From the NCBI GenBank assembly GCA_963971285.1, contig OZ020255.1, forward strand, positions 744,001 to 808,000: a stretch of DNA of 64,000 bases. Reading direction: 5' to 3'. This DNA comes from Astropecten irregularis. Its lineage: Eukaryota; Echinodermata; Asteroidea; Paxillosida; Astropectinidae. This document shows positions 1-64,000 of the stretch, one piece after another. The stretch's first letter is position 1; the number at the start of each line of letters is the position of its first letter. The position numbers were made by a program, and so were the translations under genes. The notes under the pieces were generated by a model. That model saw nothing but the letters and a program-made list of their open reading frames with translations, was not told the DNA's origin and searched no databases.

Positions 1-203
1 CAAATTCAATCTGAGACTGACTGCCCGGACAGTGACTTGTCTGTTAAATGTACTGTCTACGGTAGGTTTCACTTCCTCTTGTTCAGTAATGGGCAGGTCT
101 TTGAGTGTCACAAGTCCAGTTGTTTCGTCGACAGATGTCGATGCACTACCAGTGACAGAGGCCAGTTGTCCAGATGATTTGTCCATAGATTCGAGACAAT
201 ATC
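1..203 (-). CDS. U0: partial E5 cut by the window edge
   Basis: The GYC end of an E5 exon, with its acceptor (ttactacag) at 204. The exon runs off the window at base 1. It carries a private silent change in the Ser codon before MD (TCT instead of TCA). Confidence 0.85.
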
Positions 204-3200
204 CTGTAGTAAGGGAATCGCGCAGGTTAACAACGAATAATTGACGGTGAAGGAAAAGAATGCGAAACATTTTAATCAACTAGATCTGCGAATGAACTAC
301 AAATAATGGTAGTGGTGTGAAAGGTAAGGTAGAACAATTAATCTGTCGTACCTTGAGTGGTTGATGGCGGAGGTGTTGTGCTTATGACAGTTGTGGTCAC
401 TGTAGTGGTTCGAGTCGTCGGGACAGTGGTAGAGTATTCTAGAAGAAGAAGAGGTGTTGTTATTAAGATTAGTCATTAAGATGTAAGTCACAATGGGTGT
501 TTGCATTCTTAGATAGAAATATCACGATCTGCTTGTAAAGAAATGCTGTAGAGAGACTTACCTTTCACACAACCGAGGACATGAAGCTCAAAAGTTGTTG
601 CATCAGCATCACTGACATTGCGGAACTGAATACGCAATTCTGTCACACCATCCAGTGTTCCTTCGAAATCTGGCAAAAGCGTCGTGATGGGCTCGTCTTG
701 TTTGACGGTGATGTTTATTAGCTGTAGAGGAAGATGGTATGGATTCAGCACGGTCAGACACGTTGCCCAGGTGAAAAGAAATGAAAAATTGGATCTTAAA
801 AGATTTATGTTTGCCTGCTTACCTTCTGTTGTCCAGTGGAGTCATCAATGACGTCAGTAAAGGTGCTGTCTCCTGGTTTCTTAACAGTCAGCGTGACGGT
901 GAATGTTATTGGCTCTTGTGGAGTAGGTTGCCTTGATGTTGTGCTTTCTTGTGTTCCAGTAGGTACAGTGGTTGACCCAGGAGAGCGCAAAGTGACGACA
1001 AAGGCTCTGACTTGGACGGGTTCCCGGAAGACACGCAGCACACTTGGAATACCACTTGAAGCTTCACCTATTGGTATCTCTGTGATCTTCAGGTACGAGG
1101 TGTTTTCGTCAACTGTGAGTGTCCCTTCAGGTGTGATGCTAGATTCAAGTCCTTTCTCGCCATCCATTGGCTCTAGGCAATATCCTATAGGGACAAACAA
1201 ATGTGAAATCAATCAGTATCCATTGGAGGGACATTTGTGGAAGAACTTATTTGGCTTGGAAAAGAAGAAATGTAAATACAGGAAAATCATCCGCATTATC
1301 TCTGCAAGGTTATTGTTCTACTCTATCCTCATACCTGGAGTGGTTGACCTCTCCGATGTTGTCGTGCTCGACCTTGTTGTTTCTTCAGTGATACTTGTAG
1401 TCGGTGTAGTGACAGTGGTCACTTTGGTTGTCATCTCAGTTGTTGAGTATTCTAAAAGAAAATGTGTTTTGCCGTAGAAGACATGAGATATTGAAAGCAT
1501 GTCATCTGTAGTACTGTTTAGGAAGGGCATTGGTAGTCTGCAAAATGGTGCCAGTATTTGGATGTGATATGCGTGAAATTTTATTTTGAAAACACAACGG
1601 TGTTGGGAAAAGGAGAAAATGTTCTTACCCTCGGCACATCCTAAAACGGTCAGTTGCAGTTCAATAGAATCAGCTACTTTGACTGTCTGGAACTCAATAC
1701 GGAATACCAAAATTCCCTCTAGATTGTTGTCATCCGTCAGGAATGTAACCCTTTGTGACAAGCCTACTTCGAGCACGACGGGTACTCTCTGTAATTTGAA
1801 ATAAAAGACGAAATATTTATATTCTGTTGAGGAATGATTTGCTTCGCAGGAAGTACGGACTTGTGAAAATGTGGTCTGATTTTAGTCTCGAATATTGTGT
1901 GTTAATTTTGATCTGAACATACCTTTATCTGATCATTGCTATCCCGCACAGGCGAAAACCTAATGTCTCCGGGTTTCTGTGTGGAGAAAGTTAAGTTAAC
2001 TTCCACTTGTGCCGGCTTTTGGGTGCTTTCTGTTGGTGTTGTGGATGACAGTGGCAAATTCAATCTGAGACTGACTGCCCGGACAGTGACTTGTCTGTTA
2101 AATGTACTGTCTACGGTAGGTTTCACTTCCTCTTGTTCAGTAATGGGCAGGTCTTTGAGTGTCACAAGTCCAGTTGTTTCGTCGACAGATGTCGATGCAC
2201 TACCAGTGACAGAGGCCAGTTGTCCAGATGATTTGTCCATTGATTCGAGACAATATCCTGTAGTAAGGGAATCGCGCAGGTTAACAACGAATAATTGACG
2301 GTGAAGGAAAAGAATGCGAAACATTTTAATCAACTAGATCTGCGAATGAACTACAAATAATGGTAGTGGTGTGAAAGGTAAGGTAGAACAATTTATCTGT
2401 CGTACCTTGAGTGGTTGATGGCGGAGGTGTTGTGCTTATGACAGTTGTGGTCACTGTAGTGGTTCGAGTCGTCGGGACAGTGGTAGAGTATTCTAGAAGA
2501 AGAAGAGGTGTTGTTATTAAGATTAGTCATTAAGATGTAAGTCACAATGGGTGTTTGCATTCTTAGATAGAAATATCACGATCTGCTTGTAAAGAAATGC
2601 TGTAGAGAGACTTACCTTTCACACAACCGAGGACATGAAGCTCAAAAGTTGTTGCATCAGCATCACTGACATTGCGGAACTGAATACGCAATTCTGTCAC
2701 ACCATCCAGTGTTCCTTCGAAATCTGGCAAAAGCGTCGTGATGGGCTCGTCTTGTTTGACGGTGATGTTTATTAGCTGTAGAGGAAGATGGTATGGATTC
2801 AGCACGGTCAGACACGTTGCCCAGGTGAAAAGAAATGAAAAATTGGATCTTAAAAGATTTATGTTTGCCTGCTTACCTTCTGTTGTCCAGTGGAGTCATC
2901 AATGACGTCAGTAAAGGTGCTGTCTCCTGGTTTCTTAACAGTCAGCGTGACGGTGAATGTTATTGGCTCTTGTGGAGTAGGTTGCCTTGATGTTGTGCTT
3001 TCTTGTGTTCCAGTAGGTACAGTGGTTGACCCAGGAGAGCGCAAAGTGACGACAAAGGCTCTGACTTGGACGGGTTCCCGGAAGACACGCAGCACACTTG
3101 GAATACCACTTGAAGCTTCACCTATTGGTATCTCTGTGATCTTCAGGTACGAGGTGTTTTCGTCAACTGTGAGTGTCCCTTCAGGTGTGATGCTAGATTC

Positions 3201-6200
3201 AAGTCCTTTCTCGCCATCCATTGGCTCTAGGCAATATCCTATAGGGACAAACAAATGTGAAATCAATCAGTATCCATTGGAGGGACATTTGTGGAAGAAC
3301 TTATTTGGCTTGGAAAAGAAGAAATGTAAATACAGGAAAATCATCCGCATTATCTCTGCAAGGTTATTGTTCTACTCTATCCTCATACCTGGAGTGGTTG
3401 ACCTCTCCGATGTTATCGTGCTCGACCTTGTTGTTTCTTCAGTGATACTTGTAGTCGGTGTAGTGACAGTGGTCACTTTGGTTGTCATCTCAGTTGTTGA
3501 GTATTCTAAAAGAAAATGTGTTTTGCCGTAGAAGACATCAGATATTGAAAGCATGTCATCTGTAGTACTGTTTAGGAAGGGCATTGGTAGTCTGCAAAAT
3601 GGTGCCAGTATTTGGATGTGATATGCGTGAAATTTTATTTTGAAAACACAACGGTGTTGGGAAAAGGAGAAAATGTTCTTACCCTCGGCACATCCTAAAA
3701 CGGTCAGTTGCAGTTCAATAGAATCAGCTACTTTGACTGTCTGGAACTCAATACGGAATACCAAAATTCCCTCTAGATTGTTGTCATCCGTCAGGAATGT
3801 AACCCTTTGTGACAAGCCTACTTCGAGCACGACGGGTACTCTCTGTAATTTGAAATAAAAGACGAAATATTTATATTCTGTTGAGGAATGATTTGCTTCG
3901 CAGGAAGTACGGACTTGTGAAAATGTGGTCTGATTTTAGTCTCGAATATTGTGTGTTAATTTTGATCTGAACATACCTTTATCTGATCATTGCTATCCCG
4001 CACAGGCGAAAACCTAATGTCTCCGGGTTTCTGTGTGGAGAAAGTTAAGTTAACTTCCACTTGTGCCGGCTTTTGGGTGCTTTCTGTTGGTGTTGTGGAT
4101 GACAGTGGCAAATTCAATCTGAGACTGACTGCCCGGACAGTGACTTGTCTGTTAAATGTACTGTCTACGGTAGGTTTCACTTCCTCTTGTTCAGTAATGG
4201 GCAGGTCTTTGAGTGTCACAAGTCCAGTTGTTTCGTCGACAGATGTCGATGCACTACCAGTGACAGAGGCCAGTTGTCCAGATGATTTGTCCATTGATTC
4301 GAGACAATATCCTGTAGTAAGGGAATCGCGCAGGTTAACAACGAATAATTGACGGTGAAGGAAAAGAATGCGAAACATTTTAATCAACTAGATCTGCGAA
4401 TGAACTACAAATAATGGTAGTGGTGTGAAAGGTAAGGTAGAACAATTTATCTGTCGTACCTTGAGTGGTTGATGGCGGAGGTGTTGTGCTTATGACAGTT
4501 GTGGTCACTGTAGTGGTTCGAGTCGTCGGGACAGTGGTAGAGTATTCTAGAAGAAGAAGAGGTGTTGTTATTAAGATTAGTCATTAAGATGTAAGTCACA
4601 ATGGGTGTTTGCATTCTTAGATAGAAATATCACGATCTGCTTGTAAAGAAATGCTGTAGAGAGACTTACCTTTCACACAACCGAGGACATGAAGCTCAAA
4701 AGTTGTTGCATCAGCATCACTGACATTGCGGAACTGAATACGCAATTCTGTCACACCATCCAGTGTTCCTTCGAAATCTGGCAAAAGCGTCGTGATGGGC
4801 TCGTCTTGTTTGACGGTGATGTTTATTAGCTGTAGAGGAAGATGGTATGGATTCAGCACGGTCAGACACGTTGCCCAGGTGAAAAGAAATGAAAAATTGG
4901 ATCTTAAAAGATTTATGTTTGCCTGCTTACCTTCTGTTGTCCAGTGGAGTCATCAATGACGTCAGTAAAGGTGCTGTCTCCTGGTTTCTTAACAGTCAGC
5001 GTGACGGTGAATGTTATTGGCTCTTGTGGAGTAGGTTGCCTTGATGTTGTGCTTTCTTGTGTTCCAGTAGGTACAGTGGTTGACCCAGGAGAGCGCAAAG
5101 TGACGACAAAGGCTCTGACTTGGACGGGTTCCCGGAAGACACGCAGCACACTTGGAATACCACTTGAAGCTTCACCTATTGGTATCTCTGTGATCTTCAG
5201 GTACGAGGTGTTTTCGTCAACTGTGAGTGTCCCTTCAGGTGTGATGCTAGATTCAAGTCCTTTCTCGCCATCCATTGGCTCTAGGCAATATCCTATAGGG
5301 ACAAACAAATGTGAAATCAATCAGTATCCATTGGAGGGACATTTGTGGAAGAACTTATTTGGCTTGGAAAAGAAGAAATGTAAATACAGGAAAATCATCC
5401 GCATTATCTCTGCAAGGTTATTGTTCTACTCTATCCTCATACCTGGAGTGGTTGACCTCTCCGATGTTGTCGTGCTCGACCTTGTTGTTTCTTCAGTGAT
5501 ACTTGTAGTCGGTGTAGTGACAGTGGTCACTTTGGTTGTCATCTCAGTTGTTGAGTATTCTAAAAGAAAATGTGTTTTGCCGTAGAAGACATGAGATATT
5601 GAAAGCATGTCATCTGTAGTACTGTTTAGGAAGGGCATTGGTAGTCTGCAAAATGGTGCCAGTATTTGGATGTGATATGCGTGAAATTTTATTTTGAAAA
5701 CACAACGGTGTTGGGAAAAGGAGAAAATGTTCTTACCCTCGGCACATCCTAAAACGGTCAGTTGCAGTTCAATAGAATCAGCTTCTTTGACTGTCTGGAA
5801 CTCAATACGGAATACCAAAATTCCCTCTAGATTGTTGTCATCCGTCAGGAATGTAACCCTTTGTGACAAGCCTACTTCGAGCACGACGGGTACTCTCTGT
5901 AATTTGAAATAAAAGACGAAATATTTATATTCTGTTGAGGAATGATTTGCTTCGCAGGAAGTACGGACTTGTGAAAATGTGGTCTGATTTTAGTCTCGAA
6001 TATTGTGTGTTAATTTTGATCTGAACATACCTTTATCTGATCATTGCTATCCCGCACAGGCGAAAACCTAATGTCTCCGGGTTTCTGTGTGGAGAAAGTT
6101 AAGTTAACTTCCACTTGTGCCGGCTTTTGGGTGCTTTCTGTTGGTGTTGTGGATGACAGTGGCAAATTCAATCTGAGACTGACTGCCCGGACAGTGACTT

Positions 6201-9200
6201 GTCTGTTAAATGTACTGTCTACGGTAGGTTTCACTTCCTCTTGTTCAGTAATGGGCAGGTCTTTGAGTGTCACAAGTCCAGTTGTTTCGTCGACAGATGT
6301 CGATGCACTACCAGTGACAGAGGCCAGTTGTCCAGATGATTTGTCCATTGATTCGAGACAATATCCTGTAGTAAGGGAATCGCGCAGGTTAACAACGAAT
6401 AATTGACGGTGAAGGAAAAGAATGCGAAACATTTTAATCAACTAGATCTGCGAATGAACTACAAATAATGGTAGTGGTGTGAAAGGTAAGGTAGAACAAT
6501 TTATCTGTCGTACCTTGAGTGGTTGATGGCGGAGGTGTTGTGCTTATGACAGTTGTGGTCACTGTAGTGGTTCGAGTCGTCGGGACAGTGGTAGAGTATT
6601 CTAGAAGAAGAAGAGGTGTTGTTATTAAGATTAGTCATTAAGATGTAAGTCACAATGGGTGTTTGCATTCTTAGATAGAAATATCACGATCTGCTTGTAA
6701 AGAAATGCTGTAGAGAGACTTACCTTTCACACAACCGAGGACATGAAGCTCAAAAGTTGTTGCATCAGCATCACTGACATTGCGGAACTGAATACGCAAT
6801 TCTGTCACACCATCCAGTGTTCCTTCGAAATCTGGCAAAAGCGTCGTGATGGGCTCGTCTTGTTTGACGGTGATGTTTATTAGCTGTAGAGGAAGATGGT
6901 ATGGATTCAGCACGGTCAGACACGTTGCCCAGGTGAAAAGAAATGAAAAATTGGATCTTAAAAGATTTATGTTTGCCTGCTTACCTTCTGTTGTCCAGTG
7001 GAGTCATCAATGACGTCAGTAAAGGTGCTGTCTCCTGGTTTCTTAACAGTCAGCGTGACGGTGAATGTTATTGGCTCTTGTGGAGTAGGTTGCCTTGATG
7101 TTGTGCTTTCTTGTGTTCCAGTAGGTACAGTGGTTGACCCAGGAGAGCGCAAAGTGACGACAAAGGCTCTGACTTGGACGGGTTCCCGGAAGACACGCAG
7201 CACACTTGGAATACCACTTGAAGCTTCACCTATTGGTATCTCTGTGATCTTCAGGTACGAGGTGTTTTCGTCAACTGTGAGTGTCCCTTCAGGTGTGATG
7301 CTAGATTCAAGTCCTTTCTCGCCATCCATTGGCTCTAGGCAATATCCTATAGGGACAAACAAATGTGAAATCAATCAGTATCCATTGGAGGGACATTTGT
7401 GGAAGAACTTATTTGGCTTGGAAAAGAAGAAATGTAAATACAGGAAAATCATCCGCATTATCTCTGCAAGGTTATTGTTCTACTCTATCCTCATACCTGG
7501 AGTGGTTGACCTCTCCGATGTTGTCGTGCTCGACCTTGTTGTTTCTTCAGTGATACTTGTAGTCGGTGTAGTGACAGTGGTCACTTTGGTTGTCATCTCA
7601 GTTGTTGAGTATTCTAAAAGAAAATGTGTTTTGCCGTAGAAGACATGAGATATTGAAAGCATGTCATCTGTAGTACTGTTTAGGAAGGGCATTGGTAGTC
7701 TGCAAAATGGTGCCAGTATTTGGATGTGATATGCGTGAAATTTTATTTTGAAAACACAACGGTGTTGGGAAAAGGAGAAAATGTTCTTACCCTCGGCACA
7801 TCCTAAAACGGTCAGTTGCAGTTCAATAGAATCAGCTTCTTTGACTGTCTGGAACTCAATACGGAATACCAAAATTCCCTCTAGATTGTTGTCATCCGTC
7901 AGGAATGTAACCCTTTGTGACAAGCCTACTTCGAGCACGACGGGTACTCTCTGTAATTTGAAATAAAAGACGAAATATTTATATTCTGTTGAGGAATGAT
8001 TTGCTTCGCAGGAAGTACGGACTTGTGAAAATGTGGTCTGATTTTAGTCTCGAATATTGTGTGTTAATTTTGATCTGAACATACCTTTATCTGATCATTG
8101 CTATCCCGCACAGGCGAAAACCTAATGTCTCCGGGTTTCTGTGTGGAGAAAGTTAAGTTAACTTCCACTTGTGCCGGCTTTTGGGTGCTTTCTGTTGGTG
8201 TTGTGGATGACAGTGGCAAATTCAATCTGAGACTGACTGCCCGGACAGTGACTTGTCTGTTAAATGTACTGTCTACGGTAGGTTTCACTTCCTCTTGTTC
8301 AGTAATGGGCAGGTCTTTGAGTGTCACAAGTCCAGTTGTTTCGTCGACAGATGTCGATGCACTACCAGTGACAGAGGCCAGTTGTCCAGATGATTTGTCC
8401 ATTGATTCGAGACAATATCCTGTAGTAAGGGAATCGCGCAGGTTAACAACGAATCATTGATGGTGAAGGAAAAGAATGCGAAACATTTTAATCAACTAGA
8501 TCTGCGAATGAACTACAAATAATGGTAGTGGTGTGAAAGGTAAGGTAGAACAATTTATCTGTCGTACCTTGAGTGGTTGATGGCGGAGGTGTTGTGCTTA
8601 TGACAGTTGTGGTCACTGTAGTGGTTCGAGTCGTCGGGACAGTGGTAGAGTATTCTAGAAGAAGAAGAGGTGTTGTTATTAAGATTAGTCATTAAGATGT
8701 AAGTCACAATGGGTGTTTGCATTCTTAGATAGAAATATCACGATCTGCTTGTAAAGAAATGCTGTAGAGAGACTTACCTTTCACACAACCGAGGACATGA
8801 AGCTCAAAAGTTGTTGCATCAGCATCACTGACATTGCGGAACTGAATACGCAATTCTGTCACACCATCCAGTGTTCCTTCGAAATCTGGCAAAAGCGTCG
8901 TGATGGGCTCGTCTTGTTTGACGGTGATGTTTATTAGCTGTAGAGGAAGATGGTATGGATTCAGCACGGTCAGACACGTTGCCCAGGTGAAAAGAAATGA
9001 AAAATTGGATCTTAAAAGATTTATGTTTGCCTGCTTACCTTCTGTTGTCCAGTGGAGTCATCAATGACGTCAGTAAAGGTGCTGTCTCCTGGTTTCTTAA
9101 CAGTCAGCGTGACGGTGAATGTTATTGGCTCTTGTGGAGTAGGTTGCCTTGATGTTGTGCTTTCTTGTGTTCCAGTAGGTACAGTGGTTGACCCAGGAGA

Positions 9201-12200
9201 GCGCAAAGTGACGACAAAGGCTCTGACTTGGACGGGTTCCCGGAAGACACGCAGCACACTTGGAATACCACTTGAAGCTTCACCTATTGGTATCTCTGTG
9301 ATCTTCAGGTACGAGGTGTTTTCGTCAACTGTGAGTGTCCCTTCAGGTGTGATGCTAGATTCAAGTCCTTTCTCGCCATCCATTGGCTCTAGGCAATATC
9401 CTATAGGGACAAACAAATGTGAAATCAATCAGTATCCATTGGAGGGACATTTGTGGAAGAACTTATTTGGCTTGGAAAAGAAGAAATGTAAATACAGGAA
9501 AATCATCCGCATTATCTCTGCAAGGTTATTGTTCTACTCTATCCTCATACCTGGAGTGGTTGACCTCTCCGATGTTGTCGTGCTCGACCTTGTTGTTTCT
9601 TCAGTGATACTTGTAGTCGGTGTAGTGACAGTGGTCACTTTGGTTGTCATCTCAGTTGTTGAGTATTCTAAAAGAAAATGTGTTTTGCCGTAGAAGACAT
9701 CAGATATTGAAAGCATGTCATCTGTAGTACTGTTTAGGAAGGGCATTGGTAGTCTGCAAAATGGTGCCAGTATTTGGATGTGATATGCGTGAAATTTTAT
9801 TTTGAAAACACAACGGTGTTGGGAAAAGGAGAAAATGTTCTTACCCTCGGCACATCCTAAAACGGTCAGTTGCAGTTCAATAGAATCAGCTTCTTTGACT
9901 GTCTGGAACTCAATACGGAATACCAAAATTCCCTCTAGATTGTTGTCATCCGTCAGGAATGTAACCCTTTGTGACAAGCCTACTTCGAGCACGACGGGTA
10001 CTCTCTGTAATTTGAAATAAAAGACGAAATATTTATATTCTGTTGAGGAATGATTTGCTTCGCAGGAAGTACGGACTTGTGAAAATGTGGTCTGATTTTA
10101 GTCTCGAATATTGTGTGTTAATTTTGATCTGAACATACCTTTATCTGATCATTGCTATCCCGCACAGGCGAAAACCTAATGTCTCCGGGTTTCTGTGTGG
10201 AGAAAGTTAAGTTAACTTCCACTTGTGCCGGCTTTTGGGTGCTTTCTGTTGGTGTTGTGGATGACAGTGGCAAATTCAATCTGAGACTGACTGCCCGGAC
10301 AGTGACTTGTCTGTTAAATGTACTGTCTACGGTAGGTTTCACTTCCTCTTGTTCAGTAATGGGCAGGTCTTTGAGTGTCACAAGTCCAGTTGTTTCGTCG
10401 ACAGATGTCGATGCACTACCAGTGACAGAGGCCAGTTGTCCAGATGATTTGTCCATTGATTCGAGACAATATCCTGTAGTAAGGGAATCGCGCAGGTTAA
10501 CAACGAATAATTGACGGTGAAGGAAAAGAATGCGAAACATTTTTATCAACTAGATCTGCGAATGAACTACAAATAATGGTAGTGGTGTGAAAGGTAAGGT
10601 AGAACAATTTATCTGTCGTACCTTGAGTGGTTGATGGCGGAGGTGTTGTGCTTATGACAGTTGTGGTCACTGTAGTGGTTCGAGTCGTCGGGACAGTGGT
10701 AGAGTATTCTAGAAGAAGAAGAGGTGTTGTTATTAAGATTAGTCATTAAGATGTAAGTCACAATGGGTGTTTGCATTCTTAGATAGAAATATCACGATCT
10801 GCTTGTAAAGAAATGCTGTAGAGAGACTTACCTTTCACACAACCGAGGACATGAAGCTCAAAAGTTGTTGCATCAGCATCACTGACATTGCGGAACTGAA
10901 TACGCAATTCTGTCACACCATCCAGTGTTCCTTCGAAATCTGGCAAAAGCGTCGTGATGGGCTCGTCTTGTTTGACGGTGATGTTTATTAGCTGTAGAGG
11001 AAGATGGTATGGATTCAGCACGGTCAGACACGTTGCCCAGGTGAAAAGAAATGAAAAATTGGATCTTAAAAGATTTATGTTTGCCTGCTTACCTTCTGTT
11101 GTCCAGTGGAGTCATCAATGACGTCAGTAAAGGTGCTGTCTCCTGGTTTCTTAACAGTCAGCGTGACGGTGAATGTTATTGGCTCTTGTGGAGTAGGTTG
11201 CCTTGATGTTGTGCTTTCTTGTGTTCCAGTAGGTACAGTGGTTGACCCAGGAGAGCGCAAAGTGACGACAAAGGCTCTGACTTGGACGGGTTCCCGGAAG
11301 ACACGCAGCACACTTGGAATACCACTTGAAGCTTCACCTATTGGTATCTCTGTGATCTTCAGGTACGAGGTGTTTTCGTCAACTGTGAGTGTCCCTTCAG
11401 GTGTGATGCTAGATTCAAGTCCTTTCTCGCCATCCATTGGCTCTAGGCAATATCCTATAGGGACAAACAAATGTGAAATCAATCAGTATCCATTGGAGGG
11501 ACATTTGTGGAAGAACTTATTTGGCTTGGAAAAGAAGAAATGTAAATACAGGAAAATCATCCGCATTATCTCTGCAAGGTTATTGTTCTACTCTATCCTC
11601 ATACCTGGAGTGGTTGACCTCTCCGATGTTGTCGTGCTCGACCTTGTTGTTTCTTCAGTGATACTTGTAGTCGGTGTAGTGACAGTGGTCACTTTGGTTG
11701 TCATCTCAGTTGTTGAGTATTCTAAAAGAAAATGTGTTTTGCCGTAGAAGACATCAGATATTGAAAGCATGTCATCTGTAGTACTGTTTAGGAAGGGCAT
11801 TGGTAGTCTGCAAAATGGTGCCAGTATTTGGATGTGATATGCGTGAAATTTTATTTTGAAAACACAACGGTGTTGGGAAAAGGAGAAAATGTTCTTACCC
11901 TCGGCACATCCTAAAACGGTCAGTTGCAGTTCAATAGAATCAGCTACTTTGACTGTCTGGAACTCAATACGGAATACCAAAATTCCCTCTAGATTGTTGT
12001 CATCCGTCAGGAATGTAACCCTTTGTGACAAGCCTACTTCGAGCACGACGGGTACTCTCTGTAATTTGAAATAAAAGACGAAATATTTATATTCTGTTGA
12101 GGAATGATTTGCTTCGCAGGAAGTACGGACTTGTGAAAATGTGGTCTGATTTTAGTCTCGAATATTGTGTGTTAATTTTGATCTGAACATACCTTTATCT

Positions 12201-15200
12201 GATCATTGCTATCCCGCACAGGCGAAAACCTAATGTCTCCGGGTTTCTGTGTGGAGAAAGTTAAGTTAACTTCCACTTGTGCCGGCTTTTGGGTGCTTTC
12301 TGTTGGTGTTGTGGATGACAGTGGCAAATTCAATCTGAGACTGACTGCCCGGACAGTGACTTGTCTGTTAAATGTACTGTCTACGGTAGGTTTCACTTCC
12401 TCTTGTTCAGTAATGGGCAGGTCTTTGAGTGTCACAAGTCCAGTTGTTTCGTCGACAGATGTCGATGCACTACCAGTGACAGAGGCCAGTTGTCCAGATG
12501 ATTTGTCCATTGATTCGAGACAATATCCTGTAGTAAGGGAATCGCGCAGGTTAACAACGAATAATTGACGGTGAAGGAAAAGAATGCGAAACATTTTAAT
12601 CAACTAGATCTGCGAATGAACTACAAATAATGGTAGTGGTGTGAAAGGTAAGGTAGAACAATTTATCTGTCGTACCTTGAGTGGTTGATGGCGGAGGTGT
12701 TGTGCTTATGACAGTTGTGGTCACTGTAGTGGTTCGAGTCGTCGGGACAGTGGTAGAGTATTCTAGAAGAAGAAGAGGTGTTGTTATTAAGATTAGTCAT
12801 TAAGATGTAAGTCACAATGGGTGTTTGCATTCTTAGATAGAAATATCACGATCTGCTTGTAAAGAAATGCTGTAGAGAGACTTACCTTTCACACAACCGA
12901 GGACATGAAGCTCAAAAGTTGTTGCATCAGCATCACTGACATTGCGGAACTGAATACGCAATTCTGTCACACCATCCAGTGTTCCTTCGAAATCTGGCAA
13001 AAGCGTCGTGATGGGCTCGTCTTGTTTGACGGTGATGTTTATTAGCTGTAGAGGAAGATGGTATGGATTCAGCACGGTCAGACACGTTGCCCAGGTGAAA
13101 AGAAATGAAAAATTGGATCTTAAAAGATTTATGTTTGCCTGCTTACCTTCTGTTGTCCAGTGGAGTCATCAATGACGTCAGTAAAGGTGCTGTCTCCTGG
13201 TTTCTTAACAGTCAGCGTGACGGTGAATGTTATTGGCTCTTGTGGAGTAGGTTGCCTTGATGTTGTGCTTTCTTGTGTTCCAGTAGGTACAGTGGTTGAC
13301 CCAGGAGAGCGCAAAGTGACGACAAAGGCTCTGACTTGGACGGGTTCCCGGAAGACACGCAGCACACTTGGAATACCACTTGAAGCTTCACCTATTGGTA
13401 TCTCTGTGATCTTCAGGTACGAGGTGTTTTCGTCAACTGTGAGTGTCCCTTCAGGTGTGATGCTAGATTCAAGTCCTTTCTCGCCATCCATTGGCTCTAG
13501 GCAATATCCTATAGGGACAAACAAATGTGAAATCAATCAGTATCCATTTGAGGGACATTTGTGGAAGAACTTATTTGGCTTGGAAAAGAAGAAATGTAAA
13601 TACAGGAAAATCATCCGCATTATCTCTGCAAGGTTATTGTTCTACTCTATCCTCATACCTGGAGTGGTTGACCTCTCCGATGTTGTCGTGCTCGACCTTG
13701 TTGTTTCTTCAGTGATACTTGTAGTCGGTGTAGTGACAGTGGTCACTTTGGTTGTCATCTCAGTTGTTGAGTATTCTAAAAGAAAATGTGTTTTGCCGTA
13801 GAAGACATGAGATATTGAAAGCATGTCATCTGTAGTACTGTTTAGGAAGGGCATTGGTAGTCTGCAAAATGGTGCCAGTATTTGGATGTGATATGCGTGA
13901 AATTTTATTTTGAAAACACAACGGTGTTGGGAAAAGGAGAAAATGTTCTTACCCTCGGCACATCCTAAAACGGTCAGTTGCAGTTCAATAGAATCAGCTA
14001 CTTTGACTGTCTGGAACTCAATACGGAATACCAAAATTCCCTCTAGATTGTTGTCATCCGTCAGGAATGTAACCCTTTGTGACAAGCCTACTTCGAGCAC
14101 GACGGGTACTCTCTGTAATTTGAAATAAAAGACGAAATATTTATATTCTGTTGAGGAATGATTTGCTTCGCAGGAAGTACGGACTTGTGAAAAAGTGGTC
14201 TGATTTTAGTCTCGAATATTGTGTGTTAATTTTGATCTGAACATACCTTTATCTGATCATTGCTATCCCGCACAGGCGAAAACCTAATGTCTCCGGGTTT
14301 TTGTGTGGAGAAAGTTAAGTTAACTTCCACTTGTGCCGGCTTTTGGGTGCTTTCTGTTGGTGTTGTGGATGACAGTGGCAAATTCAATCTGAGACTGACT
14401 GCCCGGACAGTGACTTGTCTGTTAAATGTACTGTCTACGGTAGGTTTCACTTCCTCTTGTTCAGTAATGGGCAGGTCTTTGAGTGTCACAAGTCCAGTTG
14501 TTTCGTCGACAGATGTCGATGCACTACCAGTGACAGAGGCCAGTTGTCCAGATGATTTGTCCATTGATTCGAGACAATATCCTGTAGTAAGGGAATCGCG
14601 CAGGTTAACAACGAATAATTGACGGTGAAGGAAAAGAATGCGAAACATTTTAATCAACTAGATCTGCGAATGAACTACAAATAATGGTAGTGGTGTGAAA
14701 GGTAAGGTAGAACAATTTATCTGTCGTACCTTGAGTGGTTGATGGCGGAGGTGTTGTGCTTATGACAGTTGTGGTCACTGTAGTGGTTCGAGTCGTCGGG
14801 ACAGTGGTAGAGTATTCTAGAAGAAGAAGAGGTGTTGTTATTAAGATTAGTCATTAAGATGTAAGTCACAATGGGTGTTTGCATTCTTAGATAGAAATAT
14901 CACGATCTGCTTGTAAAGAAATGCTGTAGAGAGACTTACCTTTCACACAACCGAGGACATGAAGCTCAAAAGTTGTTGCATCAGCATCACTGACATTGCG
15001 GAACTGAATACGCAATTCTGTCACACCATCCAGTGCTCCTTCGAAATCTGGCAAAAGCGTCGTGATGGGCTCGTCTTGTTTGACGGTGATGTTTATTAGC
15101 TGTAGAGGAAGATGGTATGGATTCAGCACGGTCAGACACGTTGCCCAGGTGAAAAGAAATGAAAAATTGGATCTTAAAAGATTTATGTTTGCCTGCTTAC

Positions 15201-18200
15201 CTTCTGTTGTCCAGTGGAGTCATCAATGACGTCAGTAAAGGTGCTGTCTCCTGGTTTCTTAACAGTCAGCGTGACGGTGAATGTTATTGGCTCTTGTGGA
15301 GTAGGTTGCCTTGATGTTGTGCTTTCTTGTGTTCCAGTAGGTACAGTGGTTGACCCAGGAGAGCGCAAAGTGACGACAAAGGCTCTGACTTGGACGGGTT
15401 CCCGGAAGACACGCAGCACACTTGGAATACCACTTGAAGCTTCACCTATTGGTATCTCTGTGATCTTCAGGTACGAGGTGTTTTCGTCAACTGTGAGTGT
15501 CCCTTCAGGTGTGATGCTAGATTCAAGTCCTTTCTCGCCATCCATTGGCTCTAGGCAATATCCTATAGGGACAAACAAATGTGAAATCAATCAGTATCCA
15601 TTGGAGGGACATTTGTGGAAGAACTTATTTGGCTTGGAAAAGAAGAAATGTAAATACAGGAAAATCATCCGCATTATCTCTGCAAGGTTATTGTTCTACT
15701 CTATCCTCATACCTGGAGTGGTTGACCTCTCCGATGTTGTCGTGCTCGACCTTGTTGTTTCTTCAGTGATACTTGTAGTCGGTGTAGTGACAGTGGTCAC
15801 TTTGGTTGTCATCTCAGTTGTTGAGTATTCTAAAAGAAAATGTGTTTTGCCGTAGAAGACATGAGATATTGAAAGCATGTCATCTGTAGTACTGTTTAGG
15901 AAGGGCATTGGTAGTCTGCAAAATGGTGCCAGTATTTGGATGTGATATGCGTGAAATTTTATTTTGAAAACACAACGGTGTTGGGAAAAGGAGAAAATGT
16001 TCTTACCCTCGGCACATCCTAAAACGGTCAGTTGCAGTTCAATAGAATCAGCTTCTTTGACTGTCTGGAACTCAATACGGAATACCAAAATTCCCTCTAG
16101 ATTGTTGTCATCCGTCAGGAATGTAACCCTTTGTGACAAGCCTACTTCGAGCACGACGGGTACTCTCTGTAATTTGAAATAAAAGACGAAATATTTATAT
16201 TCTGTTGAGGAATGATTTGCTTCGCAGGAAGTACGGACTTGTGAAAATGTGGTCTGATTTTAGTCTCGAATATTGTGTGTTAATTTTGATCTGAACATAC
16301 CTTTATCTGATCATTGCTATCCCGCACAGGCGAAAACCTAATGTCTCCGGGTTTCTGTGTGGAGAAAGTTAAGTTAACTTCCACTTGTGCCGGCTTTTGG
16401 GTGCTTTCTGTTGGTGTTGTGGATGACAGTGGCAAATTCAATCTGAGACTGACTGCCCGGACAGTGACTTGTCTGTTAAATGTACTGTCTACGGTAGGTT
16501 TCACTTCCTCTTGTTCAGTAATGGGCAGGTCTTTGAGTGTCACAAGTCCAGTTGTTTCGTCGACAGATGTCGATGCACTACCAGTGACAGAGGCCAGTTG
16601 TCCAGATGATTTGTCCATTGATTCGAGACAATATCCTGTAGTAAGGGAATCGCGCAGGTTAACAACGAATAATTGACGGTGAAGGAAAAGAATGCGAAAC
16701 ATTTTAATCAACTAGATCTGCGAATGAACTACAAATAATGGTAGTGGTGTGAAAGGTAAGGTAGAACAATTTATCTGTCGTACCTTGAGTGGTTGATGGC
16801 GGAGGTGTTGTGCTTATGACAGTTGTGGTCACTGTAGTGGTTCGAGTCGTCGGGACAGTGGTAGAGTATTCTAGAAGAAGAAGAGGTGTTGTTATTAAGA
16901 TTAGTCATTAAGATGTAAGTCACAATGGGTGTTTGCATTCTTAGATAGAAATATCACGATCTGCTTGTAAAGAAATGCTGTAGAGAGACTTACCTTTCAC
17001 ACAACCGAGGACATGAAGCTCAAAAGTTGTTGCATCAGCATCACTGACATTGCGGAACTGAATACGCAATTCTGTCACACCATCCAGTGCTCCTTCGAAA
17101 TCTGGCAAAAGCGTCGTGATGGGCTCGTCTTGTTTGACGGTGATGTTTATTAGCTGTAGAGGAAGATGGTATGGATTCAGCACGGTCAGACACGTTGCCC
17201 AGGTGAAAAGAAATGAAAAATTGGATCTTAAAAGATTTATGTTTGCCTGCTTACCTTCTGTTGTCCAGTGGAGTCATCAATGACGTCAGTAAAGGTGCTG
17301 TCTCCTGGTTTCTTAACAGTCAGCGTGACGGTGAATGTTATTGGCTCTTGTGGAGTAGGTTGCCTTGATGTTGTGCTTTCTTGTGTTCCAGTAGGTACAG
17401 TGGTTGACCCAGGAGAGCGCAAAGTGACGACAAAGGCTCTGACTTGGACGGGTTCCCGGAAGACACGCAGCACACTTGGAATACCACTTGAAGCTTCACC
17501 TATTGGTATCTCTGTGATCTTCAGGTACGAGGTGTTTTCGTCAACTGTGAGTGTCCCTTCAGGTGTGATGCTAGATTCAAGTCCTTTCTCGCCATCCATT
17601 GGCTCTAGGCAATATCCTATAGGGACAAACAAATGTGAAATCAATCAGTATCCATTGGAGGGACATTTGTGGAAGAACTTATTTGGCTTGGAAAAGAAGA
17701 AATGTAAATACAGGAAAATCATCCGCATTATCTCTGCAAGGTTATTGTTCTACTCTATCCTCATACCTGGAGTGGTTGACCTCTCCGATGTTGTCGTGCT
17801 CGACCTTGTTGTTTCTTCAGTGATACTTGTAGTCGGTGTAGTGACAGTGGTCACTTTGGTTGTCATCTCAGTTGTTGAGTATTCTAAAAGAAAATGTGTT
17901 TTGCCGTAGAAGACATGAGATATTGAAAGCATGTCATCTGTAGTACTGTTTAGGAAGGGCATTGGTAGTCTGCAAAATGGTGCCAGTATTTGGATGTGAT
18001 ATGCGTGAAATTTTATTTTGAAAACACAACGGTGTTGGGAAAAGGAGAAAATGTTCTTACCCTCGGCACATCCTAAAACGGTCAGTTGCAGTTCAATAGA
18101 ATCAGCTTCTTTGACTGTCTGGAACTCAATACGGAATACCAAAATTCCCTCTAGATTGTTGTCATCCGTCAGGAATGTAACCCTTTGTGACAAGCCTACT

Positions 18201-21200
18201 TCGAGCACGACGGGTACTCTCTGTAATTTGAAATAAAAGACGAAATATTTATATTCTGTTGAGGAATGATTTGCTTCGCAGGAAGTACGGACTTGTGAAA
18301 ATGTGGTCTGATTTTAGTCTCGAATATTGTGTGTTAATTTTGATCTGAACATACCTTTATCTGATCATTGCTATCCCGCACAGGCGAAAACCTAATGTCT
18401 CCGGGTTTCTGTGTGGAGAAAGTTAAGTTAACTTCCACTTGTGCCGGCTTTTGGGTGCTTTCTGTTGGTGTTGTGGATGACAGTGGCAAATTCAATCTGA
18501 GACTGACTGCCCGGACAGTGACTTGTCTGTTAAATGTACTGTCTACGGTAGGTTTCACTTCCTCTTGTTCAGTAATGGGCAGGTCTTTGAGTGTCACAAG
18601 TCCAGTTGTTTCGTCGACAGATGTCGATGCACTACCAGTGACAGAGGCCAGTTGTCCAGATGATTTGTCCATTGATTCGAGACAATATCCTGTAGTAAGG
18701 GAATCGCGCAGGTTAACAACGAATAATTGACGGTGAAGGAAAAGAATGCGAAACATTTTAATCAACTAGATCTGCGAATGAACTACAAATAATGGTAGTG
18801 GTGTGAAAGGTAAGGTAGAACAATTTATCTGTCGTACCTTGAGTGGTTGATGGCGGAGGTGTTGTGCTTATGACAGTTGTGGTCACTGTAGTGGTTCGAG
18901 TCGTCGGGACAGTGGTAGAGTATTCTAGAAGAAGAAGAGGTGTTGTTATTAAGATTAGTCATTAAGATGTAAGTCACAATGGGTGTTTGCATTCTTAGAT
19001 AGAAATATCACGATCTGCTTGTAAAGAAATGCTGTAGAGAGACTTACCTTTCACACAACCGAGGACATGAAGCTCAAAAGTTGTTGCATCAGCATCACTG
19101 ACATTGCGGAACTGAATACGCAATTCTGTCACACCATCCAGTGTTCCTTCGAAATCTGGCAAAAGCGTCGTGATGGGCTCGTCTTGTTTGACGGTGATGT
19201 TTATTAGCTGTAGAGGAAGATGGTATGGATTCAGCACGGTCAGACACGTTGCCCAGGTGAAAAGAAATGAAAAATTGGATCTTAAAAGATTTATGTTTGC
19301 CTGCTTACCTTCTGTTGTCCAGTGGAGTCATCAATGACGTCAGTAAAGGTGCTGTCTCCTGGTTTCTTAACAGTCAGCGTGACGGTGAATGTTATTGGCT
19401 CTTGTGGAGTAGGTTGCCTTGATGTTGTGCTTTCTTGTGTTCCAGTAGGTACAGTGGTTGACCCAGGAGAGCGCAAAGTGACGACAAAGGCTCTGACTTG
19501 GACGGGTTCCCGGAAGACACGCAGCACACTTGGAATACCACTTGAAGCTTCACCTATTGGTATCTCTGTGATCTTCAGGTACGAGGTGTTTTCGTCAACT
19601 GTGAGTGTCCCTTCAGGTGTGATGCTAGATTCAAGTCCTTTCTCGCCATCCATTGGCTCTAGGCAATATCCTATAGGGACAAACAAATGTGAAATCAATC
19701 AGTATCCATTGGAGGGAAATTTGTGGAAGAACTTATTTGGCTTGGAAAAGAAGAAATGTAAATACAGGAAAATCATCCGCATTATCTCTGCAAGGTTATT
19801 GTTCTACTCTATCCTCATACCTGGAGTGGTTGACCTCTCCGATGTTGTCGTGCTCGACCTTGTTGTTTCTTCAGTGATACTTGTAGTCGGTGTAGTGACA
19901 GTGGTCACTTTGGTTGTCATCTCAGTTGTTGAGTATTCTAAAAGAAAATGTGTTTTGCCGTAGAAGACATCAGATATTGAAAGCATGTCATCTGTAGTAC
20001 TGTTTAGGAAGGGCATTGGTAGTCTGCAAAATGGTGCCAGTATTTGGATGTGATATGCGTGAAATTTTATTTTGAAAACACAACGGTGTTGGGAAAAGGA
20101 GAAAATGTTCTTACCCTCGGCACATCCTAAAACGGTCAGTTGCAGTTCAATAGAATCAGCTTCATTGACTGTCTGGAACTCAATACGGAATACCAAAATT
20201 CCCTCTAGATTGTTGTCATCCGTCAGGAATGTAACCCTTTGTGACAAGCCTACTTCGAGCACGACGGGTACGCTCTGGAATTTGAAATAAAAGACGAAAT
20301 ATTTATATTCTGCTGAGGAATGATTTGCTTCGCAGGAAGTACGGACTTGTGAAAATGTGGTCTGATTTTAGTCTCGAATATTGTGTGTTAATTTTGATCT
20401 GAACATACCTTTATCTGATCATTGCTATCCTGCACAGGCGAAAACCTAATGTCTCCGGGTTTCTGTGTGGAGAAAGTTAAGTTAACTTCCACTTGTGCCG
20501 GCTTTTGGGTGCTTTCTGTTGGTGTTGTGGATGACAGTGGCAAATTCAATCTGAGACTGACTGCCCGGACAGTGACTTGTCTGTTAAATGTACTGTCTAC
20601 GGTAGGTTTCACTTCCTCTTGTTCAGTAATGGGCAGGTCTTTGAGTGTCACAAGTCCAGTTGTTTCGTCGACAGATGTCGATGCACTACCAGTGACAGAG
20701 GCCAGTTGTCCAGATGATTTGTCCATTGATTCGAGACAATATCCTGTAGTAAGGGAATCGCGCAGGTTAACAACGAATAATTGACGGTGAAGGAAAAGAA
20801 TGCGAAACATTTTAATCAACTAGATCTGCGAATGAACTACAAATAATGGTAGTGGTGTGAAAGGTAAGGTAGAACAATTTATCTGTCGTACCTTGAGTGG
20901 TTGATGGCGGAGGTGTTGTGCTTATGACAGTTGTGGTCACTGTAGTGGTTCGAGTCGTCGGGACAGTGGTAGAGTATTCTAGAAGAAGAAGAGGTGTTGT
21001 TATTAAGATTAGTCATTAAGATGTAAGTCACAATGGGTGTTTGCATTCTTAGATAGAAATATCACGATCTGCTTGTAAAGAAATGCTGTAGAGAGACTTA
21101 CCTTTCACACAACCGAGGACATGAAGCTCAAAAGTTGTTGCATCAGCATCACTGACATTGCGGAACTGAATACGCAATTCTGTCACACCATCCAGTGTTC

Positions 21201-24200
21201 CTTCGAAATCTGGCAAAAGCGTCGTGATGGGCTCGTCTTGTTTGACGGTGATGTTTATTAGCTGTAGAGGAAGATGGTATGGATTCAGCACGGTCAGACA
21301 CGTTGCCCAGGTGAAAAGAAATGAAAAATTGGATCTTAAAAGATTTATGTTTGCCTGCTTACCTTCTGTTGTCCAGTGGAGTCATCAATGACGTCAGTAA
21401 AGGTGCTGTCTCCTGGTTTCTTAACAGTCAGCGTGACGGTGAATGTTATTGGCTCTTGTGGAGTAGGTTGCCTTGATGTTGTGCTTTCTTGTGTTCCAGT
21501 AGGTACAGTGGTTGACCCAGGAGAGCGCAAAGTGACGACAAAGGCTCTGACTTGGACGGGTTCCCGGAAGACACGCAGCACACTTGGAATACCACTTGAA
21601 GCTTCACCTATTGGTATCTCTGTGATCTTCAGGTACGAGGTGTTTTCGTCAACTGTGAGTGTCCCTTCAGGTGTGATGCTAGATTCAAGTCCTTTCTCGC
21701 CATCCATTGGCTCTAGGCAATATCCTATAGGGACAAACAAATGTGAAATCAATCAGTATCCATTGGAGGGAAATTTGTGGAAGAACTTATTTGGCTTGGA
21801 AAAGAAGAAATGTAAATACAGGAAAATCATCCGCATTATCTCTGCAAGGTTATTGTTCTACTCTATCCTCATACCTGGAGTGGTTGACCTCTCCGATGTT
21901 GTCGTGCTCGACCTTGTTGTTTCTTCAGTGATACTTGTAGTCGGTGTAGTGACAGTGGTCACTTTGGTTGTCATCTCAGTTGTTGAGTATTCTAAAAGAA
22001 AATGTGTTTTGCCGTAGAAGACATGAGATATTGAAAGCATGTCATCTGTAGTACTGTTTAGGAAGGGCATTGGTAGTCTGCAAAATGGTGCCAGTATTTG
22101 GATGTGATATGCGTGAAATTTTATTTTGAAAACACAACGGTGTTGGGAAAAGGAGAAAATGTTCTTACCCTCGGCACATCCTAAAACGGTCAGTTGCAGT
22201 TCAATAGAATCAGCTACTTTGACTGTCTGGAACTCAATACGGAATACCAAAATTCCCTCTAGATTGTTGTCATCCGTCAGGAATGTAACCCTTTGTGACA
22301 AGCCTACTTCGAGCACGACGGGTACTCTCTGTAATTTGAAATAAAAGACGAAATATTTATATTCTGTTGAGGAATGATTTGCTTCGCAGGAAGTACGGAC
22401 TTGTGAAAATGTGGTCTGATTTTAGTCTCGAATATTGTGTGTTAATTTTGATCTGAACATACCTTTATCTGATCATTGCTATCCCGCACAGGCGAAAACC
22501 TAATGTCTCCGGGTTTCTGTGTGGAGAAAGTTAAGTTAACTTCCACTTGTGCCGGCTTTTGGGTGCTTTCTGTTGGTGTTGTGGATGACAGTGGCAAATT
22601 CAATCTGAGACTGACTGCCCGGACAGTGACTTGTCTGTTAAATGTACTGTCGACGGTAGGTTTCACTTCCTCTTGTTCAGTAATGGGCAGGTCTTTGAGT
22701 GTCACAAGTCCAGTTGTTTCGTCGACAGATGTCGATGCACTACCAGTGACAGAGGCCAGTTGTCCAGATGATTTGTCCATTGATTCGAGACAATATCCTG
22801 TAGTAAGGGAATCGCGCAGGTTAACAACGAATAATTGACGGTGAAGGAAAAGAATGCGAAACATTTTAATCAACTAGATCTGCGAATGAACTACAAATAA
22901 TGGTAGTGGTGTGAAAGGTAAGGTAGAACAATTTATCTGTCGTACCTTGAGTGGTTGATGGCGGAGGTGTTGTGCTTATGACAGTTGTGGTCACTGTAGT
23001 GGTTCGAGTCGTCGGGACAGTGGTAGAGTATTCTAGAAGAAGAAGAGGTGTTGTTATTAAGATTAGTCATTAAGATGTAAGTCACAATGGGTGTTTGCAT
23101 TCTTAGATAGAAATATCACGATCTGCTTGTAAAGAAATGCTGTAGAGAGACTTACCTTTCACACAACCGAGGACATGAAGCTCAAAAGTTGTTGCATCAG
23201 CATCACTGACATTGCGGAACTGAATACGCAATTCTGTCACACCATCCAGTGTTCCTTCGAAATCTGGCAAAAGCGTCGTGATGGGCTCGTCTTGTTTGAC
23301 GGTGATGTTTATTAGCTGTAGAGGAAGATGGTATGGATTCAGCACGGTCAGACACGTTGCCCAGGTGAAAAGAAATGAAAAATTGGATCTTAAAAGATAT
23401 ATGTTTGCCTGCTTACCTTCTGTTGTCCAGTGGAGTCATCAATGACGTCAGTAAAGGTGCTGTCTCCTGGTTTCTTATCAGTCAGCGTGACGGTGAATGT
23501 TATTGGCTCTTGTGGAGTAGGTTGCCTTGATGTTGTGCTTTCTTGTGTTCCAGTAGGTACAGTGGTTGACCCAGGAGAGCGCAAAGTGACGACAAAGGCT
23601 CTGACTTGGACGGGTTCCCGGAAGACACGCAGCACACTTGGAATACCACTTGAAGCTTCACCTATTGGTATCTCTGTGATCTTCAGGTACGAGGTGTTTT
23701 CGTCAACTGTGAGTGTCCCTTCAGGTGTGATGCTAGATTCAAGTCCTTTCTCGCCATCCATTGGCTCTAGGCAATATCCTATAGGGACAAACAAATGTGA
23801 AATCAATCAGTATCCATTGGAGGGAAATTTGTGGAAGAACTTATTTGGCTTGGAAAAGAAGAAATGTAAATACAGGAAAATCATCCGCATTATCTCTGCA
23901 AGGTTATTGTTCTACTCTATCCTCATACCTGGAGTGGTTGACCTCTCCGATGTTGTCGTGCTCGACCTTGTTGTTTCTTCAGTGATACTTGTAGTCGGTG
24001 TAGTGACAGTGGTCACTTTGGTTGTCATCTCAGTTGTTGAGTATTCTAAAAGAAAATGTGTTTTGCCGTAGAAGACATGAGATATTGAAAGCATGTCATC
24101 TGTAGTACTGTTTAGGAAGGGCATTGGTAGTCTGCAAAATGTTGCCAGTATTTGATGTGATATGCGTGAAATTTTATTTTGAAAACACAACGGTGTTGGG

Positions 24201-27200
24201 AAAAGGAGAAAATGTTCTTACCCTCGGCACATCCTAAAACGGTCAGTTGCAGTTCAATAGAATCAGCTTCTTTGACTGTCTGGAACTCAATACGGAATAC
24301 CAAAATTCCCTCTAGATTGTTGTCATCCGTCAGGAATGTAACCCTTTGTGACAAGCCTACTTCGAGCACGACGGGTACTCTCTGTAATTTGAAATAAAAG
24401 ACGAAATATTTATATTCTGTTGAGGAATGATTTGCTTCGCAGGAAGTACGGACTTGTGAAAATGTGGTCTGATTTTAGTCTCGAATATTGTGTGTTAATT
24501 TTGATCTGAACATACCTTTATCTGATCATTGCTATCCCGCACAGGCGAAAACCTAATGTCTCCGGGTTTCTGTGTGGAGAAAGTTAAGTTAACTTCCACT
24601 TGTGCCGGCTTTTGGGTGCTTTCTGTTGGTGTTGTGGATGACAGTGGCAAATTCAATCTGAGACTGACTGCCCGGACAGTGACTTGTCTGTTAAATGTAC
24701 TGTCTACGGTAGGTTTCACTTCCTCTTGTTCAGTAATGGGCAGGTCTTTGAGTGTCACAAGTCCAGTTGTTTCGTCGACAGATGTCGATGCACTACCAGT
24801 GACAGAGGCCAGTTGTCCAGATGATTTGTCCATTGATTCGAGACAATATCCTGTAGTAAGGGAATCGCGCAGGTTAACAACGAATAATTGACGGTGAAGG
24901 AAAAGAATGCGAAACATTTTAATCAACTAGATCTGCGAATGAACTACAAATAATGGTAGTGGTGTGAAAGGTAAGGTAGAACAATTTATCTGTCGTACCT
25001 TGAGTGGTTGATGGCGGAGGTGTTGTGCTTATGACAGTTGTGGTCACTGTAGTGGTTCGAGTCGTCGGGACAGTGGTAGAGTATTCTAGAAGAAGAAGAG
25101 GTGTTGTTATTAAGATTAGTCATTAAGATGTAAGTCACAATGGGTGTTTGCATTCTTAGATAGAAATATCACGATCTGCTTGTAAAGAAATGCTGTAGAG
25201 AGACCTACCTTTCACACAACCGAGGACATGAAGCTCAAAAGTTGTTGCATCAGCATCACTGACATTGCGGAACTGAATACGCAATTCTGTCACACCATCC
25301 AGTGTTCCTTCGAAATCTGGCAAAAGCGTCGTGATGGGCTCGTCTTGTTTGACGGTGATGTTTATTAGCTGTAGAGGAAGATGGTATGGATTCAGCACGG
25401 TCAGACACGTTGCCCAGGTGAAAAGAAATGAAAAATTGGATCTTAAAAGATATATGTTTGCCTGCTTACCTTCTGTTGTCCAGTGGAGTCATCAATGACG
25501 TCAGTAAAGGTGCTGTCTCCTGGTTTCTTAACAGTCAGCGTGACGGTGAATGTTATTGGCTCTTGTGGAGTAGGTTGCCTTGATGTTGTGCTTTCTTGTG
25601 TTCCAGTAGGTACAGTGGTTGACCCAGGAGAGCGCAAAGTGACGACAAAGGCTCTGACTTGGACGGGTTCCCGGAAGACACGCAGCACACTTGGAATACC
25701 ACTTGAAGCTTCACCTATTGGTATCTCTGTGATCTTCAGGTACGAGGTGTTTTCGTCAACTGTGAGTGTCCCTTCAGGTGTGATGCTAGATTCAAGTCCT
25801 TTCTCGCCATCCATTGGCTCTAGGCAATATCCTATAGGGACAAACAAATGTGAAATCAATCAGTATCCATTGGAGGGAAATTTGTGGAAGAACTTATTTG
25901 GCTTGGAAAAGAAGAAATGTAAATACAGGAAAATCATCCGCATTATCTCTGCAAGGTTATTGTTCTACTCTATCCTCATACCTGGAGTGGTTGACCTCTC
26001 CGATGTTGTCGTGCTCGACCTTGTTGTTTCTTCAGTGATACTTGTAGTCGGTGTAGTGACAGTGGTCACTTTGGTTGTCATCTCAGTTGTTGAGTATTCT
26101 AAAAGAAAATGTGTTTTGCCGTAGAAGACATGAGATATTGAAAGCATGTCATCTGTAGTACTGTTTAGGAAGGGCATTGGTAGTCTGCAAAATGTTGCCA
26201 GTATTTGATGTGATATGCGTGAAATTTTATTTTGAAAACACAACGGTGTTGGGAAAAGGAGAAAATGTTCTTACCCTCGGCACATCCTAAAACGGTCAGT
26301 TGCAGTTCAATAGAATCAGCTTCTTTGACTGTCTGGAACTCAATACGGAATACCAAAATTCCCTCTAGATTGTTGTCATCCGTCAGGAATGTAACCCTTT
26401 GTGACAAGCCTACTTCGAGCACGACGGGTACTCTCTGTAATTTGAAATAAAAGACGAAATATTTATATTCTGTTGAGGAATGATTTGCTTCGCAGGAAGT
26501 ACGGACTTGTGAAAATGTGGTCTGATTTTAGTCTCGAATATTGTGTGTTAATTTTGATCTGAACATACCTTTATCTGATCATTGCTATCCCGCACAGGCG
26601 AAAACCTAATGTCTCCGGGTTTCTGTGTGGAGAAAGTTAAGTTAACTTCCACTTGTGCCGGCTTTTGGGTGCTTTCTGTTGGTGTTGTGGATGACAGTGG
26701 CAAATTCAATCTGAGACTGACTGCCCGGACAGTGACTTGTCTGTTAAATGTACTGTCTACGGTAGGTTTCACTTCCTCTTGTTCAGTAATGGGCAGGTCT
26801 TTGAGTGTCACAAGTCCAGTTGTTTCGTCGACAGATGTCGATGCACTACCAGTGACAGAGGCCAGTTGTCCAGATGATTTGTCCATTGATTCGAGACAAT
26901 ATCCTGTAGTAAGGGAATCGCGCAGGTTAACAACGAATCATTGACGGTGAAGGAAAAGAATGCGAAACATTTTAATCAACTAGATCTGCGAATGAACTAC
27001 AAATAATGGTAGTGGTGTGAAAGGTAAGGTAGAACAATTTATCTGTCGTACCTTGAGTGGTTGATGGCGGAGGTGTTGTGCTTATGACAGTTGTGGTCAC
27101 TGTAGTGGTTCGAGTCGTCGGGACAGTGGTAGAGTATTCTAGAAGAAGAAGAGGTGTTGTTATTAAGATTAGTCATTAAGATGTAAGTCACAATGGGTGT

Positions 27201-30200
27201 TTGCATTCTTAGATAGAAATATCACGATCTGCTTGTAAAGAAATGCTGTAGAGAGACCTACCTTTCACACAACCGAGGACATGAAGCTCAAAAGTTGTTG
27301 CATCAGCATCACTGACATTGCGGAACTGAATACGCAATTCTGTCACACCATCCAGTGTTCCTTCGAAATCTGGCAAAAGCGTCGTGATGGGCTCGTCTTG
27401 TTTGACGGTGATGTTTATTAGCTGTAGAGGAAGATGGTATGGATTCAGCACGGTCAGACACGTTGCCCAGGTGAAAAGAAATGAAAAATTGGATCTTAAA
27501 AGATATATGTTTGCCTGCTTACCTTCTGTTGTCCAGTGGAGTCATCAATGACGTCAGTAAAGGTGCTGTCTCCTGGTTTCTTAACAGTCAGCGTGACGGT
27601 GAATGTTATTGGCTCTTGTGGAGTAGGTTGCCTTGATGTTGTGCTTTCTTGTGTTCCAGTAGGTACAGTGGTTGACCCAGGAGAGCGCAAAGTGACGACA
27701 AAGGCTCTGACTTGGACGGGTTCCCGGAAGACACGCAGCACACTTGGAATACCACTTGAAGCTTCACCTATTGGTATCTCTGTGATCTTCAGGTACGAGG
27801 TGTTTTCGTCAACTGTGAGTGTCCCTTCAGGTGTGATGCTAGATTCAAGTCCTTTCTCGCCATCCATTGGCTCTAGGCAATATCCTATAGGGACAAACAA
27901 ATGTGAAATCAATCAGTATCCATTGGAGGGAAATTTGTGGAAGAACTTATTTGGCTTGGAAAAGAAGAAATGTAAATACAGGAAAATCATCCGCATTATC
28001 TCTGCAAGGTTATTGTTCTACTCTATCCTCATACCTGGAGTGGTTGACCTCTCCGATGTTGTCGTGCTCGACCTTGTTGTTTCTTCAGTGATACTTGTAG
28101 TCGGTGTAGTGACAGTGGTCACTTTGGTTGTCATCTCAGTTGTTGAGTATTCTAAAAGAAAATGTGTTTTGCCGTAGAAGACATGAGATATTGAAAGCAT
28201 GTCATCTGTAGTACTGTTTAGGAAGGGCATTGGTAGTCTGCAAAATGTTGCCAGTATTTGATGTGATATGCGTGAAATTTTATTTTGAAAACACAACGGT
28301 GTTGGGAAAAGGAGAAAATGTTCTTACCCTCGGCACATCCTAAAACGGTCAGTTGCAGTTCAATAGAATCAGCTTCTTTGACTGTCTGGAACTCAATACG
28401 GAATACCAAAATTCCCTCTAGATTGTTGTCATCCGTCAGGAATGTAACCCTTTGTGACAAGCCTACTTCGAGCACGACGGGTACTCTCTGTAATTTGAAA
28501 TAAAAGACGAAATATTTATATTCTGTTGAGGAATGATTTGCTTCGCAGGAAGTACGGACTTGTGAAAATGTGGTCTGATTTTAGTCTCGAATATTGTGTG
28601 TTAATTTTGATCTGAACATACCTTTATCTGATCATTGCTATCCCGCACAGGCGAAAACCTAATGTCTCCGGGTTTCTGTGTGGAGAAAGTTAAGTTAACT
28701 TCCACTTGTGCCGGCTTTTGGGTGCTTTCTGTTGGATTTGTGGATGACAGTGGCAAATTCAATCTGAGACTGACTGCCCGGACAGTGACTTGTCTGTTAA
28801 ATGTACTGTCTACGGTAGGTTTCACTTCCTCTTGTTCAGTAATGGGCAGGTCTTTGAGTGTCACAAGTCCAGTTGTTTCGTCGACAGATGTCGATGCACT
28901 ACCAGTGACAGAGGCCAGTTGTCCAGATGATTTGTCCATTGATTCGAGACAATATCCTGTAGTAAGGGAATCGCGCAGGTTAACAACGAATCATTGATGG
29001 TGAAGGAAAAGAATGCGAAACATTTTAATCAACTAGATCTGCGAATGAACTACAAATAATGGTAGTGGTGTGAAAGGTAAGGTAGAACAATTTATCTGTC
29101 GTACCTTGAGTGGTTGATGGCGGAGGTGTTGTGCTTATGACAGTTGTGGTCACTGTAGTGGTTCGAGTCGTCGGGACAGTGGTAGAGTATTCTAGAAGAA
29201 GAAGAGGTGTTGTTATTAAGATTAGTCATTAAGATGTAAGTCACAATGGGTGTTTGCATTCTTAGATAGAAATATCACGATCTGCTTGTAAAGAAATGCT
29301 GTAGAGAGACTTACCTTTCACACAACCGAGGACATGAAGCTCAAAAGTTGTTGCATCAGCATCACTGACATTGCGGAACTGAATACGCAATTCTGTCACA
29401 CCATCCAGTGTTCCTTCGAAATCTGGCAAAAGCGTCGTGATGGGCTCGTCTTGTTTGACGGTGATGTTTATTAGCTGTAGAGGAAGATGGTATGGATTCA
29501 GCACGGTCAGACACGTTGCCCAGGTGAAAAGAAATGAAAAATTGGATCTTAAAAGATATATGTTTGCCTGCTTACCTTCTGTTGTCCAGTGGAGTCATCA
29601 ATGACGTCAGTAAAGGTGCTGTCTCCTGGTTTCTTAACAGTCAGCGTGACGGTGAATGTTATTGGCTCTTGTGGAGTAGGTTGCCTTGATGTTGTGCTTT
29701 CTTGTGTTCCAGTAGGTACAGTGGTTGACCCAGGAGAGCGCAAAGTGACGACAAAGGCTCTGACTTGGACGGGTTCCCGGAAGACACGCAGCACACTTGG
29801 AATACCACTTGAAGCTTCACCTATTGGTATCTCTGTGATCTTCAGGTACGAGGTGTTTTCGTCAACTGTGAGTGTCCCTTCAGGTGTGATGCTAGATTCA
29901 AGTCCTTTCTCGCCATCCATTGGCTCTAGGCAATATCCTATAGGGACAAACAAATGTGAAATCAATCAGTATCCATTGGAGGGAAATTTGTGGAAGAACT
30001 TATTTGGCTTGGAAAAGAAGAAATGTAAATACAGGAAAATCATCCGCATTATCTCTGCAAGGTTATTGTTCTACTCTATCCTCATACCTGGAGTGGTTGA
30101 CCTCTCCGATGTTGTCGTGCTCGACCTTGTTGTTTCTTCAGTGATACTTGTAGTCGGTGTAGTGACAGTGGTCACTTTGGTTGTCATCTCAGTTGTTGAG

Positions 30201-33200
30201 TATTCTAAAAGAAAATGTGTTTTGCCGTAGAAGACATGAGATATTGAAAGCATGTCATCTGTAGTACTGTTTAGGAAGGGCATTGGTAGTCTGCAAAATG
30301 TTGCCAGTATTTGATGTGATATGCGTGAAATTTTATTTTGAAAACACAACGGTGTTGGGAAAAGGAGAAAATGTTCTTACCCTCGGCACATCCTAAAACG
30401 GTCAGTTGCAGTTCAATAGAATCAGCTTCTTTGACTGTCTGGAACTCAATACGGAATACCAAAATTCCCTCTAGATTGTTGTCATCCGTCAGGAATGTAA
30501 CCCTTTGTGACAAGCCTACTTCGAGCACGACGGGTACTCTCTGTAATTTGAAATAAAAGACGAAATATTTATATTCTGTTGAGGAATGATTTGCTTCGCA
30601 GGAAGTACGGACTTGTGAAAATGTGGTCTGATTTTAGTCTCGAATATTGTGTGTTAATTTTGATCTGAACATACCTTTATCTGATCATTGCTATCCCGCA
30701 CAGGCGAAAACCTAATGTCTCCGGGTTTCTGTGTGGAGAAAGTTAAGTTAACTTCCACTTGTGCCGGCTTTTGGGTGCTTTCTGTTGGTGTTGTGGATGA
30801 CAGTGGCAAATTCAATCTGAGACTGACTGCCCGGACAGTGACTTGTCTGTTAAATGTACTGTCTACGGTAGGTTTCACTTCCTCTTGTTCAGTAATGGGC
30901 AGGTCTTTGAGTGTCACAAGTCCAGTTGTTTCGTCGACAGATGTCGATGCACTACCAGTGACAGAGGCCAGTTGTCCAGATGATTTGTCCATTGATTCGA
31001 GACAATATCCTGTAGTAAGGGAATCGCGCAGGTTAACAACGAATCATTGACGGTGAAGGAAAAGAATGCGAAACATTTTAATCAACTAGATCTGCGAATG
31101 AACTACAAATAATGGTAGTGGTGTGAAAGGTAAGGTAGAACAATTTATCTGTCGTACCTTGAGTGGTTGATGGCGGAGGTGTTGTGCTTATGACAGTTGT
31201 GGTCACTGTAGTGGTTCGAGTCGTCGGGACAGTGGTAGAGTATTCTAGAAGAAGAAGAGGTGTTGTTATTAAGATTAGTCATTAAGATGTAAGTCACAAT
31301 GGGTGTTTGCATTCTTAGATAGAAATATCACGATCTGCTTGTAAAGAAATGCTGTAGAGAGACTTACCTTTCACACAACCGAGGACATGAAGCTCAAAAG
31401 TTGTTGCATCAGCATCACTGACATTGCGGAACTGAATACGCAATTCTGTCACACCATCCAGTGTTCCTTCGAAATCTGGCAAAAGCGTCGTGATGGGCTC
31501 GTCTTGTTTTACGGTGATGTTTATTAGCTGTAGAGGAAGATGGTATGGATTCAGCACGGTCAGACACGTTGCCCAGGTGAAAAGAAATGAAAAATTGGAT
31601 CTTAAAAGATATATGTTTGCCTGCTTACCTTCTGTTGTCCAGTGGAGTCATCAATGACGTCAGTAAAGGTGCTGTCTCCTGGTTTCTTAACAGTCAGCGT
31701 GACGGTGAATGTTATTGGCTCTTGTGGAGTAGGTTGCCTTGATGTTGTGCTTTCTTGTGTTCCAGTAGGTACAGTGGTTGACCCAGGAGAGCGCAAAGTG
31801 ACGACAAAGGCTCTGACTTGGACGGGTTCCCGGAAGACACGCAGCACACTTGGAATACCACTTGAAGCTTCACCTATTGGTATCTCTGTGATCTTCAGGT
31901 ACGAGGTGTTTTCGTCAACTGTGAGTGTCCCTTCAGGTGTGATGCTAGATTCAAGTCCTTTCTCGCCATCCATTGGCTCTAGGCAATATCCTATAGGGAC
32001 AAACAAATGTGAAATCAATCAGTATCCATTGGAGGGAAATTTGTGGAAGAACTTATTTGGCTTGGAAAAGAAGAAATGTAAATACAGGAAAATCATCCGC
32101 ATTATCTCTGCAAGGTTATTGTTCTACTCTATCCTCATACCTGGAGTGGTTGACCTCTCCGATGTTGTCGTGCTCGACCTTGTTGTTTCTTCAGTGATAC
32201 TTGTAGTCGGTGTAGTGACAGTGGTCACTTTGGTTGTCATCTCAGTTGTTGAGTATTCTAAAAGAAAATGTGTTTTGCCGTAGAAGACATGAGATATTGA
32301 AAGCATGTCATCTGTAGTACTGTTTAGGAAGGGCATTGGTAGTCTGCAAAATGTTGCCAGTATTTGATGTGATATGCGTGAAATTTTATTTTGAAAACAC
32401 AACGGTGTTGGGAAAAGGAGAAAATGTTCTTACCCTCGGCACATCCTAAAACGGTCAGTTGCAGTTCAATAGAATCAGCTTCTTTGACTGTCTGGAACTC
32501 AATACGGAATACCAAAATTCCCTCTAGATTGTTGTCATCCGTCAGGAATGTAACCCTTTGTGACAAGCCTACTTCGAGCACGACGGGTACTCTCTGTAAT
32601 TTGAAATAAAAGACGAAATATTTATATTCTGTTGAGGAATGATTTGCTTCGCAGGAAGTACGGACTTGTGAAAATGTGGTCTGATTTTAGTCTCGAATAT
32701 TGTGTGTTAATTTTGATCTGAACATACCTTTATCTGATCATTGCTATCCCGCACAGGCGAAAACCTAATGTCTCCGGGTTTCTGTGTGGAGAAAGTTAAG
32801 TTAACTTCCACTTGTGCCGGCTTTTGGGTGCTTTCTGTTGGTGTTGTGGATGACAGTGGCAAATTCAATCTGAGACTGACTGCCCGGACAGTGACTTGTC
32901 TGTTAAATGTACTGTCTACGGTAGGTTTCACTTCCTCTTGTTCAGTAATGGGCAGGTCTTTGAGTGTCACAAGTCCAGTTGTTTCGTCGACAGATGTCGA
33001 TACACTACCAGTGACAGAGGCCAGTTGTCCAGATGATTTGTCCATTGATTCGAGACAATATCCTGTAGTAAGGGAATCGCGCAGGTTAACAACGAATAAT
33101 TGACGGTGAAGGAAAAGAATGCGAAACATTTTAATCAACTAGATCTGCGAATGAACTACAAATAATGGTAGTGGTGTGAAAGGTAAGGTAGAACAATTTA

Positions 33201-36200
33201 TCTGTCGTACCTTGAGTGGTTGATGGCGGAGGTGTTGTGCTTATGACAGTTGTGGTCACTGTAGTGGTTCGAGTCGTCGGGACAGTGGTAGAGTATTCTA
33301 GAAGAAGAAGAGGTGTTGTTATTAAGATTAGTCATTAAGATGTAAGTCACAATGGGTGTTTGCATTCTTAGATAGAAATATCACGATCTGCTTGTAAAGA
33401 AATGCTGTAGAGAGACTTACCTTTCACACAACCGAGGACATGAAGCTCAAAAGTTGTTGCATCAGCATCACTGACATTGCGGAACTGAATACGCAATTCT
33501 GTCACACCATCCAGTGTTCCTTCGAAATCTGGCAAAAGCGTCGTGATGGGCTCGTCTTGTTTGACGGTGATGTTTATTAGCTGTAGAGGAAGATGGTATG
33601 GATTCAGCACGGTCAGACACGTTGCCCAGGTGAAAAGAAATGAAAAATTGGATCTTAAAAGATTTATGTTTGCCTGCTTACCTTCTGTTGTCCAGTGGAG
33701 TCATCAATGACGTCAGTAAAGGTGCTGTCTCCTGGTTTCTTAACAGTCAGCGTGACGGTGAATGTTATTGGCTCTTGTGGAGTAGGTTGCCTTGATGTTG
33801 TGCTTTCTTGTGTTCCAGTAGGTACAGTGGTTGACCCAGGAGAGCGCAAAGTGACGACAAAGGCTCTGACTTGGACGGGTTCCCGGAAGACACGCAGCAC
33901 ACTTGGAATACCACTTGAAGCTTCACCTATTGGTATCTCTGTGATCTTCAGGTACGAGGTGTTTTCGTCAACTGTGAGTGTCCCTTCAGGTGTGATGCTA
34001 GATTCAAGTCCTTTCTCGCCATCCATTGGCTCTAGGCAATATCCTATAGGGACAAACAAATGTGAAATCAATCAGTATCCATTGGAGGGACATTTGTGGA
34101 AGAACTTTTTTGGCTTGGAAAAGAAGAAATGTAAATACAGGAAAATCATCCGCATTATCTCTGCAAGGTTATTGTTCTACTCTATCCTCATACCTGGAGT
34201 GGTTGACCTCTCCGATGTTGTCGTGCTCGACCTTGTTGTTTCTTCAGTGATACTTGTAGTCGGTGTAGTGACAGTGGTCACTTTGGTTGTCATCTCAGTT
34301 GTTGAGTATTCTAAAAGAAAATGTGTTTTGCCGTAGAAGACATGAGATATTGAAAGCATGTCATCTGTAGTACTATTTAGGAAGGGCATTGGTAGTCTGC
34401 AAAATGGTGCCAGTATTTGGATGTGATATGCGTGAAATTCTATTTTGAAAACACAACGGTGTTGGGAAAAAAGAAAATGTTCTTACCCTCGGCACATCCT
34501 AAAACGGTCAGTTGCAGTTCAATAGAATCAGCTTCTTTGACTGTCTGGAACTCAATACGGAATACCAAAATTCCCTCTAGATTGTTGTCATCCGTCAGGA
34601 ATGTAACCCTTTGTGACAAGCCTACTTCGAGCACGACGGGTACTCTCTGTAATTTGAAATAAAAGACGAAATATTTATATTCTGTTGAGGAATGATTTGC
34701 TTCGCAGGAAGTACGGACTTGTGAAAATGTGGTCTGATTTTAGTCTCGAATATTGTGTGTTAATTTTGATCGGAACATACCTTTATCTGATCATTGCTAT
34801 CCCGCACAGGCGAAAACCTAATGTCTCCGGGTTTCTGTGTGGAGAAAGTTAAGTTAACTTCCACTTGTGCCGGCTTTTGGGTGCTTTCTGTTGGTGTTGT
34901 GGATGACAGTGGCAAATTCAATCTGAGACTGACTGCCCGGACAGTGACTTGTCTGTTAAATGTACTGTCTACGGTAGGTTTCACTTCCTCTTGTTCAGTA
35001 ATGGGCAGGTCTTTGAGTGTCACAAGTCCAGTTGTTTCGTCGACAGATGTCGATGCACTACCAGTGACAGAGGCCAGTTGTCCAGATGATTTGTCCATTG
35101 ATTCGAGACAATATCCTGTAGTAAGGGAATCGCGCAGGTTAACAACGAATAATTGACGGTGAAGGAAAAGAATGCGAAACATTTTAATCAACTAGATCTG
35201 CGAATGAACTACAAATAATGGTAGTGGTGTGAAAGGTAAGGTAGAACAATTTATCTGTCGTACCTTGAGTGGTTGATGGCGGAGGTGTTGTGCTTATGAC
35301 AGTTGTGGTCACTGTAGTGGTTCGAGTCGTCGGGACAGTGGTAGAGTATTCTAGAAGAAGAAGAGGTGTTGTTATTAAGATTAGTCATTAAGATGTAAGT
35401 CACAATGGGTGTTTGCATTCTTAGATAGAAATATCACGATCTGCTTGTAAAGAAATGCTGTAGAGAGACTTACCTTTCACACAACCGAGGACATGAAGCT
35501 CAAAAGTTGTTGCATCAGCATCACTGACATTGCGGAACTGAATACGCAATTCTGTCACACCATCCAGTGTTCCTTCGAAATCTGGCAAAAGCGTCGTGAT
35601 GGGCTCGTCTTGTTTGACGGTGATGTTTATTAGCTGTAGAGGAAGATGGTATGGATTCAGCACGGTCAGACACGTTGCCCAGGTGAAAAGAAATGAAAAA
35701 TTTGATCTTAAAAGATATATGTTTGCCTGCTTACCTTCTGTTGTCCAGTGGAGTCATCAATGACGTCAGTAAAGGTGCTGTCTCCTGGTTTCTTAACAGT
35801 CAGCGTGACGGTGAATGTTATTGGCTCTTGTGGAGTAGGTTGCCTTGATGTTGTGCTTTCTTGTGTTCCAGTAGGTACAGTGGTTGACCCAGGAGAGCGC
35901 AAAGTGACGACAAAGGCTCTGACTTGGACGGGTTCCCGGAAGACACGCAGCACACTTGGAATACCACTTGAAGCTTCACCTATTGGTATCTCTGTGATCT
36001 TCAGGTACGAGGTGTTTTCGTCAACTGTGAGTGTCCCTTCAGGTGTGATGCTAGATTCAAGTCCTTTCTCGCCATCCATTGGCTCTAGGCAATATCCTAT
36101 AGGGACAAACAAATGTGAAATCAATCAGTATCCACTGGAGGGAAATTTGTGGAAGAACTTATTTGGCTTGGAAAAGAAGAAATGTAAATACAGGAAAATC

Positions 36201-39200
36201 ATCCGCATTATCTCTGCAAGGTTATTGTTCTACTCTATCCTCATACCTGGAGTGGTTGACCTCTCCGATGTTGTCGTGCTCGACCTTGTTGTTTCTTCAG
36301 TGATACTTGTAGTCGGTGTAGTGACAGTGGTCACTTTGGTTGTCATCTCAGTTGTTGAGTATTCTAAAAGAAAATGTGTTTTGCAGTAGAAGACATGAGA
36401 TATTGAAAGCATGTCATCTGTAGTACTGTTTAGGAAGGGCATTGGTAGTCTGCAAAATGTTGCCAGTATTTGATGTGATATGCGTGAAATTTTATTTTGA
36501 AAACACAACGGTGTTGGGAAAAGGAGAAAATGTTCTTACCCTCGGCACATCCTAAAACGGTCAGTTGCAGTTCAATAGAATCAGCTTCTTTGACTGTCTG
36601 GAACTCAATACGGAATACCAAAATTCCCTCTAGATTGTTGTCATCCGTCAGGAATGTAACCCTTTGTGACAAGCCTACTTCGAGCACGACGGGTACTCTC
36701 TGTAATTTGAAATAAAAGACGAAATATTTATATTCTGTTGAGGAATGATTTGCTTCGCAGGAAGTACGGACTTGTGAAAATGTGGTCTGATTTTAGTCTC
36801 GAATATTGTGTGTTAATTTTGATCTGAACATACCTTTATCTGATCATTGCTATCCCGCACAGGCGAAAACCTAATGTCTCCGGGTTTCTGTGTGGAGAAA
36901 GTTAAGTTAACTTCCACTTGTGCCGGCTTTTGGGTGCTTTCTGTTGGTGTTGTGGATGACAGTGGCAAATTCAATCTGAGACTGACTGCCCGGACAGTGA
37001 CTTGTCTGTTAAATGTACTGTCTACGGTAGGTTTCACTTCCTCTTGTTCAGTAATGGGCAGGTCTTTGAGTGTCACAAGTCCAGTTGTTTCGTCGACAGA
37101 TGTCGATGCACTACCAGTGACAGAGGCCAGTTGTCCAGATGATTTGTCCATTGATTCGAGACAATATCCTGTAGTAAGGGAATCGCGCAGGTTAACAACG
37201 AATAATTGACGGTGAAGGAAAAGAATGCGAAACATTTTAATCAACTAGATCTGCGAATGAACTACAAATAATGGTAGTGGTGTGAAAGGTAAGGTAGAAC
37301 AATTTATCTGTCGTACCTTGAGTGGTTGATGGCGGAGGTGTTGTGCTTATGACAGTTGTGGTCACTGTAGTGGTTCGAGTCGTCGGGACAGTGGTAGAGT
37401 ATTCTAGAAGAAGAAGAGGTGTTGTTATTAAGATTAGTCATTAAGATGTAAGTCACAATGGGTGTTTGCATTCTTAGATAGAAATATCACGATCTGCTTG
37501 TAAAGAAATGCTGTAGAGAGACTTACCTTTCACACAACCGAGGACATGAAGCTCAAAAGTTGTTGCATCAGCATCACTGACATTGCGGAACTGAATACGC
37601 AATTCTGTCACACCATCCAGTGTTCCTTCGAAATCTGGCAAAAGCGTCGTGATGGGCTCGTCTTGTTTGACGGTGATGTTTATTAGCTGTAGAGGAAGAT
37701 GGTATGGATTCAGCACGGTCAGACACGTTGCCCAGGTGAAAAGAAATGAAAAATTGGATCTTAAAAGATATATGTTTGCCTGCTTACCTTCTGTTGTCCA
37801 GTGGAGTCATCAATGACGTCAGTAAAGGTGCTGTCTCCTGGTTTCTTAACAGTCAGCGTGACGGTGAATGTTATTGGCTCTTGTGGAGTAGGTTGCCTTG
37901 ATGTTGTGCTTTCTTGTGTTCCAGTAGGTACAGTGGTTGACCCAGGAGAGCGCAAAGTGACGACAAAGGCTCTGACTTGGACGGGTTCCCGGAAGACACG
38001 CAGCACACTTGGAATACCACTTGAAGCTTCACCTATTGGTATCTCTGTGATCTTCAGGTACGAGGTGTTTTCGTCAACTGTGAGTGTCCCTTCAGGTGTG
38101 ATGCTAGATTCAAGTCCTTTCTCGCCATCCATTGGCTCTAGGCAATATCCTATAGGGACAAACAAATGTGAAATCAATCAGTATCCACTGGAGGGAAATT
38201 TGTGGAAGAACTTATTTGGCTTGGAAAAGAAGAAATGTAAATACAGGAAAATCATCCGCATTATCTCTGCAAGGTTATTGTTCTACTCTATCCTCATACC
38301 TGGAGTGGTTGACCTCTCCGATGTTGTCGTGCTCGACCTTGTTGTTTCTTCAGTGATACTTGTAGTCGGTGTAGTGACAGTGGTCACTTTGGTTGTCATC
38401 TCAGTTGTTGAGTATTCTAAAAGAAAATGTGTTTTGCAGTAGAAGACATGAGATATTGAAAGCATGTCATCTGTAGTACTGTTTAGGAAGGGCATTGGTA
38501 GTCTGCAAAATGTTGCCAGTATTTGATGTGATATGCGTGAAATTTTATTTTGAAAACACAACGGTGTTGGGAAAAGGAGAAAATGTTCTTACCCTCGGCA
38601 CATCCTAAAACGGTCAGTTGCAGTTCAATAGAATCAGCTTCTTTGACTGTCTGGAACTCAATACGGAATACCAAAATTCCCTCTAGATTGTTGTCATCCG
38701 TCAGGAATGTAACCCTTTGTGACAAGCCTACTTCGAGCACGACGGGTACTCTCTGTAATTTGAAATAAAAGACGAAATATTTATATTCTGTTGAGGAATG
38801 ATTTGCTTCGCAGGAAGTACGGACTTGTGAAAATGTGGTCTGATTTTAGTCTCGAATATTGTGTGTTAATTTTGATCTGAACATACCTTTATCTGATCAT
38901 TGCTATCCCGCACAGGCGAAAACCTAATGTCTCCGGGTTTCTGTGTGGAGAAAGTTAAGTTAACTTCCACTTGTGCCGGCTTTTGGGTGCTTTCTGTTGG
39001 TGTTGTGGATGACAGTGGCAAATTCAATCTGAGACTGACTGCCCGGACAGTGACTTGTCTGTTAAATGTACTGTCTACGGTAGGTTTCACTTCCTCTTGT
39101 TCAGTAATGGGCAGGTCTTTGAGTGTCACAAGTCCAGTTGTTTCGTCGACAGATGTCGATGCACTACCAGTGACAGAGGCCAGTTGTCCAGATGATTTGT

Positions 39201-42200
39201 CCATTGATTCGAGACAATATCCTGTAGTAAGGGAATCGCGCAGGTTAACAACGAATAATTGACGGTGAAGGAAAAGAATGCGAAACATTTTAATCAACTA
39301 GATCTGCGAATGAACTACAAATAATGGTAGTGGTGTGAAAGGTAAGGTAGAACAATTTATCTGTCGTACCTTGAGTGGTTGATGGCGGAGGTGTTGTGCT
39401 TATGACAGTTGTGGTCACTGTAGTGGTTCGAGTCGTCGGGACAGTGGTAGAGTATTCTAGAAGAAGAAGAGGTGTTGTTATTAAGATTAGTCATTAAGAT
39501 GTAAGTCACAATGGGTGTTTGCATTCTTAGATAGAAATATCACGATCTGCTTGTAAAGAAATGCTGTAGAGAGACTTACCTTTCACACAACCGAGGACAT
39601 GAAGCTCAAAAGTTGTTGCATCAGCATCACTGACATTGCGGAACTGAATACGCAATTCTGTCACACCATCCAGTGTTCCTTCGAAATCTGGCAAAAGCGT
39701 CGTGATGGGCTCGTCTTGTTTGACGGTGATGTTTATTAGCTGTAGAGGAAGATGGTATGGATTCAGCACGGTCAGACACGTTGCCCAGGTGAAAAGAAAT
39801 GAAAAATTGGATCTTAAAAGATTTATGTTTGCCTGCTTACCTTCTGTTGTCCAGTGGAGTCATCAATGACGTCAGTAAAGGTGCTGTCTCCTGGTTTCTT
39901 AACAGTCAGCGTGACGGTGAATGTTATTGGCTCTTGTGGAGTAGGTTGCCTTGATGTTGTGCTTTCTTGTGTTCCAGTAGGTACAGTGGTTGACCCAGGA
40001 GAGCGCAAAGTGACGACAAAGGCTCTGACTTGGACGGGTTCCCGGAAGACACGCAGCACACTTGGAATACCACTTGAAGCTTCACCTATTGGTATCTCTG
40101 TGATCTTCAGGTACGAGGTGTTTTCGTCAACTGTGAGTGTCCCTTCAGGTGTGATGCTAGATTCAAGTCCTTTCTCGCCATCCATTGGCTCTAGGCAATA
40201 TCCTATAGGGACAAACAAATGTGAAATCAATCAGTATCCATTGGAGGGACATTTGTGGAAGAACTTATTTGGCTTGGAAAAGAAGAAATGTAAATACAGG
40301 AAAATCATCCGCATTATCTCTGCAAGGTTATTGTTCTACTCTATCCTCATACCTGGAGTGGTTGACCTCTCCGATGTTGTCGTGCTCGACCTTGTTGTTT
40401 CTTCAGTGATACTTGTAGTCGGTGTAGTGACAGTGGTCACTTTGGTTGTCATCTCAGTTGTTGAGTATTCTAAAAGAAAATGTGTTTTGCCGTAGAAGAC
40501 ATGAGATATTGAAAGCATGTCATCTGTAGTACTGTTTAGGAAGGGCATTGGTAGTCTGCAAAATGGTGCCAGTATTTGGATGTGATATGCGTGAAATTTT
40601 ATTTTGAAAACACAACGGTGTTGGGAAAAGGAGAAAATGTTCTTACCCTCGGCACATCCTAAAACGGTCAGTTGCAGTTCAATAGAATCAGCTTCTTTGA
40701 CTGTCTGGAACTCAATACGGAATACCAAAATTCCCTCTAGATTGTTGTCATCCGTCAGGAATGTAACCCTTTGTGACAAGCCTACTTCGAGCACGACGGG
40801 TACTCTCTGTAATTTGAAATAAAAGACGAAATATTTATATTCTGTTGAGGAATGATTTGCTTCGCAGGAAGTACGGACTTGTGAAAATGTGGACTGATTT
40901 TAGTCTCGAATATTGTGTGTTAATTTTGATCTGAACATACCTTTATCTGATCATTGCTATCCCGCACAGGCGAAAACCTAATGTCTCCGGGTTTCTGTGT
41001 GGAGAAAGTTAAGTTAACTTCCACTTGTGCCGGCTTTTGGGTGCTTTCTGTTGGTGTTGTGGATGACAGTGGCAAATTCAATCTGAGACTGACTGCCCGG
41101 ACAGTGACTTGTCTGTTAAATGTACTGTCTACGGTAGGTTTCACTTCCTCTTGTTCAGTAATGGGCAGGTCTTTGAGTGTCACAAGTCCAGTTGTTTCGT
41201 CGACAGATGTCGATGTACTACCAGTGACAGAGGCCAGTTGTCCAGATGATTTGTCCATTGATTCGAGACAATATCCTGTAGTAAGGGAATCGCGCAGGTT
41301 AACAACGAATAATTGACGGTGAAGGAAAAGAATGCGAAACATTTTAATCAACTAGATCTGCGAATGAACTACAAATAATGGTAGTGGTGTGAAAGGTAAG
41401 GTAGAACAATTTATCTGTCGTACCTTGAGTGGTTGATGGCGGAGGTGTTGTGCTTATGACAGTTGTGGTCACTGTAGTGGTTCGAGTCGTCGGGACAGTG
41501 GTAGAGTATTCTAGAAGAAGAAGAGGTGTTGTTATTAAGATTAGTCATTAAGATGTAAGTCACAATGGGTGTTTGCATTCTTAGATAGAAATATCACGAT
41601 CTGCTTGTAAAGAAATGCTGTAGAGAGACTTACCTTTCACACAACCGAGGACATGAAGCTCAAAAGTTGTTGCATCAGCATCACTGACATTGCGGAACTG
41701 AATACGCAATTCTGTCACACCATCCAGTGTTCCTTCGAAATCTGGCAAAAGCGTCGTGATGGGCTCGTCTTGTTTGACGGTGATGTTTATTAGCTGTAGA
41801 GGAAGATGGTATGGATTCAGCACGGTCAGACACGTTGCCCAGGTGAAAAGAAATGAAAAATTGGATCTTAAAAGATTTATGTTTGCCTGCTTACCTTCTG
41901 TTGTCCAGTGGAGTCATCAATGACGTCAGTAAAGGTGCTGTCTCCTGGTTTCTTAACAGTCAGCGTGACGGTGAATGTTATTGGCTCTTGTGGAGTAGGT
42001 TGCCTTGATGTTGTGCTTTCTTGTGTTCCAGTAGGTACAGTGGTTGACCCAGGAGAGCGCAAAGTGACGACAAAGGCTCTGACTTGGACGGGTTCCCGGA
42101 AGACACGCAGCACACTTGGAATACCACTTGAAGCTTCACCTATTGGTATCTCTGTGATCTTCAGGTACGAGGTGTTTTCGTCAACTGTGAGTGTCCCTTC

Positions 42201-45200
42201 AGGTGTGATGCTAGATTCAAGTCCTTTCTCGCCATCCATTGGCTCTAGGCAATATCCTATAGGGACAAACAAAATGTGAAATCAATCAGTATCCATTGGA
42301 GGGACATTTGTGGAAGAACTTATTTGGCTTGGAAAAGAAGAAATGTAAATACAGGAAAATCATCCGCATTATCTCTGCAAGGTTATTGTTCTACTCTATC
42401 CTCATACCTGGAGTGGTTGACCTCTCCGATGTTGTCGTGCTCGACCTTGTTGTTTCTTCAGTGATACTTGTAGTCGGTGTAGTGACAGTGGTCACTTTGG
42501 TTGTCATCTCAGTTGTTGAGTATTCTAAAAGAAAATGTGTTTTGCCGTAGAAGACATGAGATATTGAAAGCATGTCATCTGTAGTACTGTTTAGGAAGGG
42601 CATTGGTAGTCTGCACAATGGTGCCAGTATTTGGATGTGATATGCGTGAAATTTTATTTTGAAAACACAACGGTGTTGGGAAAAGGAGAAAATGTTCTTA
42701 CCCTCGGCACATCCTAAAACGGTCAGTTGCAGTTCAATAGAATCAGCTTCTTTGACTGTCTGGAACTCAATACGGAATACCAAAATTCCCTCTAGATTGT
42801 TGTCATCCGTCAGGAATGTAACCCTTTGTGACAAGCCTACTTCGAGCACGACGGGTACGCTCTGGAATTTGAAATAAAAGACGAAATATTTATATTCTGC
42901 TGAGGAATGATTTGCTTCGCAGGAAGTACGGACTTGTGAAAATGTGGTCTGATTTTAGTCTCGAATATTGTGTGTTAATTTTGATCTGAACATACCTTTA
43001 TCTGATCATTGCTATCCTGCACAGGCGAAAACCTAATGTCTCCGGGTTTCTGTGTGGAGAAAGTTAAGTTAACTTCCACTTGTGCCGGCTTTTGGGTGCT
43101 TTCTGTTGGTGTTGTGGATGACAGTGGCAAATTCAATCTGAGACTGACTGCCCGGACAGTGACTTGTCTGTTAAATGTACTGTCTACGGTAGGTTTCACC
43201 TCCTCTTGTTCAGTAATGGGCAGGTCTTTGAGTGTCACAAGTCCAGTTGTTTCGTCGACAGATGTCGATGCACTACCAGTGACAGAGGCCAGTTGTCCAG
43301 ATGATTTGTCCATTGATTCGAGACAATATCCTGTAGTAAGGGAATCGCGCAGGTTAACAACGAATAATTGACGGTGAAGGAAAAGAATGCGAAACATTTT
43401 AATCAACTAGATCTGCGAATGAACTACAAATAATGGTAGTGGTGTGAAAGGTAAGGTAGAACAATTTATCTGTCGTACCTTGAGTGGTTGATGGCGGAGG
43501 TGTTGTGCTTATGACAGTTGTGGTCACTGTAGTGGTTCGAGTCGTCGGGACAGTGGTAGAGTATTCTAGAAGAAGAAGAGGTGTTGTTATTAAGATTAGT
43601 CATTAAGATGTAAGTCACAATGGGTGTTTGCATTCTTAGATAGAAATATCACGATCTGCTTGTAAAGAAATGCTGTAGAGAGACTTACCTTTCACACAAC
43701 CGAGGACATGAAGCTCAAAAGTTGTTGCATCAGCATCACTGACATTGCGGAACTGAATACGCAATTCTGTCACACCATCCAGTGTTCCTTCGAAATCTGG
43801 CAAAAGCGTCGTGATGGGCTCGTCTTGTTTGACGGTGATGTTTATTAGCTGTAGAGGAAGATGGTATGGATTCAGCACGGTCAGACACGTTGCCCAGGTG
43901 AAAAGAAATGAAAAATTGGATCTTAAAAGATTTATGTTTGCCTGCTTACCTTCTGTTGTCCAGTGGAGTCATCAATGACGTCAGTAAAGGTGCTGTCTCC
44001 TGGTTTCTTAACAGTCAGCGTGACGGTGAATGTTATTGGCTCTTGTGGAGTAGGTTGCCTTGATGTTGTGCTTTCTTGTGTTCCAGTAGGTACAGTGGTT
44101 GACCCAGGAGAGCGCAAAGTGACGACAAAGGCTCTGACTTGGACGGGTTCCCGGAAGACACGCAGCACACTTGGAATACCACTTGAAGCTTCACCTATTG
44201 GTATCTCTGTGATCTTCAGGTACGAGGTGTTTTCGTCAACTGTGAGTGTCCCTTCAGGTGTGATGCTAGATTCAAGTCCTTTCTCGCCATCCATTGGCTC
44301 TAGGCAATATCCTATAGGGACAAACAAAATGTGAAATCAATCAGTATCCATTGGAGGGACATTTGTGGAAGAACTTATTTGGCTTGGAAAAGAAGAAATG
44401 TAAATACAGGAAAATCATCCGCATTATCTCTGCAAGGTTATTGTTCTACTCTATCCTCATACCTGGAGTGGTTGACCTCTCCGATGTTGTCGTGCTCGAC
44501 CTTGTTGTTTCTTCAGTGATACTTGTAGTCGGTGTAGTGACAGTGGTTACTTTGGTTGTCATCTCAGTTGTTGAGTATTCTAAAAGAAAATGTGTTTTGC
44601 CGTAGAAGACATGAGATATTGAAAGCATGTCATCTGTAGTACTGTTTAGGAAGGGCATTGGTAGTCTGCAAAATGTTGCCAGTATTTGATGTGATATGCG
44701 TGAAATTTTATTTTGAAAACACAACGGTATTGGGAAAAGGAGAAAATGTTCTTACCCTCGGCACATCCTAAAACGGTCAGTTGCAGTTCAATAGAATCAG
44801 CTTCTTTGACTGTCTGGAACTCAATACGGAATACCAAAATTCCCTCTAGATTGTTGTCATCCGTCAGGAATGTAACCCTTTGTGACAAGCCTACTTCGAG
44901 CACGACGGGTACGCTCTGGAATTTGAAATAAAAGACGAAATATTTATATTCTGCTGAGGAATGATTTGCTTCGCAGGAAGTACGGACTTGTGAAAATGTG
45001 GTCTGATTTTAGTCTCGAATATTGTGTGTTAATTTTGATCTGAACATACCTTTATCTGATCATTGCTATCCCGCACAGGCGAAAACCTAATGTCTCCGGG
45101 TTTCTGTGTGGAGAAAGTTAAGTTAACTTCCACTTGTGCCGGCTTTTGGGTGCTTTCTGTTGGTGTTGTGGATGACAGTGGCAAATTCAATCTGAGACTG

Positions 45201-48200
45201 ACTGCCCGGACAGTGACTTGTCTGTTAAATGTACTGTCTACGGTAGGTTTCACTTCCTCTTGTTCAGTAATGGGCAGGTCTTTGAGTGTCACAAGTCCAG
45301 TTGTTTCGTCGACAGATGTCGATGCACTACCAGTGACAGAGGCCAGTTGTCCAGATGATTTGTCCATTGATTCGAGACAATATCCTGTAGTAAGGGAATC
45401 GCGCAGGTTAACAACGAATAATTGACGGTGAAGGAAAAGAATGCGAAACATTTTAATCAACTAGATCTGCGAATGAACTACAAATAATGGTAGTGGTGTG
45501 AAAGGTAAGGTAGAACAATTTATCTGTCGTACCTTGAGTGGTTGATGGCGGAGGTGTTGTGCTTATGACAGTTGTGGTCACTGTAGTGGTTCGAGTCGTC
45601 GGGACAGTGGTAGAGTATTCTAGAAGAAGAAGAGGTGTTGTTATTAAGATTAGTCATTAAGATGTAAGTCACAATGGGTGTTTGCATTCTTAGACAGAAA
45701 TATCACGATCTGCTTGTAAAGAAATGCTGTAGAGAGACTTACCTTTCACACAACCGAGGACATGAAGCTCAAAAGTTGTTGCATCAGCATCACTGACATT
45801 GCGGAACTGAATACGCAATTCTGTCACACCATCCAGTGTTCCTTCGAAATCTGGCAAAAGCGTCGTGATGGGCTCGTCTTGTTTGACGGTGATGTTTATT
45901 AGCTGTAGAGGAAGATGGTATGGATTCAGCACGGTCAGACACGTTGCCCAGGTGAAAAGAAATGAAAAATTGGATCTTAAAAGATTTATGTTTGCCTGCT
46001 TACCTTCTGTTGTCCAGTGGAGTCATCAATGACGTCAGTAAAGGTGCTGTCTCCTGGTTTCTTAACAGTCAGCGTGACGGTGAATGTTATTGGCTCTTGT
46101 GGAGTAGGTTGCCTTGATGTTGTGCTTTCTTGTGTTCCAGTAGGTACAGTGGTTGACCCAGGAGAGCGCAAAGTGACGACAAAGGCTCTGACTTGGACGG
46201 GTTCCCGGAAGACACGCAGCACACTTGGAATACCACTTGAAGCTTCACCTATTGGTATCTCTGTGATCTTCAGGTACGAGGTGTTTTCGTCAACTGTGAG
46301 TGTCCCTTCAGGTGTGATGCTAGATTCAAGTCCTTTCTCGCCATCCATTGGCTCTAGGCAATACCCTATAGGGACAAACAAATGTGAAATCAATCAGTAT
46401 CCATTGGAGGGAAATTTGTGGAAGAACTTATTTGGCTTGGAAAAGAAGAAATGTAAATACAGGAAAATCATCCGCATTATCTCTCCAATTGTATTGTTCT
46501 ACTCTATCCTCATACCTGGAGTGGTTGACCTCTCCGAAGTTGTCGTACTCGAGCTTGTTGTTTCTTCAGTGATACTTGTAGTCGGTGTATTGACAGTGGT
46601 TACTTTGGTTGTTACCTTTTCTGTTGAATGTGCTACAAGAAGAATTTCATTGCATGTTATTAATTATATTTATTAAAAATAATAATTTAATTTTATGTTT
46701 TTAAAAATCGTGCAAAATATTTTTAGATGTATTTTTTTTTGAAAGCAAATAATACCATATAAGAACAACTGAGAATATGTATTATAACTTCTAGGTGTTG
46801 TTTTCACTTTTGTTTTTAGGTTTTACGTTTCTTCTAGTGGAGCTGCGCGTCAGTAAAAACATGGATTAAATGTGAACTTATTGATTCATTGTTAGGGAAC
46901 TTTCATTGCATTAAAACTAATTAATTTGAAATAGAAGTACAAGTAATAAACTGCTGCAAACTGCGTATCAGCAACAATTACCTGATTTATATCAAATGCT
47001 TGGAGTTAAAAGAGCCTGAAGCGTTTCGATCCTAGCAGGATCTTTATCAAAGGAAAATATACAGAGTTCTTATAAGGGTCACCGGAAGAATACATGATTG
47101 ACGTGGAACGTGCTGTCTTAACACGCCATGGACTGATGTAGAACGGAAAGAGATCAGTTCGGAAAGACGCAGTATTTGTTGCTCTATAGATCAATTTCTG
47201 AGGAATTAAACTGTGCCTCCACACTGAGTAAAACCCTACTTGGGAATGCGCATGCGTTTGTAAACAAAGGAACTATATACTTATTGTTAGTTGGGTTTTG
47301 TCCCGTTAAAGGAACTCCTTTAGACATACAGCAGAAACATGGAAAATACATGATATCAATGACCACAGTATGTAATCAGAACAAGTATCAGAACGAAACT
47401 TACGAGGACGTCTTTGTTGTACTGTCGTTGTTAAAATCTCAGAATCTCCAGGGGGAGCTGGGAATTAAAACAAAATACAGCACATATTTCTAACACTGAA
47501 TGTATTTCTCCGTAAGCCTTTCATTACTGTGAAATGTAAAACAAAAATCAAAACGCATACTTGAATTTGAAGATGTGGTTTTGAACCTAGGTTGATTAGT
47601 GTAAAACGGATTCAAGCCCCTTAGACTTGTAGCATTTTCTTTGTACATACCTCTGGTTAAGTTTAACCTCTTTATTCAGTTACTGTATTTAATTATTTTA
47701 ATTTTCAGGAAATGACTTAAGCAGAACATCCTATCGTTGAATATCCTCTACAAACTAATATAAATATAATACTATTCCAGATCGGTGTTTGTAGTCCAGC
47801 ATTTCATATTTGGCAGCAAGGAGCATAACATAATGTAGTCGTATTTACCTTACGTGGTCGATAGAGTGGTTTGAGGTGTTGTGACTAATGATATTTGTGT
47901 GAGAGGTACAGTGGAACAATTTATCTTTCATACCTTGAGTGGTTGATGGCGGAGGTGTTGTGCTTATGACAGTTGTGGTTACTGTAGTGGTTCGAGTCGT
48001 CGGGACAGTGGTAGAGTATTCTAGAAGAAGAGGTGTTGTTATTAAGATTAGTAATTAAGATGTAAGTCACAATGGGTGTTTGCATTCTTAGATAGAAATA
48101 TCACGTTCTGCTTGTGAAGAAATGCTGTAGAGAGACTTACCTTTCACACAACCGAGGACATGAAGCTCAAAAGTTGTTGCATCAGCATCACTGACATTGC

Positions 48201-51200
48201 GGAACTGAATACGCAATTCTGTCACACCATCCAGTGTTCCTTCGAAATCTGACAAAAGCGTCATGATGGGCTCGTCTTGTTTGACGGTGATGTTTATTAG
48301 CTGTAGAGGAATACGGTATGGATTCAGCATGGTCAGATACGTTGCCCAGGTGAAAAGAAATGAAAAATTGGACCTTGAAAGATTTGTATTTGTCTGCTTA
48401 CTTTCTGTCGTCCAGTGGAGTCATCAATGACGTCAGTAAAGGTGCTGTCTCCTGGTTTCTTAACACTCAGTGTGACGGTGACTGTTACTGGCTCTTGTGG
48501 AGTAGGTTGCCTTGATGTTGTGCTTTCTTGTGTTCCAGTAGGTACAGTGGTTGATTCAGGAGAGCGCAAAGTGACGACAAAGGCTCCAACTTGGACGGGT
48601 TCTCGGAAGACACGCAGCACACTTGGAATATCACTTGAAGTTTCACCTGTTGGTATCTGTGTGATCGTCAGGTACGAGGTGTTTTCGTCAACTGTGAGTG
48701 TCCCTTCAGGTGTGATGCTAGATTCAAGTCCTTTCTCGCCATCCATTGGCTCTAGGCAATATCCTATAGGGACAAACAAATGTGAAATCAATCAGTATCC
48801 ATTGGAGGGAAATTTAAGGAAGAACTTATTTGGCTTGGAAAAGAAGAAATGTAAATACAGGAAAGTCATCCGCATTATCTCTCCAATTGTATTGTTCTAC
48901 TCTATCCTCATACCTGGAGTGGTTGACCTCTCCGATGTTGTCGTACTCGACCTTGTTGTTTCTTCAGTGATACTTGTAGTCGGTGTAGTGACAGTGGTTA
49001 CTTTGGTTGTCATCTCAGTTGTTGAGTATTCTAAAAGAAAATGTGTTTTGCCGTAGAAGACATGAGATATTGAATGCATTTCATCAGTAGTACTGTTTAG
49101 GTAGGGCATTGGTAGTCTGCAAAATGGTGCCAGTTTTTGGATTTGATATGCGTGAAATTTTATTTTGAAAACATGACGGTACTGGGAAAAGGTGAAAATG
49201 TTCTCACCCTCGGCACATCCTAAAACGGTCAGTTGCAGTTCAATAGAATCAGCTTCTATGACTGTCTGGAACTCAATACGGAATACCGAAATTCCCTCTA
49301 GATTGTTGTCATCCGTCAGGAATGTAACCCTTTGTGACAAGCCTCCTTCGAGCACGACGGCTACGGTCTGTAATTTGAAATAAAAGACGAAATGTTTATA
49401 TTCTGCTTAGGAATGATTTGCTCCGCGGGAAATATGGACTAGTGAAAATGTGGGCTGAATTTCGTCTCGAATATTGTGTGTTAATTTTAAGCTGAGCATA
49501 CCTTTTTCTGATCATTGCTATCCCGCACAGGCGAAAACCCAGTGTCTCCGTATTTCTGTGTGGAGAAAGTTAAGTTAACTTCCACTTGTGCCGGCTGTTG
49601 GGTGCTTTCTGTTGGTGTTGTGGATGACAGTGGCAAACTCAATGTGAGACTGACTGCCCGGACAGTGATTTGTTTGTTAAATGTACTGTCTACGGTAGCT
49701 TTCTCTTGCTCTTGTGTATTTGGCAGGTCTTTGAGTGTCACAAGTCCAGTTGTTTCGTCTACAGATGCCGATGCACTACCAGTGACAGAGGCCAGTTGTC
49801 CAGATGATTTGTCCATTGGTTCGAGACAATATCCTGTAGTAGGGGAATCGCGCAGGTTAACAACGAATAATTGACGGTGAAGGAAAAGAATGCGACACAT
49901 TTTAATCAGCTAGATCTGCGGTTGAATAACAAATAATGGTAGTGGTGTGATAGGTTTTGTAGAACAATTTATCTTTCATACCTTGAGTGGTTGATGGCGG
50001 AGGTGTTGTGCTTATGACAGTTGTGGTCACTGTAGAGGTTCGAGTCGTCGGGAAAGTGGTAGAGTATTCTAGAAGAAGAGGTGTTGTTATTAAGATTAGT
50101 CATTAAGATGTTAGTCACAATGGGTGTTTGCATTCTTAGATAGAAATATCACGTTCTGCTTGTGAAGAAATGCTGTAGAGAGACTTACCTTTCACACAAC
50201 CGAGGACATGAAGCTCAAAAGTTGTTGCATCAGCATCACTGACATTGCGGAACTGAATACGCAATTCTGTCACACCATCCAGTGTTCCTTCGAAATCTGG
50301 CAAAAGCGTCATGATGGGCTCGTCTTGTTTGACGGTGATGTTTATTAGCTGTATAGGAATACGGTATGGATTCAGCATGGTCAGATACGTTGCCCAGGTG
50401 AAAAGAAATGAAAAATTGGACCTTGAAAGATTTATATTTGTCTGCTTACTTTCTGTCGTCCAGTGGAGTCATCAATGACGTCAGTAAAGGTGCTGTCTCC
50501 TGGTTTCTTAACACTCAGTGTGACGGTGACTGTTACTGGCTCTTGTGGAGTAGGTTGCCTTGATGTTGTGCTTTCTTGTGTTCCAGTAGGTACAGTGGTT
50601 GATTCAGGAGAGCGCAAAGTGACGACAAAGGCTCCAACTTGGACGGGTTCTCGGAAGACACGCAGCACACTTGGAATATCACTTGAAGTTTCACCTGTTG
50701 GTATCTGTGTGATCGTCAGGTACGAGGTGTTTTCGTCAACTGTGAGTGTCCCTTCAGGTGTGATGCTAGATTCAAGTCCTTTCTCGCCATCCATTGGCTC
50801 TAGGCAATATCCTATAGGGACAAACAAATGTGAAATCAATCAGTATCCATTGGAGGGAAATTTAAGGAAGAACTTATTTGGCTTGGAAAAGAAGAAATGT
50901 AAATACAGGAAAGTCATCCGCATTATCTCTCCAATTGTATTGTTCTACTCTATCCTCATACCTGGAGTGGTTGACCTCTCCGATGTTGTCGTACTCGACC
51001 TTGTTGTTTCTTCAGTGATACTTGTAGTCGGTGTAGTGACAGTGGTTACTTTGGTTGTTACCTTTTCTGTTGAATGTGCTACAAGAAGAATTTCATTGCA
51101 TGTTATTCATTATATTTATTAAAAATAATAATTTAATTTTTTTTTTTTTTAAATCGTGCAAAATATTTTTAGATGTATTTTTTTTGGAAAGCAAATAATA

Positions 51201-54200
51201 CCATATAAGAACAACTGAGAATATGTATTATAACTTCTAGGTGTTGTTTTCACTTTTGTTTTTAGGTTTTACGTTTCTTCTAGTGGAGCTGCGCGTCAGC
51301 AAAAACATGGATTAAATGTGAACTTATTGATTCATTGTTAGGGAACTTTCATTGCATTAAAACTAATTAATTTGAAATAGAAGTACAAGTAATAAACTGC
51401 TGCAAACTGCCTATCAGCAACAATTACCTGAAATATATCAAATGCTTGGAGTTAAAAGAGCCTGAAGCGTTTCGATCCTAGCAGGATCTTTATCAAAGGA
51501 AAATATACAGAGTTCTTATAAGGGTCACCGGAAGAATACATGATTGACGTGGAACGTGCTGTCTTAACACGCCATGGACTGATGTAGAACGGAAAGAGAT
51601 CAGTTTGGAAAGACGCAGTATTTGTTGCTCTTTAGATCAATTTCTGAGGAATTAAACTGTGCCTCCACACTGAGTAAAACCCTACTTGGGAATGCGCATG
51701 CGTTTGTAAACAAAGGAACTATATACTTATTGTTAGTTGGGTTTTGTCCCGTTAAAGGAACTCCTTTAGACATACAGCAGAAACATGGAAAATACATGAT
51801 ATCAATGACCACAGTATGTAATCAGAACAAGTATCAGAACGAAACTTACGAGGACGTCTTTGTTGTACTGTCGTTGTTAAAATCTCAGAATCTCCAGGGG
51901 GAGCTGGGAATTAAAACAAAATACAGCACATATTTCTAACACTGAATTTATTTCTCCGTAAGCCTTTCATTATTGTAAAATGTAAAAAAAAAAAATCAAA
52001 ACGCATACTTGAATTTGAAGATGTGGTTTTGAACCTAGGTTGATTAGTGTAAAACGGATTCAAGCCCCTTAGACTTGTAGCATTTTCTCTGTACATACCT
52101 CTGGTTAAGTTTAACCTCTTTATTCAGTTACTGTATTTAATTATTGTAATTTTCAGGAAATTACTTAAGCAGAACATCCTATCGTTGAATATCCTCTACA
52201 AACTAATATAAATATAATACTATTCCAGATCGGTGTTCGTAGTCCAGCATTTCATATTTGGCAGCAAGGAGCATAACATAATGTAGTCGTATTTACCTTA
52301 CGTGGTCGATAGAGTGGTTTGAGGTGTTGCGACTAATGATATTTGTGTGAGAGGTACAGTGGAACAATTTATCTTTCATACCTTGAGTGGTTGATGGCGG
52401 AGGTGTTGTGCTTATGACAGTTGTGGTCACTGTAGAGGTTCGAGTCGTCGGGAAAGTGGTAGAGTATTCTAGAAGAAGAGGTGTTGTTATTAAGATTAGT
52501 CATTAAGATGTAAGTCACAATGGGTGTTTGCATTCTTAGATAGAAATATCACGTTCTGCTTGTGAAGAAATGCTGTAGAGAGACTTACCTTTCACACAAC
52601 CGAGGACATGAAGCTCAAAAGTTGTTGCATCAGCATCACTGACATTGCGGAACTGAATACGCAATTCTGTCACACCATCCAGTGTTCCTTCGAAATCTGG
52701 CAAAAGCGTCATGATTGGCTCGTCTTGTTTGACGGTGATGTTTATTAGCTGTATAGGAATACGGTATGGATTCAGCATGGTCAGATACGTTGCCCAGGTG
52801 AAAAGAAATGAAAAATTGGACCTTGAAAGATTTATATTTGTCTGCTTACTTTCTGTCGTCCAGTGGAGTCATCAATGACGTCAGTAAAGGTGCTGTCTCC
52901 TGGTTTCTTAACACTCAGTGTGACGGTGACTGTTACTGGCTCTTGTGGAGTAGGTTGCCTTGATGTTGTGCTTTCTTGTGTTCCAGTAGGTACAGTGGTT
53001 GATTCAGGAGAGCGCAAAGTGACGACAAAGGCTCCAACTTGGACGGGTTCTCGGAAGACACGCAGCACACTTGGAATATCACTTGAAGTTTCACCTGTTG
53101 GTATCTGTGTGATCGTCAGGTACGAGGTGTTTTCGTCAACTGTGAGTGTCCCTTCAGGTGTGATGCTAGATTCAAGTCCTTTCTCGCCATCCATTGGCTC
53201 TAGGCAATATCCTATAGGGACAAACAAATGTGAAATCAATCAGTATCCATTGGAGGGAAATTTAAGGAAGAACTTATTTGGCTTGGAAAAGAAGAAATGT
53301 AAATACAGGAAAGTCATCCGCATTATCTCTCCAATTGTATTGTTCTACTCTATCCTCATACCTGGAGTGGTTGACCTCTCCGATGTTGTCGTACTCGACC
53401 TTGTTGTTTCTTCAGTGATACTTGTAGTCGGTGTAGTGACAGTGGTTACTTTGGTTGTTACCTTTTCTGTTGAATGTGCTACAAGAAGAATTTCATTGCA
53501 TGTTATTCATTATATTTATTAAAAATAATAATTTAATTTTATGTTTTTAAAAATCGTGCAAAATATTTTAGATGTATTTTTTTTGGAAAGCAAATAATAC
53601 CATATAAGAACAACTGAGAATATGTATTATAACTTCTAGGTGTTGTTTTCACTTTTGTTTTTAGGTTTTACGTTTCTTCTAGTGGAGCTGCGCGTCAGTA
53701 AAAACATGGATTAAATGTGAACTTATTGATTCATTGTTAGGGAACTTTCATTGCATTAAAACTAATTAATTTGAAATAGAAGTACAAGTAATAAACTGCT
53801 GCAAACTGCCTATCAGCAACAATTACCTGAAATATATCAAATGCTTGGAGTTAAAAGAGCCTGAAGCGTTTCGATCCTAGCAGGATCTTTATCAAAGGAA
53901 AATATACAGAGTTCTTATAAGGGTCACCGGAAGAATACATGATTGACGTGGAACGTGCTGTCTTAACACGCCATGGACTGATGTAGAACGGAAAGAGATC
54001 AGTTCGGAAAGACGCAGTATTTGTTGCTCTTTAGATCAATTTCTGAGGAATTAAACTGTGCCTCCACACTGAGTAAAACCCTACTTGGGAATGCGCATGC
54101 GTTTGTAAACAAAGGAACTATATACTTATTGTTAGTTGGGTTTTGTCCCGTTAAAGGAACTCCTTTAGACATACAGCAGAAACATGGAAAATACATGATA

Positions 54201-57200
54201 TCAATGACCACAGTATGTAATCAGAACAAGTATCAGAACGAAACTTACGAGGACGTCTTTGTTGTACTGTCGTTGTTAAAATCTCAGAATCTCCAGGGGG
54301 AGCTGGGAATTAAAACAAAATACAGCACATATTTCTAACACTGAATTTATTTCTCCGTAAGCCTTTCATTACTGTGAAATGTAAAAAAAAAAAATCAAAA
54401 CGCATACTTGAATTTGAAGATGTGGTTTTGAACCTAGGTTGATTAGTGTAAAACGGATTCAAGCCCCTTAGACTTGTAGCATTTTCTCTGTACATACCTC
54501 TGGTTAAGTTTAACCTCTTTAATCAGTTACTGTATTTAATTATTGTAATTTTCAGGAAATGACTTAAGCAGAACATCCTATCGTTGAATATCCTCTACAA
54601 ACTAATATAAATATAATACTATTCCAGATCGGTGTTCGTAGTCCAGCATTTCATATTTGGCAGCAAGGAGCATAACCTAATGTAGTCGTATTTACCTTAC
54701 GTGGTCGATAGAGTGGTTTGAGGTGTTGTGACTAATGATATTTGTGTGAGAGGTACAGTGGAACAATTTATCTTTCATACCTTGAGTGGTTGATGGCGGA
54801 GGTGTTGTGCTTATGACAGTTGTAGTCACTGTAGTGGTTCGAGTCGTCGGGACAGTGGTAGAGTATTCTAGAAGAAGAGGTGTTGTTATTAAGATTAGTA
54901 ATTAAGATGTAAGTCACAATGGGTGTTTGCATTCTTAGATAGAAATATCACGTTCTGCTTGTGAAGAAATGCTGTAGAGAGACTTACCTTTCACACAACC
55001 GAGGACATGAAGCTCAAAAGTTGTTGCATCAGCATCACTGACATTGCGGAACTGAATACGCAATTCTGTCACACCATCCAGTGTTCCTTCGAAATCTGAC
55101 AAAAGCGTCATGATGGGCTCGTCTTGTTTGACGGTGATGTTTATTAGCTGTAGAGGAATACGGTATGGATTCAGCATGGTCAGATACGTTGCCCAGGTGA
55201 AAAGAAATGAAAAATTGGACCTTGAAAGATTTGTATTTGTCTGCTTACTTTCTGTCGTCCAGTGGAGTCATCAATGACGTCAGTAAAGGTGCTGTCTCCT
55301 GGTTTCTTAACACTCAGTGTGACGGTGACTGTTACTGGCTCTTGTGGAGTAGGTTGCCTTGATGTTGTGCTTTCTTGTGTTCCAGTAGGTACAGTGGTTG
55401 ATTCAGGAGAGCGCAAAGTGACGACAAAGGCTCCAACTTGGACGGGTTCTCGGAAGACACGCAGCACACTTGGAATATCACTTGAAGTTTCACCTGTTGG
55501 TATCTGTGTGATCGTCAGGTACGAGGTGTTTTCGTCAACTGTGAGTGTCCCTTCAGGTGTGATGCTAGATTCAAGTCCTTTCTCGCCATCCATTGGCTCT
55601 AGGCAATATCCTATAGGGACAAACAAATGTGAAGTCAATCAGTACCCATTGGAGGGAAATTTAAGGAAGAACTTATTTGGCTTGGAAAAGAAGAAATGTA
55701 AATACAGGAAAGTCATCCGCATTATCTCTCCAATTGTATTGTTCTACTCTATCCTCATACCTGGAGTGGTTGACCTCTCCGATGTTGTCGTACTCGACCT
55801 TGTTGTTTCTTCAGTGATACTTGTAGTCGGTGTAGTGACAGTGGTTACTTTGGTTGTCATCTCAGTTGTTGAGTATTCTAAAAGAAAATGTGTTTTGCCT
55901 TAGAAGACATGATATATTGAAAGCATTTCATCTGTAGTAATGTTAAGGTAGGGCATTGGTAGTCTGCAAAATGGTGCAATTTTTTGGATTTGATATGCGT
56001 GAAATTTTATTTTGAAAACATGACGGTATTGGGAAAAGGTGAAAATGTTCTTACCCTCGGCACATCCTAAAACGGTCAGTTGCAGTTCAATAGAATCAGC
56101 TTCTATGACTGTCTGGAACTCAATACGGAATACCGAAATTCCCTCTAGATTGTTGTCATCCGTCAGGAATGTAACCCTTTGTGACAAGCCTCCTTCGAGC
56201 ACGACGGCTACGGTCTGTAATTTGAAATAAAAGACGACATTTTTATATTCTGCTGAGGAATGATTTGCTCCGCGGGAAATATGGACTAGTGAAAATGTGG
56301 GCTGAATTTCGTCTCGAATATTGTGTGTTAATTTTAATCTGAGCATACCTTTATCTGATCATTGCTATCCCGCACAGGCGAAAACCCAGTGTCTCCGTAT
56401 TTCTGTGTGGAGAAAGTTAAGTTAACTTCCACTTTTGCCGGCTGTTGGGTGCTTTCTGTTGGTGTTGTGGATGACAGTGGCAAACTCAATGTGAGACTGA
56501 CTGCCCGGACAGTGATTTGTTTGTTAAATGTACTGTCTACGGTAGCTTTCTCTTGCTCGTGTGTATTTGGCAGGTCTTTGAGTGTCACAAGTCCAGTTGT
56601 TTCGTCTACAGATGCCGATGCACTACCAGTGACAGAGGCCAGTTGTCCAGATGATTTGTCCATTGGTTCGAGACAATATCCTGTAGTAGGGGAATCGCGC
56701 AGGTTAACAACGAATAATTGACGGTGAAGGAAAAGAATGCGAAACATTTTAATCAGCTAGATCTGCGGTTAAAGAACAAATAATGGTAGTGGTGTGATAG
56801 GTTTTGTAGAACAATTTATCTTTCATACCTTGAGTGGTTGATGGCGGAGGTGTTGTGCTTATGACAGTTGTGGTCACTGTAGAGGTTCGAGTCGTCGGGA
56901 AAGTGGTAGAGTATTCTAGAAGAAGAGGTGTTGTTATTAAGATTAGTCATTAAGATGCAAGTCACAATGGGTTTTTGCATTCTTAGATGGAAATATCGCG
57001 TTCTGCTTGTGAAGAAATGCTGTAGAGAGACTTACCTTTCACACAACCGAGGACATGAAGCTCAAAAGTTGTTGCATCAGCATCACTGACATTGCGGAAC
57101 TGAATACGCAATTCTGTCACACCATCCAGTGTTCCTTCGAAATCTGGCAAAAGCGTCATGATGGGCTCGTCTTGTTTGACGGTGATGTTTATTAGCTGTA

Positions 57201-60200
57201 TAGGAATACGGTATGGATTCAGCATGGTCAGATACGTTGCCCAGGTGAAAAGAAATGAAAAATTGGACCTTGAAAGATTTATATTTGTCTGCTTACTTTC
57301 TGTCGTCCAGTGGAGTCATCAATGACGTCAGTAAAGGTGCTGTATCCTGGTTTCTTAACACTCAGTGTGACGGTGACTGTTACTGGCTCTTGTGGAGTAG
57401 GTTGCCTTGATGTTGTGCTTTCTTGTGTTCCAGTAGGTACAGTGGTTGATTCAGGAGAGCGCAAAGTGACGACAAATGCTCCAACTTGGACGGGTTCTCG
57501 GAAGACACGCAGCACACTTGGAATATCACTTGAAGTTTCACCTGTTGGTATCTGTGTGATCGTCAGGTACGAGGTGTTTTCGTCAACTGTGAGTGTCCCT
57601 TCAGGTGTGATGCTAGATTCAAGTCCTTTCTCGCCATCCATTGGCTCTAGGCAATATCCTATAGGGACAAACAAATGTGAAGTCAATCAGTATCCATTGG
57701 AGGGAAATTTAAGGAAGAACTTATTTGGCTTGGAAAAGAAGAAATGTAAATACAGGAAAGTCATCCGCATTATCTCTCCAATTGTATTGTTCTACTCTAT
57801 TCTCATACCTGGAGTGGTTGACCTCCCCGATGTTGTCGTACTCGACCTTGTTGTTTCTTCAGTGATACTTGTAGTCGGTGTAGTGACAGTGGTTACTTTG
57901 GTTGTCATCTCAGTTGTTGAGTATTCTAAAAGAAAATGTGTTTTGCCTTAGAAGACATGATATATTGAAAGCATTTCATCTGTAGTAATGTTAAGGTAGG
58001 GCATTGGTAGTCTGCAAAATGGTGCAATTTTTTGGATTTGATATGCGTGAAATTTTATTTTGAAAACATGACGGTATTGGGAAAAGGTGAAAATGTTCTT
58101 ACCCTCGGCACATCCTAAAACGGTCAGTTGCAGTTCAATAGAATCAGCTTCTATGACTGTCTGGAACTCAATACGGAATACCGAAATTCCCTCTAGATTG
58201 TTGTCATCCGTCAGGAATGTAACCCTTTGTGACAAGCCTCCTTCGAGCACGACGGCTACGGTCTGTAATTTGAAATAAAAGACGAAATTTTTATATTCTG
58301 CTGAGGAATGATTTGCTCCGCGGGAAATATGGACTAGTGAAAATGTGGGCTGAATTTCGTCTCGAATATTGTGTGTTAATTTTAATCTGAGCATACCTTT
58401 ATCTGATCATTGCTATCCCGCACAGGCGAAAACCCAGTGTCTCCGTATTTCTGTGTGGAGAAAGTTAAGTTAACTTCCACTTGTGCCGGCTGTTGGGTGC
58501 TTTCTGTTGGTGTTGTGGATGACAGTGGCAAACTCAATGTGAGACTGACTGCCCGGACAGTGATTTGTTTGTTAAATGTACTGTCTACGGTAGCTTTCTC
58601 TTGCTCTTGTGTATTTGGCAGGTCTTTGAGTGTCACAAGTCCAGTTGTTTCGTCTACAGATGCCGATGCACTACCAGTGACAGAGGCCAGTTGTCCAGAT
58701 GATTTGTCCATTGGTTCGAGACAATATCCTGTAGTAGGGGAATCGCGCAGGTTAACAACGAATAATTGACGGTGAATGAAAAGAATGCGAAACATTTTAA
58801 TCAGCTAGATCTGCGGTTGAAGAACAAATAATGGTAGTGGTGTGATAGGTTTTGTAGAACAATTTATCTTTCATACCTTGAGTGGTTGATGGCGGAGGTG
58901 TTGTGCTTATGACAGTTGTGGTCACTGTAGAGGTTCGAGTCGTCGGGAAAGTGGTAGAGTATTCTAGAAGAAGAGGTGTTGTTATTAAGATTAGTCATTA
59001 AGATGCAAGTCACAATGGGTTTTTGCATTCTTAGATGGAAATATCGCGTTCTGCTTGTGAAGAAATGCTGTAGAGAGACTTACCTTTCACACAACCGAGG
59101 ACATGAAGCTCAAAAGTTGTTGCATCAGCATCACTGACATTGCGGAACTGAATACGCAATTCTGTCACACCATCCAGTGTTCCTTCGAAATCTGGCAAAA
59201 GCGTCATGATGGGCTCGTCTTGTTTGACGGTGATGTTTATTAGCTGTATAGGAATACGGTATGGATTCAGCATGGTCAGATACGTTGCCCAGGTGAAAAG
59301 AAATGAAAAATTGGACCTTGAAAGATTTATATTTGTCTGCTTACTTTCTGTCGTCCAGTGGAGTCATCAATGACGTCAGTAAAGGTGCTGTATCCTGGTT
59401 TCTTAACACTCAGTGTGACGGTGACTGTTACTGGCTCTTGTGGAGTAGGTTGCCTTGATGTTGTGCTTTCTTGTGTTCCAGTAGGTACAGTGGTTGATTC
59501 AGGAGAGCGCAAAGTGACGACAAATGCTCCAACTTGGACGGGTTCTCGGAAGACACGCAGCACACTTGGAATATCACTTGAAGTTTCACCTGTTGGTATC
59601 TGTGTGATCGTCAGGTACGAGGTGTTTTCGTCAACTGTGAGTGTCCCTTCAGGTGTGATGCTAGATTCAAGTCCTTTCTCGCCATCCATTGGCTCTAGGC
59701 AATATCCTATAGGGACAAACAAATGTGAAGTCAATCAGTATCCATTGGAGGGAAATTTAAGGAAGAACTTATTTGGCTTGGAAAAGAAGAAATGTAAATA
59801 CAGGAAAGTCATCCGCATTATCTCTCCAATTGTATTGTTCTACTCTATCCTCATACCTGGAGTGGTTGACCTCTCCGATGTTGTCGTACTCGACCTTGTT
59901 GTTTCTTCAGTGATACTTGTAGTCGGTGTAGTGACAGTGGTTACTTTGGTTGTCATCTCAGTTGTTGAGTATTCTAAAAGAAAATGTGTTTTGCCGTAGA
60001 AGACATGAGATATTGAAAGCATTTCATCTGTAGTACTGTTTAGGTAGGGCATTGGTAGTCTGCAAAATGGTGCCAGTTTTTGGATTTGATATGCCTGAAA
60101 TTTTATTTTGAAAACATGACGGTACTGGGAAAAGGTGAAAATGTTCTCACCCTCGGCACATCCTAAAACGGTCAGTTGCAGTTCAATAGAATCAGCTTCT

Positions 60201-63200
60201 ATGACTGTCTGGAACTCAATACGGAATACCGAAATTCCCTCTAGATTGTTGTCATCCGTCAGGAATTTAACCCTTTGTGACAAGCCTCCTTCGAGCACGA
60301 CGGCTACGGTCTGTAATTTGAAATAAAAGACGAAATGTTTATATTCTGCTGAGGAACGATTTGCTCCGCGGGAAATATGGACTAGTGAAAATGTGGGCTG
60401 AATTTCGTCTCGAATATTGTGTGTTAATTTTAATCTGAGCATACCTTTATCTGATCATTGCTATCCCGCACAGGCGAAAACCCAGTGTCTCCGTATTTCT
60501 GTGTGGAGAAAGTTAAGTTAACTTCCACTTGTGCCGGCTGTTGGGTGCTTTCTGTTGGTGTTGTGGATGACAGTGGCAAACTCAATGTGAGACTGACTGC
60601 CCGGACAGTGATTTGTTTGTTAAATGTACTGTCTACGGTAGCTTTCTCTTGCTCTTGTGTATTTGGCAGGTCTTTGAGTGTCACAAGTCCAGTTGTTTCG
60701 TCTACAGATGCCGATGCACTACCAGTGACAGAGGCCAGTTGTCCAGATGATTTGTCCATTGGTTCGAGACAATATCCTGTAGTAGGGGAATCGCGCAGGT
60801 TAACAACGAATAATTGACGGTGAAGGAAAAGAATGCGACACATTTTAATCAGCTAGATCTGCGGTTGAAGAACAAATAATGGTAGTGGTGTGATAGGTTT
60901 TGTAGAACAATTTATCTTTCATACCTTGAGTGGTTGATGGCGGAGGTGTTGTGCTTATGACAGTTGTGGTCACTGTAGAGGTTCGAGTCGTCGGGAAAGT
61001 GGTAGAGTATTCTAGAAGAAGAGGTGTTGTTATTTAGATTAATCATTAAGATGTAAGTCAAAATGGGTGTTTGCATTCTAAGATAGAAATATCGCGTTCT
61101 GCTTGTGAAGAAATGCTGTAGAGAGACTTACCTTTCACACAACCGAGGACATGAAGCTCAAAAGTTGTTGCATCAGCATCACTGACATTGCGGAACTGAA
61201 TACGCAATTCTGTCACACCATCCAGTGTTCCTTCGAAATCTGGCAAAAGCGTCATGATGGGCTCGTCTAGTTTGACGGTGATGTTTATTAGCTGTATAGG
61301 AATACGGTATGGATTCAGCATGGTCAGATACGTTGCCCAGGTGAAAGGAAATGAAAAATTGGACCTTGAAAGATTTGTATTTGTCTGCTTACTTTCTGTC
61401 GTCCAGTGGAGTCATCAATGACGTCAGTAAAGGTGCTGTCTCCTGGTTTCTTAACACTCAGTGTGACGGTGACTGTTACTGGCTCTTGTGGAGTAGGTTG
61501 CCTTGATGTTGTGCTTTCTTGTGTTCCAGTAGGTACAGTGGTTGATTCAGGAGAGCGCAAAGTGACGACAAAGGCTCCAACTTGGACGGGTTCTCGGAAG
61601 ACACGCAGCACACTTGGAATATCACTTGAAGTTTCACCTGTTGGTATCTGTGTGACCGTCAGGTACGAGGTGTTTTCGTCAACTGTGAGTGTCCCTTCAG
61701 GTGTGATGCTAGATTCAAGTCCTTTCTCGCCATCCATTGGCTCTAGGCAATATCCTATAGGGACAAACAAATGTGAAATCAATCAATATCCATTGGAGGG
61801 AAATTTAAGGAAGAACTTATTTGGCTTGGAAAAGAAGAAATGTAAATACAGGAAAGTCATCCGCATTATCTCTCCAATTGTATTGTTCTACTCTATCCTC
61901 ATACCTGGAGTGGTTGACCTCTCCGATGTTGTCGTACTCGACCTTGTTGTTTCTTCAGTGATACTTGTAGTCGGTGTAGTGACAGTGGTTACTTTGGTTG
62001 TTACCTTTTCTGTTGAATGTGCTACAAGAAGAATTTCATTGCATGTTATTCATTATATTTATTAAAAATAATAATTTAATTTTATGTTTTTAAAAATCGT
62101 GCAAAATATTTTAGATGTATTTTTTTTGGAAAGCAAATAATACCATATAAGAACAACTGAGAATATGTATTATAACTTCTAGGTGTTGTTTTCACTTTTG
62201 TTTTTAGGTTTTACGTTTCTTCTAGTGGAGCTGCGCGTCAGTAAAAACATGGATTAAATGTGAACTTATTGATTCATTGTTAGGGAACTTTCATTGCATT
62301 AAAACTAATTAATTTGAAATAGAAGTACAAGTAATAAACTGCTGCAAACTGCCTATCAGCAACAATTACCTGAAATATATCAAATGCTTGGAGTTAAAAG
62401 AGCCTGAAGCGTTTCGATCCTAGCAGGATCTTTATCAAAGGAAAATATACAGAGTTCTTATAAGGGTCACCGGAAGAACACATGATTGACGTGGAACGTG
62501 CTGTCTTAACACGCCATGGACTGATGTAGAACGGAAAGAGATCAGTTCGGAAAGACGCAGTATTTGTTGCTCTTTAGATCAATTTCTGAGGAATTAAACT
62601 GTGCCTCCACACTGAGTAAAACCCTACTTGGGAATGCGCATGCGTTTGTAAACAAAGGAACTATATACTTATTGTTAGTTGGGTTTTGTCCCGTTAAAGG
62701 AACTCCTTTAGACATACAGCAGAAACATGGAAAATACATGATATCAATGACCACAGTATGTAATCAGAACAAGTATCAGAACGAAACTTACGAGGACGTC
62801 TTTGTTGTACTGTCGTTGTTAAAATCTCAGAATCTCCAGGGGGAGCTGGGAATCAAAACAAAATACAGCACATATTTCTAACACTGAATTTATTTCTCCG
62901 TAAGCCTTTCATTACTTTGAAATGTAAAAAAAAAATCAAAACGCATACTTGAATTTGAAGATGTGGTTTTGAACCTAGGTTGATTAGTGTAAAACGGATT
63001 CAAGCCCTTTAGACTTGTAGCATTTTATCTGTACATACCTCTGGTTAAGTTTAACCTCTTTATTCAGTTACTGTATTTAATTATTGTAATTTTTAGGAAA
63101 TGACTTAAGCAGAACATCCTATCGTTGAATATCCTCTACAAACTAATATAAATATAATACTATTCCAGATCGGTGTTTGTAGTCCAGCATTTCATATTTG

Positions 63201-64000
63201 GCAGCAAGGAGCATAACATAATGTAGTCGTATTTACCTTACGTGGTCGATAGAGTGGTTTGAGGTGTTGTGACTAATGATATTTGTGTGAGAGGTACAGT
63301 GGAACAATTTATCTTTCATACCTTGAGTGGTTGATGGCGGAGGTGTTGTGCTTATGACAGTTGTGGTCACTGTAGTGGTTCGAGTCGTCGGGACAGTGGT
63401 AGAGTATTCTAGAAGAAGAAGAAGAGGTGTTGTTATTGAGATTAGTCATTAAGATGTAAGTCACAATGGGTGTTTGAATTCTTAGATAGAAATATCACGT
63501 TCTGCTTGTAAAGAAATGCTTTAGAGAGACTTACCTTTCACACAACCGAGGACATGAAGCTCAAAAGTTGTTGCATCAGCATCACTGACATTGCGGAACT
63601 GAATACGCAATTCTGTCACACCATCCAGTGTTCCTTCGAAATCTGACAAAAGCGTCATGATGGGCTCGTCTTGTTTGACGGTGATGTTTATTAGCTGTAG
63701 AGGAATACGGTATGGATTCAGCATGGTCAGATACGTTGCCCAGGTGAAAAGAAATGAAAAATTGGACCTTGAAAGATTTGTATTTGTCTGCTTACTTTCT
63801 GTCGTCCAGTGGAGTCATCAATGACGTCAGTAAAGGTGCTGTCTCCTGGTTTCTTAACACTCAGTGTGACGGTGACTGTTACTGGCTCTTGTGGAGTAGG
63901 TTGCCTTGATGTTGTGCTTTCTTGTGTTCCAGTAGGTACAGTGGTTGATTCAGGAGAGCGCAAAGTGACGACAAAGGCTCCAACTTGGACGGGTTCTCGG
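1..64000 (-). CDS. Giant tandem-repeat mucin-like glycoprotein gene, internal part (both ends outside window)
   Basis: Seen: about 176 minus-strand exons with consensus GT donors (mostly GTAAGT, GTAAGC, GTATG) and pyrimidine-AG acceptors. They join in frame throughout, alternating Thr/Ser/Pro linkers (29 or 39 aa) with about 165-174-aa domains. The window holds 30 complete beta domains plus one partial, and 26 complete alpha domains plus one partial, for about 11,700 residues in all. Each domain has two Cys, one at its start (GYCLE) and one at its end (LGC), NxS/NxT sequons, and no Trp. Known: Thr/Ser/Pro linkers are typical O-glycosylation regions of secreted or surface mucins, and symmetric phase-1 modules are typical of shuffled extracellular domains. 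Inferred: a secreted or surface polymer-like glycoprotein. I do not recognise the family; a discoidin-like beta-sandwich closed by its terminal Cys pair is possible but unproven. The start codon, signal peptide and any membrane anchor lie outside the window. The 1.3-kb segments might instead separate tandem gene copies. Confidence 0.8.
352..438 (-). CDS. Exon E4 (type copy, U1): 29-aa Thr-rich linker
   Basis: 87-nt exon, phase 1-1. The acceptor is cttcttctag at 439 and the donor GTACGACAG ends at 351. It encodes EYSTTVPTTR followed by TTTVTTTVISTTPPPSTTQ, about half Thr, with no Cys. Inferred role: an O-glycosylated, extended spacer between domain beta of one unit (E3, upstream in the transcript) and domain alpha of the next (E5). 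Its length and phase are the same in all 31 copies. The B copies use the donor GTATGAAAG. Confidence 0.85.
352..2257 (-). CDS. Unit U1 (A1): alpha + beta
   Basis: Exons: E4 352-438, E3 562-721, E2 823-1184, E1 1335-1451, E6 1629-1788, E5 1923-2257. E6 carries KVADS. There is a private intronic change, 'acaattaatc', near 339 beside E4. Confidence 0.86.
562..721 (-). CDS. Exon E3 (type copy, U1): C-terminal third of domain beta
   Basis: 160-nt exon entered at phase 0 (acceptor cctctacag at 722) and left at phase 1 (donor GTAAGTCTC ends at 561). It encodes LINITVKQDEP at the start and TTFELHVLGCVK at the end, with sequons NIT and NVS. Alternating hydrophobic residues suggest paired beta strands, and the closing Cys probably bonds the GYC cysteine of E2. 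It is the most conserved exon between subfamilies. E3 and E6 have identical length (160 nt) and phases and end in the same LGC motif, which shows their shared origin. Confidence 0.87.
823..1184 (-). CDS. Exon E2 (type copy, U1): N-terminal two-thirds of domain beta
   Basis: 362-nt exon, entered at phase 1 (acceptor tgtccctatag at 1185) and left at phase 0 (donor GTAAGC ends at 822). The split Gly codon is followed by YCLEPMDGEKGLESS. Strand-like stretches are VQVRAFVVTL and ITFTVTLTVKKPGDS. A Thr/Pro-rich loop of about 25 residues (STTVPTGTQESTTSRQPTP) sits inside the domain between two predicted strands, so O-glycan-type sequence is not confined to the linkers. The N-sequon is NTS. The only Cys is third in the domain. 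There is no Trp, unlike classical F5/8 type C domains, which weakens a discoidin assignment. Confidence 0.87.
1335..1451 (-). CDS. Exon E1 (type copy, U1): 39-aa Thr-rich linker
   Basis: 117-nt exon, phase 1-1, acceptor cttttag at 1452, donor GTATGAG ends at 1334. It encodes EYSTTEMTTKVTTVTTPTTS followed by ITEETTRSSTTTSERSTTP. It starts with the same EYSTT as E4, and its final g completes the Gly of E2, exactly as E4 does for E5, so the two linkers are homologous. It joins domain alpha (E6) to domain beta (E2) within a unit. Confidence 0.86.
1629..1788 (-). CDS. Exon E6 (type copy, U1): C-terminal third of domain alpha
   Basis: 160-nt exon entered at phase 0 (acceptor ttcaaattacag at 1789) and left at phase 1 (donor GTAAGAAC ends at 1628). 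It starts RVPVVLEVGLSQRVTF and ends IELQLTVLGCAE. The Cys matches that of E3. One spot just before ADSIE varies between units: KV in U1, U2, U6, U7 and U11; NE in U10; KE in the other A units; IE in the B units. Confidence 0.87.
1923..2257 (-). CDS. Exon E5 (type copy, U1): N-terminal two-thirds of domain alpha
   Basis: 335-nt exon, entered at phase 1 (acceptor ccttactacag at 2258) and left at phase 0 (donor GTATGTTC ends at 1922). After the split Gly codon comes YCLESMDKSSGQLAS, then VTVRAVSLRLNLPL, a short Thr/Pro loop (SSTTPTESTQKPA), VEVNLTFSTQKPGD and DSNDQIK. It aligns along its length with E2 (GYCLE-MD, VxVRA, a Thr loop, strand-KPGD), which shows that alpha and beta are diverged copies. 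The sequon is NLT. B copies are one codon shorter (332 nt). Confidence 0.87.
2406..4311 (-). CDS. Unit U2 (A1): alpha + beta
   Basis: Exons: E4 2406-2492, E3 2616-2775, E2 2877-3238, E1 3389-3505, E6 3683-3842, E5 3977-4311. E1 has a private Thr-to-Ile change (SSTITSERS). The E1-E6 intron carries the 'atcagat' variant shared with U5, U6 and U10. Confidence 0.86.
4460..6365 (-). CDS. Unit U3 (A1): alpha + beta
   Basis: Exons: E4 4460-4546, E3 4670-4829, E2 4931-5292, E1 5443-5559, E6 5737-5896, E5 6031-6365. First unit from the left with KEADS in E6. Confidence 0.86.
6514..8419 (-). CDS. Unit U4 (A1): alpha + beta
   Basis: Exons: E4 6514-6600, E3 6724-6883, E2 6985-7346, E1 7497-7613, E6 7791-7950, E5 8085-8419. 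The intron just upstream of E5 has 'aatcattgatgg' (near 8453), otherwise seen only around U13-U15. Confidence 0.86.
8568..10473 (-). CDS. Unit U5 (A1): alpha + beta
   Basis: Exons: E4 8568-8654, E3 8778-8937, E2 9039-9400, E1 9551-9667, E6 9845-10004, E5 10139-10473. It has the 'atcagat' intron variant, and a private A-to-T ('catttttatc') near 10540. Confidence 0.86.
10622..12527 (-). CDS. Unit U6 (A1): alpha + beta
   Basis: Exons: E4 10622-10708, E3 10832-10991, E2 11093-11454, E1 11605-11721, E6 11899-12058, E5 12193-12527. E6 is the KVADS type, and the E1-E6 intron has 'atcagat'. Confidence 0.86.
12676..14581 (-). CDS. Unit U7 (A1): alpha + beta
   Basis: Exons: E4 12676-12762, E3 12886-13045, E2 13147-13508, E1 13659-13775, E6 13953-14112, E5 14247-14581. 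Private changes: 'ccatttgagg' near 13546 (intron), 'gaaaaagtgg' near 14190 (intron) and a silent change in E5 near 14300. Confidence 0.86.
14730..16635 (-). CDS. Unit U8 (A1): alpha + beta
   Basis: Exons: E4 14730-14816, E3 14940-15099, E2 15201-15562, E1 15713-15829, E6 16007-16166, E5 16301-16635. E3 reads EGALDG instead of EGTLDG, shared only with U9. Confidence 0.86.
16784..18689 (-). CDS. Unit U9 (A1): alpha + beta
   Basis: Exons: E4 16784-16870, E3 16994-17153, E2 17255-17616, E1 17767-17883, E6 18061-18220, E5 18355-18689. A near twin of U8 through the shared EGALDG change. Confidence 0.86.
18838..20743 (-). CDS. Unit U10 (mixed A): alpha + beta
   Basis: Exons: E4 18838-18924, E3 19048-19207, E2 19309-19670, E1 19821-19937, E6 20115-20274, E5 20409-20743. 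E6 starts SVPVV (acceptor attccag) and has NEADS; E5 has SPVQDSND. Parts of this patch (near 20271-20430) recur in U21 and U22. Confidence 0.86.
20892..22797 (-). CDS. Unit U11 (mixed A): alpha + beta
   Basis: Exons: E4 20892-20978, E3 21102-21261, E2 21363-21724, E1 21875-21991, E6 22169-22328, E5 22463-22797. It combines the A2 marker 'ggaaattt' with KVADS, a typical A1 state, and has a private silent change in E5 near 22651. Confidence 0.86.
22946..24850 (-). CDS. Unit U12 (A2): alpha + beta
   Basis: Exons: E4 22946-23032, E3 23156-23315, E2 23417-23778, E1 23929-24045, E6 24222-24381, E5 24516-24850. First A2 unit, with a one-base loss in the E1-E6 intron. A private Val-to-Asp change in E2 (LTDKKPGD) puts a charge into a predicted beta strand. 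Confidence 0.86.
24999..26903 (-). CDS. Unit U13 (A2): alpha + beta
   Basis: Exons: E4 24999-25085, E3 25209-25368, E2 25470-25831, E1 25982-26098, E6 26275-26434, E5 26569-26903. The E3 donor is GTAGGT rather than GTAAGT, shared only with U14. 'aatcattgacgg' follows E5 on the plus strand. Confidence 0.86.
27052..28956 (-). CDS. Unit U14 (A2): alpha + beta
   Basis: Exons: E4 27052-27138, E3 27262-27421, E2 27523-27884, E1 28035-28151, E6 28328-28487, E5 28622-28956. E3 donor GTAGGT. A private Thr-to-Asn change in the E5 Thr loop (SSTNPTEST). Confidence 0.86.
29105..31009 (-). CDS. Unit U15 (A2): alpha + beta
   Basis: Exons: E4 29105-29191, E3 29315-29474, E2 29576-29937, E1 30088-30204, E6 30381-30540, E5 30675-31009. 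The E3 donor is GTAAGT again, and the intron beyond E5 has 'aatcattgacgg' (near 31041). Confidence 0.86.
31158..33062 (-). CDS. Unit U16 (A2): alpha + beta
   Basis: Exons: E4 31158-31244, E3 31368-31527, E2 31629-31990, E1 32141-32257, E6 32434-32593, E5 32728-33062. E5 has GSVSTS instead of GSAST(S), and E3 has a silent change near 31510. Confidence 0.86.
33211..35115 (-). CDS. Unit U17 (A1-like, within the A2 block): alpha + beta
   Basis: Exons: E4 33211-33297, E3 33421-33580, E2 33682-34043, E1 34194-34310, E6 34487-34646, E5 34781-35115. It carries A1 markers although both neighbours are A2. Its 2053-bp length comes from a different one-base loss ('gggaaaaaag' before E6). Private intron changes lie near 34107, 34376, 34440 and 34771. 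Confidence 0.86.
35264..37168 (-). CDS. Unit U18 (A2): alpha + beta
   Basis: Exons: E4 35264-35350, E3 35474-35633, E2 35735-36096, E1 36247-36363, E6 36540-36699, E5 36834-37168. 'ccactggagg' (near 36133) and 'ttttgcagtag' (near 36381) are shared only with U19. Confidence 0.86.
37317..39221 (-). CDS. Unit U19 (A2): alpha + beta
   Basis: Exons: E4 37317-37403, E3 37527-37686, E2 37788-38149, E1 38300-38416, E6 38593-38752, E5 38887-39221. Twin of U18 by two private intron variants. Confidence 0.86.
39370..41275 (-). CDS. Unit U20 (A1): alpha + beta
   Basis: Exons: E4 39370-39456, E3 39580-39739, E2 39841-40202, E1 40353-40469, E6 40647-40806, E5 40941-41275. E5 has GSTSTS, hitting the same codon that is changed in U16. 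Confidence 0.86.
41424..43330 (-). CDS. Unit U21 (A1): alpha + beta
   Basis: Exons: E4 41424-41510, E3 41634-41793, E2 41895-42256, E1 42408-42524, E6 42702-42861, E5 42996-43330. An extra A in the E2-E1 intron ('aaacaaaatg', shared with U22) makes this unit 2055 bp. SVPVV in E6 and SPVQDSND in E5 match U10, 11 units away. Confidence 0.86.
43479..45384 (-). CDS. Unit U22 (A1/A2 mosaic): alpha + beta
   Basis: Exons: E4 43479-43565, E3 43689-43848, E2 43950-44311, E1 44463-44579, E6 44756-44915, E5 45050-45384. It combines the U21 extra A, the A2 one-base loss before E6, and SVPVV at the E6 start, so it is a visible mosaic. Confidence 0.86.
45533..46632 (-). CDS. Unit U23 (A body with C end): beta only
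   Basis: Exons: E4 45533-45619, E3 45743-45902, E2 46004-46365, E1c 46516-46632. The body is A-like ('gtggaagaac', 'gaaaatcatc'), but from about 46483 ('ctctccaattg') it is B/C-like. The linker exon is the diverged E1c (AHSTEKVTTK at its start, acceptor cttcttgtag at 46633), still 117 nt and phase 1-1. E1c has a private Thr-to-Asn (TVNTPTT). No E5 or E6 follows. Confidence 0.83.
47014..47053 (-). other. Hairpin plus GAAAC, hammerhead-ribozyme-like, copy 1
   Basis: Read on the minus strand: TTGATAAA, then a perfect 5-bp stem GATCC / GGATC with loop TGCTA, then GAAACGCTTCAGG. The arrangement CUGANGA - stem II - GAAA is the hammerhead core, and such motifs are known in Penelope-like elements and retrozymes of animals. 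Two core positions differ from consensus and there is one extra A before the stem, so self-cleavage is doubtful. It lies on the same strand as the gene's transcript. Confidence 0.35.
47849..47884 (-). pseudogene. Decayed or alternative terminal linker exon, copy 1
   Basis: 36 nt resembling the end of E4, bounded by a possible acceptor (atatcattag) and donor (GTAAATAC). Entered at phase 1 it reads VTTPQTTLSTT and then TAA. The intron to the preceding E4 would be only 49 nt. It is either a dead remnant of a linker or a short terminal exon; AATAAA lies about 170 nt further along the transcript. Confidence 0.45.
47934..49833 (-). CDS. Unit U24 (B, cap subtype): alpha + beta
   Basis: Exons: E4 47934-48020, E3 48141-48300, E2 48402-48763, E1 48914-49030, E6 49208-49367, E5 49502-49833. 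E3 has LLSDFEG, shared with U27 and U31, all of which lie on the high-coordinate side of a 1.3-kb segment. The E6 donor is GTGAGA. E5 ends NDQKK. Confidence 0.85.
49982..51078 (-). CDS. Unit U25 (C): beta only
   Basis: Exons: E4 49982-50068, E3 50189-50348, E2 50450-50811, E1c 50962-51078. It lacks alpha; the upstream neighbour in the transcript is the second 1.3-kb segment. If spliced across it, U26 E4 joins E1c in frame to make a 68-aa double Thr-rich linker. Confidence 0.83.
51460..51499 (-). other. Hairpin plus GAAAC, copy 2
   Basis: Identical core to copy 1, including the same departures from the hammerhead consensus, so these predate duplication of the segment. Confidence 0.35.
52297..52332 (-). 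pseudogene. Decayed or alternative terminal linker exon, copy 2
   Basis: As copy 1 but with one change in the second codon (ACA replaced by GCA). The TAA is kept. Confidence 0.42.
52382..53478 (-). CDS. Unit U26 (C): beta only
   Basis: Exons: E4 52382-52468, E3 52589-52748, E2 52850-53211, E1c 53362-53478. It is flanked on both sides by 1.3-kb segments, so it forms an isolated single-domain block. Nearly identical to U25. Confidence 0.83.
53859..53898 (-). other. Hairpin plus GAAAC, copy 3
   Basis: Identical core to the other copies, in the middle of the third 1.3-kb segment. Confidence 0.35.
54696..54731 (-). pseudogene. Decayed or alternative terminal linker exon, copy 3
   Basis: Same 36 nt as copy 1, with the in-frame TAA kept and ATTAAA downstream. 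Confidence 0.42.
54781..56680 (-). CDS. Unit U27 (B, cap subtype): alpha + beta
   Basis: Exons: E4 54781-54867, E3 54988-55147, E2 55249-55610, E1 55761-55877, E6 56055-56214, E5 56349-56680. LLSDFEG in E3. E5 has PAKVEV and NTHEQEK as private changes. Confidence 0.85.
56829..58728 (-). CDS. Unit U28 (B): alpha + beta
   Basis: Exons: E4 56829-56915, E3 57036-57195, E2 57297-57658, E1 57809-57925, E6 58103-58262, E5 58397-58728. E2 has KKPGYSTF (Asp to Tyr, shared with U29). E1 has a private SGRSTTP. Confidence 0.85.
58877..60776 (-). CDS. Unit U29 (B): alpha + beta
   Basis: Exons: E4 58877-58963, E3 59084-59243, E2 59345-59706, E1 59857-59973, E6 60151-60310, E5 60445-60776. KKPGYSTF as in U28. 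E6 has RVKFLTDD (Thr to Lys) and donor GTGAGA. Confidence 0.85.
60925..62021 (-). CDS. Unit U30 (C): beta only
   Basis: Exons: E4 60925-61011, E3 61132-61291, E2 61393-61754, E1c 61905-62021. Private VKLDEP in E3 (Gln to Leu) and YLTVTQ in E2. The fourth 1.3-kb segment lies upstream in the transcript. Confidence 0.83.
62402..62441 (-). other. Hairpin plus GAAAC, copy 4
   Basis: Identical core to the other copies, in the fourth 1.3-kb segment. Confidence 0.35.
63237..63272 (-). pseudogene. Decayed or alternative terminal linker exon, copy 4
   Basis: Same 36 nt as copy 1, with TAA kept and AATAAA downstream at 63059-63064. Confidence 0.42.
63322..64000 (-). CDS. Unit U31 (B/C, cap subtype): partial
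   Basis: Exons: E4 63322-63408, E3 63535-63694, E2 from 63796 running off the window. LLSDFEG in E3. The GAA tract beside E4 is the longest in the window. Whether this unit has an alpha module cannot be seen. Confidence 0.84.
63409..63426 (+). repeat. GAA triplet tract in the E4 acceptor region (U31 example)
   Basis: 'ctagaagaagaagaag' next to E4. On the gene strand this is the CTT-rich polypyrimidine tract of the E4 acceptor. The tract is one triplet shorter in A units and two shorter in U24-U30. Confidence 0.7.

What the first reader, a model, noticed from the sequence alone, without database searches (positions are those of the whole stretch)
1..64000. Giant gene made almost wholly of a 407-aa, six-exon repeat
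About 176 exons in one window join into about 11,700 residues without any visible break in frame, and both gene ends are outside. Few animal genes repeat a complete multi-exon genomic unit, introns included, this many times. The family is not one I recognise.
Basis: partly seen in the sequence, partly recalled or inferred. Interest (0 to 1): 0.8.

Follow-up and report, generated by a model that had tools for sequence, protein, structure and literature searches.

The report
Half-megabase giant mucin gene, echinoderm
The window is the middle of a roughly 500,000-base gene, probably from an echinoderm, that looks like a gel-forming mucin (mucus protein) made mostly of hundreds of repeated modules; it may encode one of the longest protein chains known in animals, but no RNA or protein evidence was available.

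Summary
The window (C19:744001-808000, gene on the minus strand) holds a 2.05-kb unit of six exons (407 aa): 170 core exons and 11,472 residues, or 178 and 11,700 with two extra linker exons. It is the middle of something far larger. In the 284 kb read directly, 784 of 784 core exons have AG/GT borders, none has a stop, and they join into 53,115 residues. Other arrays flank it on both sides.

The ends name the gene. Upstream on the same strand lie parts of three VWD-C8 blocks. Downstream is a C-terminal cystine knot with a stop codon, whose best PDB match is von Willebrand factor. This is the gel-forming mucin/VWF order, over about 502 kb; a fourth VWD was not found. Mitochondrial codon use points to an echinoderm. 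The repeat's two-cysteine domain matched no Pfam family or PDB chain significantly. Estimated total: about 75,000 residues, partly from hit spacing.

Best reading: a secreted, polymer-forming giant mucin. One transcript is inferred, not shown. The nearest precedent for a multi-exon repeat is MUC16.

The parts
1..46612 (-). Left block of the 2.05-kb array (units about 99% identical to the first unit); continues beyond the window to about C19:594.8 kb
   Evidence: BLAST of the first unit over the region
47886..64000 (-). Right block of the array (units about 94% identical to the first unit); continues beyond the window to about C19:932.6 kb
823..1184 (-). Exon a1 of the first unit (362 bp): first part of the alpha domain, GYC...GQQK; 30 complete copies in the window
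   Evidence: exon search and splice borders
562..721 (-). Exon a2 of the first unit (160 bp): end of the alpha domain, LINIT...LGCVK; 31 complete copies in the window
352..438 (-). Exon a3 of the first unit (87 bp): Ser/Thr/Pro linker; 31 complete copies in the window
   Evidence: linker 72% Pro+Thr+Ser
1923..2257 (-). Exon b1 (335 bp; 332 in the right block): first part of the beta domain; 26 complete copies in the window
1629..1788 (-). Exon b2 (160 bp): end of the beta domain, ...LGCAE; 26 complete copies in the window
1335..1451 (-). Exon b3 (117 bp): Ser/Thr/Pro linker; 26 complete copies in the window
   Evidence: linker 67% Pro+Thr+Ser
46516..47457 (-). Alpha unit without beta: candidate linker exons x1 47404-47457, x2 46789-46842 (in-frame TAA), x3 46516-46632
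50962..51903 (-). Second alpha unit without beta: x1 51850-51903, x2 51235-51288 (in-frame TAA), x3 50962-51078
53362..54302 (-). Third alpha unit without beta: x1 54249-54302, x2 53634-53687 (in-frame TAA), x3 53362-53478
61905..62845 (-). Fourth alpha unit without beta: x1 62792-62845, x2 62177-62230 (in-frame TAA), x3 61905-62021

Best explanation
The window is the middle of one giant gel-forming-mucin gene, probably of an echinoderm, on the minus strand of C19 from at least 1,031,327 down to a stop codon at about 529,325 (about 502 kb). Order: parts of three VWD-C8 blocks; Cys-rich exons that look like TIL and E modules; a Ser/Thr linker; an array of 3.49-kb units (16 hits); about 160 units of about 2.05 kb; more Ser/Thr exons; two arrays of short mucin-like exons; a cystine knot. 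Mechanism, inferred from VWF and the vertebrate mucins: the protein is secreted, dimerises through the C-terminal knot and polymerises through the D domains. Between the ends, roughly 360 two-cysteine domains of about 165-175 aa alternate with O-glycosylated Ser/Thr/Pro linkers, giving an extremely long hydrated chain for mucus or a mucus-like secretion. Module borders are phase 1, so whole units can be gained or lost by unequal crossing-over without breaking the frame. Shown: exon anatomy, open frame in what was read, end domains, order, strand. Inferred: one transcript, secretion, glycosylation, polymerisation, use.
For: 784 of 784 core exons with AG/GT, 0 stops, 53,115 aa in 284 kb. VWD hits on C19 minus at 1014336-1014527, 1015259-1015522, 1022218-1022418, 1031172-1031327, interleaved with C8 hits at 1013411-1013569, 1019695-1019892, 1030830-1031072. 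Cys_knot hit 529343-529609, read directly with a stop codon; Pfam DAN and Cys_knot over cut-off; best PDB match von Willebrand factor, 3.1e-8. Pro+Thr+Ser 67-72% of linkers, exactly 2 Cys in 260 of 260 complete modules. Exons vary less than introns; dN/dS 0.42-0.45 against the 3.49-kb array. Similar VWD-C8 plus cystine-knot pairings elsewhere on C19.
Against: No RNA or protein data. Several stretches were not read (C19:530.2-574, 878-928, 948-987.4 and 991.4-1031 kb). VWD blocks 1 and 2 were found only in part; no fourth VWD near the 3' end and no VWC over cut-off in the locus (two weak hits at 998.8 and 1003.4 kb). The TIL/E-like exons match nothing in Pfam or PDB. Signal peptide not sought. 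Recent variants show no protein-level selection: nonsynonymous 60 against 60.4 expected; left against right block dN/dS 1.15. The mucin CysD domain is replaced by a domain of unknown fold.
Confidence: 0.72

Rival explanations
1. Several genes: the VWD part, the arrays and the cystine-knot part are separate neighbouring transcription units, or the array holds internal starts and ends, so each protein is much shorter.
For: No transcript evidence; unread stretches remain; a few longer introns of about 1.6-2.7 kb in the alpha-only units could hold starts or ends.
Against: Only one set of VWD/C8 blocks and one cystine knot in the locus, at the expected ends and on the same strand; no frame break in 784 core exons.
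Confidence: 0.17
2. Same molecule, different job: a structural or adhesive secretion protein (for example of tube-foot footprints or egg coats) rather than a general epithelial mucus mucin.
For: Sea-star footprint proteins combine vWF D, vWF C, Thr-rich repeats and galactose-binding domains, and Sfp10, Sfp12 and Sfp13 sat in poorly assembled repeats (PMC9382459, passages); combinations of VWD and FA58C domains recur in temporary adhesives (PMC10057474, passages).
Against: No sequence comparison with these proteins was possible; the class of echinoderm is not established.
Confidence: 0.25
3. A silent or partly decayed coding array that grows like a satellite and is not translated over its full length.
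For: dN/dS near 1 between the two sub-blocks and as many nonsynonymous recent variants as expected; one candidate exon, x2, carries a stop in 4 window copies.
Against: 0 stops where 3.4 were expected, 0 exon length variants against 8 in introns, exon substitution density about 0.4 of the intron density; dN/dS 0.42-0.45 over the older distance.
Confidence: 0.05
4. The copy number is an assembly artefact and the real array is much shorter or longer.
For: Arrays this long and alike are hard to assemble; no reads were available; MUC16 fell from 63 to 19 repeats on resequencing (PMC10829539, passages).
Against: Longest exact repeat in the 284 kb read is 4,402 bp, and 113 of 125 regular units are distinct within their block, so accurate long reads could place units.
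Confidence: 0.08

Closest known systems
Gel-forming mucins (MUC2/MUC5AC/MUC5B/MUC6) and von Willebrand factor
   Same: Three N-terminal VWD-C8 blocks, Ser/Thr/Pro-rich repetitive middle, C-terminal cystine knot, in this order and on one strand. MUC2 model seen in passages of PMC11207715.
   Different: Centre is made of multi-exon units with a two-cysteine domain of unknown fold instead of one large PTS exon with CysD domains (recalled); no fourth VWD found; far longer.
MUC16 (CA125)
   Same: Tandem units of a globular domain plus Ser/Thr/Pro linker, each unit coded by several exons (five per 156 aa, 1.9 kb; PMC3431878, passages).
   Different: MUC16 uses the SEA domain and is membrane-bound, with 19 repeats in the revised model (PMC10829539, passages); no SEA match here (Pfam); VWD and cystine-knot ends here.
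Sea-star footprint proteins (Sfp1, Sfp10, Sfp12, Sfp13)
   Same: Sfp13 has vWF D and vWF C, Sfp12 is a Thr-rich repetitive protein, Sfp10 has a carbohydrate-binding domain; Sfp10, 12 and 13 sat in poorly assembled regions (PMC9382459, passages).
   Different: No sequence comparison was possible; Sfp1 is 3853 aa. The link is a lead only.
Titin, PKZILLA-1 and other giant proteins
   Same: Extreme single-chain length. A survey says Omnitrophota proteins exceed eukaryotic huge proteins (PMC11573180, passages).
   Different: Titin about 35,000 and PKZILLA-1 about 45,000 aa are recalled figures; 53,115 aa are read here in part of the gene. The longest Omnitrophota prediction (about 85,800 aa, recalled) may exceed this gene.

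Membership tests
Gel-forming mucin / VWF family | N-terminal VWD and C8 domains in alternating blocks | tested here: met
   Parts of three VWD and three C8 domains, interleaved, same strand, just upstream of the arrays; VWD blocks 1 and 2 only partly found
Gel-forming mucin / VWF family | TIL / E modules after C8 | tested here: inconclusive
   Cys-rich exons at about C19:989-990 kb look like TIL and E by eye; no Pfam or PDB match
Gel-forming mucin / VWF family | Pro/Thr/Ser-rich central region | tested here: met
   Linkers 67-72% Pro+Thr+Ser; whole read part Thr 19.3, Ser 9.8, Pro 6.5%; short Ser/Thr-rich exon arrays downstream
Gel-forming mucin / VWF family | C-terminal cystine knot | tested here: met
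   (over cut-off), read with stop codon, Pfam, best PDB match VWF
Gel-forming mucin / VWF family | Fourth VWD and VWC domains before the knot (in most members; recalled) | tested here: not met
   No VWD hit at E<=0.001 and no VWC hit at E<=1 downstream of the arrays; an exon ending CCPVC resembles a VWC end by eye. Some members lack D4 (recalled)
Gel-forming mucin / VWF family | Secretion, O-glycosylation, disulfide polymerisation | not testable with these tools
   Needs experiments; the signal-peptide region was not read
MUC16-type mucin | SEA domain in each repeat | tested here: not met
   No SEA match for unspliced or spliced modules in Pfam
F5/8C (discoidin) domain | Sequence-profile match to the family | tested here: not met
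   No Pfam match; hhalign probability 3.2% and 12.5%, covering only the last 19-22 columns
F5/8C (discoidin) domain | Beta-sandwich (jelly-roll) fold | tested here: inconclusive
   Only exon a1 could be folded; mean pLDDT 35.6, not usable

The most novel reading that the evidence does not exclude
A single secreted polypeptide of more than 50,000, probably about 75,000, residues, the longest predicted in any animal to my knowledge, coded by probably over 1,000 exons in a half-megabase gene. Its middle grows and shrinks by exchange of phase-matched multi-exon units, giving a micrometre-scale mucin chain. Its relatives may underlie the unassembled Thr-rich, vWF-D and galactose-binding footprint proteins of sea stars (Sfp10, Sfp12, Sfp13).
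Probability: 0.5. Interest if true: 0.92.

Novelty: new variant of a known kind. Interest (0 to 1): 0.82.

Why it matters
If transcribed as one message this is an extreme of eukaryotic gene expression: by estimate about 225 kb of coding mRNA, over 1,000 splices with hundreds of near-identical exons kept in order, and secretion of a protein of about 8 MDa before glycosylation. It would make testable how splicing keeps order among identical exons and how chain length sets mucus properties. It shows a gel-forming-mucin layout whose centre grew by copying a whole multi-exon unit, introns included, while uniform phase-1 borders keep the frame. Several loci on the same chromosome share the end domains, so genes of this kind may have been missed because they are too repetitive for transcript assembly.

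Tried and rejected
Lancelet origin (first guess from genome size): dropped because no GFP-family hit was found (its control genomes also gave none, so this is weak on its own) and because all 4 mitochondrial AAA codons align with Asn. That code (table 9) is shared with flatworms; echinoderm is preferred because the COX1 protein is close to mammalian COX1 (822 bits). Sea star is a guess from genome and mitochondrial size (recalled).

Discoidin (F5/8C) fold for the repeat domain, suggested by a Cys at the start and GC at the end: not supported. AlphaFold2 on exon a1 alone with 11 window rows failed. No spliced protein was given to that tool, whose stated rule covers contiguous translations; its second job was not used, and no fold search was run. 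Weak Pfam hits (Cep192_D8, DUF3821, CshA_repeat, SUZ) are below cut-off and disagree.

The repeat outside the array: all 150 scored hits and all 150 lie in this locus, but 364 and 366 candidates were found, so diverged copies elsewhere are not excluded. The single-exon domain at 590.7-591.2 kb found only itself. No Rfam family over threshold and no inverted repeats of 30 bp or more in the window. Tandem Repeats Finder found nothing in the window because its longest period was 500.

Literature searches listed no paper that by title or start of abstract describes this gene; only listings were seen, except passages of the six papers read.

Full report
WHERE IT IS. The window is G000:C19:744001-808000 of a 475.7-Mb genome in 168 contigs. 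COX1 was read from the mitochondrial contig C168 (16,335 bp). All 4 AAA codons align with Asn in mammalian COX1, and the 10 TGA codons fit Trp. The 6 AGA codons fall at small residues, Ser at two of them. The 10 ATA codons align with Ile at three places, Met at two and Val or Leu at the rest, so ATA is undecided. AAA as Asn is the echinoderm and flatworm code (table 9; that only these groups use it is recalled). The protein is close to mammalian COX1, so echinoderm is the reading; sea star is a guess.

THE UNIT. On the minus strand each regular unit of about 2,054 bp (2,048 in the right block) has six exons: a1 362, a2 160, a3 87, b1 335 (332 in 38 of 127 copies), b2 160 and b3 117 bp, 1221 bp or 407 aa in total. 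Introns are mostly 101, 123 or 120, 148, 134, 176 or 177, and 150 bp. Exons 1 and 2 of each half code a domain of about 165-175 aa with one Cys near its start (GYC) and one at its end (LGC). Exon 3 codes a Ser/Thr/Pro linker. Module borders are phase 1, the border inside each domain phase 0. The halves, alpha and beta, are 33% identical.

HOW FAR IT RUNS. I read C19:594,001-878,000 directly (and the window). There, 784 core exons follow each other in strict order, 784 of 784 have AG/GT, 0 contain a stop, and they join into 53,115 residues, 5.74 MDa. Exons were taken from near-full-length BLAST hits; the order string shows no missing core exon other than the beta halves named next. Eight alpha units lack beta and carry candidate linker exons x1, x2 and x3 in the longer intron instead (24 hits). 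In the 4 window copies x2 has an in-frame TAA; skipping x2 everywhere keeps the frame and gives 53,571 aa with no stop. In the window: 170 core exons and 11,472 aa, or 178 and 11,700 with x1 and x3.

OTHER ARRAYS. Near 932.6 kb an array of 3,493-bp units begins, with a diverged alpha (about 58-59% identical to the 2.05-kb array) and two beta-like domains per unit. Sixteen alpha-like hits lie from 933,216 to 987,474; 14 of 15 spacings are exactly 3,493. Between 878 and 932.6 kb, 25 alpha hits were listed (24, one) at steps of 2,048 or 2,043, with one double step. At the other end come a diverged unit at about 593.4-594.6 kb, further Ser/Thr-rich open stretches, a related-looking single-exon domain at 590.7-591.2 kb, a 664-bp array of short Ser/Thr-rich exons at about 570-590 kb, and 13 hits of 1.5-1.6-kb spacing at 546.6-565.8 kb. 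Estimated total, partly from hit spacing: about 160 alpha, 150 beta and 48 modules of the 3.49-kb array, about 74,000 aa, plus ends and short arrays.

THE ENDS. Upstream of the arrays, locus L035 shows Ser/Thr exons and two Cys-rich exons that resemble TIL and E modules by eye but match nothing in Pfam or PDB. Beyond them on the same strand VWD hits lie at 1014336-1014527, 1015259-1015522, 1022218-1022418 and 1031172-1031327 (the first and second domains only in part), interleaved with C8 hits at 1013411-1013569, 1019695-1019892 and 1030830-1031072. Two weak VWC-like hits, under cut-off, lie at 998.8 and 1003.4 kb. Downstream, Cys_knot hits at 529343-529609. Read directly, it is an exon ending in a stop codon at about 529,325, preceded by an exon ending in CCPVC. 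Pfam gives DAN and Cys_knot over cut-off, and the best PDB match is the von Willebrand factor knot at 3.1e-8. VWD-C8 blocks, a Ser/Thr-rich repetitive middle and a cystine knot, in that order and orientation, is the layout of gel-forming mucins and VWF; a fourth VWD before the knot was not found.

IS IT CODING AND SELECTED. In the two blocks (89 and 36 regular units) distinct substitutions number 88 in 1221 exon bases and 148 in about 831 intron bases (p about 1e-11). Exon length variants within a block: 0; intron: 8. Splice-dinucleotide changes in introns of the usual length: 0. Stops: 0, with 3.4 expected from the mutation types. Against this, nonsynonymous variants are as many as expected (60 against 60.4; synonymous 27 against 24.2), so the exon deficit is not simple protein-level selection on recent variants, and the left and right consensus differ by 10.5 synonymous and 35.5 nonsynonymous changes (dN/dS 1.15). 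Over the older distance to the 3.49-kb array dN/dS is 0.42-0.45 at dS about 0.69 (exons 1 and 2 of both halves only). All 260 complete modules have exactly two Cys.

ASSEMBLY AND EVOLUTION. The longest exact repeat in the 284 kb is 4,402 bp and 113 of 125 regular units are distinct within their block, so accurate long reads could resolve the array. Neighbouring units are the most alike (left block 8.2 differences at lag 1, 13.8 overall; right block 6.9 against 12.3), as expected from local unequal exchange or conversion.

THE REPEAT DOMAIN. Seven domains from the different arrays align with 24 invariant columns. Neither single sequences nor profiles match Pfam or PDB significantly. A discoidin-like fold, suggested by the two terminal Cys and the final GC, was tested by profile comparison against four recalled sequences and not supported. 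AlphaFold2 on exon a1 alone was unusable. The fold is open.

RELATIVES. The same pairing of VWD-C8 clusters with a cystine knot in one orientation appears elsewhere on C19, at about 4.67-4.86 (+), 4.97-4.88 (-), 5.05-5.00 (-), 5.155-5.374 (+) and 12.93-12.85 Mb (-), so the gene seems to belong to a local family. Whether those carry the same repeat is not known.

COMPARISON. MUC16 is the closest precedent I know for repeating a multi-exon domain-plus-linker unit (five exons per 156-aa repeat; PMC3431878, passages), and a warning: its repeat number was revised from 63 to 19 after long-read transcript sequencing (PMC10829539, passages). Sea-star footprint proteins combine vWF D, vWF C, Thr-rich repeats and galactose-binding domains, and Sfp10, Sfp12 and Sfp13 could not be placed well in the A. 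rubens genome (PMC9382459, passages). Titin and PKZILLA-1 lengths are recalled; on those figures the 53,115 residues read here exceed both, while some bacterial predictions may be longer (PMC11573180, passages).

VERDICT. The window is an internal part of a giant gel-forming-mucin-type gene. Membership in that family is met for VWD-C8, Pro/Thr/Ser content and the cystine knot, inconclusive for TIL/E, not met for a fourth VWD and VWC, and untested for secretion and polymerisation; I therefore call it gel-forming-mucin-type, a variant, and not an orthologue of any named mucin. A single transcript is the best reading but is not shown.

Noticed in passing
G000:C19 about 4.67-4.86, 4.88-4.97, 5.00-5.05, 5.155-5.374 and 12.85-12.93 Mb: Five further places where VWD and C8 hits pair with a downstream cystine knot on the same strand: likely related mucin genes, some near 200 kb long.
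   Followed up: partly
G000:C9:2369592-2423746 (+): Several dozen VWC hits in tandem over about 54 kb: another large repetitive extracellular gene.
   Followed up: no
G000:C10:27052371-27104165 (+): More than a dozen VWD and C8 hits in tandem, a zonadhesin/FCGBP-like layout (recalled).
   Followed up: no
G000:C131:32162-33484 (+): COX1-family hit with no TGA in a 552-aa open frame, unlike the mitochondrial copy: perhaps a bacterial contig (symbiont or contaminant).
   Followed up: no
G000:C25:9951047-9952018 (+): COX1 hit with 7 TGA codons on a large contig: probably a nuclear copy of mitochondrial DNA.
   Followed up: no
L029:3390-4370 (C19:597.4-598.4 kb): Insert of about 1 kb, with repeated GGGGTAAGTTGAGCC-like words at its ends, inside the long intron of one alpha-only unit: perhaps a mobile element.
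   Followed up: no
window, for example 1318-1881 (-): In many units the b2-b3 intron has no in-frame stop, so exons and intron form one 187-aa open frame; 45 of 775 introns would keep the frame if retained.
   Followed up: partly
window 46789-46842, 51235-51288, 53634-53687, 62177-62230 (-): Candidate exon x2 keeps its AG/GT borders but has an in-frame TAA in all four window copies, while the four copies at C19:596-606 kb lack it.
   Followed up: partly
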